Part shown: in pieces, positions 1-64,000 of the stretch
How positions within the stretch are numbered: position 1 is the first letter of the stretch
How the letters are laid out: every line of letters starts with the position of its first letter
Assembly: GCF_001315985.1 (NCBI RefSeq)
Contig: NZ_BBBI01000001.1
Span: forward strand, 124,001-188,000
DNA length: 64,000 nucleotides
Reading direction: 5' to 3'
From: Vulcanisaeta distributa JCM 11216
GTDB lineage: Archaea > Thermoproteota > Thermoprotei > Thermoproteales > Thermocladiaceae
Notes under the pieces: generated by a model
Seen by the model: the letters and a program-made list of their open reading frames with translations, nothing else
What the model was told of the DNA's origin: nothing
The model's database searches: none
Made by a program: the position numbers and the translations under genes

Positions 1-180
1 ATGGAGTTCTCGAGGGGGGGCCTAAACATGGTTGACACTGATAGGTTCGTTAAGATGTACGTGAATGAGTACACCATGGACATGGGGGGGATTGATGGCG
101 AGAGGGCAATTAGGGTGTTACTAGAAATGGGTCATGAAGATGGTTTACTGCCTGAACCCCCCCAATTGTTATTCGTCTAG
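1..180 (+). CDS. C-terminal end of an MqnA/MqnD-like protein (partial)
   Basis: An open frame enters from the left edge and stops at the TAG ending at base 180. The segment (MYVNEYTMDMG, then a helix ERAIRVLLEM) resembles the C-terminal helix of the MqnA/MqnD periplasmic-binding-like fold, known from futalosine menaquinone biosynthesis and from related uncharacterised proteins. Only about 60 residues are visible, so the assignment is tentative. Three seven-base G or C runs lie inside it and probably add extra Gly or Pro residues. The real start is outside the window; the ATG at base 1 need not be it. Confidence 0.45.
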   Translation: MEFSRGGLNMVDTDRFVKMYVNEYTMDMGGIDGERAIRVLLEMGHEDGLLPEPPQLLFV

Positions 181-181
181 C

Positions 182-1252
182 TCACTTAATCACCACACCC
201 AGTTCGGTTAGTCTACTTATTTCATCATGCGATAGGCCAAGTTCCATTAAAATCTCCGCGGTGTTTTCGCCCAGTCTCGGTGCCCTGCCCCCCCGCGACC
301 TAGGTCTAGCGTCATTTATTACTAATGGGTTGAGGAATTCATTCACATTAAAACCTCTCGCAACTAATTGAGGGTCTTTCTCAAGGTCCTTTATGGAATT
401 TACGGGGGGGCCGCTGGTACGTCATGGCTCCAAAGGAGTTTGAGAGCCTCGGCAACGGTGTACTTACCGAATTCCCTACTTAGCTCATTAATGACCTCCT
501 TATCGAACTGCCTATTGATTAGGTCTTCACGGTTTAAGGCCCTGCATAACCCTCGCCAGAACTTAGTCTCTATGGCACCAATGGTTATGTAACCATCCCT
601 GCATTTGTAAACGTTATAGAACGGGTACTTACCAGTTAGGCTTGGGTCTGCGCCCTCGTAGGTGATCGCCATGTTCAACGTATTGAAGAGCAACGCGGCC
701 TCCATCATGGAGACCTCAACCCTACCACCAACACCACGTAGTAGTAGGGTTAGGACACCAATCACGCATAGCAGGGCTGAACCGACATCAGCAACCTGCA
801 CAGTAAGTGGCCTTGGCACTCCATCACTGAATAGACCTGGGTCTAGTAGGCCCGCAACGCTGACCGTATTAATGTCGTGGTTTGGAAGCCTGAGTACGGT
901 CCACCCTCTCCATAACCATTTATTGAGCAGTAAACAATCCTGTCATTAATTTCCCTGAGTCTCCCATAATCAATGCCAAGCTTCTCAGCAACACCGGTCT
1001 AAAGCCCTCGACAATCACGTGACTACTCCTGACCAATTTATAGAATAATTCCCTGCCCTCCTCAGTCTTCAGATTAATTGCTACGCTCCTTTTGCCGGCA
1101 TTCAACCATTCAAAAAGCTTTGGCGAGATCTCCCTTAGGTAATCACCGGTCTCCGTATCCTCAACCTTAATAACGTCAAAGCCAAGGTCAGCCAGTATTC
1201 TCGTCGCAACACCACCAGGAAAAAGCCTAGTTAGGTCTAAAACCCTAAACAT
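182..1252 (-). CDS. CaiB/BaiF-type class III CoA-transferase (frameshifted)
   Basis: The N-terminus (VLDLTRLFPGG, then ADLGFDVIKVEDTETGDYLR) is typical of family III CoA-transferases, which move CoA between acyl groups. Reading continues through HVIVEGFRP, a central GGRVEVSMMEAALL segment and a C-terminal PRLGENTAEIL motif that ends at a TGA at 184-182. Three suspected indels split the frame: one missing G after EGFRP near 1000, one missing C near 885, and a C7 run at 404-410 where five would restore APVNS. The repaired length of about 355-360 residues fits the family. It lies 48 bases downstream of the thioesterase gene on the same strand, so the two probably form an acyl-CoA operon. The substrate cannot be told. 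Confidence 0.8.
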
Positions 1253-1300
1253 TGCGTATGCTGCATACTTTAATTAATAAGTGTTTAACACGTGGTTGAT

Positions 1301-1814
1301 TTAGGGATTGCCATTGTTCCTCTGTCCGTTGTTCTTAACCATGAACCATGTCCCTATCCCAACTGCACACAGTTTCTTGTTTGCATCGTATACATGACCC
1401 TCGCAACGGCCAAGTGCTTACCAGCCCTGATCACCCTGCCCTCCACAGTGAATGGCCCATTTATCAACGGCTCAAGGAAGTGAACCTTAAGCTCTGCAGT
1501 GTATTGATTAATGCCATCGTTAACGGTCATGACGGCAGTGCCAAGTACGGTATCGATCACGGTCATAACAACGCCACCGTGAACCATACCCCCCCCTGCC
1601 TAAGTATCTCACGCTTATATGGAAAAACAGCCTTAACATAGCCATCATTTACCTCCACAAACTCAAGGCCGATGAAGTTGAATAAGGGCTCATTACGCAG
1701 GTAATTGTTCATTAAATCAGCAATGTTAAGACCAGTGGATCTAGCCTTAAGAAACAACTCCCTAACACTACTTATTGATCCAGTCATTTTGATCAACTCA
1801 TCCCATGCTGACAC
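1301..1814 (-). CDS. PaaI-like hotdog-fold acyl-CoA thioesterase (frameshifted)
   Basis: The two halves together give a PaaI/4HBT hotdog domain of about 170 residues, with the characteristic MVHGGVVMTVIDTVLGTA turn-helix. The first break is a C8 run at 1589-1596, where a multiple of three is needed to join RQG to MVHGG. A second missing base near 1383 hides the C-terminal HVYDANKKLCAVGIGTW. With both repaired, the gene stops at TAA 1303-1301. Such enzymes hydrolyse acyl-CoA or clear stalled CoA esters in the cytoplasm. It is followed by the CoA-transferase gene on the same strand, so they are probably co-transcribed. Confidence 0.75.
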
Positions 1815-2496
1815 GTAATATAGGTGAGGGAAGGCCTATTTAAACAAAGTTATGCTGATAAGTAAATAGTGATAAGTAACCTATAAAGTTAAAGATGACC
1901 TACACAGGGCAAGCGAGTCCAACAGTACTACCTAGTGGTAGCCCCAATGGCTAAGGGCTACACAATTAGTTAGGGGGGGTAGTTCGAAAATAATAACCCA
2001 ATACCTAAGCCAAATAGAAACACTAATACCAATAACATACGTAACAATGATTGAACTCAATACCTGCCAATCAACAAATGACTTCATTAATGGTAGACTT
2101 AGGATAGTCAGTTCCTTAATCCAGTCCACTATATTAATTGGTATATCCAGTGACTAATACGTTGAATGAAATTTACACGATAATACGACTTAGCTTAACA
2201 ATGTGGCAGTGAATGATTTAATAGTGGCACAGTAACAGTATCATTCATAACAAATAAGGATAAGCGATTATAAATGATACCATGACCCACTAACTACCTA
2301 ACAGTACAACCCTGACGTCAATGGATTAACACGGACATGGCATTACCATCTACAATACTCAGTGCTATCGGTCAATTATAATATGTGCAGGAACATGAAA
2401 TATTGATACGTAAGTCATTGAACATAATGATGAAATATTGATCAATGCATCATGGTGAAATAAATCGTTAAGGTTAATTTCAAAATTATTATTCTT
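1815..2496. other. Long intergenic stretch with no clear gene
   Basis: This is the longest gene-poor stretch in the window (682 bases). A 65-codon minus-strand frame at 1932-2129 could encode a small protein with one or two hydrophobic segments, but I recognise no family. The AT-rich part at 2160-2460 contains a 13-base direct repeat (ATGAAATATTGAT at 2395 and 2430). No tRNA cloverleaf was found. Part of the stretch presumably holds the thioesterase promoter and the 3' end of rpl5. Confidence 0.5.
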
Positions 2497-3095
2497 TTAC
2501 TTTATTATTTTTACACCAAGAACCTCCTGGAAAAACTTCATCGCCTCGGCCCTACTAACCCTCTGATCCCTACCAACCTCGCTCCTAGCCCTCCTCCTAT
2601 ACATGACCCTTAACCCCCCCGGCCTCGTGAGTACCGTGACCACATTTAAGCCCCATACGCCAACTGCCGGGTCGTACTTAGTACCTGGTATCATTATGTG
2701 TTCCCTTATCCCGAGGCCACGTTACCCCCCCAATCATCGAATGAACCCTCCCTCAGTGTGAAGTCCACTGCAGCTAATGCCCTAAGCAGGAACCAAACGG
2801 CCTTATTCCTCCTTAGGGTAACCGCCACACCGATTGGTTCTCCCCTCCTAATATTCCAGTCCTTAATTGACCTCTTGGCAAGTCTATAGCTCGGTTCCTG
2901 CTGCGTTAATTCCTCGAGTACCTTGGCAGCCTTCTCAAGTCTTTCACCGCTCTGCCCAACACCTATGTTGGCTACGACCTTCTCAATCCTAATAACCCTC
3001 ATTGGATGATCAGCGGGCAATACAAACTTCCTCCAGTCCAGTTGGTCCGGTGTTAATGTCTTTAAGTCCACCTGCGTTAGGTCTATTGCAGGCAT
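2497..3095 (-). CDS. rpl5: Ribosomal protein uL5 (large subunit, frameshifted)
   Basis: The N-terminal half contains MRVIRIEKVVANIGVGQSGE and RRGEPIGVAVTLRR. The C-terminal half contains IPGTKYDPAVGVWGLNV and a basic YRRRARSEVGRDQRVS tail. Together they give archaeal L5, which binds 5S rRNA in the central protuberance. A missing C near 2735 breaks the frame after DDWGN; restoring it reads on through GIREHIMIPG. Two G/C7 runs (2614 and 2725) each add one Gly to conserved positions (RPGL and DDWGN). The gene stands alone, not inside the usual L14-L24-S4-L5-S14 operon, as can happen in Thermoproteales. Confidence 0.92.
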
Positions 3096-3229
3096 CGTTT
3101 ATGCGTGGGGAATAAGCATTAATAAAAATTTGCCTCATGGGCATTGCGTTGATATATAGGCATATTTATTTATAAATATGATAATTACTTTACTAACAAA
3201 AGCCCTATTAAGCTTCAGCCACACGAATC

Positions 3230-4629
3230 ATGATGTCGGGTAAAACGCCCTTTGAACCACTTGATTGGTCGAACCCAACACCAGGACACCTAAAGCTACT
3301 ATTCATATCAGGCGCAGGCTTCTTCGCCGATGCCTATGACCTATTCGCAATATCCATAGCCCTAGTATTCCTAAAGCAGGTCTGGTCGCTAACGGCTTCA
3401 GAAATAAGTCTAATATCATCAGCCGCGTTATTCGGCGCGGTAATTGGCCCCTTCATCTTTGGTAGGATTGGCGACATATTCGGCAGGAAGTACATATATG
3501 GCGTTGAGGCTGCCCTATTAACGCCGGCGCCATAGTCTCTGCCTTCTCGATAAACCCAACAATGCTCTGGATAACAAGGTTCATACTGGGTCTCGGGGGG
3601 GTTGGTGGTGACTACCCAATAAGCGCCACGCTAATGAGTGAGTACGCGCCAGCCAGGAGTAGGGGGGGTTTATTCGTGGCTGGTGTCTTCTCAATGCAGG
3701 GTTGGGGGGGCATAGTCACGGCGGCCCTACTCGGCCTGGGACTACTGAATGCTAAGGTTAATCCAGACCTCGCCTGGAGGGTAATACTTGGCTTTGGTGC
3801 TGTCATGCCCGCCCTCGTCATTTACTTTAGGCGTAAAGTCCATGAGACACCCAGGTTTGAGTACTTTGTTAAGGGTGATGTTGAGGGTGCCAGGAGGGCC
3901 ATTAAGGACGTGCTTAGGCAGGACGTGGAGATAAACAACGTGAATAACCGCGATAATGGTTTTCGCACCAACTTCCTGAGGTACCTACCAGTAATACTAG
4001 GCACGGCAATACCTTGGTTCGCACTTGACGTGTTCTTCTACGGCATGAACATATTCGGACCCTTCGTAACCTCCGCAATGGGCCTAGCCAAGAACCCACT
4101 GGCCGGCGTATACGTTCAGTTATACGTCGTACTGGCCTTCCTAGTCCCTGGCTATTACGTGGCTGCCTTCCTAGTGGATAAGATGGGTAGGAAGTCCATG
4201 CAGATAATGGGCTTCTCAATAGTGGCCGCCGCATACCTAATCACGGCGTTCATGCTAAGGAACGGCATAATAACCCCAGCGGCCATAATAGCCCTGTACG
4301 GCCTAGCCCAATTCTTCACTAATGTCGGTCCCAACGTGACCACATTCATACTACCAACTGAGGTATTCCCAACCCGGTTCAGGACTACGGGCCACGGTAT
4401 AGCCGCAGGCAGTGGTAAGCTCGGCGCAACAATAGCCGCGCTGTTAATCCCAATAATCTTCCCAATAACGAGCAGCACGTTGAGCACAACTGCTAAGTAC
4501 ATGGTCATGTCGAACCTACTGCTTGTCCTCGTTGCAATAGCAATAGTGGGTATAGTATTCACGGCACTCTTCATAAATGAACCTAAAGGCAAGCCGTTGG
4601 AACTATCCTCAGGAGAATTAGCAGCGTGA
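3230..4629 (+). CDS. MFS transporter, phosphate:H+ symporter-like (frameshifted)
   Basis: A 12-helix major facilitator protein of about 465 residues. The N-terminus (SGAGFFADAYDLFAI) and the loop GRIGDIFGRKYIYG are the hallmarks of the Pho84/PHS-like group. After repair the sequence reads GVEAALLTAGAIVSAFS, so one base is missing near 3524, where the frame currently stops. The conserved GLGVGGDYPISATLMSEYAP appears with an extra Gly caused by a G7 run at 3595, as do SRGLF (3662) and QGWGI (3704). The second half has PTEVFPTRFRTTGHGIAAG, another PHS-like signature. The substrate could be phosphate or an organic acid. It lies in the plasma membrane and has no obvious operon partner. Confidence 0.85.
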
Positions 4630-4660
4630 TTTATTAAAACTAACCCCAATTCAAAGCTAT

Positions 4661-5081
4661 GTGAGTATTTCTAAAGAGTTCATTAGAGACCTAATTAGAG
4701 ATATCGAGCATGCGGTAAGGGGGGGAGATTAATAGGATCACGAGTAAGCCATATGATGAATTAGACGATGAAGGTAAGATGGCAGTTAGGTATGAGTTAA
4801 TAGTCATTGCCGAGGCATTAATGGCCTTAGTAATACATATAGTACGTAGGGACTTAAACGAGAGGCCCAGGACACCTATAAATGCATTAATGATATTAAG
4901 GAACAGAGGTTTGCTAACGATCAATGAGTATGAAGACTTATCAAAATTGGTAAGGCTTAGGAACCTGCTTGTCCATAGGTACTGGATAATTGATGATTAC
5001 TTAATATATCAAAATGTTAAGACGAACTTTAAAAGCCTAATAAACTTCATAAATAGACTAAGGAGTCGCTATGGAATTTAA
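4661..5081 (+). CDS. hepT: HEPN-domain toxin, HepT-like (frameshifted)
   Basis: A short all-helical protein whose C-terminal half carries the exact RX4HXY motif (RNLLVHRY), which marks HepT-type HEPN RNases; in studied systems the tyrosine region is AMPylated by the partner. Upstream of base 4779 the frame is broken at the G7 run 4719-4725, where three or six Gs are needed. The start is then the GTG at 4661 (SISKEFIRDLIRDIEHAVR). The stop overlaps the next gene by 11 bases, so the two are co-translated. Together they form a type VII-like toxin-antitoxin pair. Function is inferred from the motif. Confidence 0.75.
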
Positions 5082-5478
5082 TGAGGAATACACCTATTAC
5101 TCAATGAGCAGTGAGGGGGGGAGGGAATCGTTAATTTCGAGGATTAAAGGTGTTCTTAAGGAGTACGGTGTTTCCCTAGGCATCATATTCGGTAGTTTCG
5201 TAGATCTAAATGAGTTTAGGGACGTGGACATTGCAGTTTACGGAAAGGACCTTGGCCTCAATAGGTTATTAAGCCTTGGGGGGGTTAGGCTCGAGGAGGT
5301 CCTCGGCATTCCAGTGGATGTGGTTCCATTAATGGATATTAACCCCGAGTTCAGGCTTTCAATACTGGAGCGAGGTTTAATCATTCTAGAGGATGCTGAT
5401 GGCTTATACGAGGCCTTAATAAGCGAGACCCTTGATGAACTTTACCTGGTTAAGCGTGAGGAAAACCTAGTACAATAA
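5071..5478 (+). CDS. mntA: Minimal nucleotidyltransferase antitoxin, MntA-like
   Basis: A 135-residue minimal nucleotidyltransferase. The active-site strand reads GIIFGSFVDLNEFRDVDIAV, i.e. GS followed by DVD, as in the Pol-beta-like MNT family. The spacing between GS and DVD is eight residues, slightly shorter than the ten usually quoted. A third acidic residue is expected in the following VPVDVVPL strand (VDVV). In HepT-MntA pairs this protein neutralises the HEPN toxin by adding AMP to it. Overlap with the upstream HEPN gene and the toxin-first order support that role. A G7 run at 5278-5284 may add one Gly. Confidence 0.75.
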   Translation: MEFNEEYTYYSMSSEGGRESLISRIKGVLKEYGVSLGIIFGSFVDLNEFRDVDIAVYGKDLGLNRLLSLGGVRLEEVLGIPVDVVPLMDINPEFRLSILERGLIILEDADGLYEALISETLDELYLVKREENLVQ

Positions 5479-5841
5479 GTATGGCGCCTCCTTGAGCGTG
5501 CTCGTTGTTGGATCTATCATTAGGCCCAGGATCTCCAGCGTCGTTATGCCTATGAGGACCTTATCAATGATGTCACTAATGACAACCCTAACCGTGGCCT
5601 CCCTACCCATTAACCTAACCTTAACCTCGCCAAACTCAACATTGACTGGCCCACCGGCGGTCATGACAACGCCCCCCCTATCCGTCACCCTCAGCCCAAG
5701 CTCCACGGCTAATGCCCTGGGTATGACAGTTAGGGTAGCGCCACTATCCACCAATGCCTTTACCCTAACCTCCCTATCCCCCCCACTTATTAATTCGACA
5801 TCAACCCAAACATGGCCCATATACTCCACAAATTCCACCAT
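5467..5841 (-). CDS. Retropepsin-like single-domain aspartic protease
   Basis: The protein contains KALVDSGATLTVIPRALA, the active-site DSGA loop of clan AA aspartic proteases (retropepsin/DDI1-like), followed by a flap-like AGGPVNVEFGEVKVRLMG strand pair and VLIGITTLEILGLMIDP, which corresponds to the conserved ILG-loop near the C-terminus. About 124 residues is right for a homodimeric single-domain protease. I chose the ATG at 5841 because it lies just past the stop of the upstream coiled-coil gene. The 3' end overlaps the MNT gene on the other strand by 12 bases. Target unknown. Similar genes are scattered in crenarchaeal accessory regions. Confidence 0.7.
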   Translation of the reverse strand: MVEFVEYMGHVWVDVELISGGDREVRVKALVDSGATLTVIPRALAVELGLRVTDRGGVVMTAGGPVNVEFGEVKVRLMGREATVRVVISDIIDKVLIGITTLEILGLMIDPTTSTLKEAPYLLY

Positions 5842-5870
5842 CACGGTACTTATAAAGTTTCTATAAAGAC

Positions 5871-6772
5871 CTACGTCGATGACACCAGGAATGGCGTTAA
5901 CTCCTCCCTCCACGTGAACACCCAAACACCGTTTTTCCTAGCCTCCTCAATGGCCTCAGGGACATACCTCATGCAATAAAGAACCTTAACAACCCTAGGC
6001 CTCAGGTACTGTGGATACCTACTCCTCAACTCATTTATTGCGCCCATCAACTCCTCAACCTTACTGACCCGAAGATCCAGGGTTGCATCACCAACCACGC
6101 ACAAGTCATCGGTAGCGCCGTAAATATTCAACTCAAGCACCTCCCTACCGCCCTCGGTAATTACCAACCTGCCTAACTTAACATTAACACCGAGCTTCTC
6201 CCTTAATTTCCAGGAGACTACGTCAACAGCCTCATCCTCAATGCCATAGGTTAGCTTCTGCATTGTTCTATTCATTTGATTCAGTGTCCTTTTAATGTCC
6301 TGAACATCCCTGGTGAGCTCATCAAGCTTGGCTGAGTGACTTTGAAGTATTTCTGAGTGGCTTTGGAGTATTTTACCGTGCTCATCAAGTTTACTACCGT
6401 GCTCCTGTAACAACCTTGTATGCTCATTCAAAATCCTACCATGTTCCTCTAATAACCTTCTTTGCTCCTCAAGGCTTTACCATGCTCCTGCAATAACCTT
6501 GTATGTTCCTGCAGTATCCTGCTGTGCACCTCAAGGATCCTGCTATGTTCTTGCAATAATCTCGTGTGTTCCTCAAGTATTTGCCCATGTCTCTTCAACT
6601 CCTCCTCAATACTCACAATCCTACTTAGCATGGCATTAAAGTCCTGCCTAAGAGCCTTAAGCTCACTAAGTATTGCATCGAGACCCAGGGCACCAGCTAC
6701 GGCAAGCCTAAATTCCTCATCAGTCCTAATCAACTCCAGGACAATCCTCCTAACCTCATCCCTACTAACCAC
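5871..6772 (-). CDS. Coiled-coil repeat protein of the archaeal DUF3782 type (frameshifted)
   Basis: Residues about 60-160 are a long coiled coil built from near-identical seven-residue units (LLQEHGK, ILQSHSE, LLQEHTR), a pattern typical of DUF3782-like proteins in Thermoprotei. A globular C-terminal domain follows, with VLELNIYGATDDLCVVGDATLD and a conserved-looking VVKVLYCMRYVPE. This resembles the PD-(D/E)XK-like part of those proteins, but I cannot confirm the catalytic residues. One base is missing near 6475; restoring it joins HGKAL to EEQRRLLEEHGRIL. Total about 300 residues. The protein is probably a helical oligomer. Its DNA role is a guess. It lies 29 bases upstream of the protease gene, so both may be one transcript. 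Confidence 0.6.
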
Positions 6773-6953
6773 ACTAATCTACACCACAAAACATCACCTA
6801 GAATTAATAACCCTTCCCATCATGCTCTGCGGGACTAAAATCGTGGCCTCGTTAATTACTCAAGAGAAATGTTAGATGCTACTGGCGAAATCTTAAGGGT
6901 ATCATAAATAGCGATATTACCATAGCTACTCTCATGATATGCGAAAATACTCA

Positions 6954-7385
6954 TTAAACTAGGTAATCATACACGAATATCTCAATCACGACCAGTAATA
7001 GGTAGTAAGCCGAGGCAAGTAATAAGTTACGTGAAACATTAACCTTAATCCCAGGTAACAATATGAAACCGAGTAATTCAGCAATGCTCAGAATAAACGT
7101 AAATCCACCCAACACCAAGCTTATACCGAGTATTGCACTTACTGCAAAGTAACCAACTAGGGCGCCATTTAGGACTAGGATTAACCTATACAGGTGATTC
7201 AGGCCTAACCTAATCAGTGCAAATATGATTATGTAAATGAAGTAGTTATGCAAGAATATAAATGCAATATCCTGTAAAGTCAGCGGATGTACAGAAACGC
7301 TAAGGCGATGAACGAGGGCAAGCAACGAGCCCACGATATACGATGAGGTAATTAATGATGAATCAAGGGATATAGCCCTATCCAT
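6954..7385 (-). CDS. SpoIIM/DUF95-like membrane protein of the peptide cassette
   Basis: About 143 residues and four or five hydrophobic segments. Two segments match the SpoIIM/DUF95 pattern: a membrane helix with an internal Asn-Gly (LILVLNGALVGYFA) and one ending in an acidic residue (FTFILSIAELLGFIL). DUF95 proteins accompany many circular bacteriocin genes and serve in export or self-immunity. The start ATG at 7385 was chosen because it lies inside the end of the upstream protease gene, giving a 34-base overlap and coupled translation. Third gene of the three-gene cassette. Family call by pattern only. Confidence 0.5.
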   Translation of the reverse strand: MDRAISLDSSLITSSYIVGSLLALVHRLSVSVHPLTLQDIAFIFLHNYFIYIIIFALIRLGLNHLYRLILVLNGALVGYFAVSAILGISLVLGGFTFILSIAELLGFILLPGIKVNVSRNLLLASAYYLLLVVIEIFVYDYLV

Positions 7386-8575
7386 AATGCAATCACCAAC
7401 GAAGGTAATAGGGCCAACAATACCCAAATTAACAAGGACTTAGCCATGGGTCTCCCTAAAATGAGCGACGCACCAATAATTGCCAGTGCGTTATTCACGG
7501 CATAAATCACCAGGTTCTGCACAGGCCATGCGAAATCCAGTGAGGTAAATGTTAAGTAAAATAATAATGACTTCCTAGCCAATGATGGGGGGGAGTAACC
7601 CAATGTCGTCAATAGTTTGAGCACTAGAAAACCATACACAATAAAGAATGCGAGGATAGACACGAAGTACGTTAGTACAAATATCACCATTACAATAATA
7701 TTACCTGTAAGGGACGTATAAAAGAATGCGTATAGAGTTAGGTACTTAAGAATCAATAAGGTGGTTATCAATGACAACGGGTATATCAATGCCCGCACCT
7801 GGGCAGCAAGGCCTAGTTTTGATTCATTTATTTTATACCTTAACTCAATCGGATCATGGGTATCGAAGAACCTACTTAACAATGACTTGGGATTACGGAT
7901 CTTATAAAGTGCCGATTTGAGGGCTTCCCTACCCACGGCCTTTACAGCATGTAAATCAGCCTCCCTCTCCGCAATATTATACTGCTTCTTAATTACGACC
8001 AAGAAGAGATATACGTAAATAATGATTAATATGGGTATCGAGATCTCCTCAATTCTTAAGTATTTAATTAGGTATATTGTGATGGGTAAAAAAGTAATGA
8101 GCATATATGGTATAAATACTATGTATGCTGATAGATAATCCCTGTTTAGAATATGGGCATACTCATGTTTTACAACAGCCATTAATTCCTCCTTATTTAA
8201 TAACTCGAGGTACTGTCTCGTAATTATTATTACAGGAAGGCCCGTGGGCACGATGGCATTATATATTACAACGGGTTTATTTAATCGCTTAACACTCGTT
8301 TCACCACTGACCACATAGATCTGCTCATTATTTACGTAACTTACTTCGACCTGCTTATTCCTCACTAACAAATTCAGCCATGTTTCAAATATAACTCTCG
8401 ATAAATAGAACATATAAAATAAGTAAAAGGACTCAACGATTGGAATAACTATAGTACCAATCATGGGTTTAATAATTATGACCAAATATGTTAAAAAGAG
8501 TATTAATAAAATAAAGCCTATTTGATATAAATCTAAGGTCACTCGTATCTTTGAAAAATCGTATATACTATGCAT
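7352..8575 (-). CDS. Integral-membrane M48-type zinc metalloprotease
   Basis: A 407-residue membrane protein with about eight hydrophobic segments. The helix VVKHEYAHILNRDYLSAY holds the HEXXH zinc motif, and about 75 residues later AEREADLHAVKAVG supplies the third ligand (EADLHA), as in HtpX and other M48 proteases. The C-terminal 150 residues form several further membrane helices, longer than in plain HtpX. It starts 15 bases after the stop of the small hydrophobic-protein gene and overlaps the SpoIIM-like gene, so the three genes are one operon. A likely job is to cut the leader from the small protein. This is inferred from context, not shown. One G7 run at 7587 adds a Pro. Confidence 0.75.
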   Translation of the reverse strand: MHSIYDFSKIRVTLDLYQIGFILLILFLTYLVIIIKPMIGTIVIPIVESFYLFYMFYLSRVIFETWLNLLVRNKQVEVSYVNNEQIYVVSGETSVKRLNKPVVIYNAIVPTGLPVIIITRQYLELLNKEELMAVVKHEYAHILNRDYLSAYIVFIPYMLITFLPITIYLIKYLRIEEISIPILIIIYVYLFLVVIKKQYNIAEREADLHAVKAVGREALKSALYKIRNPKSLLSRFFDTHDPIELRYKINESKLGLAAQVRALIYPLSLITTLLILKYLTLYAFFYTSLTGNIIVMVIFVLTYFVSILAFFIVYGFLVLKLLTTLGYSPPSLARKSLLFYLTFTSLDFAWPVQNLVIYAVNNALAIIGASLILGRPMAKSLLIWVLLALLPSLVIALWIGLYPLIHH

Positions 8576-8590
8576 TTAAACATCACCGCA

Positions 8591-8899
8591 TCATGTCGTA
8601 ACGGCTATGGCAATTATAATTCCCCAACCAATTGGTCCCGACGCCATAGCTGTTCCAACAATGACCGCCCACGTAATTGGATTATCATCAGCATAAGCTA
8701 ACACTGCTCCAAAGAAAGCAGCTAAGCCTGCACTTACACCGCCCGATGCGGCAGCAGGTACATTATTAGTCACGAAATAAACAGAGAGGGCGTTTCCTAT
8801 TAATAGGGCTGCAGCGACCATTGATAACGCCTGAAACAACATTATTAGGCCCATATACTTAGCCAACACCTTCACTTCCTTCTTACCCAACAAGCTCAT
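8591..8899 (-). CDS. Small hydrophobic Gly/Ala-rich protein, candidate bacteriocin-like precursor
   Basis: A protein of about 102 residues: a basic N-terminus (MSLLGKKEVKVLAKYMG), one hydrophobic helix, then a linker VPAAASGG and a Gly/Ala/Ile-rich 48-residue tail ending GPIGWGIIIAIAVTT. The tail resembles the hydrophobic cores of circular bacteriocins in composition and size, and the Gly-Gly in the linker is a possible cleavage point. I see no conserved domain. I chose the ATG at 8899 over the TTG 18 bases upstream because an AT-rich TATA-like element sits 23 bases before it. First gene of the cassette with the M48 protease and the SpoIIM-like protein. Another reading is a small membrane subunit or a holin-like protein. 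Confidence 0.55.
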   Translation of the reverse strand: MSLLGKKEVKVLAKYMGLIMLFQALSMVAAALLIGNALSVYFVTNNVPAAASGGVSAGLAAFFGAVLAYADDNPITWAVIVGTAMASGPIGWGIIIAIAVTT

Positions 8900-8917
8900 T
8901 AATACCAATAATACCAA

Positions 8918-8926
8918 TTTAATTTA
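8918..8926 (-). promoter_or_regulatory. Probable TATA box for the peptide cassette
   Basis: On the minus strand the sequence TAAATTAAA is centred about 23 bases before the ATG at 8899, the distance expected for a leaderless archaeal transcript. A second AT-rich element (TATATAT) lies about 10 bases further upstream and could be the alternative. Confidence 0.4.
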
Positions 8927-9060
8927 TCTGATATATACATTGCGCCCTTGATTATTTATTTAATTTATTCTTTTGATCTTTAAGAAAGATGAATTTAAAA
9001 TTTTAGGATTGATAGCCTTATTTCATAACATGGCCGCGTCATTATAGGGCTTAGTAGTTT

Positions 9061-9128
9061 CCGTGCTTTGGACTTGGAGAGTCGCTGTAGTTATATAATT
9101 ACGGCGACTCTGCACTTCCAAAGTGCGG
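9061..9128. repeat. Long hairpin repeat, copy 1
   Basis: A near-perfect inverted repeat of about 68 bases with outer arms CTTTGGACTTGGAGAGTCGC and a partner that matches 20 of 25 positions, and an inner AT-rich stem around TTATATAATTACGG. Several unmatched pairs are G:T, so the fold would hold as RNA. It lies three bases after the stop of the ATPase gene. It is a diverged relative of the two copies at 10219 and 15496. Confidence 0.75.
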
Positions 9129-9131
9129 AAA

Positions 9132-10142
9132 TTACCTAAGTATCTGCATGATCGTTGTTTTGTAAATGGGTAGTTGCCAGGCGTAGTATTCCCCCCCTAT
9201 GCCGAGTTCTGGGTCCTTGGGTATTTTTACGTCTCCTATGGATGTGACCCATTTGTAGATTATTAGGTTGTTCCTCATCAGTATTTCGTTGAGCTCCATC
9301 AACCTGGTGCTTGGGTCTCTCTGTAATACATCAGGGTCGTTCACCACCTCAATCAACTCCCTCACTAATCCCCCTACCCTGACCTCGTCGATCACGGGCA
9401 TTAACCTCTCTATCACCGAATACCTATACGCCGTTAGATCCCAATTAAACGTAGTCGCCAATTCCCAAAGGGCCCTTGGGTTACCACCAAGTAGTGCCCA
9501 GACATCGTCAAGATAAAGCCCACTGGGTGGTTTGAGGGATTGGTATAACTCCTCAAAGGACTCCTTATTGAGATTCCACATTAACTTAATGACCAGGTAA
9601 TTATGCCTAATCAACAACCTGAGGCTCTCGCCTTCCGATGTTGTTGCGATAACGTTAACCGCTCTGGGCCCATAATCACTCATGAACCTCTGCATATACT
9701 CATAAAGCCACTTAATGTACCACTCAATATTCCCAAGGCCTATTGACCTAGTCACATCATCCACGGCGAGAAGGACGTACTTATCACTAAGCCTAATCTT
9801 TAAGGCTCTCTCAATCATTAAAGTGGCGACTCTAGCCAATGCCCTACCAACACCCTCATTAACAAAGCCACTTATTAACTCCTTAACCACGTCCATGACC
9901 AACTCAACACCTGGCGAAGTAATCACCGCCTTATTCAGGTCAATACCCTCAGTAGCGTCAATATAAACCGCCACCCCATCATCGCCGAAGTAATCCCTGA
10001 ACTTCTTCACGAACTCCCTAAGCAGCCTCGTCTTACCACAGCCCTCCGGGCCATAAATGTACAGGGGCACGTACCTAAAGCCTGATGCCCAACCCCTAAG
10101 CCAACCAAGCTCTAAAGCCCTATTAACAAAGGGAGGTTCCAC
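9132..10142 (-). CDS. Archaeal AAA-type ATPase of the Arch_ATPase family
   Basis: A 336-residue STAND/AAA-like ATPase. Walker A is GPEGCGKTRLL (residues about 30-40), Walker B is VLLAVDDV (about 124-131), and a sensor-like IATTSEGESL follows. The last third is a helical domain with no DNA-binding motif I can name. Families of this kind (PF01637-like) are repeated many times in Thermoproteales genomes, and some are thought to be mobile or defence-associated. The gene sits between two hairpin repeats (9061 and 10219), 3 bases from one and about 76 from the other. A G7 run at 9191 adds one Gly. Molecular role not known. Confidence 0.7.
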   Translation of the reverse strand: MEPPFVNRALELGWLRGWASGFRYVPLYIYGPEGCGKTRLLREFVKKFRDYFGDDGVAVYIDATEGIDLNKAVITSPGVELVMDVVKELISGFVNEGVGRALARVATLMIERALKIRLSDKYVLLAVDDVTRSIGLGNIEWYIKWLYEYMQRFMSDYGPRAVNVIATTSEGESLRLLIRHNYLVIKLMWNLNKESFEELYQSLKPPSGLYLDDVWALLGGNPRALWELATTFNWDLTAYRYSVIERLMPVIDEVRVGGLVRELIEVVNDPDVLQRDPSTRLMELNEILMRNNLIIYKWVTSIGDVKIPKDPELGIGGEYYAWQLPIYKTTIMQILR

Positions 10143-10218
10143 AGCCTAATCAGTATTCATGACCTCCTTAAAAATTCATCAATGCTAAACAGCACGCGTA
10201 AGTATAACGAAGTACCTT

Positions 10219-10285
10219 AGTCATAACTTGGACTTGAAGACCCGCCGTAATTATATAATTACGGCGACTCTCCAGACCCAAAGCA
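10219..10285. repeat. Long hairpin repeat, copy 2
   Basis: A 67-base element identical to the copy at 15496 except at one base (an A/G in the loop-proximal stem). Its centre is a perfect 22-base palindrome (GCCGTAATTATATAATTACGGC). The outer arms CTTGGACTTGAAGA and TCTCCAGACCCAAAG pair imperfectly. It lies upstream of the ATPase gene and downstream of the Yip1-like gene. Confidence 0.85.
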
Positions 10286-10338
10286 TGAAAGACTACTGCG
10301 GATTAATGAGCGACTTTTGTTGTATCTCGTTTTGGGTT

Positions 10339-10925
10339 TTAAGTTAGTGTTGATATTGCCCAGAAGATTATTAGGGCTATTAGTGTTGGTATTAATGCTT
10401 GGTAATGCTTGTTCCGTAGATCCTGGCAAATATGTAGGCCAGGAATAATGAACCTATTATCGTGAATGCCAGGCCGACTGCCAGTATTGCTGGTTCGCTT
10501 AGGACGCTACCATGCGTTATCACTGCGTTAATTGAGTATTCAAATATTGGTGTGGTTACTACGATTGCGGTCTGCACCACACTCACGTAGAAGTAATTCC
10601 CACTGAGTAGCCAGGTGTCTGTGAAGCCGGTGTTAATTTTGAAGGCCCTGAGTAGTGCCATGAGTATTGCAGCCTCTATTAACCAGCCTATTACCATGCC
10701 CACGATGGTTGTTACGGGCATTATTGTGGCCATGAGTGATGTGAACCCTGAAATATCGCTTTGGTTTACGGCAACACCCTCACTGCTTAGTTGGGACTCA
10801 ATTTGTTGAGTAAGTATTGGCGTTATGGTTGGTACAAGGATATAGGCCATGTAGAGGTATGTGGCAACAGCAGCCATCATGAAGCCCACGAGGCCGGTAA
10901 TTCTCAGAAAAGCCTTATTATTCAT
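10339..10925 (-). CDS. Yip1-like membrane protein (frameshifted C-terminus)
   Basis: A membrane protein of about 195 residues with five hydrophobic helices after repair. The start MNNKAFLRITGLVGFMMAA opens directly into helix 1. An extracellular loop of polar residues lies at 40-65. The present frame stops at ITKH, but one missing G near 10415 restores GTRHYQALIPTLIALIIFWA and a last helix ending at TAA 10341-10339. The pattern resembles archaeal Yip1-domain proteins, but no diagnostic motif was seen. The neighbours are the ABC ATPase gene 45 bases upstream on the same strand and hairpin copy 2 downstream. It may be a partner of the ABC system. Confidence 0.5.
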
Positions 10926-10970
10926 TGATGAGGACTAGGCGCCATGTTATTTAAATAAATTGCGCTTGGC

Positions 10971-11697
10971 TTAAATGGTGGTTAGTTCCCTAATTAACTG
11001 TTCAATGCCCTCGTGTACCTGTGGTACATCGTAAGTCCTCGTTATCACACCATCACTTATTCTGGAAACCCTGTGGCAATTACCTATTAACTCGAGGTTA
11101 TGAGTAACCATCACTATCGTCATCCCAAGCTCCTTATTCAACTTCCTAAAGATATCCATTATCACCATGGCCGTCTTACTATCCAGGTTACCCGTGGGCT
11201 CATCAGCCAGCAAAAGCCTTGGCCTGGCCACTATCGCCCTTGCAATCGCAACCCTCTGCTGCTCACCACCACTGAGCTCATTGGGTTTCCTCCTGGCCTT
11301 GTTTCTGAGACCAACCATTTCAAGAGCCTCAAGGGCCAGCTTTCTCCTTTGACTTGGGTCAACACCCCCCCTGGCTATTAACGGTAACTCAACGTTCTCA
11401 AGCACGGACATCCTAGGTATTAAGTAGTATAGTTGGAATACGAAGCCCAGGAACTCATTCCTATACCTATCGAGCTCCGCGTTACTGAGTTTATGCAGTT
11501 CATAGGGGGGGCCGACCCTCAGGTAGCCCTTACTAACCCTGTCCAAGCCGCCTATTAGGCTGAGTAGTGTTGTCTTGCCGCTGCCGCTTGGCCCGATGAT
11601 GCACCTGAACTCACCTTCCTTAATCTCGAGATTCAACACGTAGTGCCGGATAGTCACCATAATATTTCCACACGTCCCTGGCCTCGATAAACGACAC
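10971..11697 (-). CDS. MacB/LolD-type ABC transporter ATPase (frameshifted N-terminus)
   Basis: Walker A GPSGSGKTTLLSLIGG, Q-loop FVFQLYYLIPRMSVLENV, signature LSGGEQQRVAIARAI and Walker B LLLADEPTGNLD identify a LolD/MacB-type ATPase. One missing base near 11645 hides the first 15 residues (ARDVWKYYGDYPALR), and the GTG at 11697 is the better start. The gene faces away from the surface-protein and permease genes at 11818-14704, with about 120 bases between them as shared promoter space. The likely machine is ATPase + FtsX-like permease + surface protein, exporting or acting on substrates outside the membrane. Confidence 0.9.
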
Positions 11698-11787
11698 GGT
11701 GAGTTATTACAACGCCTCTTTAAAATACATACTCACCAAATACCCATATAGTGTAGATAATAATGTGCGCATTTAAAGAGAGTATGG

Positions 11788-11795
11788 TTTATAAG
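11788..11795 (+). promoter_or_regulatory. Probable TATA box for the surface-protein gene
   Basis: TTTATAAG lies about 27 bases before the ATG at 11818, which fits leaderless transcription and argues against the ATG at 11803. Confidence 0.5.
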
Positions 11796-11817
11796 AACAT
11801 ACATGGCCTTAGGTTCG

Positions 11818-13466
11818 ATGTCGAAAATGATAACTAATAGGTATACGTTAGTAATAATCACGGCGTTAATCACACTACTGACCTTAATACCCCCCCTGGC
11901 ACAGGCACAGCAGTACTCAAACACTGCACCACCCTTCTCAATAGTCAGTATATCCTCGACACCATCACCAACCATTACTGGCGTTTCCAAGGTCTCAATA
12001 ACACTAATATACACGGGCGGCTACTACCTATACAACACGGAGTTCTCCCTAACACCCTGCAGCGGCGCCGTGGTTTCCCAAAACCCTGTATTCATTGGTT
12101 GGCTGAACCCTGGGCAGGAGGTCACGGTCACATACCTAATAAACTCAACACTACCCATTAACTGCCAATCGACATTAACCATAAGCTGGGGGGGCGCCGA
12201 GTACGAGACATCACCCAGGGCCCAGGTAACCACGTACATCGAGGTGGCGGGCTCAGGCTCAATGAACATAAACTTCCCACTGGTTATTTACGGCTCCCCC
12301 AATAATCACGGCACAGACCAATACACAGTACCTAGTCAGTAACCTTGCTAATCCGGTGGAGCTCGTGATAAGCAATAATGGTAGTGGCCCCATTTATGAT
12401 CTACAGGCCAACGTGGGAATCGAGGGCGCCACCTTGGCTGCGGGCTCCAACACATTAATAATTGGGACGCTAAACCCAGGAAGCAACTACACAACGATAC
12501 TGTACGTACTACCAACGGGTAGTGGCCCAGTAACGATTACCATAAGTTACTCAGGCCTCGACGAAGTTGGCAATACTGTGAGCGGGAGTATTTCAATAAG
12601 CATGAGCGTTACTACGGTATCCTCAAGTCAAGTCATTGTTTACCCAGTCAATTCCTCGTTAAGTATTGGCTCTGGCAAATTAGCCATTGGTATTAGAAAT
12701 GTGAACCCAGTGCCTATTTATAACGTGACCCTGGTCATAGCATCAACCCAGGGATTAAGCCTAACGGGTAATACCACGTATGACATTACAGAGATAATGC
12801 CCGGGTCAACAGATTACATTTACGTACCCATTGCCGTCCCAATAACCTCATCCTCAGCATCCATAACATACTCACTAACTTATCAATACACCGGTGGATA
12901 CCCAGGAGGTACCCAGGGCACGATGACCCTCTCGGTGTTAAATGAACCATCAATACTAATCACCGGTTACCAAGTAGCGCCAACACCATTGACGATTGGC
13001 GAGACTGGCTCCGTGTCCCTAACTTCGTTAATACGGGGGGCCGGTACCAGCCTATAACCTAAACATAACCGCAATACCAGGCCCCCCCGGCATTGAGATG
13101 ATTAGTCAGTCAAGCACCTACATGGGCACGCTGAACTCCCAACAATTAAGTGCTGTGGCCTTCAGTTTCACCATTATGAGAACCATGAATACTACCATAA
13201 CCTTCCAAATACAGTACACGGACCAATTCGGGCAACAACATACTCAGTATTACACCGTGCCAATAACCGTGATTAAAAACGCAACACTAATTACGCAGTC
13301 AGCATTTCCACAGACTGGACCGCAAGGCACCAACTATGGGTATTACTATAGGTATCATAGGGTCAGCCTCTTCACTTACGTAATAATTACGCTGGCCATA
13401 ATAGCCGTGATAATGATAATCACCGTAGTTCTACTCCTGCGTAGGAGGCACGGTGGCTCCTCATGA
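11818..13466 (+). CDS. Secreted, membrane-anchored surface protein with beta-sandwich repeats (frameshifted)
   Basis: A signal peptide (MITNRYTLVIITALITLLTL, cleavage after AQA) leads into several CARDB/S-layer-like beta domains rich in Thr, Ser and Asn. A C-terminal helix VIITLAIIAVIMIITVVLLL and a basic RRRHGG tail anchor it. Two frame breaks coincide with G/C runs: C5 at 12296 (four needed) and G6 at 13025 (five or eight needed). Repaired length is about 550 residues. The stop overlaps the permease start by 4 bases, so it belongs to the ABC system. It may capture or present the substrate. I chose the ATG at 11818 from the TATA box. Confidence 0.75.
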
Positions 13467-14704
13467 GGATTAGTGACTACTTTAAACTGGCGTGGAGTGC
13501 GGCGTGGGAGCGTAGGGGGGGCAGGACAATAGGCGCCATTGTAGGCATAGTAATAGCCATAGTGGCCCTTGGCCTCGCCATAGGCATGGGGCAGGGCTAT
13601 AAGGCGTTGACCACGAGCTTCTTCGAGAGGGTCTTTGGAACGAATACCGTGTTCCTATTCCCAGGACAGAATTCCCAGCTAACGATCACCGACGTTTACG
13701 AAGTCATGGACATACCACACGTGACTAACGCCATACCGATCCTCTCCACGGTGGCTAAGGTAAATATTAATGGGCATGAGGTGACGGCCACGGTAATAGG
13801 GGGGGCCACGGAACAGGAGATAATGCAGCTCTACGGAGTGACCTCACTGAGCAATGCCATACTGGCCGGCGCACCGGTACTATCACCTGGCCTGGCCCTG
13901 GTTGGTTACGACATTGCCTTCACAAGCACCGGCCAGCAGATTGCCTATCCTGGGCAGGTCATGGTGATAACAACGCCAGGTGGTTCTGAGTTGACTTACA
14001 CGGTAGGCGCCATAATGCAGCAGAGCGGTATTGGTGTCATTGGTTTGAATCCGAATAATGCCATATTCATTGATGAGAACACGTTCCTCTCTCAATTCGA
14101 CCCGTCCGGCATAGTTGATGGAATAATCGTTTACGTGGACTCACCAAACAACATAAACTACGTCACTAACGAGTTAAAGGCCCTATTCCCAATGGACCAG
14201 GTATTAAACCTATCAACACTACTATCGAGCATTAACCAGTTCTTCACGGTGCTCGAGCTCTTCCTAGCCTTCATAGCCGGCATAAGCTTCGTAATAATCG
14301 GCATCTGGATGTTCGACACGATGATGATAAACGTGATCCAGAGGACCAGGGAGTTCGGGATAATGAGGGCAGTGGGCTTCAGTGGCAGGTCAATACCACT
14401 ACTCCTCATTATCGAGGCCGCGATAATAGCCATAATAGGCTCCGTGATAGGCACGGCACTCCTCATGGCCATAGTCAGCGCCTTCCCAAGCCCATCATCA
14501 ATGATGGGGCCAGCCTTTGGAGGACCGGGCAGGGCCGTGAGGACTACCACCGCCACATCATCAATAATGCTACCCATAGCCCTAACACCACTCGACTACG
14601 CCACAATATTCATACTACCCATAGCAATAAACATAATAGCCGCGTTAATACCAGCGATAAGAGCCATGAGAATACCGCCAGCTCAAACTCTCCGTTATGA
14701 GTGA
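13463..14704 (+). CDS. FtsX/MacB-type ABC transporter permease
   Basis: A 413-residue permease with one N-terminal helix (TIGAIVGIVIAIVALGLAIG), a large extracellular MacB-PCD-like domain (residues 45-245), and three C-terminal helices. The cytoplasmic coupling segment TREFGIMRAVGFSGRSI before the penultimate helix is typical of FtsX/MacB. It overlaps the surface-protein gene by 4 bases. The ATPase lies on the opposite strand at 10971-11697. The system resembles MacB-like mechanotransmission pumps and needs no inward transport. G7 runs at 13515 and 13799 add one Gly each (ERRGRT, VIGAT). Confidence 0.9.
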   Translation: MRISDYFKLAWSAAWERRGGRTIGAIVGIVIAIVALGLAIGMGQGYKALTTSFFERVFGTNTVFLFPGQNSQLTITDVYEVMDIPHVTNAIPILSTVAKVNINGHEVTATVIGGATEQEIMQLYGVTSLSNAILAGAPVLSPGLALVGYDIAFTSTGQQIAYPGQVMVITTPGGSELTYTVGAIMQQSGIGVIGLNPNNAIFIDENTFLSQFDPSGIVDGIIVYVDSPNNINYVTNELKALFPMDQVLNLSTLLSSINQFFTVLELFLAFIAGISFVIIGIWMFDTMMINVIQRTREFGIMRAVGFSGRSIPLLLIIEAAIIAIIGSVIGTALLMAIVSAFPSPSSMMGPAFGGPGRAVRTTTATSSIMLPIALTPLDYATIFILPIAINIIAALIPAIRAMRIPPAQTLRYE

Positions 14705-14736
14705 GGACCGGGATGCTTATTAGGTCTAAAAACATG

Positions 14737-14934
14737 TCATAATTTAAGTACAGCCCTCCTAAGTATTGGGTCTGCAATTACGTACTCCTCATCGACCCTC
14801 TCAACAATGCCGTGATCCATCAACTCCCTGAGTAGTATGTAGAGTGACTTATCATTGATTGACTTACCCTCCGCAGCCTCAAGGGCCGCCTTCAACTCCC
14901 TCCAACCTCTTTTAACGAATAATTCCCTAAGCAA
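14737..14934 (-). pseudogene. Winged-helix remnant of an Arch_ATPase-type protein
   Basis: A 65-codon frame that reads as a winged helix (WRELKAALEAAEGKSINDKS, then LLRELMDHGIVERVDEEYVI, then ADPILRRAV). This matches the C-terminal helix domain found at the end of Arch_ATPase and DUF234-like proteins. No ATPase domain precedes it, and an in-frame TAA lies right before the TTG start. It is most likely the relic of a deleted ATPase gene, though a free-standing regulator is possible. Hairpin copy 3 lies about 560 bases away. Confidence 0.45.
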
Positions 14935-14951
14935 TACCCTTTATTAAATAA

Positions 14952-15431
14952 TCACTTCCTTGGCTTCAGTACCGCACCTAGTATTGCCAATACCACACCT
15001 ATAATGCCAATTACTATACTCATAAGAAGAAATGAACCGACGGATACGAGCCCATGATAAATATAATACGTGATGGTCACGGGCACCGTGTAATTATTTA
15101 CTAAATACAGAGTACCGGTGCCATTGCCTATTAGTGAACAAGTCACAACATAAAGGCCATAGACGTATCTTTGAAATATGATATATCTTTGAGGTGCGTT
15201 AGGAGGTGCCGTAACGTAAAATTCCAGGGATTTATTAATAGAGTCCATATAGGACATGGTAAATACCTTACCTGGACTTACAACGCCTACTGCGATTTCC
15301 TCACCAGGGCTTAAAGTCACTGTCATAACGGTGAGCCTTACCTGTCGGGCAAGTATGTACATGCCAAAGACAAAAATCACAATAGCCACCACGATTAAAA
15401 CCACGCCGGCCATCAACAAGCCCTTCCTCAT
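14952..15431 (-). CDS. Two-helix membrane protein with extracellular beta domain, unknown function
   Basis: About 159 residues. An N-terminal helix (GVVLIVVAIVIFVFGMYILA), a 90-residue extracellular stretch with beta-strand periodicity and one Cys, then a C-terminal helix (LLMSIVIGIIGVVLAILGAV) with a KPRK basic tail. No family recognised. The gene at 29569 has the same TM-beta-TM layout, so the two may be distant relatives of a crenarchaeal surface family. Hairpin copy 3 lies just upstream. Confidence 0.6.
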   Translation of the reverse strand: MRKGLLMAGVVLIVVAIVIFVFGMYILARQVRLTVMTVTLSPGEEIAVGVVSPGKVFTMSYMDSINKSLEFYVTAPPNAPQRYIIFQRYVYGLYVVTCSLIGNGTGTLYLVNNYTVPVTITYYIYHGLVSVGSFLLMSIVIGIIGVVLAILGAVLKPRK

Positions 15432-15495
15432 ACAATATCTTGAAAACCACTTAACTAATAAGCACTGCTTTCCAGGACTTGAATGAATTTTGTAA

Positions 15496-15562
15496 AGTCA
15501 TAACTTGGACTTGAAGACCCGCCGTGATTATATAATTACGGCGACTCTCCAGACCCAAAGCA
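15496..15562. repeat. Long hairpin repeat, copy 3
   Basis: A 67-base element that differs from copy 2 (10219) at a single base (G instead of A in the inner stem). The change keeps pairing as G:T. It lies about 65 bases upstream of the two-helix protein gene. The AT-rich centre TTATATAATTACGG is the same as in all copies. Confidence 0.85.
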
Positions 15563-15655
15563 CGGCATCCTTTATTTAGTGCCTATGTCTCTCATATTTA
15601 ATTAGTTGATTTGGCATAATTCTTGGTGTTATTTCTATTTTTTATTAGAGTAAAG

Positions 15656-15663
15656 CTTATAAA
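15656..15663 (+). promoter_or_regulatory. Probable TATA box
   Basis: CTTATAAA is centred about 29 bases before the ATG at 15689 and supports that start over the upstream in-frame codon. The C7 run between them may be an inflated C4, which would give 26 bases. Confidence 0.5.
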
Positions 15664-15688
15664 CCCCCCCTGGTTTATCTTAGTTTTG

Positions 15689-16309
15689 ATGTATGTGGTC
15701 CTTGGAATAACGAGTGGGATGTCGTCGATGAGCTTTGAGGGTAGGTATAAAGGTCCCAGTGACATTAAGGATGTCCATGTAAGTGATGTTCCTAGGACTA
15801 ACCACATACTTCACAGCTTCATCATCACAAATAATGAGGGCGATCTTGTTCTTTGGACCTTTGATATACCTGGTTATGAGACCCACATATACTCAATGAT
15901 TAAGGAGAGGGCCACATTGCTTCTATGCCCAAGGATTGACAACTCCACATACCTACTACCTGATGCTTCGTTAGTTGGGGAATTGAATTCAATGCTATAC
16001 AGGGATGCCAGGTCAGCTACGTACTTTGTTAAGCCTATGGATAGGTCCTTCTTATCCAGGGTTCTTAGGGACACGGTTAACGCCGCCAGGGCTTTGATAA
16101 TGGAGAAGGTCAGTAACCTACTTAGGTCTAGGGGCCTTGCAACGGTTAGATTAATGGATGAGCTTAGTGGCGTTAGTGATGATGTAATCACGTCGGCCAG
16201 GTTATGGGCCGGTAAGGGGTTTGCCGAGGAGGTTAGCGGTGTATACTCATTGGTTGACTACGTTAGGTCATCCCTAGAATTAAAGAGGAGTAGGTCGAGG
16301 AGGAAATAG
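15689..16309 (+). CDS. Conserved-looking soluble protein, unknown function
   Basis: A soluble protein of about 206 residues starting MYVVLGITSGMSSMSFEGR. It has mixed alpha/beta composition, a helix-rich C-terminal half, and a very basic end (SLELKRSRSRRK). I recognise no family, and no catalytic motif stands out. The leaderless-type TATA box 29 bases upstream shows it is probably transcribed alone. Its stop lies 12 bases from the convergent AlaX stop. Confidence 0.65.
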   Translation: MYVVLGITSGMSSMSFEGRYKGPSDIKDVHVSDVPRTNHILHSFIITNNEGDLVLWTFDIPGYETHIYSMIKERATLLLCPRIDNSTYLLPDASLVGELNSMLYRDARSATYFVKPMDRSFLSRVLRDTVNAARALIMEKVSNLLRSRGLATVRLMDELSGVSDDVITSARLWAGKGFAEEVSGVYSLVDYVRSSLELKRSRSRRK

Positions 16310-16321
16310 CTTTGCTTAAAA

Positions 16322-17047
16322 TCAGGACTTCACCGTGTAATAAACCCTCTTCTTATCCTTACCCCTACTCTCCGACTTCAGGAAGACAATCTCCCCAATC
16401 TCCCTGGTATTAGCCACGTGTGGTCCACCATCAGCCTGAATGTCAATTCCCTCGATCTCCACGATCCTCCACTCCTCCCCCCCAGGCGGTGGCTCCCTCT
16501 CCGCGAGCTTGACAATGCCCGGTATCTTCATTGCCTCCTCCTTCCTGAGGAAGTAAATCTTCACTGGGATACCCCTCTTAACGACCTCGTTGGCCTCAGC
16601 AATTAAGTCCTGGAACGCCTTCCTAAGCGCATCACCACTCAGGGTTAGGTTGTAGTCATCCCTGGCATACTCAGGTGTTATGTCACCGCCAGTCACGAGG
16701 GCGTTGTACTTCTTATATGCCAGTGCGGCTATTATGTGCGTGGCCGTGTGAAGCCTCATTAACCTATACCTCCTATCCCAATCGATTATGCCGTGAACAG
16801 CATCACCAGCCTTGAATCTGGGCTCTCTATCGAGGATGTGCACCGCATCCTCACCCTCCTTAACCACCTCCTTGACCACGTACTCCTCACCCTGCCAAAC
16901 AAGCTTGCCCGTGTCATTGGCAACGCCACCACTCCTCGGGTGGAAAAGCGTTTGGTCGAGCCAAACCCTATTGCCGTCTATCCTAACCACAGTCGCATCA
17001 AACTCCTTCCTGTACGAGTCCCACCAGTAGAGGAATTTGGTTGGCAT
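16322..17047 (-). CDS. AlaX-type alanyl-tRNA editing protein
   Basis: A free-standing trans-editing domain that removes Ser or Gly from mischarged tRNA-Ala. The zinc-binding HTATH motif (LHTATHIIAAL) is present, and the second half carries the DGGPHVANTREIGEI motif corresponding to the CXXXH-like half in AlaRS (the usual Cys is replaced by Gly-Gly-Pro-His). Near the N-terminus LDQTLFHPRSGGVANDTG is the standard AlaX loop. Length 241 fits AlaX-M. A C7 run at 16477 adds a Gly in PPGEEW. It is probably a single-gene unit, 38 bases from the upstream M20 stop. Confidence 0.85.
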   Translation of the reverse strand: MPTKFLYWWDSYRKEFDATVVRIDGNRVWLDQTLFHPRSGGVANDTGKLVWQGEEYVVKEVVKEGEDAVHILDREPRFKAGDAVHGIIDWDRRYRLMRLHTATHIIAALAYKKYNALVTGGDITPEYARDDYNLTLSGDALRKAFQDLIAEANEVVKRGIPVKIYFLRKEEAMKIPGIVKLAEREPPPGGEEWRIVEIEGIDIQADGGPHVANTREIGEIVFLKSESRGKDKKRVYYTVKS

Positions 17048-17085
17048 GGCTTTTTAAACCAGCGAGTAATTACTTAACAATTGCG

Positions 17086-18362
17086 CTACTTCTCAAGACC
17101 AAAGAATCTCCTCACTGCGTAGGACATTACGTCGTGAGTCTTTAATAGGTCGTCAACCGTGACGTACTCGTTATACGCATGCGCCAGCGCCAACTCACCA
17201 GGGCCGTAAACAACCGTTGGAATGCCCCCCCTAGCCCTCAGGTACCTACCGTCAGTGGCGCCAGTCACTATTATGGGCTTTGGCGTGGCACCGAGCACCC
17301 TCTCAATACCCTCATGGATAAGCCTAACAATGGTCTCCCCCCCAGGACCCGTGTAGTTCGGCTCGCTTGTGTCCAGAACCTCAACATCGGCCACCCCCCA
17401 CTCAACCCGTTCCTTAGGTGGTTAATTACCTGGTTCGGTGAGACCCCCCCTGGTGGGACCCTCATGTCTAGCTCAAGCTCTGCGTAGTCAGGGACCATGT
17501 TTATCTTTGAACCACCCCCCCTAATAACCCCCCCAGGATTAAAGGACACGGTACCAACAACCCTCTCAAAATCACCAAGCGTTAGGTTAAGGCCAGAGCC
17601 CCCCCTTGAGGCCTCCAGGTAAACCTCAGCCGAATTCTTAATAGCCTCCATCAACTCACTGGGCAGCTTAATGTTTCTGTTAAACTCGTTAATTAGTTCC
17701 TCAGCCTTGCTAATCGCCCTAATGAGCTTCATGATAGCGTTATCACCAAGTACTGGTAAACTACCGTGGGCAGGCCTACCCCCCCTCGCCACAAGCTTAA
17801 CCTGGCAAAGACCCTTCTCCCCCCCAATGTAATACCTAAAACCGCCAGACGGCTCAGCAACTATCGCGGCATCACCAACCAACACGCCATCCCTAACCAA
17901 GGCCTCAACACCTGGGTGACCACCAGTCTCCTCATCAGCCGTTGCCGAGAATACCAACGTACCAGAGCCCTGCCTCTCAATTAATGGTGCTAACTCCGCG
18001 AATACGGTCATTATCACGGCTAAGCCGCCCTTCATGTCCGTGGCGCCCCCCCTACCGTATATCCTACCCTCAACGATCTTCCCCGAAAACGGTGGGTAAA
18101 CCCACTTGGACTCATCACCGGGAGGGACGACATCCATGTGGCCATTAAGTATGAGCACGGGCTTACCCTTACCAACCCTGGCAATCACGTTAGGCTTATC
18201 CTTTGCATACTCCCTAACCTCACTCGTAAAACCCAAACTACTCAACCAATCCCTAATGAAGCCAGCGATGTTAACAGTATAACCGGGAGGATTAACACTG
18301 GGCATCTGAATTAACTTAGATACTAGGTTTGGAAGATCATCCCTTAGATCCCTTTCACTCAT
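17086..18362 (-). CDS. M20-family metallopeptidase / deacylase (frameshifted)
   Basis: The metal-binding motifs of the ArgE/DapE/carboxypeptidase-G2 family are visible: ILNGHMDVVPPG (His ligand with Asp), GRGATDMKGGLAV, and EETGGHPGVEAL (bridging Glu base). The second ligand set is VAEPSGGF and GIPTVVYGPG. The frame breaks at the C6 run 17394-17399, where four are needed to read NGLSGVADVEVLD. C7 runs add Gly to GRGATDMKGG and GIPTVVYGPG, both very conserved. Repaired length about 420. Substrate not certain; likely an N-acyl amino acid or short peptide. The aminotransferase gene is 16 bases upstream on the same strand, suggesting an operon for amino-acid metabolism. Confidence 0.85.
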
Positions 18363-18377
18363 TATTTGGTGATTGAC

Positions 18378-19376
18378 TCAATACTTAATTTGCATTACCT
18401 TCATTAGCACGTTGAGGAAATCGCTATCGACATCCTTACTCTTAATGCTGATTCTGAAGTATCCCTTGGTCAGTGGTGGTATGTTTGATAGGTCACGTAT
18501 TAGGAATCCGTGCTTGATGAGTTCCTCACCGAGCCATGGTTTATGCCTTATCACGAAGTAGTGAGTCGTTGATTCGTAATAATTAATGCCGAGCTTCCTC
18601 AACGAGTTCAAAACCCTCCCTCTCTCCTCCTCGACGTATTTAATCGTTAACTCCCTGAATCCATGGGCATGCCTCATGTACCTTGACACCGCGTACTCGG
18701 CTATCGAGTTTACGGGCCACGTGGGCACCAGGTCCTCAATGCTGACCTTAGTGAATACCGCGCCAACCCTGAGCCCTGGTATTGCTAGGAACTTGGTGTA
18801 TGACTTAACGATAAAGACATAGTCCCGATTCAACGCATCCCTAATTAGTGACTCACTAACCCTCACAAAATCCATGAAGGACTCATCAACGATCAACACA
18901 CCACCTCGCCTACCCAACTCCTCGGCCAACTCAAGCAATTGCTCACGCTTGATTAAGTAACCCATTGGTGAGTTTGGGTTTGAGAGTACGACGATAGTGC
19001 CTGGCACTACGTCATTGATCAGCGAGCTCACTAGGTCTCCACGTCCCCCCCAATACTCAATTAACCTGGTTTCAGCATTTACGAGCTTACTTAGTCGCAA
19101 GTAATCGCCGTAGTTTGGTATGGGTATTATCACTCGCCGAGGCCTTAAGTACATGAGTAGTAATTGCAGTGCCTCCGTGGCTCCATTAAATACGTACGTA
19201 AACTCAGGCCCAATACCTTCAAAATCCGCCAGCGAATTCCTTAATTCACCGCCAAGCTCCGTTGGGTAGTGCGAGTAATGACCATTATCCACACCCTCCC
19301 TAATCAGCTCAATCAATTCCTTTGGAGTACCCAGTGGTTCATGTTTGAGCTCATGTCTATTAACCCATACCTCCAC
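18378..19376 (-). CDS. Class I/II PLP aminotransferase, HisC/CobD-like
   Basis: A 332-residue fold-type I enzyme with the PLP lysine in VKSYTKFLAIPGLRVGAVF. YVFNGATEALQLLL is the cofactor phosphate loop, VVLSNPNSPMGY is the Asn loop, and LIVDESFMDF carries the Asp that pairs with the pyridine N. The short length and the SYTK(F/S) context place it near histidinol-phosphate aminotransferase and CobD threonine-phosphate decarboxylase. I cannot decide which. An operon with the M20 gene downstream (16-base gap) favours an amino-acid role. A G/C7 run at 19045 adds a Gly. Confidence 0.75.
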   Translation of the reverse strand: MEVWVNRHELKHEPLGTPKELIELIREGVDNGHYSHYPTELGGELRNSLADFEGIGPEFTYVFNGATEALQLLLMYLRPRRVIIPIPNYGDYLRLSKLVNAETRLIEYWGGRGDLVSSLINDVVPGTIVVLSNPNSPMGYLIKREQLLELAEELGRRGGVLIVDESFMDFVRVSESLIRDALNRDYVFIVKSYTKFLAIPGLRVGAVFTKVSIEDLVPTWPVNSIAEYAVSRYMRHAHGFRELTIKYVEEERGRVLNSLRKLGINYYESTTHYFVIRHKPWLGEELIKHGFLIRDLSNIPPLTKGYFRISIKSKDVDSDFLNVLMKVMQIKY

Positions 19377-19476
19377 CCATACCCACCATGTCCCCCCCTG
19401 GTACTCATGATTCAGTTTAGGATTTTGTGAGATAAGTTAAATAAATCCCCCCCACTACTATTGAATCCGATAATTA

Positions 19477-19917
19477 ATGTATCACGAGCATGGACGCTTC
19501 GGTCCACCGCCGCAGTGGTTCATAAAGAGGAGAGGCCTGAAGTACTTGATACTTTACCTACTCAGCAGTAGGGGGTCCAATGACCGGTGCACAGATTATT
19601 GATGAGATCGAGAGGTTGTCAATGGGCTTCTGGAGACCAAGTCCAGGCTCTGTCTACCCGGCCCTTGAGGAGCTTGAGGCTGATGGCTTGATTAAGGTGG
19701 CTAGGTTGAGGGAACTAAGAAGTATTACGAGGTCACTGATAGTGGTAAGGCCTTTATTGGATTACCAAGCATTGACAAGACCACGGCAGCGGTTAATGAC
19801 TTCCTATCACTTGCCAAGTACATTATTGATAACTGGGATGTATTGAGCGAGGCCGATAGGGATAAAATCAAGAGCATCCTTAGAGACCTCATTAAGGCAG
19901 TCGGTATTCAATGTTAG
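19477..19917 (+). CDS. PadR-family transcriptional regulator (frameshifted)
   Basis: The N-terminus is rich in Gly/Pro/His ([20 protein letters not shown]), then a winged helix ([20 protein letters not shown]) and the PadR hallmark [19 protein letters not shown]. Two indels hide the gene: G5 at 19571 where four restore [13 protein letters not shown], and a missing G near 19722 that restores [15 protein letters not shown]. With both repaired it is about 146 residues and ends at TAG 19915-19917, overlapping the stop of the convergent ATPase gene. PadR proteins usually repress a neighbouring transport or resistance gene; its target here is unclear. Confidence 0.8.
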
Positions 19918-20961
19918 GCAACGCTATAGAGAACCACATGCGGCATCTTCAGTTCATCAATGAACCACTTATTCCTAACCTCCATTATTAATTGCTTACC
20001 ATCAATATAATTACTCAATAACTTAGTGATCACGTTACCAAGGCCCTCACCGAGGCAGAAATCAGCATTTTCGATGAGTATTAATGACGGTTTCCTGGCC
20101 ACCAATAACTGCGTGGTTAATGCCAGGATTGTCTTCATGTGGCATGGTAACTCATCACCAATATGGACGAGGCCCCCCCTCCTATCTATGTAAGAGAGCA
20201 CCAGATCACCTCCGTACCAACCAGCCCTGAAATTCCTAAAGCCAAGCTCGCTAAAGATCTTCCTCAAAAGCCTCACGTCCTGGTCCCTCCTTGGATCAGT
20301 AAATAATTGAGAGAGTACCTCAACGACGTGCTCGCCATGCTCGCCGACGAAGTCCGTGTATGAGACATCAATATTTTTAACACGGCCCCCCCTAAAGTCT
20401 ATGTACGGGCCCATCCTATAAACACCCACTGAGGATAAGTACTCCCTAAGGACCTTAATGACCGTTAAGGCCGTGTCATAATCCTCAGAGGCACTGCTCA
20501 CGAGCTGCAGGGCCTGCCCCCCCTTGGGCGTTAACCCATCTGGATTTAATAACACTGATGCATCGGCAACCTCCACATCCAGTGGTACTTAACCCTACTA
20601 ACGCCATTTCTAAGTTCAACGACCATGACCTCCCTTTCACCAACTCTCACGGTGCTGACATAACCATCATCAAGACCAACACTAATTGATATATTATCCC
20701 CCCCGAATAACCAACCTCCTCAAGTTTCCTCTTAACTCTATCATCAAGTGATATTGTAATCTCAACCCTAGCGTCACCAACCCTGGATAAATCCTCAAGA
20801 ATTACCCTATCCCTGATCCCCCTGAAAACTCTCCACAATAACTCAATGATCATTGACTTGCCAGAACCAGGTGGACCTGTTATCACGGTTAAGGGCCCGG
20901 TCTCAATGTTGACATTTACTCCATTAAACCCCCCCTTGATGTTCAGCCTTGTTATTAACAC
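19914..20961 (-). CDS. ABC/SMC-like AAA ATPase, RecF-type (frameshifted)
   Basis: Walker A GPPGSGKSMIIELLW near the N-terminus (residues 28-42), and SLILIENADFCLGEG as Walker B with the catalytic Glu, place it with AAA_15/21 predicted ATPases. A DELPCHMKTILALTTQL helix sits where an ABC signature would be. The break is the C7 run at 20698-20704: five restore GYSGDNISISVGLDDG and join the halves. Length about 350, with a long insert of beta strands between the Walker motifs. No partner nuclease is next to it. The 3' end overlaps the PadR stop. Function not established. Confidence 0.7.
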
Positions 20962-21072
20962 ATCATTATGTTAAAGAGCCATTTATTAAAGTTGAGGTTC
21001 ATGAATTGTGTATATCATGGATCTATGGAATATATTAGAATACAGTGTAGTTTATATATTTAATAAATAAAG

Positions 21073-21080
21073 CTTAAATA
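21073..21080 (+). promoter_or_regulatory. Probable TATA box
   Basis: CTTAAATA is centred about 26 bases before the GTG start at 21102. The AT-rich region before it has no other candidate gene. Confidence 0.5.
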
Positions 21081-21101
21081 GTAATTCAATAATTACGGTG
21101 C

Positions 21102-22301
21102 GTGAACCTGGACCTAGCGCCGGACCCTCTTCTCGTGGTCCCTGGACCATCACAAATACCACCTAGGGTGATGAGAGCCTTAATGAGGGTTGTTGACCAT
21201 AGGTCTCCTCACTTCCATAGGCTATATAGGGACGTGGTTGAGGGCTTAAGGTACGTCTTTCGAACAAACGGTGATGTATTCCCAATAACCGCGAGTGGTA
21301 CCGGCGCCGTTGAGACCATGGTCCTCAACTTCGTCAGGCCCAGGGATACCGTTCTCGTGCCAGTCTTCGGAAGCTTCAGTAGGAGGCTTGTTAATCACCT
21401 TAGGAGGGTTGGTGCTGAGGTTATTGAGGTTGATTATGGTTGGGATAGGGCGCCCACGTATGATGACTTAAGGGCTCGTGTTGAGTCAATGGGTATCAAG
21501 CAAGTTGATGTATTCGCCACGGTCTATAACGACACAAGCCCAGGCATTGTGTTTAGGGACCTGCCAAAGGTTGCTGGGTGGATTAAGTCCTACGGCGCCT
21601 TGGTGCTTGTTGATAATGTGTCCGCCCTAGGCGGTGATTACTTTGAGGTGGATTCCTGGGGGGGGATTGACGTTGCTGTATCTAGCAGCCAAAAATGCCT
21701 TGCTGCCCCCCCGCCGGTCATGTCGTTCATTGCTGTAGCCTCGAGCGAGGCCTATCGTAAGGCCGATTCCGTGAATCACGCGAGTATTTACTTCGACATT
21801 AAGTTAATGAGGAAGTTTGGAGAGAAGTCTGAGACACCGTTCACGCCCTCCGTTAATTACCTATTCGCCATTAGGGAGGCCCTGGGCATAATTAGGGAGG
21901 TTGGCCTTGAGAACTGGATTAGGTGGCACGTAGAGAGGGGTAAGGCGATTGTGAACGCCCTTAATAAGATGGGCCTGGAACCCTTTATAAAGAATGACTA
22001 CCACAGATCAACAACGGTACTCTCATTTAAGTACCCACAGGGTATCAGCCCTGATGAGTTCAGGAAAACGGTATATAGGCTCGGTGTGTCGATTTCGGAT
22101 GCCATGGATGATGTGAAGGGTAAGGCCTTCAGGATTGGTAACATGGGTTACCTAACAAGGAGGGATGTGCTTACCCTGGTTTCGTCTATAATGGCCGCAT
22201 TATCGATCATGAATAACACCGGCAGTATTAATAACATAGATGTTTTTAAGGAGATTTTGAATTACTGGGAACCACAGCAATTCTCAATGGATGAGGGCTA
22301 A
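21102..22301 (+). CDS. Class V aminotransferase, serine/alanine-glyoxylate type
   Basis: A 399-residue fold-type I enzyme. The opening LVVPGPSQIPPRVMRAL and DHRSPHFHRLY are diagnostic for the alanine/serine-glyoxylate aminotransferase family. ITASGTGAVETMVLN binds the PLP phosphate, LVLVDNVSALGGDYFEVDSW holds the Asp-Ser pair, and SSSQKCLAAP holds the PLP lysine. Two runs inflate conserved segments: G8 at 21658 (DSWGID) and C7 at 21706 (AAPPV). The start GTG at 21102 agrees with a TATA box. The 3' end overlaps the sdhD stop by 18 bases. It could act in glycine/serine or isopropylmalate-type metabolism. Confidence 0.85.
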   Translation: MNLDLAPDPLLVVPGPSQIPPRVMRALMRVVDHRSPHFHRLYRDVVEGLRYVFRTNGDVFPITASGTGAVETMVLNFVRPRDTVLVPVFGSFSRRLVNHLRRVGAEVIEVDYGWDRAPTYDDLRARVESMGIKQVDVFATVYNDTSPGIVFRDLPKVAGWIKSYGALVLVDNVSALGGDYFEVDSWGGIDVAVSSSQKCLAAPPPVMSFIAVASSEAYRKADSVNHASIYFDIKLMRKFGEKSETPFTPSVNYLFAIREALGIIREVGLENWIRWHVERGKAIVNALNKMGLEPFIKNDYHRSTTVLSFKYPQGISPDEFRKTVYRLGVSISDAMDDVKGKAFRIGNMGYLTRRDVLTLVSSIMAALSIMNNTGSINNIDVFKEILNYWEPQQFSMDEG

Positions 22302-22652
22302 TATTGTGCCTGTTAGGGCTATCGTTCCAATCACGGCCACGGCAACCCCCCCTATCACTATTAATACCGCGTCCACAGTTATCCTGGCGTACTTCCAATG
22401 CCATAACTCGAGCAGCAGTGTTCTGAGGCCTATGAGGCCATGCGTTAACGCGGCATAGAGGAGTATGTATAGGACAGCTGCGTATGCAAAGTCCCAGGCC
22501 TGTATATGGCTTATTGCGGCTGAGTATGTTATTGATTGCTCATAACTCGGCCACCTGAAGGCCAGGTGTATTCCAACAACCACAATAAGCACTATACCAA
22601 GGAGGTATTGCCACTTTCTTAGTGTGGATGCGCTCACCATGCCCATCACCAT
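22284..22652 (-). CDS. sdhD: Succinate dehydrogenase membrane anchor subunit D
   Basis: About 122 residues, three hydrophobic helices, following sdhC in the same operon with a 7-base overlap. The sequence YLLGIVLIVVVGIHLAF holds a His that could ligate heme, and YAALTHGLIGLRTLLLE is a typical SdhD helix with His. Sequence identity is low in these subunits, so the call rests on topology and position. Confidence 0.75.
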   Translation of the reverse strand: MVMGMVSASTLRKWQYLLGIVLIVVVGIHLAFRWPSYEQSITYSAAISHIQAWDFAYAAVLYILLYAALTHGLIGLRTLLLELWHWKYARITVDAVLIVIGGVAVAVIGTIALTGTILALIH

Positions 22653-23128
22653 ATGAAGGCCACTAGTGTTGCTAGTATGAGGAATATGATGACGACAATA
22701 ACGGCTACGTACTTAAGCCATGCCTGCCCAGTCTTCCTAACCGAGGGCACTGCCCTTGGGAATGTGTGCCTCTCGGGCCTTGGAAGGCCAACACCGAAGT
22801 ACTGCGTTAGTATCAGCCTGAAGCCGTTGGCACCGTGAACAGCCGCCAAAAGCGCTATTAAGTACTCAATTACTGTACCGACATGCACATGCCCATAGAT
22901 CGCCGGCCCCCCCTCTATGGTGCCTATTATTGTATTCCACGTTAACTGCGACGGATGGCCAAGGCCGAGCGCCGTGGATATTACCAGGGTATGGCCGATT
23001 AGGTATAGAATGAGGATTGCGCCACTGACCTTCTGGAAAATCAGTAACCACTCGTCAAGGCCCTTAAACCAAAGGGACCACTTTGGTGGGACCCTCTTTA
23101 CCTGTTTCTGTTGCGCCATTCCCATCAC
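22646..23128 (-). CDS. sdhC: Succinate dehydrogenase cytochrome b subunit C
   Basis: A 160-residue membrane anchor with a cytoplasmic N-terminus (KRVPPKWSLWFKGLDEW), helices at SGAILILYLIGHTLVIS and VIEYLIALLAAVHGANGFRL, and a third at the end. His residues in GHT and VHGANG are candidates for heme ligands. It overlaps sdhB and sdhD by a few bases, giving one operon in the order B-C-D. A C7 run at 22907 adds a Gly in EGPAIYG. Confidence 0.8.
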   Translation of the reverse strand: MMGMAQQKQVKRVPPKWSLWFKGLDEWLLIFQKVSGAILILYLIGHTLVISTALGLGHPSQLTWNTIIGTIEGGPAIYGHVHVGTVIEYLIALLAAVHGANGFRLILTQYFGVGLPRPERHTFPRAVPSVRKTGQAWLKYVAVIVVIIFLILATLVAFIW

Positions 23129-23939
23129 CTATTACGCTTACCTGTTAATAACCACTTCTTCAAAAGGTTTATTGCCAGGGCTGGATCAACATCCTTGGGG
23201 GGGCATACCTTACTGCAGGTGCCGCTGTAGTGGCATGACCAGACGCCGTTCTCGCTATCAACGACCTTAAGCCTAAGCACGGCGCCCTCATCCCTACTAT
23301 CGGCACTCCACCTATATGCCTGGGCGAGGGCCTGTGGGCCAGGTAGTCCTTGTTCAGAAAAACCATTGGGCAGGCCGAGTAACAAAGACCGCATTTGATG
23401 CAGTATGCAAATTCCAAGTAATCACTTAGTTGTTCCTCCGTCTGTGGGTAATAGGTCTCCAGCTTCTCGAATTGCTCCGTCTCATCCTTCCTAATCAACC
23501 AAGGCTTAACACTCCTATGCTTCCTGAAGAAGTCCGAGAAGTCAGTTGCTACGTCCTTTATTGGTTCGAAATTACTGAGTGGTTCTATTGTTACGACCTC
23601 AGTGCCTAGGTCGTAGGGCTTTGTCTCGCAGGCCAGCCTTGGCGTTCCATTAATTATCATGCCGCAGGAGCCGCAAATGCCCATCCTGCAGCTATACCTG
23701 AAGGATAATGTGGCATCTTGGCTCCACTTAATCTTCAGTAGTCCATCAAGCACTGTTTCGTGATTTGTGAGCTCGACCTTGTACTCGCGCCAGTAATACC
23801 TCCTCTTTTCTGGATCATACCTCTTAACCCTAAATGTGTATGTACGCTTAATGGGTGAACCAAGTGGTGGTTTGGTTATGGTTATCTTTCCCGTAGCAAC
23901 AGTCGTCTGTAATGCACTGCCAGTCTGTTGAGAAGACAC
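23125..23939 (-). CDS. sdhB: Succinate dehydrogenase iron-sulfur subunit (frameshifted)
   Basis: Three cluster motifs are visible: 2Fe-2S in SCRMGICGSCGMIING, a 4Fe-4S motif in YCIKCGLCYSACPMV, and the final SGTCSKVCPKDVDPA. The frame breaks between NKDYL and GPQALAQAYRW near 23335, where one base is missing. A G7 run at 23209 adds a Pro to CPKDVDP, a conserved spot. Repaired length about 275. It passes electrons from the flavoprotein to the quinone in SdhCD. The operon has no flavoprotein gene: upstream lies the divergent COG1709 regulator. Confidence 0.9.
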
Positions 23940-24079
23940 GCTTAGCTATGAATAATAATGTCTTTATAAGTTCTTCCTTGGAAAAGAATAAAATGGAATA
24001 GTTAATTGCCACTTGGCGTTCTCGTGATGTCTACAATCACGGTAAAACGCATAAATACCAGACTTTTGTATATTTCTTA

Positions 24080-24831
24080 ATGGTTGAGTATGAGGGTTTT
24101 ATAACGGACATTATGATTAGGATAGCCGGCGACATAGTACTCTCAGAAAATCCCGGCAAGGGAATTAGAAAGTGGCGCGAGTTCTTCGAGATGTCCCAGG
24201 CTGAGTTGGCGGCTAGGCTCGGCACATCGCCAAGCGTGATCAGTGATTATGAGTCTGGGCGTAGGAAGTCACCTGGTTCTCAATTCATTAGGAGGGTTGT
24301 TAAGGCGTTGGTAGATTACGAGCTTGAGAGGGGGGGTGGGCAGAGACTTTACATCCTGAGTAGGCAACTTGGTGGCGAGAGGTTTTGGGAGGCGATTCTT
24401 GACATGAGGGACTTCGACGTGCCAATCGAGATTAATGAATTCGTTAAGGCTATAGGGGCCACGATCGCGGTGGGCCTGAGGGTTATGTCGATATTCATGG
24501 GTACACGGTGGTCGACAGCCTAAAGCTTGTCCTTGATGTGCCATCCCACGAATACCTAAAGCTTTATGGAAGCACAACGCAGAGGGCTGCCGTGTTCACC
24601 AATGTTAAGTATGGTAGGTCCCCCCCATTAATCGCCATAAAGTCTATGATGGCGTTCACGAACTTGAGACCGGCCGTGATTATTATGCATGGTGTTGATA
24701 GACCTGACTACTTGGGTATTGAGATTGCCAGGAGGGAACGAATACCATTGGCTATTGTTAATAATACGATTGATGAATTACTAGCGGCCTTAAGGAATCT
24801 GGCCGAGCGACAGAGGATGGTCACTAGGTGA
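24080..24831 (+). CDS. COG1709-type HTH transcriptional regulator (frameshifted)
   Basis: The first third is an XRE-like helix-turn-helix (WREFFEMSQAELAARLGTSP then VISDYESGRRKSPGSQFI). The rest is a conserved ligand-like domain as in COG1709 archaeal regulators, with IKSMMAFTNLRPAVIIMHG near the end. One missing C near 24486 splits the frame; restoring it reads VGPEGYVDIHGYTVVDSLKL. Two G/C7 runs at 24330 and 24620 add a Gly and a Pro. Length about 250. Divergent from sdhB with 140 bases between, so it could control that operon, but this is only position. Confidence 0.8.
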
Positions 24832-25374
24832 AATTACCTACTTGCGTAATTAGTGAGGTTAGGATCTTGCGTGCTTTTTCCCTGAGTTCGTCGATTGATG
24901 AGTCATTAACTAGTATATAATCGGCCCTAGCTATTAAGTCGCCAAGTCCATACCTCAACTCCCTAAGGTCCCTCATTAGGAAGTCCTCAAGGGTCTTCGG
25001 GTCATCGGGCCTACCCCCCCTCCTTAGCAACCTCTCAAACCTTAACCTCCAGGGTGCAACTACGTAGATTAATACCGCCTTGGTAGATAATACCTCCTCA
25101 ATGGTTTCAACCTCCCTAATACTCCTAGCCCCCCCATCAATAACAATGGCATTCAATGACTTTGGGATCTTATCAATAGTCTTATAGGCAATTATCCTGG
25201 TGCCATTTCTCAACCTAAGGATTACCGATGCATGGATGAGGAGATACCACTCTTCACGGCCTCCTCCCTAATTATATCACCCATGGTTACCACAGGGAGA
25301 CCCAGCTCCCTCGCCACGTCGGAAACTATTGTTTTCCCAGAGCCGGGTAAGCCGGTTATCACTATCACCAGCAC
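24824..25374 (-). CDS. UPF0200-type P-loop kinase, dephospho-CoA-kinase-like (frameshifted)
   Basis: The reconstructed N-terminus is ITGLPGSGKTIVSDVARELG (Walker A), then VVTMGDIIREEAVKSGI, a typical UPF0200 start. The C-terminal part has VIDGARSIREVETI and LRRGRPDDPKTLEDF, each with an extra Gly from C7 runs at 25129 and 25014. One missing base near 25237 hides the first 50 residues. The start GTG at 25374 follows from the repair. Family members are predicted nucleotide or dephospho-CoA kinases. The stop overlaps the regulator gene by 8 bases. Confidence 0.75.
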
Positions 25375-25400
25375 ATATGACCAGAGCCACTAGGCTTATT

Positions 25401-26572
25401 TTATTTACCCACAATAATCTCCCTGATCCTAAGCAGGTCAGCGTTTGTTCTAAATCCCTTAATGTGGAAGTGGGACCTCACGGCTTGGTAACCAAGCCCT
25501 CTTATCACATTTATGATATCATTAATGGGCAGTTCACGCCCCCCCAAGTCCTTGCCTACCTCTGTGGTGAGTGCATAGGGTATGTTAGGTCCGAGTGACT
25601 CATCGGTAATTAACATGCCAATTTCCTTAGCCCTATTACTGAAGTAATCCCTAATGTTCCTCATGAAGTAATTTACTAGGAATCCAGCATCCCATAAATT
25701 ACCAATCCATAGTGGGCCCGCCAGTCTATACCTAGTAATACTAGGTATTGGGTATCCAGGTATAAAGCCCCCCCTCTGTAATGTGCCTGACCTGTAGTAT
25801 GCATAACCAAGGTTCTTTAGTGTTTCCAGGGCGTAGGACCGATCCTTAAGAATCAATGCGCAAACCCTGTAGTAATGGCCGTCGAGAAATGATACCAGTG
25901 GTTGTATCCCGTAATCCATTGATAAGGCGTACCGTGCAATCAACGATATTAATATTCTAATGCCTACCTCAAACCTATAGGGGGGGAACTTCTGCGGTAA
26001 TGCCCCATAACGCCTAACGCACTTAATTGGGTACTTACCCGATAAAACGCCTACGTCAGTCGCCGTCACGCATAGTAGACCCTGATCCTTAATGGCCCTA
26101 AGGCTATTCTCTATGAATGGCTGTGGAGACCCGAAGGGGGGGTCAATATCGACTACGTCACAGCCACCCTCACGGGCGGCCCTCAATAATAGGTTATTTG
26201 CATCGTCCTGTGTACGTTAATTATATCGTTTAGGCCATTCCTATCTATGTTCAACTTTATTAACTCATAGGCCTTTTCAGAAATATCGTTAGCTATGACC
26301 CTAGAGATGCCATTGACCTCCCTAGCGTACCTAACGGCCCTAATCCCAGTCCCTGACAACGGCTCGCAGGCAGTAATGCCCACCTTACCCGTATAGCTTA
26401 TGTAACCATTAACTACGGCTATGGACAACGACCTATTAACCTCCATCCTGGGGTTGTAAAACACGGGTGCATGGGCTGGCTCGGGCCTATTGCCAACAAT
26501 GTACTTTGACAAATCAGGTGCGATTATTGAGACCAAGCCCTCCCTAACCTCCATTCTTGGGTAACTACTCAT
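25401..26572 (-). CDS. trm1: tRNA (guanine26-N2)-dimethyltransferase (frameshifted)
   Basis: The Rossmann fold uses SAM: ACEPLSGTGIRAVRYAREV binds the cofactor, and CDVVDIDPFGSPQPFIENSL is the family-defining DPFGSP catalytic motif. That motif carries an extra Pro from a G7 run at 26146. A missing base near 26195 breaks the frame after INVHR; the second half continues DDANNLLLRAAREGGCDVVD. KFPYRFEVGIRILISLIAR and FIPGYPIP complete the match. Repaired length about 385-390. It methylates G26 of tRNA. The operon-like order Trm1, COG1395 regulator, FlpA, Nop5 is on one strand. Confidence 0.9.
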
Positions 26573-26584
26573 ATGTATTCACAA

Positions 26585-27483
26585 TTAACTCCTGGATTCC
26601 AGGAACTCAACGTCACGCTTATCAGACTCTATCACAGCTAACCCAACACCAAGTACCTTAGCAACACTAATAACCTCATTGCTTAACCTACTCCTATCCT
26701 CAACTAAGTACGACTCACTTGATGAGTGAGCCGCAACCTTTGTGTGGGCCTTCAATAGCGAGTATAGCCTAAATGATGATAGTAATTCCCTGATGCCCTC
26801 ATCAACCATTTCCTCCCTCTCCCTAACCTCATTAATGACTTCCTCCTCCCTAGGTCTCAGGTCAACATCACTCAATACATCCTCATTGAATATGCTAACA
26901 AGCATCCTAGCCGTCCTCTCCGAAGCCTCCATAGACTCCCTCTCATACTCATAGACAGTCCTCCTGGTAACACCAAGCATTTTCGCAAGGTCGCCAAGGC
27001 TCATACCCCTATCCTCCCTCAACCTCCTAAGCAATTGACCCTTCACACTAGCCCTCACAATACCCTTATCCTTCACGAACTTAACCCCCCCTCATTATCC
27101 AAAATCCTCTTAAATGTCCTAATACCCACCGCGTAGATTCCATGTACCTTATACGCCACTCCATCCGCCATTTCCTCATCACCGTAATTAATACCCACGA
27201 TTATCGGTGTTGAGTTTGAAACTCTGGATAATACAATGAGGTCTATTATAGATTCTCTACTCATTCTACCCGCGTCCTCCTTAACCTTAATAATGAACTT
27301 GCCCTCCTCATGGTCCCTATAATTAGGTACCCTAATTATAGCGTCGTAGGATAGTGATGAATCACCAACAAGCAGCACCTTAGCTCTTCTACTTGCTGCC
27401 AAATTCAACATATGCGTTATGAGTTCATTGCTCATTACCTTTATAATCATACGCACTATTTTATTTAAATCCCTTTTTGCCAA
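26585..27483 (-). CDS. COG1395-type HTH regulator (frameshifted)
   Basis: Two frames make one COG1395 protein. The N-terminal half (KVLLVGDSSLSYDAIIRVPN, then IIVGINYGDEEMADGVAYKV and VHGIYAVGIRTFKRIL) is the typical Mrr-like sensor fold. The C-terminal half has an XRE-type HTH (LLRRLREDRGMSLGDLAKML followed by GVTRRTVYEYERESMEASE). The missing base near 27058 would turn LSS* into LSFVKDKGIVR. Length about 300. Such regulators are widely conserved in archaea; the target genes are unknown. Lies between flpA and trm1. Confidence 0.8.
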
Positions 27484-27495
27484 TATAATGAATAA

Positions 27496-28217
27496 TTACG
27501 ATGACTTCCTACCTATAACCATGGCGTGGGCCGTGTCGTAAGGCTCCAGGTGAACCATGTCAAGTATTTCATAGCCCCCCCTGTCCTTAAGCACGTCAAT
27601 CTCCCTCTTAAACGTCTCGCTTGGTTCCTTAGTAACGTCGATGCTCATGGCCTTTATTACCAGCATTACATAGCCGTGGCTCTTCACGTAAACATCGGCA
27701 TTGTCAGCAAGTATCTTTGCCTGGAACGGCTGTGCAATGTCTATGTAGGCTATGTCAACCGCCTTAACAATGTGCACATACTGCTCCGGATACCTTGCAT
27801 CAGCTAGTATTGGTATTACGTTCTTCCTGCCCTGGTCAACCAGCTTTTCCATGAACTCCCTGAAAACCCTCGGTGAGAACTCGACGGAGTAAATAATACC
27901 GTTATTACCAACTATGTCGCTTATGTGACTTACCGTAGTCCCACTGGCCGCGCTAGGTATAGTATTCGTGACCCCCCCTCTCCTATTGGCATTACCTTAA
28001 GCCCATTCATAATGGCCGCGGCGAGTTTGGACCTGTATGGGTTCCAAATCCTGTATTCCCTACCCTCCCACTGGATTAATTGTTCACCATAAACCCTCCT
28101 ACCTGGCGTTAGATTAATTGTGGCAAGCCTCTCGGTACCATCCTCGAATGACACCCAGTAGACACCCTTGAATTTCTCATGCTCCTTAACACCAACAACC
28201 TGTATTAATGAAGACAT
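27496..28217 (-). CDS. flpA: Fibrillarin-like 2'-O-methyltransferase of box C/D RNPs (frameshifted)
   Basis: The sequence [15 protein letters not shown] and, after repair, [20 protein letters not shown] (SAM-binding loop) identify fibrillarin. [20 protein letters not shown] and [19 protein letters not shown] complete it. One G is missing at about 27949, where the frame stops just past LYLAR; restoring it gives LGAASG. C7 runs at 27580 and 27971 add Gly residues (DRGYE, EGSR). Length about 235. It methylates rRNA and tRNA guided by C/D sRNAs and works with Nop5, encoded 45 bases upstream. Confidence 0.93.
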
Positions 28218-28261
28218 TGGGAGATGCGTATTTTTAAGGGATTATAAATCTTAATATCTCA

Positions 28262-29530
28262 CTATCTACGGCCTCTCTTTTCGTGAGATCTCTTCTCCTC
28301 AGCCCTCTTGACCGGTCCTTTCTTCTCGGGGGCCTTCCTGGCAGCCTTGACCTCAGGCTTCCTTGCTGGTGGCTTGGCATATAGTGTCTTAACCTCCTGG
28401 ATCCTCTTCATTAAGTCCTCCTTAAGCCTTGGTGCGATGAAGTTGCCCGTGAAGGCGTCAGCCTTAGCCGCTATTGCCAACTTCGCAGCCAATGCCCTGG
28501 CTATCTTACCACGCTGCCACCTTGGGGCCCTAAATATCTCTGGGAATTGGAATATGACGCCGTGCTTCGGCGGCTTACCGCCAGTCCTCAAAGCCCTAAA
28601 CAACGCCTTCTCCGCACCGAGTACCTGGATTGTGGATGCTGGTAATAATGCGAGCCTCATCAAGCCTCCCGCAAGCATTAAAAGCCTGGCGCCAAGTAAT
28701 GGACCTACCAACTCCCTGATATTCGGTGCAACCTCAACCATGGCCTCATCTATGTATTCAGACAACTTATTCCTCAGGTCTGATAATTGCACATAAATCC
28801 TTGCATAGGTCCTTATGGGCTCTAGGTCCCAATCAGCCATCTCGGCACCGACGCTTTTACTCGCCGCCTCTGCAATTCTCTTAGCCCTATCCTGAGAAAG
28901 TCCCAGCTTTGTAAGGTTATCTAGCGTGAAATTGCTCCTATGCCCTAGCTCGGTGACCAATGTCATGTATTCCTTATGGTCCTTGACCAAGTCCTCAAGC
29001 TCCGGGAAGTGGAGGCCGTACCACTCCCTAACCCTCGAACTTATTAGGTTGAGTATCTTGTCGAGATCGTCGACGGAACTAATGGCCTGGGCTATGAATA
29101 GGTCCCTCTTCTCCGCAACCTGCCTTAACTTATGCCTTGTCTGTACCGTCGTTATTTCATAAACCCTTGCCAAGTACTCATCCTCAGTTAGGCCAAAGAC
29201 CTCCTTGACATACTTACCAATGTTACCTCTATAAATCATACCTGCCTTATTCGGCAACTCGGACCTAATTTCAACCCCCCCAGCAACCATGTTTGCCAGA
29301 TTCCTAGCCAACTCCCTGTTCTCAACGATGATCTTCGTAATGCCCTTACCCCCCCTAAGTTCATTTATTATCCTAATGACTTCATTAATTGGTTCGCCAG
29401 TCTCTAGTTTATTCATCTTGTCGGCTATCTCATCCGTACTACCCTCATAGAGAACCTTGGCTATCACATCACCATTCTCATTCAGAGCCACCACACCGAG
29501 GACGTCCAGTACCAAGTATGCCACGCTCAT
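28262..29530 (-). CDS. nop5: Nop5 (Nop56/58) core protein of box C/D RNPs
   Basis: A 422-residue protein with an N-terminal fibrillarin-binding domain, a central coiled coil, and the NOP domain signature (LLGARLLMLAGGLMRLALLP and TIQVLGAEKALFRALRTG). The KPPKHGVIFQFPEIFRAPRW loop binds the C/D sRNA. A Lys/Arg/Pro-rich C-terminal tail is typical. Together with FlpA it forms the archaeal RNP. It precedes flpA on the same strand with a 44-base gap. C7 runs at 29275 and 29349 add Gly (MVAGVEI, LRGKGI). Confidence 0.95.
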   Translation of the reverse strand: MSVAYLVLDVLGVVALNENGDVIAKVLYEGSTDEIADKMNKLETGEPINEVIRIINELRGGKGITKIIVENRELARNLANMVAGGVEIRSELPNKAGMIYRGNIGKYVKEVFGLTEDEYLARVYEITTVQTRHKLRQVAEKRDLFIAQAISSVDDLDKILNLISSRVREWYGLHFPELEDLVKDHKEYMTLVTELGHRSNFTLDNLTKLGLSQDRAKRIAEAASKSVGAEMADWDLEPIRTYARIYVQLSDLRNKLSEYIDEAMVEVAPNIRELVGPLLGARLLMLAGGLMRLALLPASTIQVLGAEKALFRALRTGGKPPKHGVIFQFPEIFRAPRWQRGKIARALAAKLAIAAKADAFTGNFIAPRLKEDLMKRIQEVKTLYAKPPARKPEVKAARKAPEKKGPVKRAEEKRSHEKRGRR

Positions 29531-29568
29531 CAGTACTCACACTAATCACGAGATTGATTCACTATCTT

Positions 29569-30101
29569 TTAAGCTTTTATTTCATTCTTAGGATTTGACC
29601 TAACTATATACAGTATGTTAATTGTAACGAACAATACACCGATGATGAATAATACGACGCCTAGATCCATCATTATACTTAGTATCACCGCATTACTTAT
29701 CATGTATTGAGATATTGAGGTCACCAAAAGTGAAACATTAAGTGGCGTTGAGTTTTCATTAAGTAGCACTAATGAGTAATTACCGTGTTTGAGTAGTGGA
29801 AACATTACTAGATAAATACCCCCCCCTCCTGTTTATAGTTCAGTGGGGGGGTTAGTACATGTCCAAATGGGTCAAATACGTAAATGGATAATGGGTATGA
29901 ATTATTAAGCATGACTACTATGTACGCGGGGCTTTTTATGTAGATTGGCATTAGGTACTTCGAATTAACGTCCATTCTTACCGTGGTATTGTTTACTGTA
30001 TTAATCATCACGTTATATACCTTGGGCAAGAATGAATTGGATATTAATAGTATTGCTATTCCAATTATCATTAGCGAAATGCCCACTCTTACTAAATTCA
30101 C
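29569..30101 (-). CDS. Two-helix membrane protein with extracellular domain, unknown function (frameshifted)
   Basis: The halves join into a protein of about 175 residues: a helix (VGISLMIIGIAILLISNSF), a beta-rich extracellular domain with several N-glycosylation-type NNS/NNT sites, and a C-terminal helix (LGVVLFIIGVLFVTINILYI). The frame breaks at the C8 run 29819-29826, where three or six are required to continue into IYLVMFPLLKHGNYS. The layout matches the gene at 14952. No family recognised. It lies just upstream of the nop5 start in opposite-operon position on the same strand. Confidence 0.55.
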
Positions 30102-30159
30102 AGGTATAAAATGAACGAGGTCCCTTAAAAACTTAATTTAAGTAGTTCTCTGCGCTGCT

Positions 30160-30458
30160 TCAGGAATACATGTCGACAAATTCAAGCCACGTATCAATTT
30201 CATCAATACTCATCCTACGCATTGCATTACCTCTTTCAACCATGCCTCCCTCGGTATTAATTCATCACCAACCCTAGCAAATACAATTCTCACTATGGGT
30301 CTAGGCTCATCACTGATTTCCGCCTCAGTTCCAGAAGCCTCCTCTTCACTTGGTGCATGAAATAATAATTCAACGGAATCCCCACTCTCTCTGATCTCGT
30401 AAAGTGGATTACCCCCCCTAATGAAGTTAATGAGTTTATAATAGTTAATTGCCTTCAT
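30160..30458 (-). CDS. Small acidic protein, unknown function (frameshifted)
   Basis: A soluble protein of about 99 residues. The first part is MKAINYYKLINFIRG, then two strands (YEIRESGDSVELLF) and an acidic loop (EEEASGTEAEISDEP). A missing base near 30245 joins REAWL to ERGNAMRRMSIDEIDTWLEF and a stop at 30162-30160. No known family. It is followed by the unknown membrane protein at 29569 after about 58 bases. Confidence 0.5.
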
Positions 30459-30552
30459 ACCACATGTAAATAAAATTATGAGTAATTAAATACTTTGTTC
30501 CTCGTAAAAATCCATCAAGACAGTGAGATAGGTATTGGGCGACTTAGGTAAT

Positions 30553-31401
30553 TCATGGTATTATGTGGTATATTTTCATTAGCATATATATACCTACGAG
30601 CACTATTATTGCCCCCCCATAAGCAATCCTCAGAGTCCTCTTTGGGACCTTAACAGCCAGGTTAGTGCCTGCGTAACCACCAGCCACACCGCCGGCCACG
30701 TATAGTAGGGCTATGAGTACTAGGACGTCGCCGTAATACCAATACTCGGCACCGCTGGCCACACCGAATGTTCCAACACTTATTAGGCTCGTCCCAATGG
30801 CCCTCGTTATGCACAGGCCCGCAGAGAACATTAGGCTGGGCACAATTAGGAAGCCACCACCAATACCAAAGTAACCACTGACCAAGCCCACTAGGAAGCC
30901 GAAGACTGCCACCTTGAGTATAGTCGACATTGTCAGTCTCGGGCACCTCTGGAAGGCGTTAAGCACGTGATTAACCTCATCGGCAGTACCGGCCTGCGTT
31001 GACTCCCTCCTAATTGCCATGTATATACCAAGCACAATCATTGCTATTGCGAAGTAGGTCAGTAAGTCAGTGCCTGGTGTTATGTGGCCCAGGTAAGCCC
31101 CTATTAAGGAACCAACGAGGCCTACGCCGGCGAATATGCCTCCGATCCTCGGTGCCACGTTCTTCTTCCTAAGGTGCATGTAGGAGTTTATGTACGCGTT
31201 TAAGCCAACGGCCAGTGCGGTAGTCCCAATGGCTATATGGGCTGCGTCAGGTATTGTGTCAAGGCCAACGAAGTATAGGAACAATGGGACAGCCAAGATA
31301 CTACCACCACCCCCCCCAATAAGACCGAGTGAGAAACCAACCAGTATCCCCCCCGATACTATTGACAACACGTACTGCACCAGTGTTATTACCACAGTCA
31401 T
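30553..31401 (-). CDS. TauE/SafE-family sulfite or organosulfonate exporter
   Basis: An eight-helix permease of 282 residues with the twofold TauE repeats: GFSLGLIGGGGSILAVPLF in the first half (an extra Gly from the C8 run at 31310) and GLVSGYFGIGGGFLIVPSLM in the second. Both GGG loops with a following Pro are the family signature. The substrates of this family are sulfite, sulfoacetate and similar anions. It stands alone and its promoter region is only the AT-rich gap to PPDK. Confidence 0.9.
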   Translation of the reverse strand: MTVVITLVQYVLSIVSGGILVGFSLGLIGGGGGSILAVPLFLYFVGLDTIPDAAHIAIGTTALAVGLNAYINSYMHLRKKNVAPRIGGIFAGVGLVGSLIGAYLGHITPGTDLLTYFAIAMIVLGIYMAIRRESTQAGTADEVNHVLNAFQRCPRLTMSTILKVAVFGFLVGLVSGYFGIGGGFLIVPSLMFSAGLCITRAIGTSLISVGTFGVASGAEYWYYGDVLVLIALLYVAGGVAGGYAGTNLAVKVPKRTLRIAYGGAIIVLVGIYMLMKIYHIIP

Positions 31402-31585
31402 ACACCCTCGTTAAGGAATTAGTCCTTTTTTAAGTTTTTTAGTTCAAAATTATGACATATTCATTAAATTTAGTGACATTTAGTGATAATCAATAGATGA
31501 ATACAGCATTATTGTCCTTATTTATCTATCGTTAGGTTTCTGTAAAATGGTACCTTTAAATGCTTTTTAATGGTGGTTCGGCGTA

Positions 31586-34275
31586 TTAGTATATGTGTAT
31601 CTTTGGTGCCTTGCCCAATATCTTCAGGGACTCCTGGGCTGCCACGAGCCTAGCCACTGGTACCCTGTAAGGCGATGCGCTGAAGTAGTTGAGCCCCCCC
31701 TGCCCACAACCTTAGCCAGTATCTTTATTGAGTCTGGGTCACCGCCATGCTCGCCACATATGCCAATCTCTATGTCTGGCTTCACGGACCTGGCCGCGTC
31801 TATGGCTATCTTCATGAGCTTGGCAACGCCATCCTCATCGATGGTCACGAATGGGTCGTAGGGCAGTACGCCGAGCTCCAGGTACTTGCTCATGAACTTA
31901 TTCTCCACATCATCCTGCTAAAGCTGAAGACTGCCTGTGTTAGGTCATTTGTTCCAAAGCTCATGAAGTCCACTACCTTGGCGATCTTGTCGGCTGTTAG
32001 GCATGACCTGACGGTCTCCATCATGGTGCCGATCTTGAAGTCAATCCTATCGCCATATGCCTTAAATACCTCCTCTGCCGTGGGCTTAACGACATTGTTA
32101 ATTATTATCTCAAGCTCCCTAACCTCCGCGACCTGCGGAATCATTATCTGCACATCGACGTGCTTACCCTTCCTCTTAAGCTCAAGGGCTGCGGACAGTA
32201 TTGCCTTAACCTGCGCCGCGTAGATCTCTGGGTACGTAATGCCAACCCTAACGCCCCCCCTGTGCCCCATCATTGGGTTAGCCTCCATCAACGCCTTTAC
32301 CCTGCGAGCAGCCTCTCCTTCTCAGGATCCGGCTTGCCCAAGGTCCTGGCCCTGGTCACCTCAGTGACTAATTCCTCGAAGTTTGGTAGGAACTCGTGCA
32401 GTGGTGGGTCGAATAACCTAACCGTTATTGGGTAACCCTCCATTATCTCGAATATCTCCAGGAAGTCCCTCTTCATCATCTCGGCTAATTGATCAAGAAG
32501 CTCCTTCCTCTCGCTTGGGTTGTCCGAGAGTATTACCTTCCTAAATAGGTCCAGCCTACCGGGTGCTCTGAACATCCTCTCGGTCCTCAATAGGCCAATG
32601 CCCTTGGCACCAAACCTCCTGGCTATTGCGGCATCGTCAGGCGTATCGGCATTAGCCCTAACCCCCAAAGACAGACACAGAGTCAGCCATGTCCAGGAAC
32701 TCAAAGAACTCAGGCGGTAACTTAGGCTCTATCGTCGGTACCTTACCGACGTATACATTACCCGTGAACCCATCAATCGTTATCCAATCACCCTCCTTAA
32801 CAACCACATCACCAACCCTCGCAGTCCTAGTGCTGTAATCAATCTGTAGGGCCTCGGCACCAACTACCGCCGGCCTACCGATCGCCCTGGCAACAACCGC
32901 CGCGTGGCTAGTTGCACCACCCCTACTTGTTAGCACACCCACTGATGCGTAGAAGCCGTGAACGTCGTCCGGCTTCGTCTCCTCCCTAACCAGTATAACC
33001 TGTTTGCCGGCCTTGGACCACTCCACGGCCCTATCTGGGTCGAACACGGCTTGCCCACTCACTGCGCCCGGCGATGCCGGTATACCCTTGGTCAACGGCT
33101 TACCTGCCTTGGACTCGTCAATCCTCGGGTAAAGCATCTGCAGTATGTACTCTGGCTTAACACCCATTATTGCCTCCTCCTTCGTTATCATGCCCTCCTT
33201 GTACATGTCGACCCTCGTCTTCAAAACAGCCAATGGATTCATCTTAGCATTCCTTGTCTGCAGGAACCAAAGCTTGCCCTTCTCTATCGTGAACTCCACG
33301 TCCTGAACCTCCTTCTTAGTCTTCTCAATGAGCTTAACACCATTATACAACTGCTCATAGACCTCGGGCATCTCCTCCTTAAGCTTCTCAATGGGCTTTG
33401 GAGTCCTTATACCCGCAACCACGTCCTCACCCTGGGCGTATGGCAAGTATTCACCGTAAAGCCTATTCTCGCCAGTGGCTGGGTCCCTTGAGAAGACGAC
33501 GCCAGTGGCCGATCTCCAGTCAGCGTTGCCGAAGACCATGGTCACTATTGCCGTGGCCGTGCAGTCAGCGATGTCGGGTGTTATCTTATTGGCCTCCCTA
33601 TAGAACCTAGCCCTTGGTGAGTTCCACGACTTGAACACGGCCTCTATCGATAGCCTTAACTGCTCCCATGGGTCATCAAACACCTTACCAAACCTCTTAA
33701 TGTATACCTGCTTGTAGATCTCAACGAGTTCCTTAAGCCCCTCGAGCGGTATTTCCGGGTCCTCCTTAACGCCGTACTTCCGCTTAATCTCCTCAAGGGG
33801 CTTATTAAACTCCTCCTCAGGTATCCCAAGGACTATCCTACCAAACATCGCCAGGAACCTCCTATATGCGTCGTAGGCGCCGTGCTCATTATTGATCCTC
33901 TTGGCTAGTCCGTGGACAGTCCTATCATTAAGCCCCCCCACATTTAGTACCGTATCCATCATGCCCGGCATTGAAACCGCAGCCCCAGACCTCACGCTAA
34001 CGAGTAATGGCTTATCAGGGTCCCCAAGCCTATACCCTGTCTTCTCCTCGAGATACTTAATACCCCCGGGTAACCTCATCCATCAATCCCTCAGGTAACT
34101 TCTCGCCCTTGTCATAGTACTCCCTACATGCCTTGGTTGTTATTATGATGCCTGGAGGAACTGGCAAACCAAGTCTAGTCATGAGGACAAGACTGGATGC
34201 CTTACCACCTATTAATTTAACATCATCTGGATCGGCTTCTTCAAAGGTTAACACGTACTTGCCGAGAGAGCCCAT
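31586..34275 (-). CDS. ppdK: Pyruvate, phosphate dikinase (frameshifted)
   Basis: All domains are visible: an N-terminal ATP-grasp part (GGKASSLVLMTRLGLPVPPG, SVRSGAAVSMPGMMDTVLN), the phospho-His domain (LTSRGGATSHAAVVARAIG, His acceptor), and the C-terminal pyruvate barrel (MEANPMMGHRGVRVGITYPE, SFGTNDLTQAVFSFSR, ICGEHGGDP). Repaired length about 890. At least five frame breaks occur, at about 34070 (C5), 32657 (C5), 32300, 31910 and 31695 (C7, five needed for GLNYFSASPYRVP). The stop is TAA 31588-31586. The enzyme makes PEP or pyruvate with AMP and pyrophosphate. The proton pyrophosphatase gene follows it upstream on the same strand. Confidence 0.93.
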
Positions 34276-34503
34276 TATGTATTTATGGATCTCTAGTTTT
34301 TATAAATTTTATTATATCGATCATTATTAATACTTTTTCTATTGATTAGCTATTAACAATAATTATAAATACTGAATAAACAAGCTCGAGCAAATACCTG
34401 AGTCATTATTCTATTAATAATGATTTATATGTAAATTTAATCTCGAAAAATAATTATGGCAAAATTTATTTTTAGCAATAAAGAACTACTAATAACTACA
34501 CAA

Positions 34504-36739
<2,236 letters not shown>

Positions 36740-36896
36740 CGTAAGAGGCGTAATTATGGAATTAATAAACATTATTACTCATTTACTCGAGCTTACCCAT
36801 TTTAATGGTTGAACTCTAATTTCTGCAATGTCTAGTATTGGACGTATTATGTATTTTTAAGTAAGAAATATTAATACTTTTCCAGAACCAGTAATT

Positions 36897-37573
36897 GTGT
36901 CTCGGAACTTAAGTATTCAACAAGCCGTCAGGATAATTATTGAGGAGAACCCGCTTTACGTAACCTTACTGTCGAGCGGTCTCGTTAATTTATCGGCACT
37001 TGCGAGGAACATTAAGCCACTGGTTGACTCAATGATTGGTAAGGACACCAAGGTATTCACAATAGTCAAGGCCTTGGAGAGGATTTCCATGAATTACAAA
37101 CTTGTTAATGAGTATCCTGACATTGTTAAGGCATTGAGTATGGCGGAGATCATAACATACAGCGGCATGGGCGAGGTTGAGATACCGTTGATTGAGGAGA
37201 ACATGGAGAAGGTGGCTAAGCTTAGGGATTTGCTTGCGGCCGCTAAGGTTCAGTTCATAATACTCAATGATGGTAATAGAATGCATGTGATTGCACCGTT
37301 GATGTACATAGCCAGTGTTTGTGCGCAGGCTAGGATTGAGGAGTACGGCATGGTGAGGATAATGTTTGCTGAGAAGGCGCCAGTCGGTATAGTGACTTTC
37401 CTGGTGCAGGTCATGAAGTCTAATCAAATAACAGCTAAGCACGTGCTTAGGTATGACAATGACATATACATAGTGGTGGAGAGGGAAAAGACTCCCCCCT
37501 TCTCCTCAATATTATAGAGAAACTAAGGGCCATGGCGTCACTACAGACAGTTCAGTCAAAGGCTATGAAATAA
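36897..37573 (+). CDS. Putative winged-helix regulator with a possible ACT-like domain (frameshifted tail)
   Basis: The N-terminus (SIQQAVRIIIEENPLYVTLL, LVNLSALARNIKP) resembles the wHTH-like opening of crenarchaeal regulators that read ENPx(1-4)L...VNxSALA. The rest has alternating strands (YSGMGEVEIPLIEENMEKV, RIMFAEKAPVGIVTFLVQVM), suggestive of a small-ligand domain. The C6 run at 37494 stops the frame after KTPP; four or seven Cs continue it to NIIEKLRAMASLQTVQSKA and a stop at 37573. The domain call is tentative. Confidence 0.45.
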
Positions 37574-37707
37574 TGACTTAAAGCCCTGTGGTTTTATGTC
37601 AAAAACATCGGTATCTAATGATGATTCTACGGGATCTGAGCAATGATGTAAGCGGCCTCTGCTGATGTGGGAATAACTTATTATTAGATACTTATGACCA
37701 ATGCCGC

Positions 37708-38811
37708 ATGCCGGGTATCAGCAGGATTGAGAGATTAATTGATGAATTACGTAGGTCACAGATAGGGTTGGCCGTTATTGTTCCGGGACCTAACTTTAGG
37801 TATTTGGTTGGTTCTAATATCGAGACCTTCGAGAGGTTCGGCGCATTGATTGTTTGTTCAGGCAATGGTACATACGCTTTAATATTACCAAGGCTTGATG
37901 AGGGAAGGGCCAAGGCCACTGGCTTGCCGTACATTGTTTATGGGGGGGATGAGGAAGGCCCATTAAGCGCCATTAAGACGTTCATTAATGATAACTGCGG
38001 CGCTGTTGGTAGGGTTGGTTTCGAGGGCAGGGCCGCACTCAACTACTTGTGGGTTATACGTGGGGGGGCAATTGGCGAATTTAGTGATTATTCTATTGAT
38101 GGTTTATTAGCATCAATGAGGATAAGTAAGGATGATAATGAGCTAAATAATATTGAGCGGGCGGTCAGGGCTATTGAGGATGGCATTAAGGCGGCGCGTG
38201 AATCTATTAGGCCCGGAATGACTGAGCTTGATGTTGCTAAGGTGATTAGTGATGCCATTAGTAATGCAGGTGCTGAGCCTAGGGATGTACTCGTTCAGTC
38301 GGGCCCTAACTCGGCCATACCTCATTGGACGCCTTCCCGTAGGAGGATTGAGGTTGGTGATGTGGTTGTCATCGACGTCACCGCAACCTACAATGACTAC
38401 TATGGCGATTTAACAAGGACATTCGTAATAGGCAACCCACCAGGCGATTTCTGGCACATTTACAACCTAGTTAAGAAAGCCCATGACGAGGCAATAGCCG
38501 GAATCAAGGAGGGCGTCACCGGCGCATACGTTGATTCGATAGCCAGGAGAGTCATAACCGAGGGTGGTTATGGGGGGAGTACTTCATTCATAGGACTGGC
38601 CATGGTATTGGGCTTGAGGTTCATGAGGAACCATTCATAAGCCAGTCCTACGATAAGGCGTTACCGAGGGGGTAGCGCATTCACTATTGAGCCTGGCATA
38701 TACCTGCCCAGCAGGTTTGGTGTTAGGCTTGAGAGTAACGTTGTGATTAGACTTGACGGTAGGGTTGAGGTTCTCGATAGGTACTGGCCTGAGGTTATTG
38801 TAAGGGTTTAG
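37708..38811 (+). CDS. M24-family Xaa-Pro dipeptidase (frameshifted)
   Basis: The metal ligands of the creatinase fold are visible: [20 protein letters not shown] (two Asp), [17 protein letters not shown] (His and Glu) and [20 protein letters not shown] (two Glu). The N-terminal creatinase domain starts [20 protein letters not shown]. Two breaks coincide with G runs: six at 38572 where four are needed ([14 protein letters not shown]) and five at 38669 where four are needed ([12 protein letters not shown]). Repaired length about 365. It likely cleaves dipeptides with C-terminal Pro in the cytoplasm. A phosphatase gene follows after 37 bases. Confidence 0.9.
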
Positions 38812-38848
38812 TAATGCTTTATTACCCGGCATATCCGTAGTCACTAAC

Positions 38849-39476
38849 GTGATATTATACCTTGTTAGGCATGGTGAGGCGCAATTGAATACACTTGGAA
38901 TACTTCATTCGAGGAATTACGATGATAACCCATTGACGGACAGGGGTAAGCTCGAAGCAGCCGCAGCCGCGTTGTTCCTACATAGGATGGGTGCTGGCGG
39001 CCCTGTATTTACCTCGCCATTACTGCGCGCACGCCAGACTGCCAACTGTATTGACCGTAATTACAGGGTTGATGATAGTTGAGGGAGATTGACATGGGTG
39101 AGTGGGAACTTAAGAGGATAAGTGAGGTTCCCTTCGATGACTACAGGAGGGACCCTGTTAAGTACCATCCACCTGGTGGTGAGTCTATGGAGTCTGTGGT
39201 TAATAGGGTCATGGACTTCCTAAACTTCGTCAAGAGCATTAATGAGAGGTCTGTGATTGCCGTAAGCCATTGGCACCCCCCCATTGCTACAATCGCGGCC
39301 CTGATCATGGGATTACCCCCCCTGAGTAATATCTATAGGTTGCGTATTAGTACAGGTCTATAACGGCCATTGACTTGGATAATGATGACGTATTATTCCT
39401 AAACCTAAGCCCATTAAGGGTGTTGAGAAGCCTTGGCTTTAGTGACAGTGAGTTAATTAAGGAGTGCGGTGAGTAG
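38849..39476 (+). CDS. Histidine-phosphatase-superfamily (phosphoglycerate mutase-like) protein (frameshifted)
   Basis: The RHG active-site motif is in ILYLVRHGEAQLN, the second His is in VIAVSHWHPIATI, and FTSPLLRARQTA supplies the Arg pocket. The frame breaks at about 39078 (DDRLREIDMGEW, one missing G) and again near 39355 (STGSITAIDLDND). The stop is TAG at 39474. Repaired length about 208. It may act on sugar phosphates or on alpha-ribazole phosphate; substrate not certain. Start GTG 38849 (VILYLVRHG). Confidence 0.8.
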
Positions 39477-39487
39477 GGCTAATTACT

Positions 39488-39928
39488 ATGAATATTACCT
39501 GCAGTGAGGTTCATTGGAGACTTGTTGAGTTGAATATGGATCACGCATGCGGATTAGCAAGCATATTGAAGGTTATTGGTGAGAGACTAGGTATTCTTAG
39601 TATCCCGGATGTGGTTGATGTCATGGTTTACGGTAACTACGAAACCGCCAAACAAGTACTGGGTAACTCGGTGGTCCTTGAGAGGTCTCTGGTTCCGGGG
39701 GGGCTTTTCTCACGCTCAATTCTCATAGGTGGTATTCCCTACGCATCTATTGAGGATTTGGTTGTATCCGTAGTTGTTAATGGGGGGGATGTACCATGGT
39801 ACGTGGACATAGTCCGGGAATTGATGAGGAATAATAATGTGAGGAATAGCCTGAGGTGGGAGTGGATTAATGAAGTGCTTAGTAGATTCGGCGTTACAAG
39901 GATTTTCAACGAAATTATTTCGCAGTAG
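39488..39928 (+). CDS. Soluble protein of unknown function
   Basis: A 146-residue protein with a hydrophobic helical start (MNITCSEVHWRLVELNMDHA), a central strand-rich part around LVPGGLFSRSILIGGIP, then YASIEDLVVSVVVNGGD and a helix-rich C-terminus (RNSLRWEWINEVLSRFG). It follows the phosphatase gene by 11 bases, so may share its message. I recognise no family. G7 runs at 39696 and 39781 probably each add a Gly. Confidence 0.55.
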   Translation: MNITCSEVHWRLVELNMDHACGLASILKVIGERLGILSIPDVVDVMVYGNYETAKQVLGNSVVLERSLVPGGLFSRSILIGGIPYASIEDLVVSVVVNGGDVPWYVDIVRELMRNNNVRNSLRWEWINEVLSRFGVTRIFNEIISQ

Positions 39929-39930
39929 GT

Positions 39931-41040
39931 TCATAGATACAGGCCGGGTCTGAGGCTAGGGGGATCTCCCAACTCTGTAAATGCCCTTGCCCTTGAGCCA
40001 CCGCATACGTTCTTGAACTCGCACATGCCGCATTTGCCGTTGAACCTAGCCTCCCTTATAGTCCTCAATACTGAGTGTTCCTTATACACCCTGACTATGT
40101 TATCCTTCCTCACATTACCCAGCGTGAGCGGTAAGAAGCCGCTTGGGTATATCGAGCCGTCACTCGCCACGAATATTATCCCATAACCATCCCTAGTCGG
40201 TGTGAAGCTTGGTGGTTTTGCGATGCCTGATGGCTCACCCATTAACTCCCTGAGTTGTTTTGTTAATTCCCAGTATAGTTTACCACCCTCATACTTAATG
40301 CCGGAGCTCCTCTGCATAATGACCCTCCTGAAGAAGGGCGCCTCCACAGTCCTTATTGGTAATCCATAGAGTGATGCGTCGTATAGGAATTGAACAACAT
40401 CCTCGGTCTCCCAGGGGTCCAGGGGCTCGAGTTCCATTCCCCCCCTACCCACGCGTATTAGGAAGAAGACCTCCCATGCATTGGCCCCACTGTCTTTAAC
40501 TATCTTAAATACCTGGGGGGGTAATTCATGAACGTTAAGCTTCATAACGGCCGTATTGACCTGGAACTCAATACCATAACTCCTCAGTTTATTAAGTACC
40601 TCCAGCGTTGTCTTAAAGACGTCAATCCTCTCCAACGCTGTCCTTCTAATGTAATTATGCGTCTCAGGCCTGGCCCCGTCCAGGCTTATTGATACGGAGC
40701 TCACACGACCCTTTAACTCCCTGAGTAACTCATCATTAAGTAGTTTTGTTGATACCGCGGGTGACAACGCCACGGGTATCCCAAAAGACCTAGCATGATC
40801 TATTAACTCCATTATGTCATCCCTCATTAATGGATCACCACCGGTGAGTATTAGTACAGGGTATGGTCTGCCGAACCCTGTCAAATCCTCTATGAATTTC
40901 TTAGCCTCCTTAGTGCTTAACTCAGTGGGTAATGGCTTAAGTAGTGCGTTGGCTCTGCAGTGCCGGCATGCCAATGGGCATGCCTTCGTTGTCTCGTAAA
41001 ATACCAGCAATGGCTTCTCCTCAAGTGGCCATCTATGCAT
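39931..41040 (-). CDS. Radical SAM/SPASM protein, TIGR04053-like
   Basis: The radical-SAM motif is in TKACPLACRHCRANA, followed by VLILTGGDPLMRDDIMEL, a signature of the TIGR04053-like group. A C-terminal SPASM-type segment has CGMCEFKNVCGGSRARA (cysteines for an auxiliary cluster). Length about 370. The ATG at 41040 (MHRWPLEEKP) was chosen because homologues begin near PLxxxPLLVxxETT. The natural start could also be upstream. Such proteins sit near heme and peptide-modification genes; divergence from an AhbC-like gene suggests a tetrapyrrole step here, but that is inference. G/C7 runs at 40439 and 40513 add residues. Confidence 0.75.
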   Translation of the reverse strand: MHRWPLEEKPLLVFYETTKACPLACRHCRANALLKPLPTELSTKEAKKFIEDLTGFGRPYPVLILTGGDPLMRDDIMELIDHARSFGIPVALSPAVSTKLLNDELLRELKGRVSSVSISLDGARPETHNYIRRTALERIDVFKTTLEVLNKLRSYGIEFQVNTAVMKLNVHELPPQVFKIVKDSGANAWEVFFLIRVGRGGMELEPLDPWETEDVVQFLYDASLYGLPIRTVEAPFFRRVIMQRSSGIKYEGGKLYWELTKQLRELMGEPSGIAKPPSFTPTRDGYGIIFVASDGSIYPSGFLPLTLGNVRKDNIVRVYKEHSVLRTIREARFNGKCGMCEFKNVCGGSRARAFTELGDPPSLRPGLYL

Positions 41041-41190
41041 TGCGTTGGGTTCAAGCCCCCCCTTATTTAATAACTTACTTCTTAGTGTTATTTTACATAC
41101 ATGGGCAAGCAAGATTTTATACTTGGTTAGGTACCTGCCAATTGATTAGATGATTAACATAACGAATTTGGTGGTGGGGGGAGTGGTACC

Positions 41191-42408
41191 GTGAGCCTTT
41201 CTATTAAGGGTCATGACTACGTGAGAAGTGATAGGGAGTTCACGGATATTAGTAGGCCGTTGATATTCTGGAATATCACGTACAGGTGCAACCTAAAGTG
41301 CATTCACTGCTACATAAATGCAATCCAAGGCTTATCAAGGGATGAATTAACTACTGAGGAGGTTCTTAGGGTCGTTGATGATGCCCATGAATTGAGGACA
41401 CCCTTACTCATTATTAGTGGTGGCGAGCCTCTAATTAGGGAAGACATTACTGAGGTCATGAAGAGGGCTAGTGATTATGGTATAAAGGTTTCCCTTAGCA
41501 CTAATGGTACGTTAATCACTAGGGATTGGGCCTTAAAGCTTAAGGAGTTGAATGTTCAATACGTAGGGATAAGCATTGACTCGCCAGTACCTGAAATCCA
41601 TGATAAAATAAGGGGGGGCGTCCAGGGAGCCTGGGACCTGGCAATTAGGGGGGGTATTAAGAACGTGATGGAGGTTGGGATACCCGTCGGTATTAGGACA
41701 ACCGTTACCAAGTTAAATATTGACCATGCGCCTGAGGTCGTTGAGCTGGCGCATAGGTTAGGCATTTCAAGGGTGGCCTTCTATCACTTAGTACCAAGTG
41801 GTAGGGGGGGTAGGGGGGGCATCATTAATTTATTACCAAGCCCCGAGCAATTACTGAGGTTTCTGGTGAGATTAATCGATACTGCTAGGAAGTACCCTGA
41901 TGTCGAGGTATTGACTGTGGATAACCCAGCCGATGGGGGGGTCGTTGCATCGTTACTGGCGAGTAGCGATGAGGGTGAGTTCATGGGTAAGTTAAGGCTT
42001 GTGAGTAGGATGGGCGCATGCAGTGCCGGTAGGAAGGTTATGTCCATTTACCCCCCCAATGGCGATGTTTACCCATGCCAATTCTTCAATGATAAGCCAA
42101 TGGGTAATGTAAGGAGGGAGAGATTAACCGAGATTTGGCTTAGGCCCAGGGTAAACACCGAGCTTGTGATTAGGCTTAGGGAGAGAAATTACGGCGACTC
42201 ACCGTGCATGAGATGCCCATACCTGAGGTACTGCGGTGGTTGTAGGGTTAGGGCTGAGGTTCTCAATGGCGATGTTTGGTCTATGGACCCACTATGCACC
42301 ATGAACTCGCTACTGCGTTTATGGAGACTTGGTGAGGTTGATCTAAGGCCCTGGCAGGTAAGGGTCATGAGGGAGTTTGAGGAATCGTTGGGTATTAATG
42401 GTAATTAA
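41191..42408 (+). CDS. Radical SAM/SPASM protein, AhbC-like (alternative heme pathway)
   Basis: The sequence RPLIFWNITYRCNLKCIHCY carries the CX3CX2C motif with the family's WNITYRCN context. TPLLIISGGEPLIREDI is the next conserved loop. A C-terminal SPASM region has CMRCPYLRYCGGCRVRAE. It resembles AhbC, the 12,18-didecarboxysiroheme deacetylase of the archaeal siroheme-dependent heme pathway. AhbD-type enzymes are similar, so the reaction is not certain. Four G7 runs (41611, 41650, 41804, 41812) and others add extra Gly residues around KIRGG and GRGGRGG. Divergent from the other radical-SAM gene with about 150 bases between the starts. Confidence 0.75.
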   Translation: MSLSIKGHDYVRSDREFTDISRPLIFWNITYRCNLKCIHCYINAIQGLSRDELTTEEVLRVVDDAHELRTPLLIISGGEPLIREDITEVMKRASDYGIKVSLSTNGTLITRDWALKLKELNVQYVGISIDSPVPEIHDKIRGGVQGAWDLAIRGGIKNVMEVGIPVGIRTTVTKLNIDHAPEVVELAHRLGISRVAFYHLVPSGRGGRGGIINLLPSPEQLLRFLVRLIDTARKYPDVEVLTVDNPADGGVVASLLASSDEGEFMGKLRLVSRMGACSAGRKVMSIYPPNGDVYPCQFFNDKPMGNVRRERLTEIWLRPRVNTELVIRLRERNYGDSPCMRCPYLRYCGGCRVRAEVLNGDVWSMDPLCTMNSLLRLWRLGEVDLRPWQVRVMREFEESLGINGN

Positions 42409-42473
42409 ATAATAATTTAATTTATCGTAATAACAAAGTACATAAACCAGTTATTTATTGACCACTTGAGTAA

Positions 42474-43778
42474 ATGACTGATTTAGTAATCAAGGTTTTA
42501 GGTGGTGGAGGTGAGGTCGGTAGAATGGCTATTTTCGTTAAGGATGCCAATTCAGACAAGGGTTTCCTCTTCGATTATGGCGTTAACTTTGATGAAAATG
42601 ATAGGCCCGTAATGCCTAGTCATGTCAGGCCCAGGGACATAATGGCGGTATTCCTAAGCCACGCCCACTTAGATCATTGTGGTGCACTGCCGAGCCTATA
42701 CGTCAGCTCGCCACCACCTGTATACGCCACGCCATTAACGCTTGAGCTTGCAGACATCATGTTTAAGGACGCCATTAAACTGAGCGGTTATTACCTGCCC
42801 TACGAGGATGAGGAGATCAAGGCCGTGCTTGACCACGCAATACCCGTGACCTATGGCGAGGATGTTGACATATCAAAGGATGTTAGGGTTACGATAATAA
42901 ACGCCGGCCATGTGCCGGGCAGCATGTTAACCTTACTGGAGATAAATGGTGCCAGGGTACTATTCACGGGTGACTTTAACCTGTCACCATCAAACCTATT
43001 GCGTGGTGCCGATATTAATAATGTGCCTAGGGACGTTGACGTGGTCATTATGGAGGGTACGTACGTAGCAAATACACACCCGCCCAGGGAGGAGGTTGAG
43101 AAGGAGTTCATTAGGGTGATTAAGGAGACTATCGAGGATGGCGGTTCAGTATTAATTCCCGTACTTACAATCGGTAGGGCTCAGGAAATACTAATAACGC
43201 TTTATAAGAATGGTATTGACTACCCAATAATAATTGATGGCTTGGCTAGGGTAGCCAATCAAATAGTGGCTAAGTACCCCCCCCATTACCTGGCGAATCC
43301 CGAGCTTTACCTAAAGGCTGTGGAGAATAGTCTTGAGATCACCACGGACTACCAGAGGAAGTCATTAACCAAGGAGCCCGTGATAATAGTCTCGCCAGCC
43401 GGTATGCTAAAGGGAGGCGCCGCTGTTTATTACCTAAAGAAGTTGGGTAGGGATAGGAGAAACGCTGTGATACTTCCAAGCTACCAGGCGCCGGATACAC
43501 CGGGCTTTGAGTTATTAACGAGAGGTAGGGCGTTCATTGATAAGGCTGAGATCGTGCTTGAAGCAAGGCTTTATTGGTTTGACTTTAGTTCACATAGTGG
43601 TAGGGCTGAGTTGGAAGCGTTCATTAATCACTTCAGCCCAGATACTAAGGTTCTCCTCGTTCATACGGATGCAATAAAGGCTCTTCAATTCCTTGAGAGG
43701 TTGAAGGTTAAGTACGGCATTGATAACGTACATATGCCAATTAATGATGAAGCATTATTAATGCGTGTGGGTAGGTAA
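42474..43778 (+). CDS. Metallo-beta-lactamase/beta-CASP RNA-processing nuclease (aCPSF2-like)
   Basis: A 434-residue beta-CASP nuclease. The zinc motif FLSHAHLDHCG, the second His in VTIINAGHVPGSM, and LFTGDFNLSP are conserved metallo-beta-lactamase signatures. The beta-CASP domain ends with VIIVSPAGMLKGG and WFDFSSHSGRAELEAF. There is no N-terminal KH domain, so it fits the short aCPSF2 group rather than aCPSF1. It probably processes or degrades RNA. A C8 run at 43276 adds a Pro to KYPHYL. Upstream and downstream genes are unrelated, so it is monocistronic. Confidence 0.85.
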   Translation: MTDLVIKVLGGGGEVGRMAIFVKDANSDKGFLFDYGVNFDENDRPVMPSHVRPRDIMAVFLSHAHLDHCGALPSLYVSSPPPVYATPLTLELADIMFKDAIKLSGYYLPYEDEEIKAVLDHAIPVTYGEDVDISKDVRVTIINAGHVPGSMLTLLEINGARVLFTGDFNLSPSNLLRGADINNVPRDVDVVIMEGTYVANTHPPREEVEKEFIRVIKETIEDGGSVLIPVLTIGRAQEILITLYKNGIDYPIIIDGLARVANQIVAKYPPHYLANPELYLKAVENSLEITTDYQRKSLTKEPVIIVSPAGMLKGGAAVYYLKKLGRDRRNAVILPSYQAPDTPGFELLTRGRAFIDKAEIVLEARLYWFDFSSHSGRAELEAFINHFSPDTKVLLVHTDAIKALQFLERLKVKYGIDNVHMPINDEALLMRVGR

Positions 43779-43859
43779 ATCCTTTCGGTTAATTAATCAT
43801 TATCGTTAATTCCATGCTGAAAGGTTTAAAGGCTATATATTTTAACTTCGTTAATTGCT

Positions 43860-45216
43860 ATGTCCCAGATAAGGATTGAGGAGGTGAAGCCAACCTTCGA
43901 GAGGGTTGGACTACATAGTCACATCAAGGGTTTAGGCGTTAGGGATGGTAAGGTGCAGTTCTCGGCCGATGGCTTCGTTGGGCAGGTCGAGGCTAGGGAG
44001 GCGGCTTACTACGTTGTTAAGATGATTAAGGCCGGTAAGTTTGGTGGTAAGGGCGTATTAATCGTTGGTCCACCGGGCACCGGTAAGACTGCGCTCGCCA
44101 TAGGCATTGCCAGGGAGCTTGGTCCTGACACGCCATTCGTGCAAATAAGCGCAGCCGAGGTCTATAGTATGGAGGTCAAGAAGACGGAATTCCTGACCAG
44201 GGCCTTAGGAGCGCCATTGGTGTTAGGATTAGGGAGTGGCGTAGGGTGTATGAGGGTGTTGTCAAGAGCATCGATATTCAATACGGTAAACACCCATACA
44301 ACCCATACGCCCAAATACCTAGGAGTGCCGCCATAACCCTCGCCACGAAGGACGAGGAGAAGAGACTTAGAGTCCCCCCCGCGGAGATCGCCGAGCAGTT
44401 AATCGAGCTTGGTGTCGAGGAGGGTGATGTCATTTGGATTGATGAGGAGACTGGTAGGGTGTTTGTTCAGGGTAAGGGTGAGGGTGGTGAGACTTACGAT
44501 ATTTACGTCAAGAAGAAGATTGAGGTTCCCAAGGGCCCCGTATATAAGGAGAAGGAGATAACGAGGTTCTTCACACTCAATGACCTGGACATATACCAGG
44601 CTAGGCAACAGGGATTGCTCAGCGCCATGATATTCGGCTTCGCGGCTGAGGAGCGGGAAATTCCAAATGAGGTTAGGAAGGCCGTTGATGAGTTCGTGAT
44701 GAAGCTAATAAATGATGGGAAGGGTGAGCTTGTGCCTGGTGTATTGTTTATTGATGATGTTCACATGCTCGATATCGAGACCTGGGCCTACTTGAGCAGG
44801 GCTATGGAGAGTGAGTTAAGTCCAATACTAATCCTAGCCACCAATAGGGTATAACGAAGATTAGGGGCACGGACGTCGAGTCGCCTCATGGCGTTCCACT
44901 GGACATGCTTGATAGGCTCATCATAATTAGGACAAAGCCTTACACGGCTGATGAGGTTAGGGAGATAATAAAGATTAGGGCTAGGGAGGAGAAGGTCTCA
45001 TTGGCCAATGACGCGCTTGAGGAGTTGACTAAGGTAGGTACCGAGGAGAGCCTTAGGTATGCAATACAGTTGTTGGCGCCTGCCCAGTTGAGGGCTCAGG
45101 AGGTTGGTCACAAGGAAATTACTAAGGAGGATGTTGAGTATGTTAAGAAGTTGTTCCTAAGTGTTAGGGAGAGTGTTCAGTATGTTAAGGAGTACGAGAA
45201 TTACTTCCTACGTTAG
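43860..45216 (+). CDS. TIP49/RuvB-like AAA+ ATPase (frameshifted)
   Basis: Walker A in GVLIVGPPGTGKTALAIGIA, Walker B in GVLFIDDVHMLDIETWAYL, and SPILILATNRG (sensor 1) define a RuvB-like TIP49 protein of about 450 residues. The N-terminal GLHSHIKGLGVRDGKVQFSA and the insert with FTLNDLDIYQARQQG are typical of the family. Breaks occur near 44207 (RALRRAIGVRIREWRRVYEG after adding one base) and near 44853 (ATNRGITKIRGTDVESPHG). A C7 run at 44376 adds a Pro (RVPAEI). In archaea these helicases accompany RNP assembly or chromatin remodelling; role here unknown. Confidence 0.88.
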
Positions 45217-45284
45217 AATTTCTACACTCAAGAAAAGTTAAGGTTAAAAAGGCAATAAGCAAAGCCGATTATGGGGGGGTACTC

Positions 45285-45731
45285 ATGCTTGGCCTTAACG
45301 ATGTCGTTCAAGCAATATACACGGTGACGAGGGTCGTGACTGTACCCGTTAATATACATGCAATAGTGTACTTAGCCGGTAGGGATTGGGCGATGTTCGA
45401 GAGGGATGGCGCATACGTCATTTATAAAACAACGGATACTCAGGGAAACCCAGTAACGATTAGGTTAAGGGTTAGGGAGATGGGGCCGACCGGAAGTCAT
45501 TACTATGAGGTTTACGGCATGGAAATGCAGTTTAAGTACTTGGGTCAGGATTTCTTGGCAATATACCCAGTAAGTGGCGGTTTTAGTAAGGCCAAGGTTG
45601 ATGACAAGTATCTACTGGACATAAGTACCAAGATTAGTGGTGAGCCGTGCATAGCGGCCCTAAGGATTGGTCAAGTACCAGCCATATGCAAGCAGATTGG
45701 TAAGTTCTACCTGGTCATTGTCAGGGCATGA
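45285..45731 (+). CDS. Protein of unknown function
   Basis: A 148-residue protein, mostly beta strands, with no motif I recognise (AIVYLAGRDWAMFERDGAYV, then GSHYYEVYGMEMQFKYLGQD). A G7 run lies in the 5' region, 13 bases before the start. It may be a small-ligand or OB-like fold. It precedes the DUF47 gene by about 110 bases with its own TATA region between. Confidence 0.55.
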   Translation: MLGLNDVVQAIYTVTRVVTVPVNIHAIVYLAGRDWAMFERDGAYVIYKTTDTQGNPVTIRLRVREMGPTGSHYYEVYGMEMQFKYLGQDFLAIYPVSGGFSKAKVDDKYLLDISTKISGEPCIAALRIGQVPAICKQIGKFYLVIVRA

Positions 45732-45802
45732 TCAGCAGCGGCGTTCCGGCATCATCGATCTGCTGGGTTCATCCTCATCACACTGAACTAGTAGGGAATT
45801 GG

Positions 45803-45810
45803 TTTATATA
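45803..45810 (+). promoter_or_regulatory. Probable TATA box
   Basis: TTTATATA lies about 33 bases before the repaired ATG at 45840. It supports the ATG over the more upstream TTG at 45815. Confidence 0.45.
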
Positions 45811-45839
45811 ACCCTTGGCCATACTTTTTGCCCTAGAGA

Positions 45840-46558
45840 ATGTCAAGGTTCATAAGAGACTTTTGGGGGGGAAGAATATTATCACCACTCTACGTGGGGG
45901 GGAGAGGGAGTTCCTGAGTAGATTGGTGACTCATATTGAGCTTAGCCAGAGGGCCATGGCAATACTTGAGGATATGGTGTTGAGCGCCGTTGAGAATAAC
46001 AGCGTTAGTAAGACCAAGGTTTCCGAGGGAATGAGGGAAATAGCGGCCCTTGAGCGTGAGGGTGATGAAATCGTTAGGCAAATAAACGATTCAGTGCTCA
46101 GAGGCGCTGTTCCGATAACTACGGTATCAATTATGGATACAATACTGAATAAATCGGATGATATACTTGATGGGATCCATGTTCTATCGAGGGAGTTAAG
46201 ACGTATGTATTACCTATGCAATACTGAGCCCGTTAGGAAGTTCCTAGGTGAGGAGTTCCTGGAAATGCTTAGAATAGGTAAGGAGGCCTTAAGGATGCTC
46301 CTTGAAATGATAAATAATCTCGATAAAAAGAGCTTTAGTGATATAAGGGTCACGGTTATGGGAATACAGAAGCTTGAGGAGGAGGTTGACGACATAAAGG
46401 ACTCGGTTCTGGATAAGTTGTATTCCGATGCAAGGGAATTAACCTACGTTGAGTTCATGAGCAGTATGAGCCTAATATTCGGCATCGATGACGTACTCGA
46501 CTCAATAAAGGATATAGCCTATATGCTATTAACATTAATTAGTACGTATGGCGCCTAA
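45840..46558 (+). CDS. PhoU-related DUF47 protein (frameshifted start)
   Basis: The repaired N-terminus MSRFIRDFWGKNIITTLRG is typical of DUF47/TIGR00153. The printed frame begins at TTG 45815 because the G7 run at 45867 has two bases too many (five would fit). The rest is a long helical bundle: GEREFLSRLVTHIELSQRAM, EIAALEREGDEIVRQINDSV, and a second PhoU-like repeat. The EXXXD metal sites are present. Members are thought to control phosphate transporters. The stop overlaps the HAD gene start by 11 bases, suggesting coupling. Confidence 0.8.
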
Positions 46559-47276
46559 CAATGTGATTAGTGTAAATGCCGTATTATTTGACTATGATGA
46601 TACGTTAATAGACGCCAGGGAAGCAAGGGATAACGCAAGGCGTGCAGTTATTGATTTTTTGTCGTTAGTGAGCGGCCTTGATAAATCGCATGTACTTGAT
46701 GTATTCATGAATATTGAGAGACAGATGGAGGCTATTGGTCAATTTAATAGGAGGGTTTGGTTTAGGGAAGTAGCCAGTGTATTGGGGGGGATTAGGCTAA
46801 GCGATCATGAAGTTAATGAACTTGTGAAAATGTACTGGGACTCATGGCGTTCAGGGAGTAGGTTATTTTCCGACGTCCTACCGACCCTGGCTAAATTAAG
46901 GAGGTGTGGCTTAAGGCTTGGGATAATTACAAATACTGATGGCGAGCCTGGGCTTAAGAGAGATAGAATACGCAAGGATGGTGTTTACGAATTATTTGAC
47001 CTAGTAATAATTGCTGGAGATGATACGAAGCATGTTAAGCCACACCCAGAACCATTTATGAAGGCTTTGCAAGTCCTAGATATGCGGGGTAACGAAGTCA
47101 TTTATATTGGTGATAATGTGGGCATTGACGTACCTGGAGCAAAGGCAGCAGGTATGCGTGTGGGTATTATCAATAGATATAATACGGTGGATCCTGGGAT
47201 TACCAATTATAAAGATGTAAGGCCGGATTTCATAATTCAGTCACTAACGGAATTGCTTCAATTAATTGGGTGCTAA
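46548..47276 (+). CDS. HAD-family hydrolase
   Basis: The core motif 1 is AVLFDYDDTLIDAREA, motif 2 GIITNTDGEPG, motif 3 KPHPEPFMKAL and motif 4 EVIYIGDNVGIDVPGAKAAG, all in order in a 242-residue haloacid-dehalogenase phosphatase of the pyrophosphatase/phosphoglycolate type. The exact substrate is unclear. It overlaps the DUF47 gene, so is co-translated. A G7 run at 46786 probably adds one Gly. Confidence 0.85.
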   Translation: MAPNNVISVNAVLFDYDDTLIDAREARDNARRAVIDFLSLVSGLDKSHVLDVFMNIERQMEAIGQFNRRVWFREVASVLGGIRLSDHEVNELVKMYWDSWRSGSRLFSDVLPTLAKLRRCGLRLGIITNTDGEPGLKRDRIRKDGVYELFDLVIIAGDDTKHVKPHPEPFMKALQVLDMRGNEVIYIGDNVGIDVPGAKAAGMRVGIINRYNTVDPGITNYKDVRPDFIIQSLTELLQLIGC

Positions 47277-47393
47277 CGCCCTCCGGCTTATTTTAGCGGG
47301 TTGATATAGTGCTCAATAGATGGTGCTATTTATATATAATGCAATTCATTGTAATATTAAGGGTTAATTAGTATTTATTTAAAATAACTTTGC

Positions 47394-47777
47394 TTACTCA
47401 ACGAGGATCTTTGTCAGCTTATCCTTCAATTTCTCTATTTCAAGCAATATTAACCCCCAGGTTTGGATCCGGCTTTGCTATTGCAGTTAGGATTAAGTCC
47501 TTGCTTATTGGAGCCACTAATAACGTATTCCTGGTATATTGGGATACGCTTATTATTGATTCACCAAGCCTAGCTCTGCGCCTAGCCTATCCATTGTGCT
47601 TCTGGCTATTGCGACCATTGCACTAACTACCTTTGCATTAAATTCTCCACCAACCTTAAAGGCCACTGGTAATCCATCACGCCTAACAACCAATGCACCA
47701 ACAATATCCGGAAATACCCTATTCATGAATTCCTCCAGCGCATCCACAACCTCCTTGCCTACACTGGAACTCATCAT
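47394..47777 (-). CDS. Roadblock/LC7 (MglB-like) protein (frameshifted)
   Basis: The N-terminal part (VVDALEEFMNRVFPDIVGAL, then VVRRDGLPVAFKVGGEFNAK) is a typical Roadblock/LC7 opening. One missing base near 47563 hides the C-terminus SIISVSQYTRNTLLVAPISK, ending at a TAA 47396-47394. Repaired length about 127. In prokaryotes such proteins pair with small Ras-like GTPases, but no GTPase gene is near. Lone copies in Thermoproteales exist; role unknown. The molybdo-subunit gene diverges on the other strand. Confidence 0.75.
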
Positions 47778-47840
47778 TGTACATTTTTTTCAATCCTTAA
47801 AAACCTTTCTATCTAATCTATCTAACGAGTGGCCATACTC

Positions 47841-47848
47841 TTTAAAAG
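47841..47848 (+). promoter_or_regulatory. Probable TATA box
   Basis: TTTAAAAG is centred about 29 bases before the ATG at 47874 and argues against the longer frame starting at 47829. Confidence 0.5.
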
Positions 47849-47873
47849 CTCTCGTTATTCTATAGCGTTTAAA

Positions 47874-49987
47874 ATGCCAACGAAGGAGCACCTAGACATT
47901 GTAATGGGGGGGAGTTCCCAGTACATAGATGATGTTAAAATGGATGATATGGTTTACCTTCATGTAATTAGGTCACCATATGCACGCGCAAAGGTCTTAA
48001 AGATTGATTCACCAAGCAACAAATCTTTACTTTTTCTAACCGCTAAATCCATTGGAAAATTATTAATGCCTGCAATGCCAACATCCAATGCCAGGATTGT
48101 CAGAATGCCCGTGTTACCTAACGATACCGTGAACTTCGTCGGTCAACCAGTGGCGGCCGTGGTCACGGACTCCAGGTACTCACTTGAGGATGTGGTTGAT
48201 GAGATATCTATCGAGTACGAGCCTCTGAAACCCGTGGTTACTATAGATGATGCGCTGAAGAACGAGGAGATAATACACCCGGAAATAGGCACGAATATTT
48301 CCCTGGACACCGTGTTAGAGGGCGGTGACCTTAACGTGTTTAAGGACGCGGACGTGGTTATTGAGAGGGAAATCGAGCAGGCCAGGCTGGTTGCCAACCC
48401 AATGGAGCCCAAGGGATGCGTTGTTTACTATAATGGCGATAAACTCCTTGTTTACGCATCGACACAATCAACATTTAGGGTCAGGTCGGACCTGGCGGAG
48501 GTTCTTGGATTGCCCATTGATAAGATCGTTGTTAAGGCGCCTAAAAATATCGGAGGAGCCTTCGGTAATAAGACGCCGGCTTACCCCGAGTACGTACTTG
48601 CTGCAATAGCTTCAATGAAGTTAAGAAGACCTGTTAAGTGGATCGAGACAAGGACCGAGCATCTAAACAATGCGACCCAGGGCAGGGGGGGAGTTAAGTC
48701 GAGGATGAGACTCTACGCTAAGAGAGATGGGACAATACTGGGTATTGAGGGTGAGGTCATCGTTAACCTAGGTGCCTATAACTTCACGATAAATGCCTCA
48801 TCACCAATCTTCATAGCTAACCTATCCACGGGACCCTATAAAATGCTCGCTGCCAGGGTCAGGGCGATTGGCGTCTTCACAAACACACCGCCCTCAGGTC
48901 CATACCGAGGCGCGGGTAGGCCTGAGGCCGCGTTAATTCATGAGACCCTAATTGATGACCTAGCCGATGAACTTGGTATGGACTGTCGAGGTTAGGAGGA
49001 GGAATATAATCAGGGACGGTGAGACCTACAGGTCACCTCTAGGTCTTATGATTGATCCTGCCAATTATCAATCAATTCTCGAGGATGCGGCGAAGCGTTA
49101 TTACGAGTTAAGGAGTAGGTATCCAGATAAGGGCGTTTCCATCGTTGTTTTTGCTCTATACGTGAGCACGTTTGGGGGGTGAGGGTGTTAAAGCCGTGAT
49201 TGGCAATGGTAAGTTGAGACTCATAATAGGATCTCGACCGCAGGGTCATGCCCATGTATCGGCATTTACCAAATACGCCTCCGAGGTCTTTGGGGGGGTT
49301 CCTGAGGAACTTATTGAGGTTGTGCCTGGGGACACGGAGACCCTTAATTACGGTGTTGGCACATTCGGTAGTAGGAGCGCTACCGTGGTTGCGGCCGCCA
49401 TTACTGAATTGGCGGAGAGGGTGGCGTCGAGATTATCATCAATGGGTCTGTCGTTGATTGATGCCATTAAGTCTAGGGACGTTATTATCGAGGAAGAGGT
49501 TGATTATAAACCAAGCATTGCCATACTTGCGCCAGGCGCTCACGTAGTGGTTGTCGATTTCGACCCAGAGACCTTGATGGCCAATGTAATTAATTACTAC
49601 GCTGCCTATAACGTCGGTAAGCCACTTCTTGAGGAGGAGGTCGAGGCGCAGCTTCATGGTGGCATACTCCAGGGAATTGCACAGGTACTTTGGGAAGGCG
49701 CAATATATGGTGATGATGGAACACCACTTCACACGACGCTTGCTGATTACGGATTGCCAAGTCCTCCTGACGTGACGTATAAGGTATTGACTAAGGGTTT
49801 GAATACGCCGTCAATACTGCCCGGCGGGCTTCGTGGTATTGGTGAGGCTGGTACCACGGGCGCGTTGGCAAGTGTATTCCTGGCCCTTGAGAAGGCGATA
49901 AGGGCTAAGACAGGTATTAGGATCAAGCTTAATAGAACGCCGGTGACTCCATCGTACCTGCACAGCCTAATTAATAATCAATTTTAA
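47874..49987 (+). CDS. Molybdopterin-binding subunit of a xanthine dehydrogenase/CO-dehydrogenase-type oxidoreductase (frameshifted)
   Basis: The large subunit of the XDH/CoxL family. It begins with a CoxL-like SSQYIDDVKMDDMVYLHVIR and FVGQPVAAVVTDSRYSLED. It then has APKNIGGAFGNKTPAYPEYV (molybdopterin dinucleotide site), PSGPYRGAGRPEAALIHETL, the loop LNYGVGTFGSRSATVVAAA and the catalytic Glu in RGIGEAGTTGAL. Two breaks occur, at about 48985 (GMD...VEVRRRNII) and at the G6 run 49174 (five or eight needed). About 700 residues. It oxidises aldehydes, CO or aromatic heterocycles; substrate not shown. No medium (FAD) or small (2Fe-2S) subunit genes are next to it. Confidence 0.88.
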
Positions 49988-50005
49988 TACCTAGCGTTTT
50001 AGGGA

Positions 50006-50506
50006 TTATTTGGTTGTTTCAAGTAATGCCTTAAAGAGTGTTACTGGGAATGCGCGGTCCATGCCAAGATAATCAATGAGTAGTACGTATAATTCATACG
50101 GCAGCGCGCCGGCCAATATTGTCCTTGCCACGAAGAACTTCGCATCAGCATCACCACACGTCTTCATCGCCTCCGCAGCCTGAAGCGCTGTGAAGGCGGC
50201 GTATATTCCAGGGTTAACGCGGTACACCGCGAATATGGATAGTATGCTGTCCGCGTATTCGCTGATGTCCGTCGTGCCTATGAGCTTCTTAACATTTTCC
50301 TGAATCTCGGCAAACTTGCTTATTAATGCGTTAATATCATTTGATAGTTCAGGGAATATCTTGAGCAGGGTGCTTAATGCGTTTTTTGTTATGGTATCGT
50401 AATTCTTTAATATACATTCACTTGGTTTTACGTTAAGGTTTGTTATAATTAATTGAACGGTCTTCTTTATCTCCTCCTTCACGTCGGTATTACCTGTGCT
50501 CATCAT
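50006..50506 (-). CDS. Small helical paralogue A, unknown function
   Basis: A protein of about 166 residues, all helical, with a conserved pair of cysteines (CILKNYDTITKNALSTLLKI at ~31, ...MKTCGDADAKFFVARTILAG at ~117). No family recognised. It is about 45% similar by eye to the neighbour at 50628, and both share the (C/D)-L-L/IKNYxTIT-NA-x-LKxFPELS and AKFFxxRTxLAxxLP motifs. It ends just after the molybdo-subunit stop on the other strand. Confidence 0.65.
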   Translation of the reverse strand: MMSTGNTDVKEEIKKTVQLIITNLNVKPSECILKNYDTITKNALSTLLKIFPELSNDINALISKFAEIQENVKKLIGTTDISEYADSILSIFAVYRVNPGIYAAFTALQAAEAMKTCGDADAKFFVARTILAGALPYELYVLLIDYLGMDRAFPVTLFKALLETTK

Positions 50507-50627
50507 TAGAGGCCGTAGTAAGGGGGGGTATTTAAGTATTAGCAGTAGAAAGAAGAAAAATAAACCACAACATTAAATTAATAGAATTATAGATTAGGGA
50601 AAAATTTAACGTATAAAACGAATATAA

Positions 50628-51170
50628 TTAGCCCCTAGTTTCACTATTGTACTTCTCGAGTAGTGCCTTAAGTAGGTTTATTGGGAAATTGTGGTCCAGG
50701 CTTAGGTAATCAAGCAGCAGCCTATACAAATTATTTGGGAGTGAGCTGGCCAATAATGTCCTCACCAGGAAAAACTTTGCATCGGAATCACTGCAGATCT
50801 TTGCCGCCTCCATTGCCTGCAGCGCCGCAAATACTCCATAGAGTCCTGGGTCAACATTGTACGTAGTGAATATCGTCAATACAGCATCCGCGTACTGCGC
50901 TGGGTCCTTAATCCCTACGAGTTTTCTACTGGCCTCCTGAATCTCCTTGAACTTGCTCGCCAATATGTTGAACTCAGTCGATAGTTCTGGGAATAACTTA
51001 AGCACTTGGTTCATTGCGTTCAGGGTTATTGTACCGTAATTCTTCAGTAGGCAGTCGCTTGACTTTACTTCCAGGGCCGATGTTATTATGCGGGCAATAT
51101 AACTGACAATCTCCTTCACATCAGCACTACCTGGTATACCGACTATCGTACTCGGTCCTGATGCGTCCAT
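50628..51170 (-). CDS. Small helical paralogue B, unknown function
   Basis: The longer paralogue (180 residues) has an N-terminal extension SGPSTIVGIPGSADVKEIVS and the same core as the gene at 50006, e.g. CLLKNYGTITLNAMNQVLKL, FPELSTEFNIL and AKFFLVRTLLASSLPNNLYR. Cysteines are in the same positions. The pair arose by tandem duplication. They may be a small clan of crenarchaeal cytosolic proteins, possibly a regulator pair or a metal-binding subunit. Nothing in the sequence points to a job. Confidence 0.65.
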   Translation of the reverse strand: MDASGPSTIVGIPGSADVKEIVSYIARIITSALEVKSSDCLLKNYGTITLNAMNQVLKLFPELSTEFNILASKFKEIQEASRKLVGIKDPAQYADAVLTIFTTYNVDPGLYGVFAALQAMEAAKICSDSDAKFFLVRTLLASSLPNNLYRLLLDYLSLDHNFPINLLKALLEKYNSETRG

Positions 51171-51278
51171 TATATTTATTAGTAATTGAATAAATATAAA
51201 TGTTAGGTGATTGAAATAATGCTACTTATGCATTAGACTTAAATAGATACTGTTACAATTATGTCATGCTTACCGTGA

Positions 51279-51870
51279 CTAATTTGAATGATTATTCATG
51301 TGTAGAAAGTGAAAAAAAGAGAATCTATCTATAATTGGTATAAGCGCCACTGACGAGATTACAACAATAGGCTTCCAGGGAATTAAAGCCCTAGGCGCCT
51401 CCAGTTGTATTCTCATATTCTCAATAACATCACTAATGCACCGGCCCAACGGCTTAATACATATCCTTCTTTCTTTCACAAAATGCCTTAGTGCATCATA
51501 AACCTCATAGACGATATTGAACCTAGGACCAATGAGGTGCTGCAGATACTCCCTACTAATTTCGATCTCGGTCTCTATTACCCCATTACTGAAGATCCTC
51601 GTATGGATTTCCCACGGCTCATGAATTCTCATTACTAAGCTATACGTCTCGCCTTTATTTACTGACAACATTGTTTTTCTAAACCCTCTGTTGATTAGCC
51701 CCCCATTGCTGCATCATATACTCTATAGGGAGGTATCTTGATGATGAATATGGGATTTCGTGAACCCCCCTCATTATTAGATTAAGAGGTATTCTATATC
51801 TTGTTCCATCCTCAAGACGTACAAGCCAGGCAGGTAAACAATGTAGGTACTCCCTATAAGTAATAATCAA
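51279..51870 (-). CDS. Membrane-anchored protein of unknown function (frameshifted)
   Basis: Two frames read as one protein of about 197 residues if the C6 run at 51709 has five. It begins MIITYREYLHCLPAWLVRLE, then EWIHTRIF and YLQHLIGPRFNIVYEVYDAL, and ends in a helix (WKPIVVISSVALIPIIDRF). The body is soluble and the last 30 residues are the only hydrophobic segment, so it is tail-anchored. The G6 run at 51765 keeps the frame. No family recognised. Confidence 0.5.
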
Positions 51871-51961
51871 CGTGATCCTTTAAATTCATTTCTACATAAT
51901 TTAAATGTGATGGGGGGGAGACTCCAATTCTGCTTTTCATGATTAGTTAACTGGTTTTGGC

Positions 51962-54814
51962 TTAAGGTTCGGAGGTTGGGGGGGAAATGACCCCCCCTAT
52001 AGACTTATTGTAAAATGGCCACCAATTCCACTTACCAAGCAGAACTATTATAGCCGGCACGAGTAATGGCCTGACTACGAATGAATCAATAATTACTGAT
52101 GAGCCACTGCGAGGGCTACTTGCTTGAGTATGTAGATGCTTGATAGTGCTAGGGAGGCAAAGGCCATGGCCAGCACTAAGGCCGCGCCCGTTACCACGGG
52201 CCCCCCCGTAACCTCAACTGCCCTGACTATAGCGTCCTTATCACTTAATCCATTGTTAATCTCCTCCCTGAATCTGCTGACTATGAATAGGTCGTAGTCA
52301 GTACCAACACTCAGCAATAGTGATATTAAAATCACAGGCATTAACCAATAGGTTTGTATCCCCCCCATTAATCCCTGAAATACGAATATTGTTAATGCCA
52401 AGGACCAGGTGATGCTCATGAGAACCGTGGCCACGAGCCTCAGTGGTATCATTACGGACCTCATATAAATTGTGAGTATAACAATGTTTATGGCTATCAT
52501 TACGTAGATTATGAGACCGTAGTACTCACGCTCAAAGCCAAGCACGAAGTAATACTTATCCGCAGGTGACCCTCCAATCAATACCTTAGTCCCATACTCC
52601 CTAGCCACCTCATTAGCCACCTCCCTTAGGCTTAGGTATATTGGTATAAGTTTGTCGGATAATGATTGTTGATTAACCGTGGCGGTTATTATATACATGT
52701 CTGACCCATTGTATGATAGGGCCGCATTTATTACATAGTCCTGCCCCCCCTTAATGGCATTGAGCAACGCCAACGCGGCTGTCTTATTGCCATAAATAAC
52801 TAAGTACGCTGTTGAATAATCATAATTCCTGAAATAACCAATTAATAGGCTAAGCCCAACCTTAGCCGGCGTATTAGGCATGACTTGCACGGGGTCTGTG
52901 GTTATCCTAATGTTTAGCAATAAGTATGTGAGGGCTAAGGCAGTGATTGCCAGGAATATGGTCACGACTAACCTCGGCCTATCAACGGCGAACTTGGCCA
53001 TCCTTGAGAGAAAGGCGGTCCTCAACTCAACGGACTTTGCCTCAATCCCATGGGCCATAGAACGCCATCGCCAAGTAACCTCATGAATTCGGGCAGTATT
53101 ACCGCGGTTGCCATTACCGTGAATGCCACGGCGATTATGAACCCAATGCCAATGTCCTGTATGTAACCGTACCTAGATATTACGAAGCTGCCAAGCCCAA
53201 GTCCAACAACCGACGCACTGGCTAGTATTGTTGGTCTAACACGGGATAAAACAATACTCAATGCTTTATTCTTATCATGCCCCCCCTAATCCTCTCCTCT
53301 AAATACCTACTAAGCATGAGCATGCTGTAATCGACACCTATACCAAATATTACTGGGGCTATCATGTAAACGGTTAGGTAGTAAAGCTTGAAGTGTATTG
53401 CCCAGTTATAGAGTAGCCCGAGGGATGCCAGGTATGTTAGGCCAAGTATTGTCAATGACATGACTGGACCCACCAGGGTACCGAGCATTGCAATCATTGT
53501 TACGAACACGAGGGCTGCCGTGGTCTTATCAATGATATTTACATCGTTTGTAACCATCTCCTGAAGTTCGTATAGAATAACATCAGTGCTCACTGGGTAT
53601 ACCCAGTCCTTCTTTGTTAGTAGGTCATAAATTGTGTCCTCGTAATTGCTCGGTAGTGAGATGAAGGCTACGGTGTACGTATCATTTAGAAACTCCTGGG
53701 TTAGGTTGTCAGGTAAATCGAGAATGCTTGGCGGCGGATGCTCCTGCATTAATGCGTTGGTTACACTACTTCTTATTTCATTCAATACCGTATTTACTAC
53801 CGATGTATTATTGTTGCATGCTAATTGGTAGATATATGGCGTCAATATAATGGGTGTGTCGTTTATATACTCTTGCATTAGTAAGAGCCTTAGTAGTTTC
53901 ATGTCCGTGTTTGGCCCTATTAATACGGCAATCCCAAGGTCTGTGTAATTAACGTCGTTATTAAGCAACACGTCGTAGACATACCCAGTTATATTGCCTA
54001 TGTTAATTCCTGGATACTCCTGCTGAATTATGTACTCGTAATTCATTAGTAGGATCCCCCCCGTTATATTTTCTGAAATTAATTTATACGGCGATGGCCC
54101 ATTGCCAATATTACTAACTAATTGAGTAAGTGTTCTATTGGCTAGTTCATCTATGTAATTGTCATAATGCCTGTACTTAATTTCGTAGTCTTTTGTCGTC
54201 AAATAAAATAACGTAGTTAATGATGCGTTTGGGTATTTCTCCAGGTAATAGTCCTCAATTTCATAATAAAGGAGCTGCGCATAATCTATTGTTGCATTAA
54301 ACTTGCCGCTAATATCGTTACTAATGTTATAAACCATGGAATAATACTCCCTATTCAGCCGTATTATTGATGAGCACTCATTATTTAATGACCAATAAAG
54401 ACTCCATACACTGCCGGTTTCGTTATTAATTATTTCGGCAGTGACGTTATTTATTGTTTCATTATATATCGTGTACGCGTCATTATATACAGTTAATAAA
54501 TCAGTAATTGTTATGTTTGGTGCATCAACCTCCTTAATAATATTATTTACGTAATTCAAGTGGTCTTTAATGCTCATTGTACTGTTGCTGTTCAACTTGA
54601 CTACAACAACAAGTGTTGTCTCGTTGGAGGTACCTATGTACTTATTAACTAGGTTGTCGACGATCACCGGCTCTACGTTACCCGGCATTAACTGCGTCTC
54701 ATCGTATGTTAGTACATTAAATACACGGAATGAGTAATGGGCTAGGTAAATCATAAGAATCAGCCAGGCCATAATTATTAATATTGATAGTCGACTCCTC
54801 GATATCATTCTCAA
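51962..54814 (-). CDS. MMPL/RND-family transporter with large extracellular domain (frameshifted)
   Basis: About 950 residues. Helix 1 (SILIIMAWLILMIYLAHYSF) is followed by an extracellular domain of about 380 residues rich in Asn and Tyr, then the MMPL core (VIFGIGVDYSMLMLSRYLEE in helix 4) and a second copy (LLSVGTDYDLFIVSRFREEI). Breaks are at about 53280 (C7, five needed), 53078 (GGGG, one missing) and 52110 (SVIIDSFVVRPLLVPAIIVL follows). Such proteins export lipids, drugs or membrane components using the proton gradient. The acidic GxDYS/T residues are present in both halves. An ABC ATPase and a coiled-coil protein are divergently encoded next to it. Confidence 0.88.
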
Positions 54815-54852
54815 TAAGGGATTTTAACCAGTATTAAATACCATTCCCCCCC

Positions 54853-55724
54853 GTGAGGAGCAATGAGGAGGTCGTTAAGCTCGTTAATGTCAGTAAGAGG
54901 TATTACCTGAGTAGTAGTGTTTATGTTGATGCATTAATTAATGTGAACCTAACAATCAGAAGTAGGGAAATAGCAATCATAATGGGACCCAGTGGGTCTG
55001 GTAAGACCACGTTGATGAACATAATGGGTACACTTGATAAGCCGACTAGTGGGCAGGTCATTATTGATGGCATCGACGTTACTAACATAGATGAGAAGTA
55101 TTTATCGAAGTTCAGGCTTGAGAGGCTGGGTTTCGTATTTCAACAGTATAACCTTGTTTCGCAATTAACCGCCCTTGAGAATGTGATGCTACCAATGCTA
55201 TTAACGGGTAGGTACACGAAGGATGAGGCCAGGGAGAAGGCCAGGTTACTTCTAGATCTAGTTGGGTAGGTGAGTTTGCGAATAATAAGCCTAGTCAATT
55301 AAGTGGCGGTCAGCAACAGAGGGTGGCGATCGCCAGGGCATTGGCTAATGATCCATCATTTGTGATTATGGATGAGCCGACAGGGTCCATAGACCTGGCC
55401 AGTTCGTACATGATCCTGGATCTAATTAAGTTATTGAACAAGGCCGTAGGTGTCACCTTCGTGATCGCCACGCATAACATGGAGGTTGCGGCAATAGGTC
55501 ATAGGATCATTTACCTCAGGGGGGGTGGTAGGATAATGAGTGAGAGTGATCTTGCAAGGATTAAGGAGGAGTTCAGTAGGCTAAGGGTTGATCAGGTGGC
55601 CGTGATTAAGTCGTATCTTAGGATACTCGATCTTGAGGAGAGGAGGTTGAGGAGGCTGGGTCAGGATTTAAGTGAGATAGAAAGGAAGAGGAACCTAGTA
55701 AATAGTTTTATTGGGCCTATATAG
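54853..55724 (+). CDS. MacB/LolD-type ABC ATPase (frameshifted)
   Basis: Walker A is IIMGPSGSGKTTLMNIMG, the Q-loop FVFQQYNLVSQLTALENVML, signature LSGGQQQRVAIARALA and Walker B FVIMDEPTGSIDL. One missing stretch near 55266 splits LLLDLVG from LGEFANNKPSQLSGG. Behind the ATPase core, 60 extra residues form a helical tail (LRILDLEERRLRRLGQDLSE), unusual for LolD. The gene diverges from the MMPL gene by 38 bases and is followed after 39 bases by the coiled-coil protein. No FtsX-type permease is visible in the cluster. Confidence 0.85.
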
Positions 55725-55763
55725 GGAATTAGGTTTAATTAATTATGCCCTAGTGTTTTATCG

Positions 55764-57693
55764 ATGAATATTAAGTACAAATTGGTACCAATCTTGGCAA
55801 TCATGGTTTTGTTAATGATGAGTATTACTACATATGCGAATGATTCATTAAATGCGTATTTCACCATTAATTACGTAACATACCTAAACCCCGATAATCA
55901 GGCCACGAATTATTACATCGAGTATTACCTGGTGCTTTATAATAATGAACCCAACCCAGTATCACTTAATGTATCAATGATAGTATTACCGTACTCAAAT
56001 ATAATATATGTATCGCCGCAAGCAACTTCAATAAACGGTAACACCGTTACTTGGGTCATCACAGTACAGCCCTATTCGGAGGAGACTCTTGATTTAAGAT
56101 TCAAGCCGGTCTACACATTATTGCCAATAGCATCACTGAATTACCAAGTCCTTGTTAATAACTCAGGCATTAATTCAACAATAATTAATGGCGGCGTTGG
56201 TACTGAGGTTAATCTCTCATTAAATGTAACCAATCTACTTCCATTCCCTATAATGACCACTGTGACCCTGACTAGGCAATCAGGGTTATTTTATGAATAT
56301 AATATAACGCCAACTTTATCCCAGAACATACTTGGTTATGAGGTTGATTATTGGATATTCAATACCGAAAACTCCACACCCTTCTCATTAAACATGCTTG
56401 TTGAGGATATGGGGGCCATGGCACAGCGTTAGGATTAATCCAATAACCGTTCAGGTAAGTATTGATTTGAATGAGTCAGTAAGTTCCCTAAATGAGGCAA
56501 TTACTAACCTAAATAGCACACTTAATCAATTAAGGAGTTTCACGGAGTCATTAACAAACTCCTCTGGGCTAGAGGGCAATTACACGGCGCAATTCCTACA
56601 GTTAATAAGCCTACTCAATGAGACGTCCCAAGTGCTTGGTGCTTCAGCATATATAATAAACTCAACATTAATGGTGGAAGGGCTCCTTCAGGCTCAATTG
56701 ATCGAGCTCAAGGTGGCCCTTTCAACGGAGGGGGGGCAGGTACTGGGTACGGAAGCTAACGTGATCTCCCAGATAAGGGGATTATTAAGTCCTATTGTGA
56801 GCAATGAACAAAGCTATATCAATGCATTGAATATGCTGAAGCAGGACTTAACCCAGATAGAGAGTTCCACCAACAATGCAACGTTAATTAATGAGATAAA
56901 TAATGCAATAATGATAATAAATCAACTCGAGAATCTATTAACGGCGCTTAACCAGGTATATAATGGACTCGGTACGGTACAGAACGAGTTAACGTCAACG
57001 CAGGTCCAGGTCAACCAGGCAGTGAGTGGTTTGAACTACGCGATATCAGCTGCCAATGAGAGCGAGGTATTGATAATTAGTATATCGAGAGAGCTCTACA
57101 TGCTCCATAATGAGTTAACAAACCTGACCAATCAATTATTAATCACGTACATAAACCTATCATCATATCAAACAAGGGCATTGTCATACATGACACAGGT
57201 AAGCAGATATGAAGGCGAGATTGAGAGCGACATCATGAGCGACGAGGTTAAAAAGGCAGTACTGACGGCTCTAGCTAGGCAATACCTTACGTACCTAAGC
57301 ATTAATAATACGAATGCTGATATTGACGTGACCGTGGAGGAGACGTTCGTGATAAATATGCCATCGGTTGTAAACACGCAGTATTTATTACAGCTCGTAA
57401 ACATGACTGCGGCCCAGGGCAGTGCACCGCCGGGTGTCAATGCTGTTAATGATGCATCATCTAATGCGATGAAAATGGATACTGTTTATGACATAGTGAG
57501 CAAAATGAGAGCGGCCATTATTACTGGTAATTACTCAGGGTTTATTGCATTGATGCGCGAAGTGGTATTGTCAGATGCCGTTGGTTTAATGCAACAGATT
57601 AGTGGTGAATACGCCAGTTATTACTCAGTATTACCAATTGTTATTGTGTTGTTTATAATACTTATATCAATGATTATGAGGAGGATCCATTGA
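55764..57693 (+). CDS. Secreted coiled-coil protein with C-terminal membrane anchor (frameshifted)
   Basis: A signal peptide (MNIKYKLVPILAIMVLLMMS), a beta-rich surface domain with NxT/NxS sites, then a break at the G5 run 56411 (four needed: DMGPWHSVRINPITVQV). From residue ~225 a long coiled coil of about 300 residues follows (NEAITNLNSTLNQLRSFTES, NEINNAIMIINQLENLLTAL), then a helix VLPIVIVLFIILISMIM and RRIH. It looks like a pseudoperiplasmic adaptor that would bridge the MMPL pump or the ATPase to the outside. The start is a clear ATG 40 bases after the ABC stop. Confidence 0.7.
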
Positions 57694-57715
57694 TAATTAT
57701 TTTTAATGGGCATGG

Positions 57716-58357
57716 GTGTTTACCTTAAATAGAGGTATTATTTCGGCTGTTCTTGTGCATAGTGATCATGATGAATTAATGGAGATGGAGAAGTACGTAA
57801 GCAGGTTAATAGAGTTCCTAGGCGATGATCCAAACAGGCCTGGCTTAAGGGAAACACCCAGGAGGTTCATGAACGCACTTCTCGAGTTGACACGAGGTCT
57901 AAGGGAACCACCGCCCAAGGTTAAGTTCTTCCCTATGGAGGGTAATGAGTATGTTGGTCGTATATCAATTAATGATATTAGGTTCATATCACTGTGCGAG
58001 CACCACATGCTACCGGTCATTGGAACAGTAACCGTGGTTTACGAACCACTCAACAGCGAGGTTCCTGGCCTGAGTAAGGTGGCTAGGTATGTTAAGTGGC
58101 TCGCGGCAAGGCCCATGCTCCAGGAGAGGTTTACGGCAAGGCTAGCCAACGAGCTTAAGGAAGTGCTTCATGCCAGGTACGTCTATGTCAAGGTTTGCGC
58201 ATTGCACATGTGCGCCATGATTAGGGGTGTTAAGGATGAGGATATGTACATGGTCACGGAGGCTTGGTCTGATGGTATAAGTAATGAGGAGTTGAGAGAT
58301 TTAAGGAATTCAACGCATTGTAGGGTCCCTAGGATAGTCTTGACTAAGGAATATTAA
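57716..58357 (+). CDS. folE: GTP cyclohydrolase I
   Basis: All active-site motifs of FolE type I are present: FLGDDPNRPGLRETPRRFMN, SLCEHHMLPVIGTVTVVYEP (zinc Cys and His), VPGLSKVARYVKWLAARPML, and CALHMCAMIRGVKDEDM (the second Cys). It turns GTP into 7,8-dihydroneopterin triphosphate, the first step to pterins. The printed start GTG at 57716 may be 21 residues too early; an ATG at 57779 (MEMEKYVSRLIEFLG) is a plausible alternative. Confidence 0.93.
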   Translation: MFTLNRGIISAVLVHSDHDELMEMEKYVSRLIEFLGDDPNRPGLRETPRRFMNALLELTRGLREPPPKVKFFPMEGNEYVGRISINDIRFISLCEHHMLPVIGTVTVVYEPLNSEVPGLSKVARYVKWLAARPMLQERFTARLANELKEVLHARYVYVKVCALHMCAMIRGVKDEDMYMVTEAWSDGISNEELRDLRNSTHCRVPRIVLTKEY

Positions 58358-58382
58358 TGAGATTAGAATTAAGGATGGTTAG

Positions 58383-58841
58383 GTGTTCACTAGGATGAAC
58401 CCGGTGGAGCATGTCGAGCTTAGTACGCATGTACACGCAACGGAGAGCGAACTCAAGGTTGTGAAGGCACTACTTAACTTAATACCACCTGAGTACAGGG
58501 ATGGAGTGAGTATAATAAGAAGTGGAGGGCAGGGGGGGCATTTCGGTAATGACATAAATACGGTAAAGATACAATTAAAAGGTGAGGAGGCACTACGTAC
58601 TACGCAATACATATTTAGGGGGGGGATTGATCAATTGGATAGTGAGATAATACTAGTCACATTGAGCAGTAGGTTCGGTGATGGTAAATTATACCTCAGG
58701 TTTAATAAGCAGTTGGCCTATAGTGGCGTGGCTAGGCTTGACGATGGTGATGACGTGATTAAGGTGATAATAAGGTTTAATCACTGGGTGATTAAAAATG
58801 AGGGTATTGAAAACGTAATTAGGCAATTAATTACCCGTTAA
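58383..58841 (+). CDS. COG1325-like predicted RNA-binding/exosome-associated protein
   Basis: The sequence [40 protein letters not shown] and [20 protein letters not shown] resemble COG1325 proteins, which have been linked to the archaeal exosome. The final part holds [20 protein letters not shown]. Length 152. The gene follows folE by 25 bases and may share its transcript. Its stop overlaps the ilvD stop on the other strand. G7/G8 runs at 58532 and 58618 add Gly. Function by family guess only. Confidence 0.6.
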
Positions 58842-60543
58842 AGCCTTGGTAGGGTCACGGCGCCCATTGACGCTGATGTAACCAACGACGCGTACTTAGC
58901 CAGTAATCCCCCCCTTGTGTACCTAGGCGACGGTGATTGCCAATTCTTCAACCTCCTCTTAATCTCCTCCTCAGGCACCAGCAAATCTAGGCGGCCATTC
59001 TCTACATCAATGAGTATTCTATCACCATCCTCAACAACGGCTATCGGCCTCCAACGGCCGCCTCGGGAGCCACGTGGCCAACCATGAAGCCGCGGGTAGC
59101 ACCGCTGAACCTGCCGTCAGTGACCAACGCTACGTCCTTACCCAACCCAGCCCCCCCTACCAGAGCTGCCGTGACCCTAAGCATCTCCGGCATTCCAGGA
59201 CCACCCTTAGGACCCTCATACCTAATGACAACCACATCACCCGGCCTAACCTCACCCCCCCTCCTAATTGCCTGGAACGCCTCCTCCTCACTATTGAACG
59301 GCCTTGCCCTACCCTCAAACCTCATTAACTCCGTAGCCGCGACCTTAATCACGGCACCCTCAGGCGCCAATGAGCCCTTGAGTATTCTAATGCCGCCCCC
59401 CCAGGGCTTTATTGGGTTGCTCACGTCCCTAACTATGTGGTCATGCGGTACATTTGGGAACTTGTAATTCTTTAGATTCTCCTCCATTGTCTTGCCCGTT
59501 ATTGTAAGTACCTTACCATTGAGTAGACCCGCCTTTAGTAGCTTCAACATAACTAGTGGGACGCCGCCGACGGCGTCGAGGTCGGCCATTACGTAATCAC
59601 CGCCAGGTCTTAAGCTCGCTATGTATGGGGTTCTCTTGGATATCCTGTCGAAGTCCTCGAGTGTTAACTTAACCCCCCCAGCCTCATGTGCTATGGCCAG
59701 TAGGTGTAGTATGGCGTTGGTTGATCCGCCCATCGCCATTAATACCGTTATGGCATTCTCAAAGGCCTCGTATGTCATGACGTCCCTAGGCTTAATACCA
59801 AGTTCCATGGCATTCATTAGCGCAACGCCGCTCTCAACCGCATACATTACTCTTCTAGCTGATGTGGCCGGTGGTGAGGCACTCCCTGGTAAGGCCATGC
59901 CCAACGCCTCCGCTATGGCTGCCATGGTGTTTGCTGTGAACATACCTGCGCAGGTTCCATAGGTTGGGTGGGCCCTCTTTTCTATTTCATAAAGCTCATC
60001 CTCCGTGATCTTACCCGCGAGGTAGGCGCCTATTGCCTCGTGAACATCCTCAATTGTGAGTTTAAGATTACCGTAAAAACCAGGCTCCGCCGTCCCACCG
60101 TATAGGTAAACAGCGGGTATGTTTAACCTAGCCATGGCCATTAGGATTCCCGGTGTTGTCTTATCACAACCGCCGATACCAACGAAACCATCAAACGCAT
60201 GCGCATTAATCTGGGCCTCTATCGTATCAGCAATGACCTCCCTACTCACCAGGCTATACCTCATACCCTCAGTACCCATCCCAATGTTGTCATTAACGAC
60301 TATCGTCGGCACAGTAAGCGGCGAGCCACCACCCCCCCTACGCACACCCTCCTTAACGTGGACGGCCAATTGAAGTGTATGTATATTACACGGCCCAGCC
60401 TCACTCCACGCAGCAACAACAGCAACCAATGGCTTACCAATGTCCTCATCCGAAAAGCCTATAGACCTCAGGAAAGCCCTGTGCGGTGCGTTTAAGACAC
60501 CTCCATACCTCTCCTGACTTCGCAGGTTGACCTTAACCATCAA
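58838..60543 (-). CDS. ilvD: Dihydroxy-acid dehydratase (frameshifted C-terminus)
   Basis: The iron-sulfur ligands are in [15 protein letters not shown] and [17 protein letters not shown], and the hallmark [20 protein letters not shown] closes the protein core. The printed frame stops at 59041 where one G is missing in [14 protein letters not shown]; the repaired gene continues to TAA 58840-58838 (about 568 residues, the normal size). It makes 2-oxo acids in valine, leucine and isoleucine synthesis. C7 runs at 59150, 59254, 59395, 59671 and 60332 each add a Gly, e.g. [11 protein letters not shown]. Confidence 0.95.
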
Positions 60544-60650
60544 TAATCTATATACCCACCCCCCCTATTAAATTAATTCACTACTTAACACATTAGAATG
60601 AGAATCAACATAATACTTAATAATTCGGTCATAGATCAATAGTAATTTGT

Positions 60651-61127
60651 ATGTCATTTACGTTAACAAGCCCCCCCGCCTTTAAGTATGGTGAGAGAAT
60701 CCCAAGGAAGTACACGTGCGATGACGTTGATGTAAGCCCGCCATTACAATGGTCAAGTGCACCACCAGGTACTAAGTCCTTGGTTCTAATAATGGAGGAC
60801 CCAGACGCACCAATAGGTACATTCACCCACTGGGTTCTATACAATATACCACCCGATAGGACTGACCTCCCTGAGAACGTACCGAAGACCCCCCCAGTAG
60901 TTGAGGGAATCGGCGTGCAGGGTATTAATGACTTCGGCAGGGTTGGCTATGGCGGTCCATGCCCACCAAGGGGGGGCCACGGTCCGCACAGGTACTTCTT
61001 TAGATTATACGCATTAAATACTGTACCCAATATTAAGCAGAGGGCGTCTAAGGATGAGGTTTTAAGGATTATAAAGAATAATATAATCGGTACGGCAGAG
61101 TACATGGGGGGGACGTACTCAAGGTAA
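60651..61127 (+). CDS. PEBP-family (YbhB/YbcL-like) phosphatidylethanolamine-binding protein
   Basis: A 158-residue PEBP: the start MSFTLTSP, RIPRKYTCDDVDVSPPLQWS, LVLIMEDPDAPIGTFTHWVL and CPPRGHGPHRYFFRLYAL are the family motifs. Three runs inflate it: TSPAFKYG became SPPAFKYG (C7, 60671), CPPRGHGPH became RGGHGPH (G7, 60970), and EYMGTYSR became MGGTYSR (G7, 61107). The ligand pocket residues D, P and H are intact. Function in archaea unknown. It stands alone between ilvD and an exporter. Confidence 0.92.
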   Translation: MSFTLTSPPAFKYGERIPRKYTCDDVDVSPPLQWSSAPPGTKSLVLIMEDPDAPIGTFTHWVLYNIPPDRTDLPENVPKTPPVVEGIGVQGINDFGRVGYGGPCPPRGGHGPHRYFFRLYALNTVPNIKQRASKDEVLRIIKNNIIGTAEYMGGTYSR

Positions 61128-61153
61128 TAAGCACTTTTTAACTTCGTTCAAAA

Positions 61154-62032
61154 TTACGCTTCGCTTAAATACCTCCAGGAAAGCACGATTCCTATTATCG
61201 AGAATATTGCCGCGAAGGCTATTAGGTATGTGAAATCAAGCAATAAGTTATACCCAGTCACGCCAAGTAATAATTGCCTATTGATGTCGTTTACATAAGT
61301 CAATGGGTTCACATAGGCAATGGGCTTTAACCACCAGGGCATTGACTTAACCGGGTAGAAGGAGTTGCTCGCGAACATCAGCGGCATGTTCAGTAGGTTC
61401 ATTATCGCCATCTGAGACTCCCAGGAGGTTGACCTTAGGGCTAGCGTCACGAATAGCGATGCGAAGCCCATGGACATTAGGGCAAGCGCCGCGTAGGCAC
61501 CTAGTATGTCCAGCGGGTTTAGGCTTGGGTTTAGGCTCATGCCGAGTAGCATCGCTATTATTAGCACTATTGTTGCTTGAACCAGGGATCTAATCATGGA
61601 GTTCAGGACCTTAGCCATCACGATATTGCCCCCCCTAGGCACTGGCGTAGTCAGTAACTTGCTTAGGACCCCCCCAAGTCTCCTATCCCACACAATACTC
61701 ATGCCGCTCTGTAATGATGTGAATAGCGTTATGAAGGAGAGCATGCCCACCGCCAGGAATGAGAAGTAGTCCGTGGTCCCGAAGTTCGCCTTTAGGACCT
61801 CAGACGCAATCTCATCAATTACCTGCTTGGGTATGTTTAACCCAGGTATATTAAGTCCACTTGTAAACATTGTTGCAAAGTTCATGGACTTACCGAAGAA
61901 CGCCAGCCAGACGATTGGTTGTATCAGCGATATTATCAATATGACGGGTGCCTTATACCACTTAGCCAACTCCCTATTTGTTAACGCCCAAAGCCCATGC
62001 AGTGGGTGTAGTTTCACGGCCATGCCCATCAC
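61154..62032 (-). CDS. ABC-2-type exporter permease (DrrB-like)
   Basis: A 292-residue ABC-2 permease with six hydrophobic helices. It begins HPLHGLWALTNRELAKWYKA and PVILIISLIQPIVWLAFFGK, then FLAVGMLSFITLFTSLQSGM and VWDRRLGGVLSKLLTTPVPR (coupling loop), and the last helices AYVNPLTYVNDINRQLL. The DrrB-like order of R and G residues is typical. It overlaps the ATPase gene by 4 bases. Substrate could be lipids or small drugs. C7 runs at 61628 and 61669 each add a Gly. Confidence 0.88.
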   Translation of the reverse strand: MMGMAVKLHPLHGLWALTNRELAKWYKAPVILIISLIQPIVWLAFFGKSMNFATMFTSGLNIPGLNIPKQVIDEIASEVLKANFGTTDYFSFLAVGMLSFITLFTSLQSGMSIVWDRRLGGVLSKLLTTPVPRGGNIVMAKVLNSMIRSLVQATIVLIIAMLLGMSLNPSLNPLDILGAYAALALMSMGFASLFVTLALRSTSWESQMAIMNLLNMPLMFASNSFYPVKSMPWWLKPIAYVNPLTYVNDINRQLLLGVTGYNLLLDFTYLIAFAAIFSIIGIVLSWRYLSEA

Positions 62033-63030
62033 CTCCTGGCCCTAGCCACAGTCCTCCTAAACCTCATAAACTCCTCCGAACTACCCTCCTCATCCCTAAG
62101 TCTCCTACCCGTGAACTCCAGGAATACCTCATCCATCGTGGGCTCCTTAATGGTTATGCTCGTAGCCCTAATACTAAGCTTATTAAGGGCCTCAAGTATT
62201 ATTGGGGGGGCCGCCGTATTACCATTCCTAACCTTAAAGGTTATCGTGTTACCATTAACAGTAACCCCACTAACGCCATCAATACCCTCAATAACCTTCC
62301 TGGCGGTATTAACATCCCCATTAACCTCAATTGTTATCACGTCGCCACCAACCTTCTCCTTAAGCTCCTTCGGTGTGCCGATGGCGAGTATCTTACCATG
62401 ATCAATGATCGCAACCCTCTCCGCATACTGATCAGCCTCCTCCAGGTAATGCGTGGTCATGAATATAGTCGTGCCATACTGCCTCCTAAGCCTATACACG
62501 TAATCCCAAATCGCAGCCCTAGTCTGGGCATCGAGGCCCAGCGTAGGCTCGTCAAGGAACAATATGGCAGGCCTATTAATGAGGCCCATGGCAATCTCCA
62601 ACCTCCTCCTCATGCCTCCTGAGTACGTCTCAACCTTCCTATCAGCCGCATAAGAAAGCTCCACCATATCAAGCAACTCAGCAGCCCTCTCCCTAGCCTC
62701 CCTCTTAGGAATACCATACAGCGCAGCAATAAGCATTAAATTCTCCCAACCAGTCAAATCCTCATCAGCAGTATACTCCTGAGGTACCACACCTATACTT
62801 TCCCTAACCTTAGCTGGCTGCTTAATCACGTCATAGCCATTAATTATTGCAGTTCCCTCGGTTGGTCTAGTTACTGTGGTTAGCATCTTTATCGTTGTCG
62901 TTTTACCTGCACCATTTGGCCCAAGGAATCCAAAGACCTCTCCATAATATACCTCGAAGTTTATATGGTCAACCGCGGTGAAGTTTCCATAGCGTTTCGT
63001 TAAGTTTATCGCCTTAATAGCTACTTCCAT
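62029..63030 (-). CDS. ABC transporter ATPase, DrrA-type
   Basis: A 333-residue ATPase with Walker A (FLGPNGAGKTTTIKMLTTVT), signature YSGGMRRRLEIAMGLINRPA, Walker B ILFLDEPTLGLDAQTRA and a C-terminal DUF4162-like domain that is usual for DrrA drug or lipid exporters. It forms the DrrAB-type pair with the overlapping permease. The start ATG at 63030 has a typical AT-rich region upstream. A G7 run at 62200 adds a Pro in AAPIILEAL. Confidence 0.92.
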   Translation of the reverse strand: MEVAIKAINLTKRYGNFTAVDHINFEVYYGEVFGFLGPNGAGKTTTIKMLTTVTRPTEGTAIINGYDVIKQPAKVRESIGVVPQEYTADEDLTGWENLMLIAALYGIPKREARERAAELLDMVELSYAADRKVETYSGGMRRRLEIAMGLINRPAILFLDEPTLGLDAQTRAAIWDYVYRLRRQYGTTIFMTTHYLEEADQYAERVAIIDHGKILAIGTPKELKEKVGGDVITIEVNGDVNTARKVIEGIDGVSGVTVNGNTITFKVRNGNTAAPPIILEALNKLSIRATSITIKEPTMDEVFLEFTGRRLRDEEGSSEEFMRFRRTVARARR

Positions 63031-63097
63031 AATGGTCGCGTAAGTCGTTCTATACCTTACATATAAATCTTTCTCTAAATCGATATCGAATATTCGA

Positions 63098-63799
63098 TTA
63101 CAAATTAGCTCTCTTAATTACCTGTGAAATATTTGGTACGAATTTGTCTAGGGTTATGTGGGGTATGAATTGCCTGATGTACTCAAAGGCGTTGACTATG
63201 GGCCAGTTGGTGTTGTTTCCTTCGCTTCCTCTTAACTCGATGTATCCTGCTCTCCACAGGGTGGTTAGTGCGTCGGCGTAGAGTTTCCTGACCTTTATTG
63301 CTTCCTCGGCTGCGGCAACTTCCCTGGGCATTACCTTAATGGCTATCCTGACGTTACTTATCATAGCCTCTAGTTCATCCTGCGTATAATTATTCTTAAT
63401 GACTGGGCATAGTGTGGATACGACGAACTCCACGTTGAAGTCAACGAGTCTTAGCTCCGGGTCTATTATGTACCTAATCACCCTAGGCAGGTATGGGAAG
63501 GACCTGCAGGTGAGTGGTTTATAGAGCGAGTGAACCTTACAGGTTTTATCCTCTGGGTTTAGGAATGGGCACATGCCCCCCCTACTATTTAACTGCATTA
63601 GGTATGACAGCGCCACCCTAACGCCGTTCTTGATGTCCGTCACCACATAGCCAGGCTTAAAGTTTAGGTCCTTCACGTCCAGTTCCTCAGCTAATTTACT
63701 CAGTATTATTACTTCATGTGGGAATACCGTCACTGGTGATATTGTGCAGCAGTAGCCGCAGCTTGGCATGCATCTGAATGGCACTGACACACCTTTCAC
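63098..63799 (-). CDS. YkgJ-family Fe-S/zinc cysteine-cluster protein
   Basis: The N-terminus has CMPSCGYCCTISPVTVFP (cysteine cluster typical of YkgJ), then MCPFLNPEDKTCKVHSLYKP (two Cys) and LTCRSFPYLPRVIRYI (one Cys). The rest is helical. 233 residues. Such proteins bind a metal or Fe-S cluster with unknown purpose; in archaea they are common near flagellar and radical-SAM genes, but here neighbours do not help. A C7 run at 63576 adds a Gly. Starts at ATG 63799; the C7 run at 63799-63805 lies directly upstream. Confidence 0.8.
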   Translation of the reverse strand: MKGVSVPFRCMPSCGYCCTISPVTVFPHEVIILSKLAEELDVKDLNFKPGYVVTDIKNGVRVALSYLMQLNSRGGMCPFLNPEDKTCKVHSLYKPLTCRSFPYLPRVIRYIIDPELRLVDFNVEFVVSTLCPVIKNNYTQDELEAMISNVRIAIKVMPREVAAAEEAIKVRKLYADALTTLWRAGYIELRGSEGNNTNWPIVNAFEYIRQFIPHITLDKFVPNISQVIKRANL

Positions 63800-63841
63800 C
63801 CCCCCTGACTTTACTAGTTAAATTATTTTCTTCACTACACA

Positions 63842-64000
63842 TCATGAACAGCCAGAAACTAGATGAGGCACTAGTAGCGTTTCCTTCAACTTCCTAATCG
63901 CGTAGGCCTTACACCTAATGAGTTCGGCAGGGCTTCCACTACTAATCAGTGTACCGGCCCTGTCTATGTAAACACCAATTATGTCATCAAGCATGGCGCC
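63842..64000 (-). CDS. C-terminal part of an unidentified protein (cut by window edge)
   Basis: An open frame runs from the right edge to a TGA at 63844-63842. It reads MLDDIIGVYIDRAGTLISSG followed by SPAELIRCKAYAIRKLKETL and a short tail. The strand and helix pattern could be the end of a globular protein. Too short to name. It lies about 40 bases upstream of the YkgJ gene on the same strand. Confidence 0.3.
   Translation of the reverse strand, partial: GAMLDDIIGVYIDRAGTLISSGSPAELIRCKAYAIRKLKETLLVPHLVSGCS

What the first reader, a model, noticed from the sequence alone, without database searches (positions are those of the whole stretch)
1..64000. About 120 G/C tracts of exactly seven bases, likely an insertion of three
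Reading the window by hand I find about 120 runs of exactly seven G or C, against only about six of eight, eight of six and six of five. They occur in coding frames on both strands and in gaps (1973, 19392, 19447, 50522, 51911, 60559). Where families are well known, the tract carries one extra Gly or Pro: Trm1 DPFGSP (26146), M20 GRGATDMKGG (18046), PEBP RGHGPHRYFF (60970) and MGTYSR (61107), MFS GLGVGGDYPIS (3595), L5 RPGLRV (2614), SdhB CPKDVDP (23209). These need four bases, so four became seven. Four eight-base tracts (21658, 31310, 43276, 58618) fit five plus three. Ordinary GGGG tracts still exist (16137, 16215, 21936). A/T runs look normal. A +3 systematic base-calling or consensus error is the simplest reading, but a real expansion cannot be excluded from sequence alone.
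Basis: partly seen in the sequence, partly recalled or inferred. Interest (0 to 1): 0.8.

Follow-up and report, generated by a model that had tools for sequence, protein, structure and literature searches.

The report
False seven-base G/C runs, assembly artefact
In this draft genome of a hot-spring archaeon many four-base runs of G or C have been written as seven bases, almost certainly by a sequencing or assembly error, so that predicted proteins carry false extra glycines or prolines and the ribosomal RNA gene carries false insertions.

Summary
In detail: the window has 124 G/C runs of exactly seven (first-order expectation about 10), too few of four and five, and normal A/T runs. The whole genome has 4,803. 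By inference the genus is Vulcanisaeta.

Of 405 genomes of the phylum counted, own included, three show this: G000, G008 (same genus) and G020 (another genus); all are incomplete drafts. The ten other congeners have 0 to 5.

Against a relative 94% identical (G002), fours became seven in 219 of 388 cases and stayed four in 120; threes became seven in 2 of 2,584. Which sites changed is not shared between G000 and G008 (78 sites, Fisher p 0.34).

Decisive: the same four-to-seven change sits in rRNA genes of all three genomes, where no reading frame can select for +3 and such insertions are not credible. The assembly is also frameshift-ridden (28 of 55 aligned genes).

Likeliest mechanism (inferred, tool unidentified): a miscalibrated G/C run-length inference step. 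Not a biological feature.

The parts
1..64000. 124 G/C runs of exactly seven bases spread over the window (every one listed)
   Evidence: 73 of 120 comparable sites are four in G002
59041..60543 (-). one ORF (by recall a dihydroxy-acid dehydratase, IlvD) with five seven-base runs at 59151, 59255, 59396, 59673 and 60332
   Evidence: orthologues located
1589..1596 (.). eight-base C run
   Evidence: near a frame break
21658..21665 (.). eight-base G run
29819..29826 (.). eight-base C run
   Evidence: near a frame break
31310..31317 (.). eight-base C run
43277..43284 (.). eight-base C run
58618..58625 (.). eight-base G run

Best explanation
The seven-base runs are an artefact of base-calling or consensus building in a draft metagenome-type assembly, probably from long reads alone. 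The organism's DNA has four G or C at most of these places. Shown: lengths of G/C runs of four and more are remapped upward (4 mostly to 7, 5 to 7 or 8, 6 to 8, nothing above 8), runs up to three and A/T runs are left almost untouched, the set of sites differs between genomes, and neither flanking bases nor position explains it. Inferred: the length was chosen by a run-length inference step (a consensus polisher or caller with a model per base) that was miscalibrated for these reads, so that pile-ups of observed fours were decoded as seven; sites near the decision boundary fall either way. Which tool did it is not known.
For: Close relatives have four: 219 of 388 fours of G002 and 47 of 85 of G007 read seven in G000. 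It occurs in 3 of 405 genomes, in two genera, beside congeners with 0-5. No site sharing between G000 and G008 (28 both, 23 and 18 one only, 9 neither; p 0.34). Four to seven in rRNA: 13 of 29 (G000), 19 of 37 (G020), 26 of 48 (G008), against 0 of 116 in G002. Frame changes in 28 of 55 aligned genes in the window against 0 of 63 in the complete genome G003. A per-base maximum-likelihood run-length decoder is described in PMC7483855, whose authors call their repeat-count model sensitive to calibration errors (passages; section 60).
Against: No raw reads and no assembly methods could be seen, so platform and tool are guesses. Frameshift-ridden drafts G002 and G004 lack the sevens, so noisy consensus alone is not enough. 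A jump of exactly three that mostly skips five and six is unusual; I found no report of this very pattern in ten paper searches (listings, and passages plus one section of one paper). C runs convert somewhat more often than G runs (105 of 170 against 114 of 218), unexplained.
Confidence: 0.97

Rival explanations
1. Artefact, but made by the base-caller: single reads already contain about seven G/C where the molecule has four, and consensus merely repeats it.
For: All that speaks for an artefact; the consensus-model step is inferred only.
Against: The skip of five and six and the ceiling at eight look more like a decoded length than like scatter in reads; not tested on reads.
Confidence: 0.3
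2. Real expansion: replication or repair in these lineages adds three bases to G4/C4 tracts, tolerated in genes because the frame is kept.
For: 81 of 93 sevens in aligned proteins add exactly one residue; two of the three genomes are congeners.
Against: Same change in rRNA genes of three genomes; as frequent outside aligned proteins (8 of 16) as inside (65 of 104); sites not shared; threes untouched; congener 94% identical has none; the same assemblies have broken genes throughout.
Confidence: 0.01
3. Phase-variable (contingency) G/C tracts that switch genes on and off.
For: Long G/C runs inside genes.
Against: 4,803 runs of one fixed length genome-wide, rRNA included, mostly frame-keeping; relatives have four.
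Confidence: 0.003
4. The held copies of these three sequences were altered after deposit (file handling or deliberate marking).
For: A fixed change at random sites would look like this.
Against: Intermediate lengths (5, 6) and length-dependent outcomes (5 to 7 or 8, 6 to 8) do not look like a simple edit; the other genomes held are normal.
Confidence: 0.01

Closest known systems
Homopolymer-length errors of long-read (nanopore) consensus sequences
   Same: Errors confined to run lengths, in a draft with many one-base frameshifts.
   Different: Only G/C, a fixed jump from four to seven, frame kept in most cases; that such errors usually shorten long runs by a base is recalled, not tested.
Run-length-encoded consensus decoding as in MarginPolish (PMC7483855)
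   Same: Per base, a most likely true length is chosen from observed lengths; said to be sensitive to calibration errors; streaks at particular lengths are reported (passages; section 60).
   Different: No evidence that this tool was used here; the streaks reported are at high run lengths, not at seven.
Phase-variable poly-G/poly-C tracts (contingency loci; recalled)
   Same: Long G/C runs in genes.
   Different: Here genome-wide at one length, in rRNA too, absent in close relatives.

Membership tests
Consensus or base-calling homopolymer artefact | Close relatives lack the change at the same sites | tested here: met
   G002: 219 of 388 fours read seven in G000; G007: 47 of 85
Consensus or base-calling homopolymer artefact | Occurs irrespective of function, also in rRNA | tested here: met
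   three genomes, control G002 0 of 116
Consensus or base-calling homopolymer artefact | Other uncorrected indel errors in the same assembly | tested here: met
   28 of 55 aligned genes with a frame change in the window
Consensus or base-calling homopolymer artefact | Sites not inherited together between related genomes | tested here: met
   78 sites, Fisher p 0.34
Consensus or base-calling homopolymer artefact | Independent reads show the shorter run | not testable with these tools
   no reads held
Miscalibrated run-length decoder | Nonlinear length transfer limited to certain bases | tested here: met
   4 to 7, 5 to 7/8, 6 to 8, ceiling 8; A/T normal
Miscalibrated run-length decoder | Use of such a tool in the assembly | not testable with these tools
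Phase-variable G/C tracts | Limited to switchable genes | tested here: not met
   4,803 in the genome and in rRNA
Real tract expansion | +3 explained by selection for the reading frame | tested here: not met
   same +3 in rRNA and at sites outside aligned proteins (8 of 16)

The most novel reading that the evidence does not exclude
A real and recent process in a few hot-spring archaea adds three bases to G4/C4 tracts across the genome, rRNA genes included, and ribosomes and proteins tolerate it.
Probability: 0.01. Interest if true: 0.95.

Novelty: not a real feature. Interest (0 to 1): 0.15.

Why it matters
The error mostly keeps the reading frame, so checks that look for frameshifts miss it. 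Three species-level genomes held here have 3,857 to 7,958 such runs each, most of them presumably false; they put spurious Gly or Pro into proteins and lengthen rRNA genes, and would disturb trees, identity values and searches for G-rich motifs. Counting exact G/C run lengths (a peak at seven above a dip at five and six) is a quick test for affected records.

Tried and rejected
Flanking motif for expanded runs: none clear (fraction seven among runs of 4 and 7 is 0.56-0.74 by preceding base and 0.62-0.72 by following base). Clustering along the window: not significant (P 0.097). Frame selection as the cause of +3: rejected. Runs of 5, 6 and 8 lie at frame breaks in 7 of 26 cases against a background of 0.026, but explain only 7 of 37 breaks; sevens lie at breaks in 7 of 124, somewhat above background, fours in 0 of 63. 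Source study: paper searches gave nothing and 31 gave five papers, none with the term long-read; general searches showed no report of this pattern in their listings, which is all I saw of those papers. A scan of genome contigs with one window protein (594 relatives, 80 kept) listed no record titled Vulcanisaeta and was not used further. tRNA search of the window found none, so tRNAs could not serve as a test.

Full report
Observation. One search counted every homopolymer in the window: 124 G/C runs of exactly seven (78 C, 46 G), 63 of four, 12 of five, 8 of six, 6 of eight, none longer, and a smooth A/T series. A first-order model from the window's dinucleotides gives 9.6 sevens and 371 fours (the sevens themselves inflate this model).

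Where it occurs. The window is G000:C1:124001-188000 in a draft of 2,422,819 bases and 65 contigs, 67.75% complete; the genome has 4,803 exact sevens. All 81 genomes that the search returned for the class and 398 drawn from the phylum, together 405 different handles with G000, show two more like it: G008 (same genus, 3,857, 67% complete) and G020 (another genus of the family, 7,958, 47% complete; counted, not drawn). The next highest count is 340 (G197). The ten other congeners have 0 to 5, although some of them are incomplete too (G002 63%, G006 54%). The genus is Vulcanisaeta by inference: complete congener G007 is 2,374,137 bases long, the length given for V. distributa IC-017 in the abstract of PMC3035369 (search listing). 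No tree was built; kinship is by the tool's genus labels.

Run-length tables (40 to 180 kb per genome) show a peak at seven and nothing above eight in G000, G008 and G020. In G002, G003, G004 and G007 counts fall smoothly and end at five or six. G014 and G017, of the same genus as G020, have more runs of four to six and a few sevens, also falling smoothly.

What each run was. Alignment of G000:C1 with G002 (168,136 columns, 94.4% identity), keeping runs whose two flanking bases on each side match, gives the transfer of lengths. Three (n = 2,584): 3 in 2,555, 7 in 2. Four (n = 388): 7 in 219, 4 in 120, 5 in 22, 6 in 16, 8 in 5, 3 in 5, 2 in 1. Five (n = 35): 8 in 13, 5 in 12, 7 in 7, 6 in 3. 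Six (n = 4): 8 in 2, 7 in 1, 6 in 1. Against G007 fours (n = 85) give 7 in 47, 4 in 29, others 9. G008 against G007 (n = 72) gives 7 in 40, 4 in 27, others 5. G002 against G007 keeps 79 of 81 fours. A/T runs show only scattered changes of one or two bases.

Not inherited. At 78 sites where G002 has four and flanks agree in all three, both G000 and G008 are at six or more in 28, G000 only in 23, G008 only in 18, neither in 9 (odds ratio 0.61, Fisher p 0.34). Expanded runs do not cluster significantly along the window (P 0.097) and no flanking base decides.

rRNA. In the stretch of G000 with the 16S leader and the 16S gene (cut by the contig end), fours (n = 29) became 7 in 13, 8 in 2, 5 in 4, unchanged in 10; fives (n = 8) became 8 in 4, 7 in 2, 6 in 1, unchanged in 1. 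In G020, 16S with flanks against G014, fours (n = 37): 7 in 19, 4 in 15, 3 in 2, 6 in 1. In G008, part of 23S against G007, fours (n = 48): 7 in 26, 4 in 12, 5 in 8, 8 in 1, 3 in 1. Control G002, 16S to 23S: four stays in 113 of 116, the rest lose one base. The rRNA models find G000's 16S only in pieces (partly because the contig ends) and no 16S in G008; no 23S was found in G000 or G020. The G020 16S match is 1,580 bases long against 1,506 in G014. rRNA has no reading frame, so frame selection cannot have made the +3 there, and many three-base insertions into 16S and 23S, at differing sites in differing genomes, are not credible as working sequence (inference from established knowledge). This is the strongest argument.

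Proteins. Of 93 sevens inside stretches aligned to G007 proteins, 81 add exactly one residue. Conversion of four to seven is about as common at window sites outside these alignments (8 of 16, which may include unaligned genes) as inside (65 of 104).

General quality. With 71 ORFs of G007 as probes, frame changes are found in 28 of 55 aligned genes in the window, 34 of 68 in G002, 21 of 68 in G008, 28 of 63 in G004 and 0 of 63 in the single-contig genome G003. Such drafts look like uncorrected long-read consensus (inference). G002 and G004 have no seven-peak, so G000, G008 and G020 need a further, processing-specific cause.

Mechanism. Shown: a remapping of lengths limited to G/C, starting at four, with a ceiling at eight, at sites that differ between genomes. 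Inferred: a run-length inference step with a model wrong for these reads. PMC7483855 (passages, section 60) describes such a step: per base, the length of greatest likelihood given the observed lengths is chosen; its authors say that the repeat-count model appears sensitive to calibration errors and report streaks at high run lengths from numerical and encoding artefacts. I do not claim that this tool was used. An error already present in the reads is the main rival within the artefact reading.

Verdict. The runs are in the file but almost certainly not in the organism. Artefact 0.97, real expansion about 0.01.

Noticed in passing
window 1-64000: Half of the alignable genes carry frame changes (28 of 55 G007 ORFs, 39 changes), apart from the seven-base runs; gene calls in this record are unreliable.
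   Followed up: partly
G002 (L105-L108) and G004 (L117-L120): Two other draft congeners are as frameshifted (34 of 68 and 28 of 63 genes) but have no seven-peak.
   Followed up: partly
L163 (G002 rRNA) and L161 (G008 rRNA): G002 rRNA shows single-base losses in C or G runs against G007 (three to two in 6 of 228, four to three in 3 of 116); two of the losses and one T insertion in 23S also occur in G008. Either species differences or shared systematic errors.
   Followed up: no
L136 (G000:C1:42-183): Five seven-G runs within the first 183 bases of the contig, denser than elsewhere.
   Followed up: no
G017 (L131-L133) and G014 (L134-L135): These genomes of genus g4 have more G/C runs of four to six than genus g1, falling smoothly; it looks like a natural difference.
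   Followed up: no
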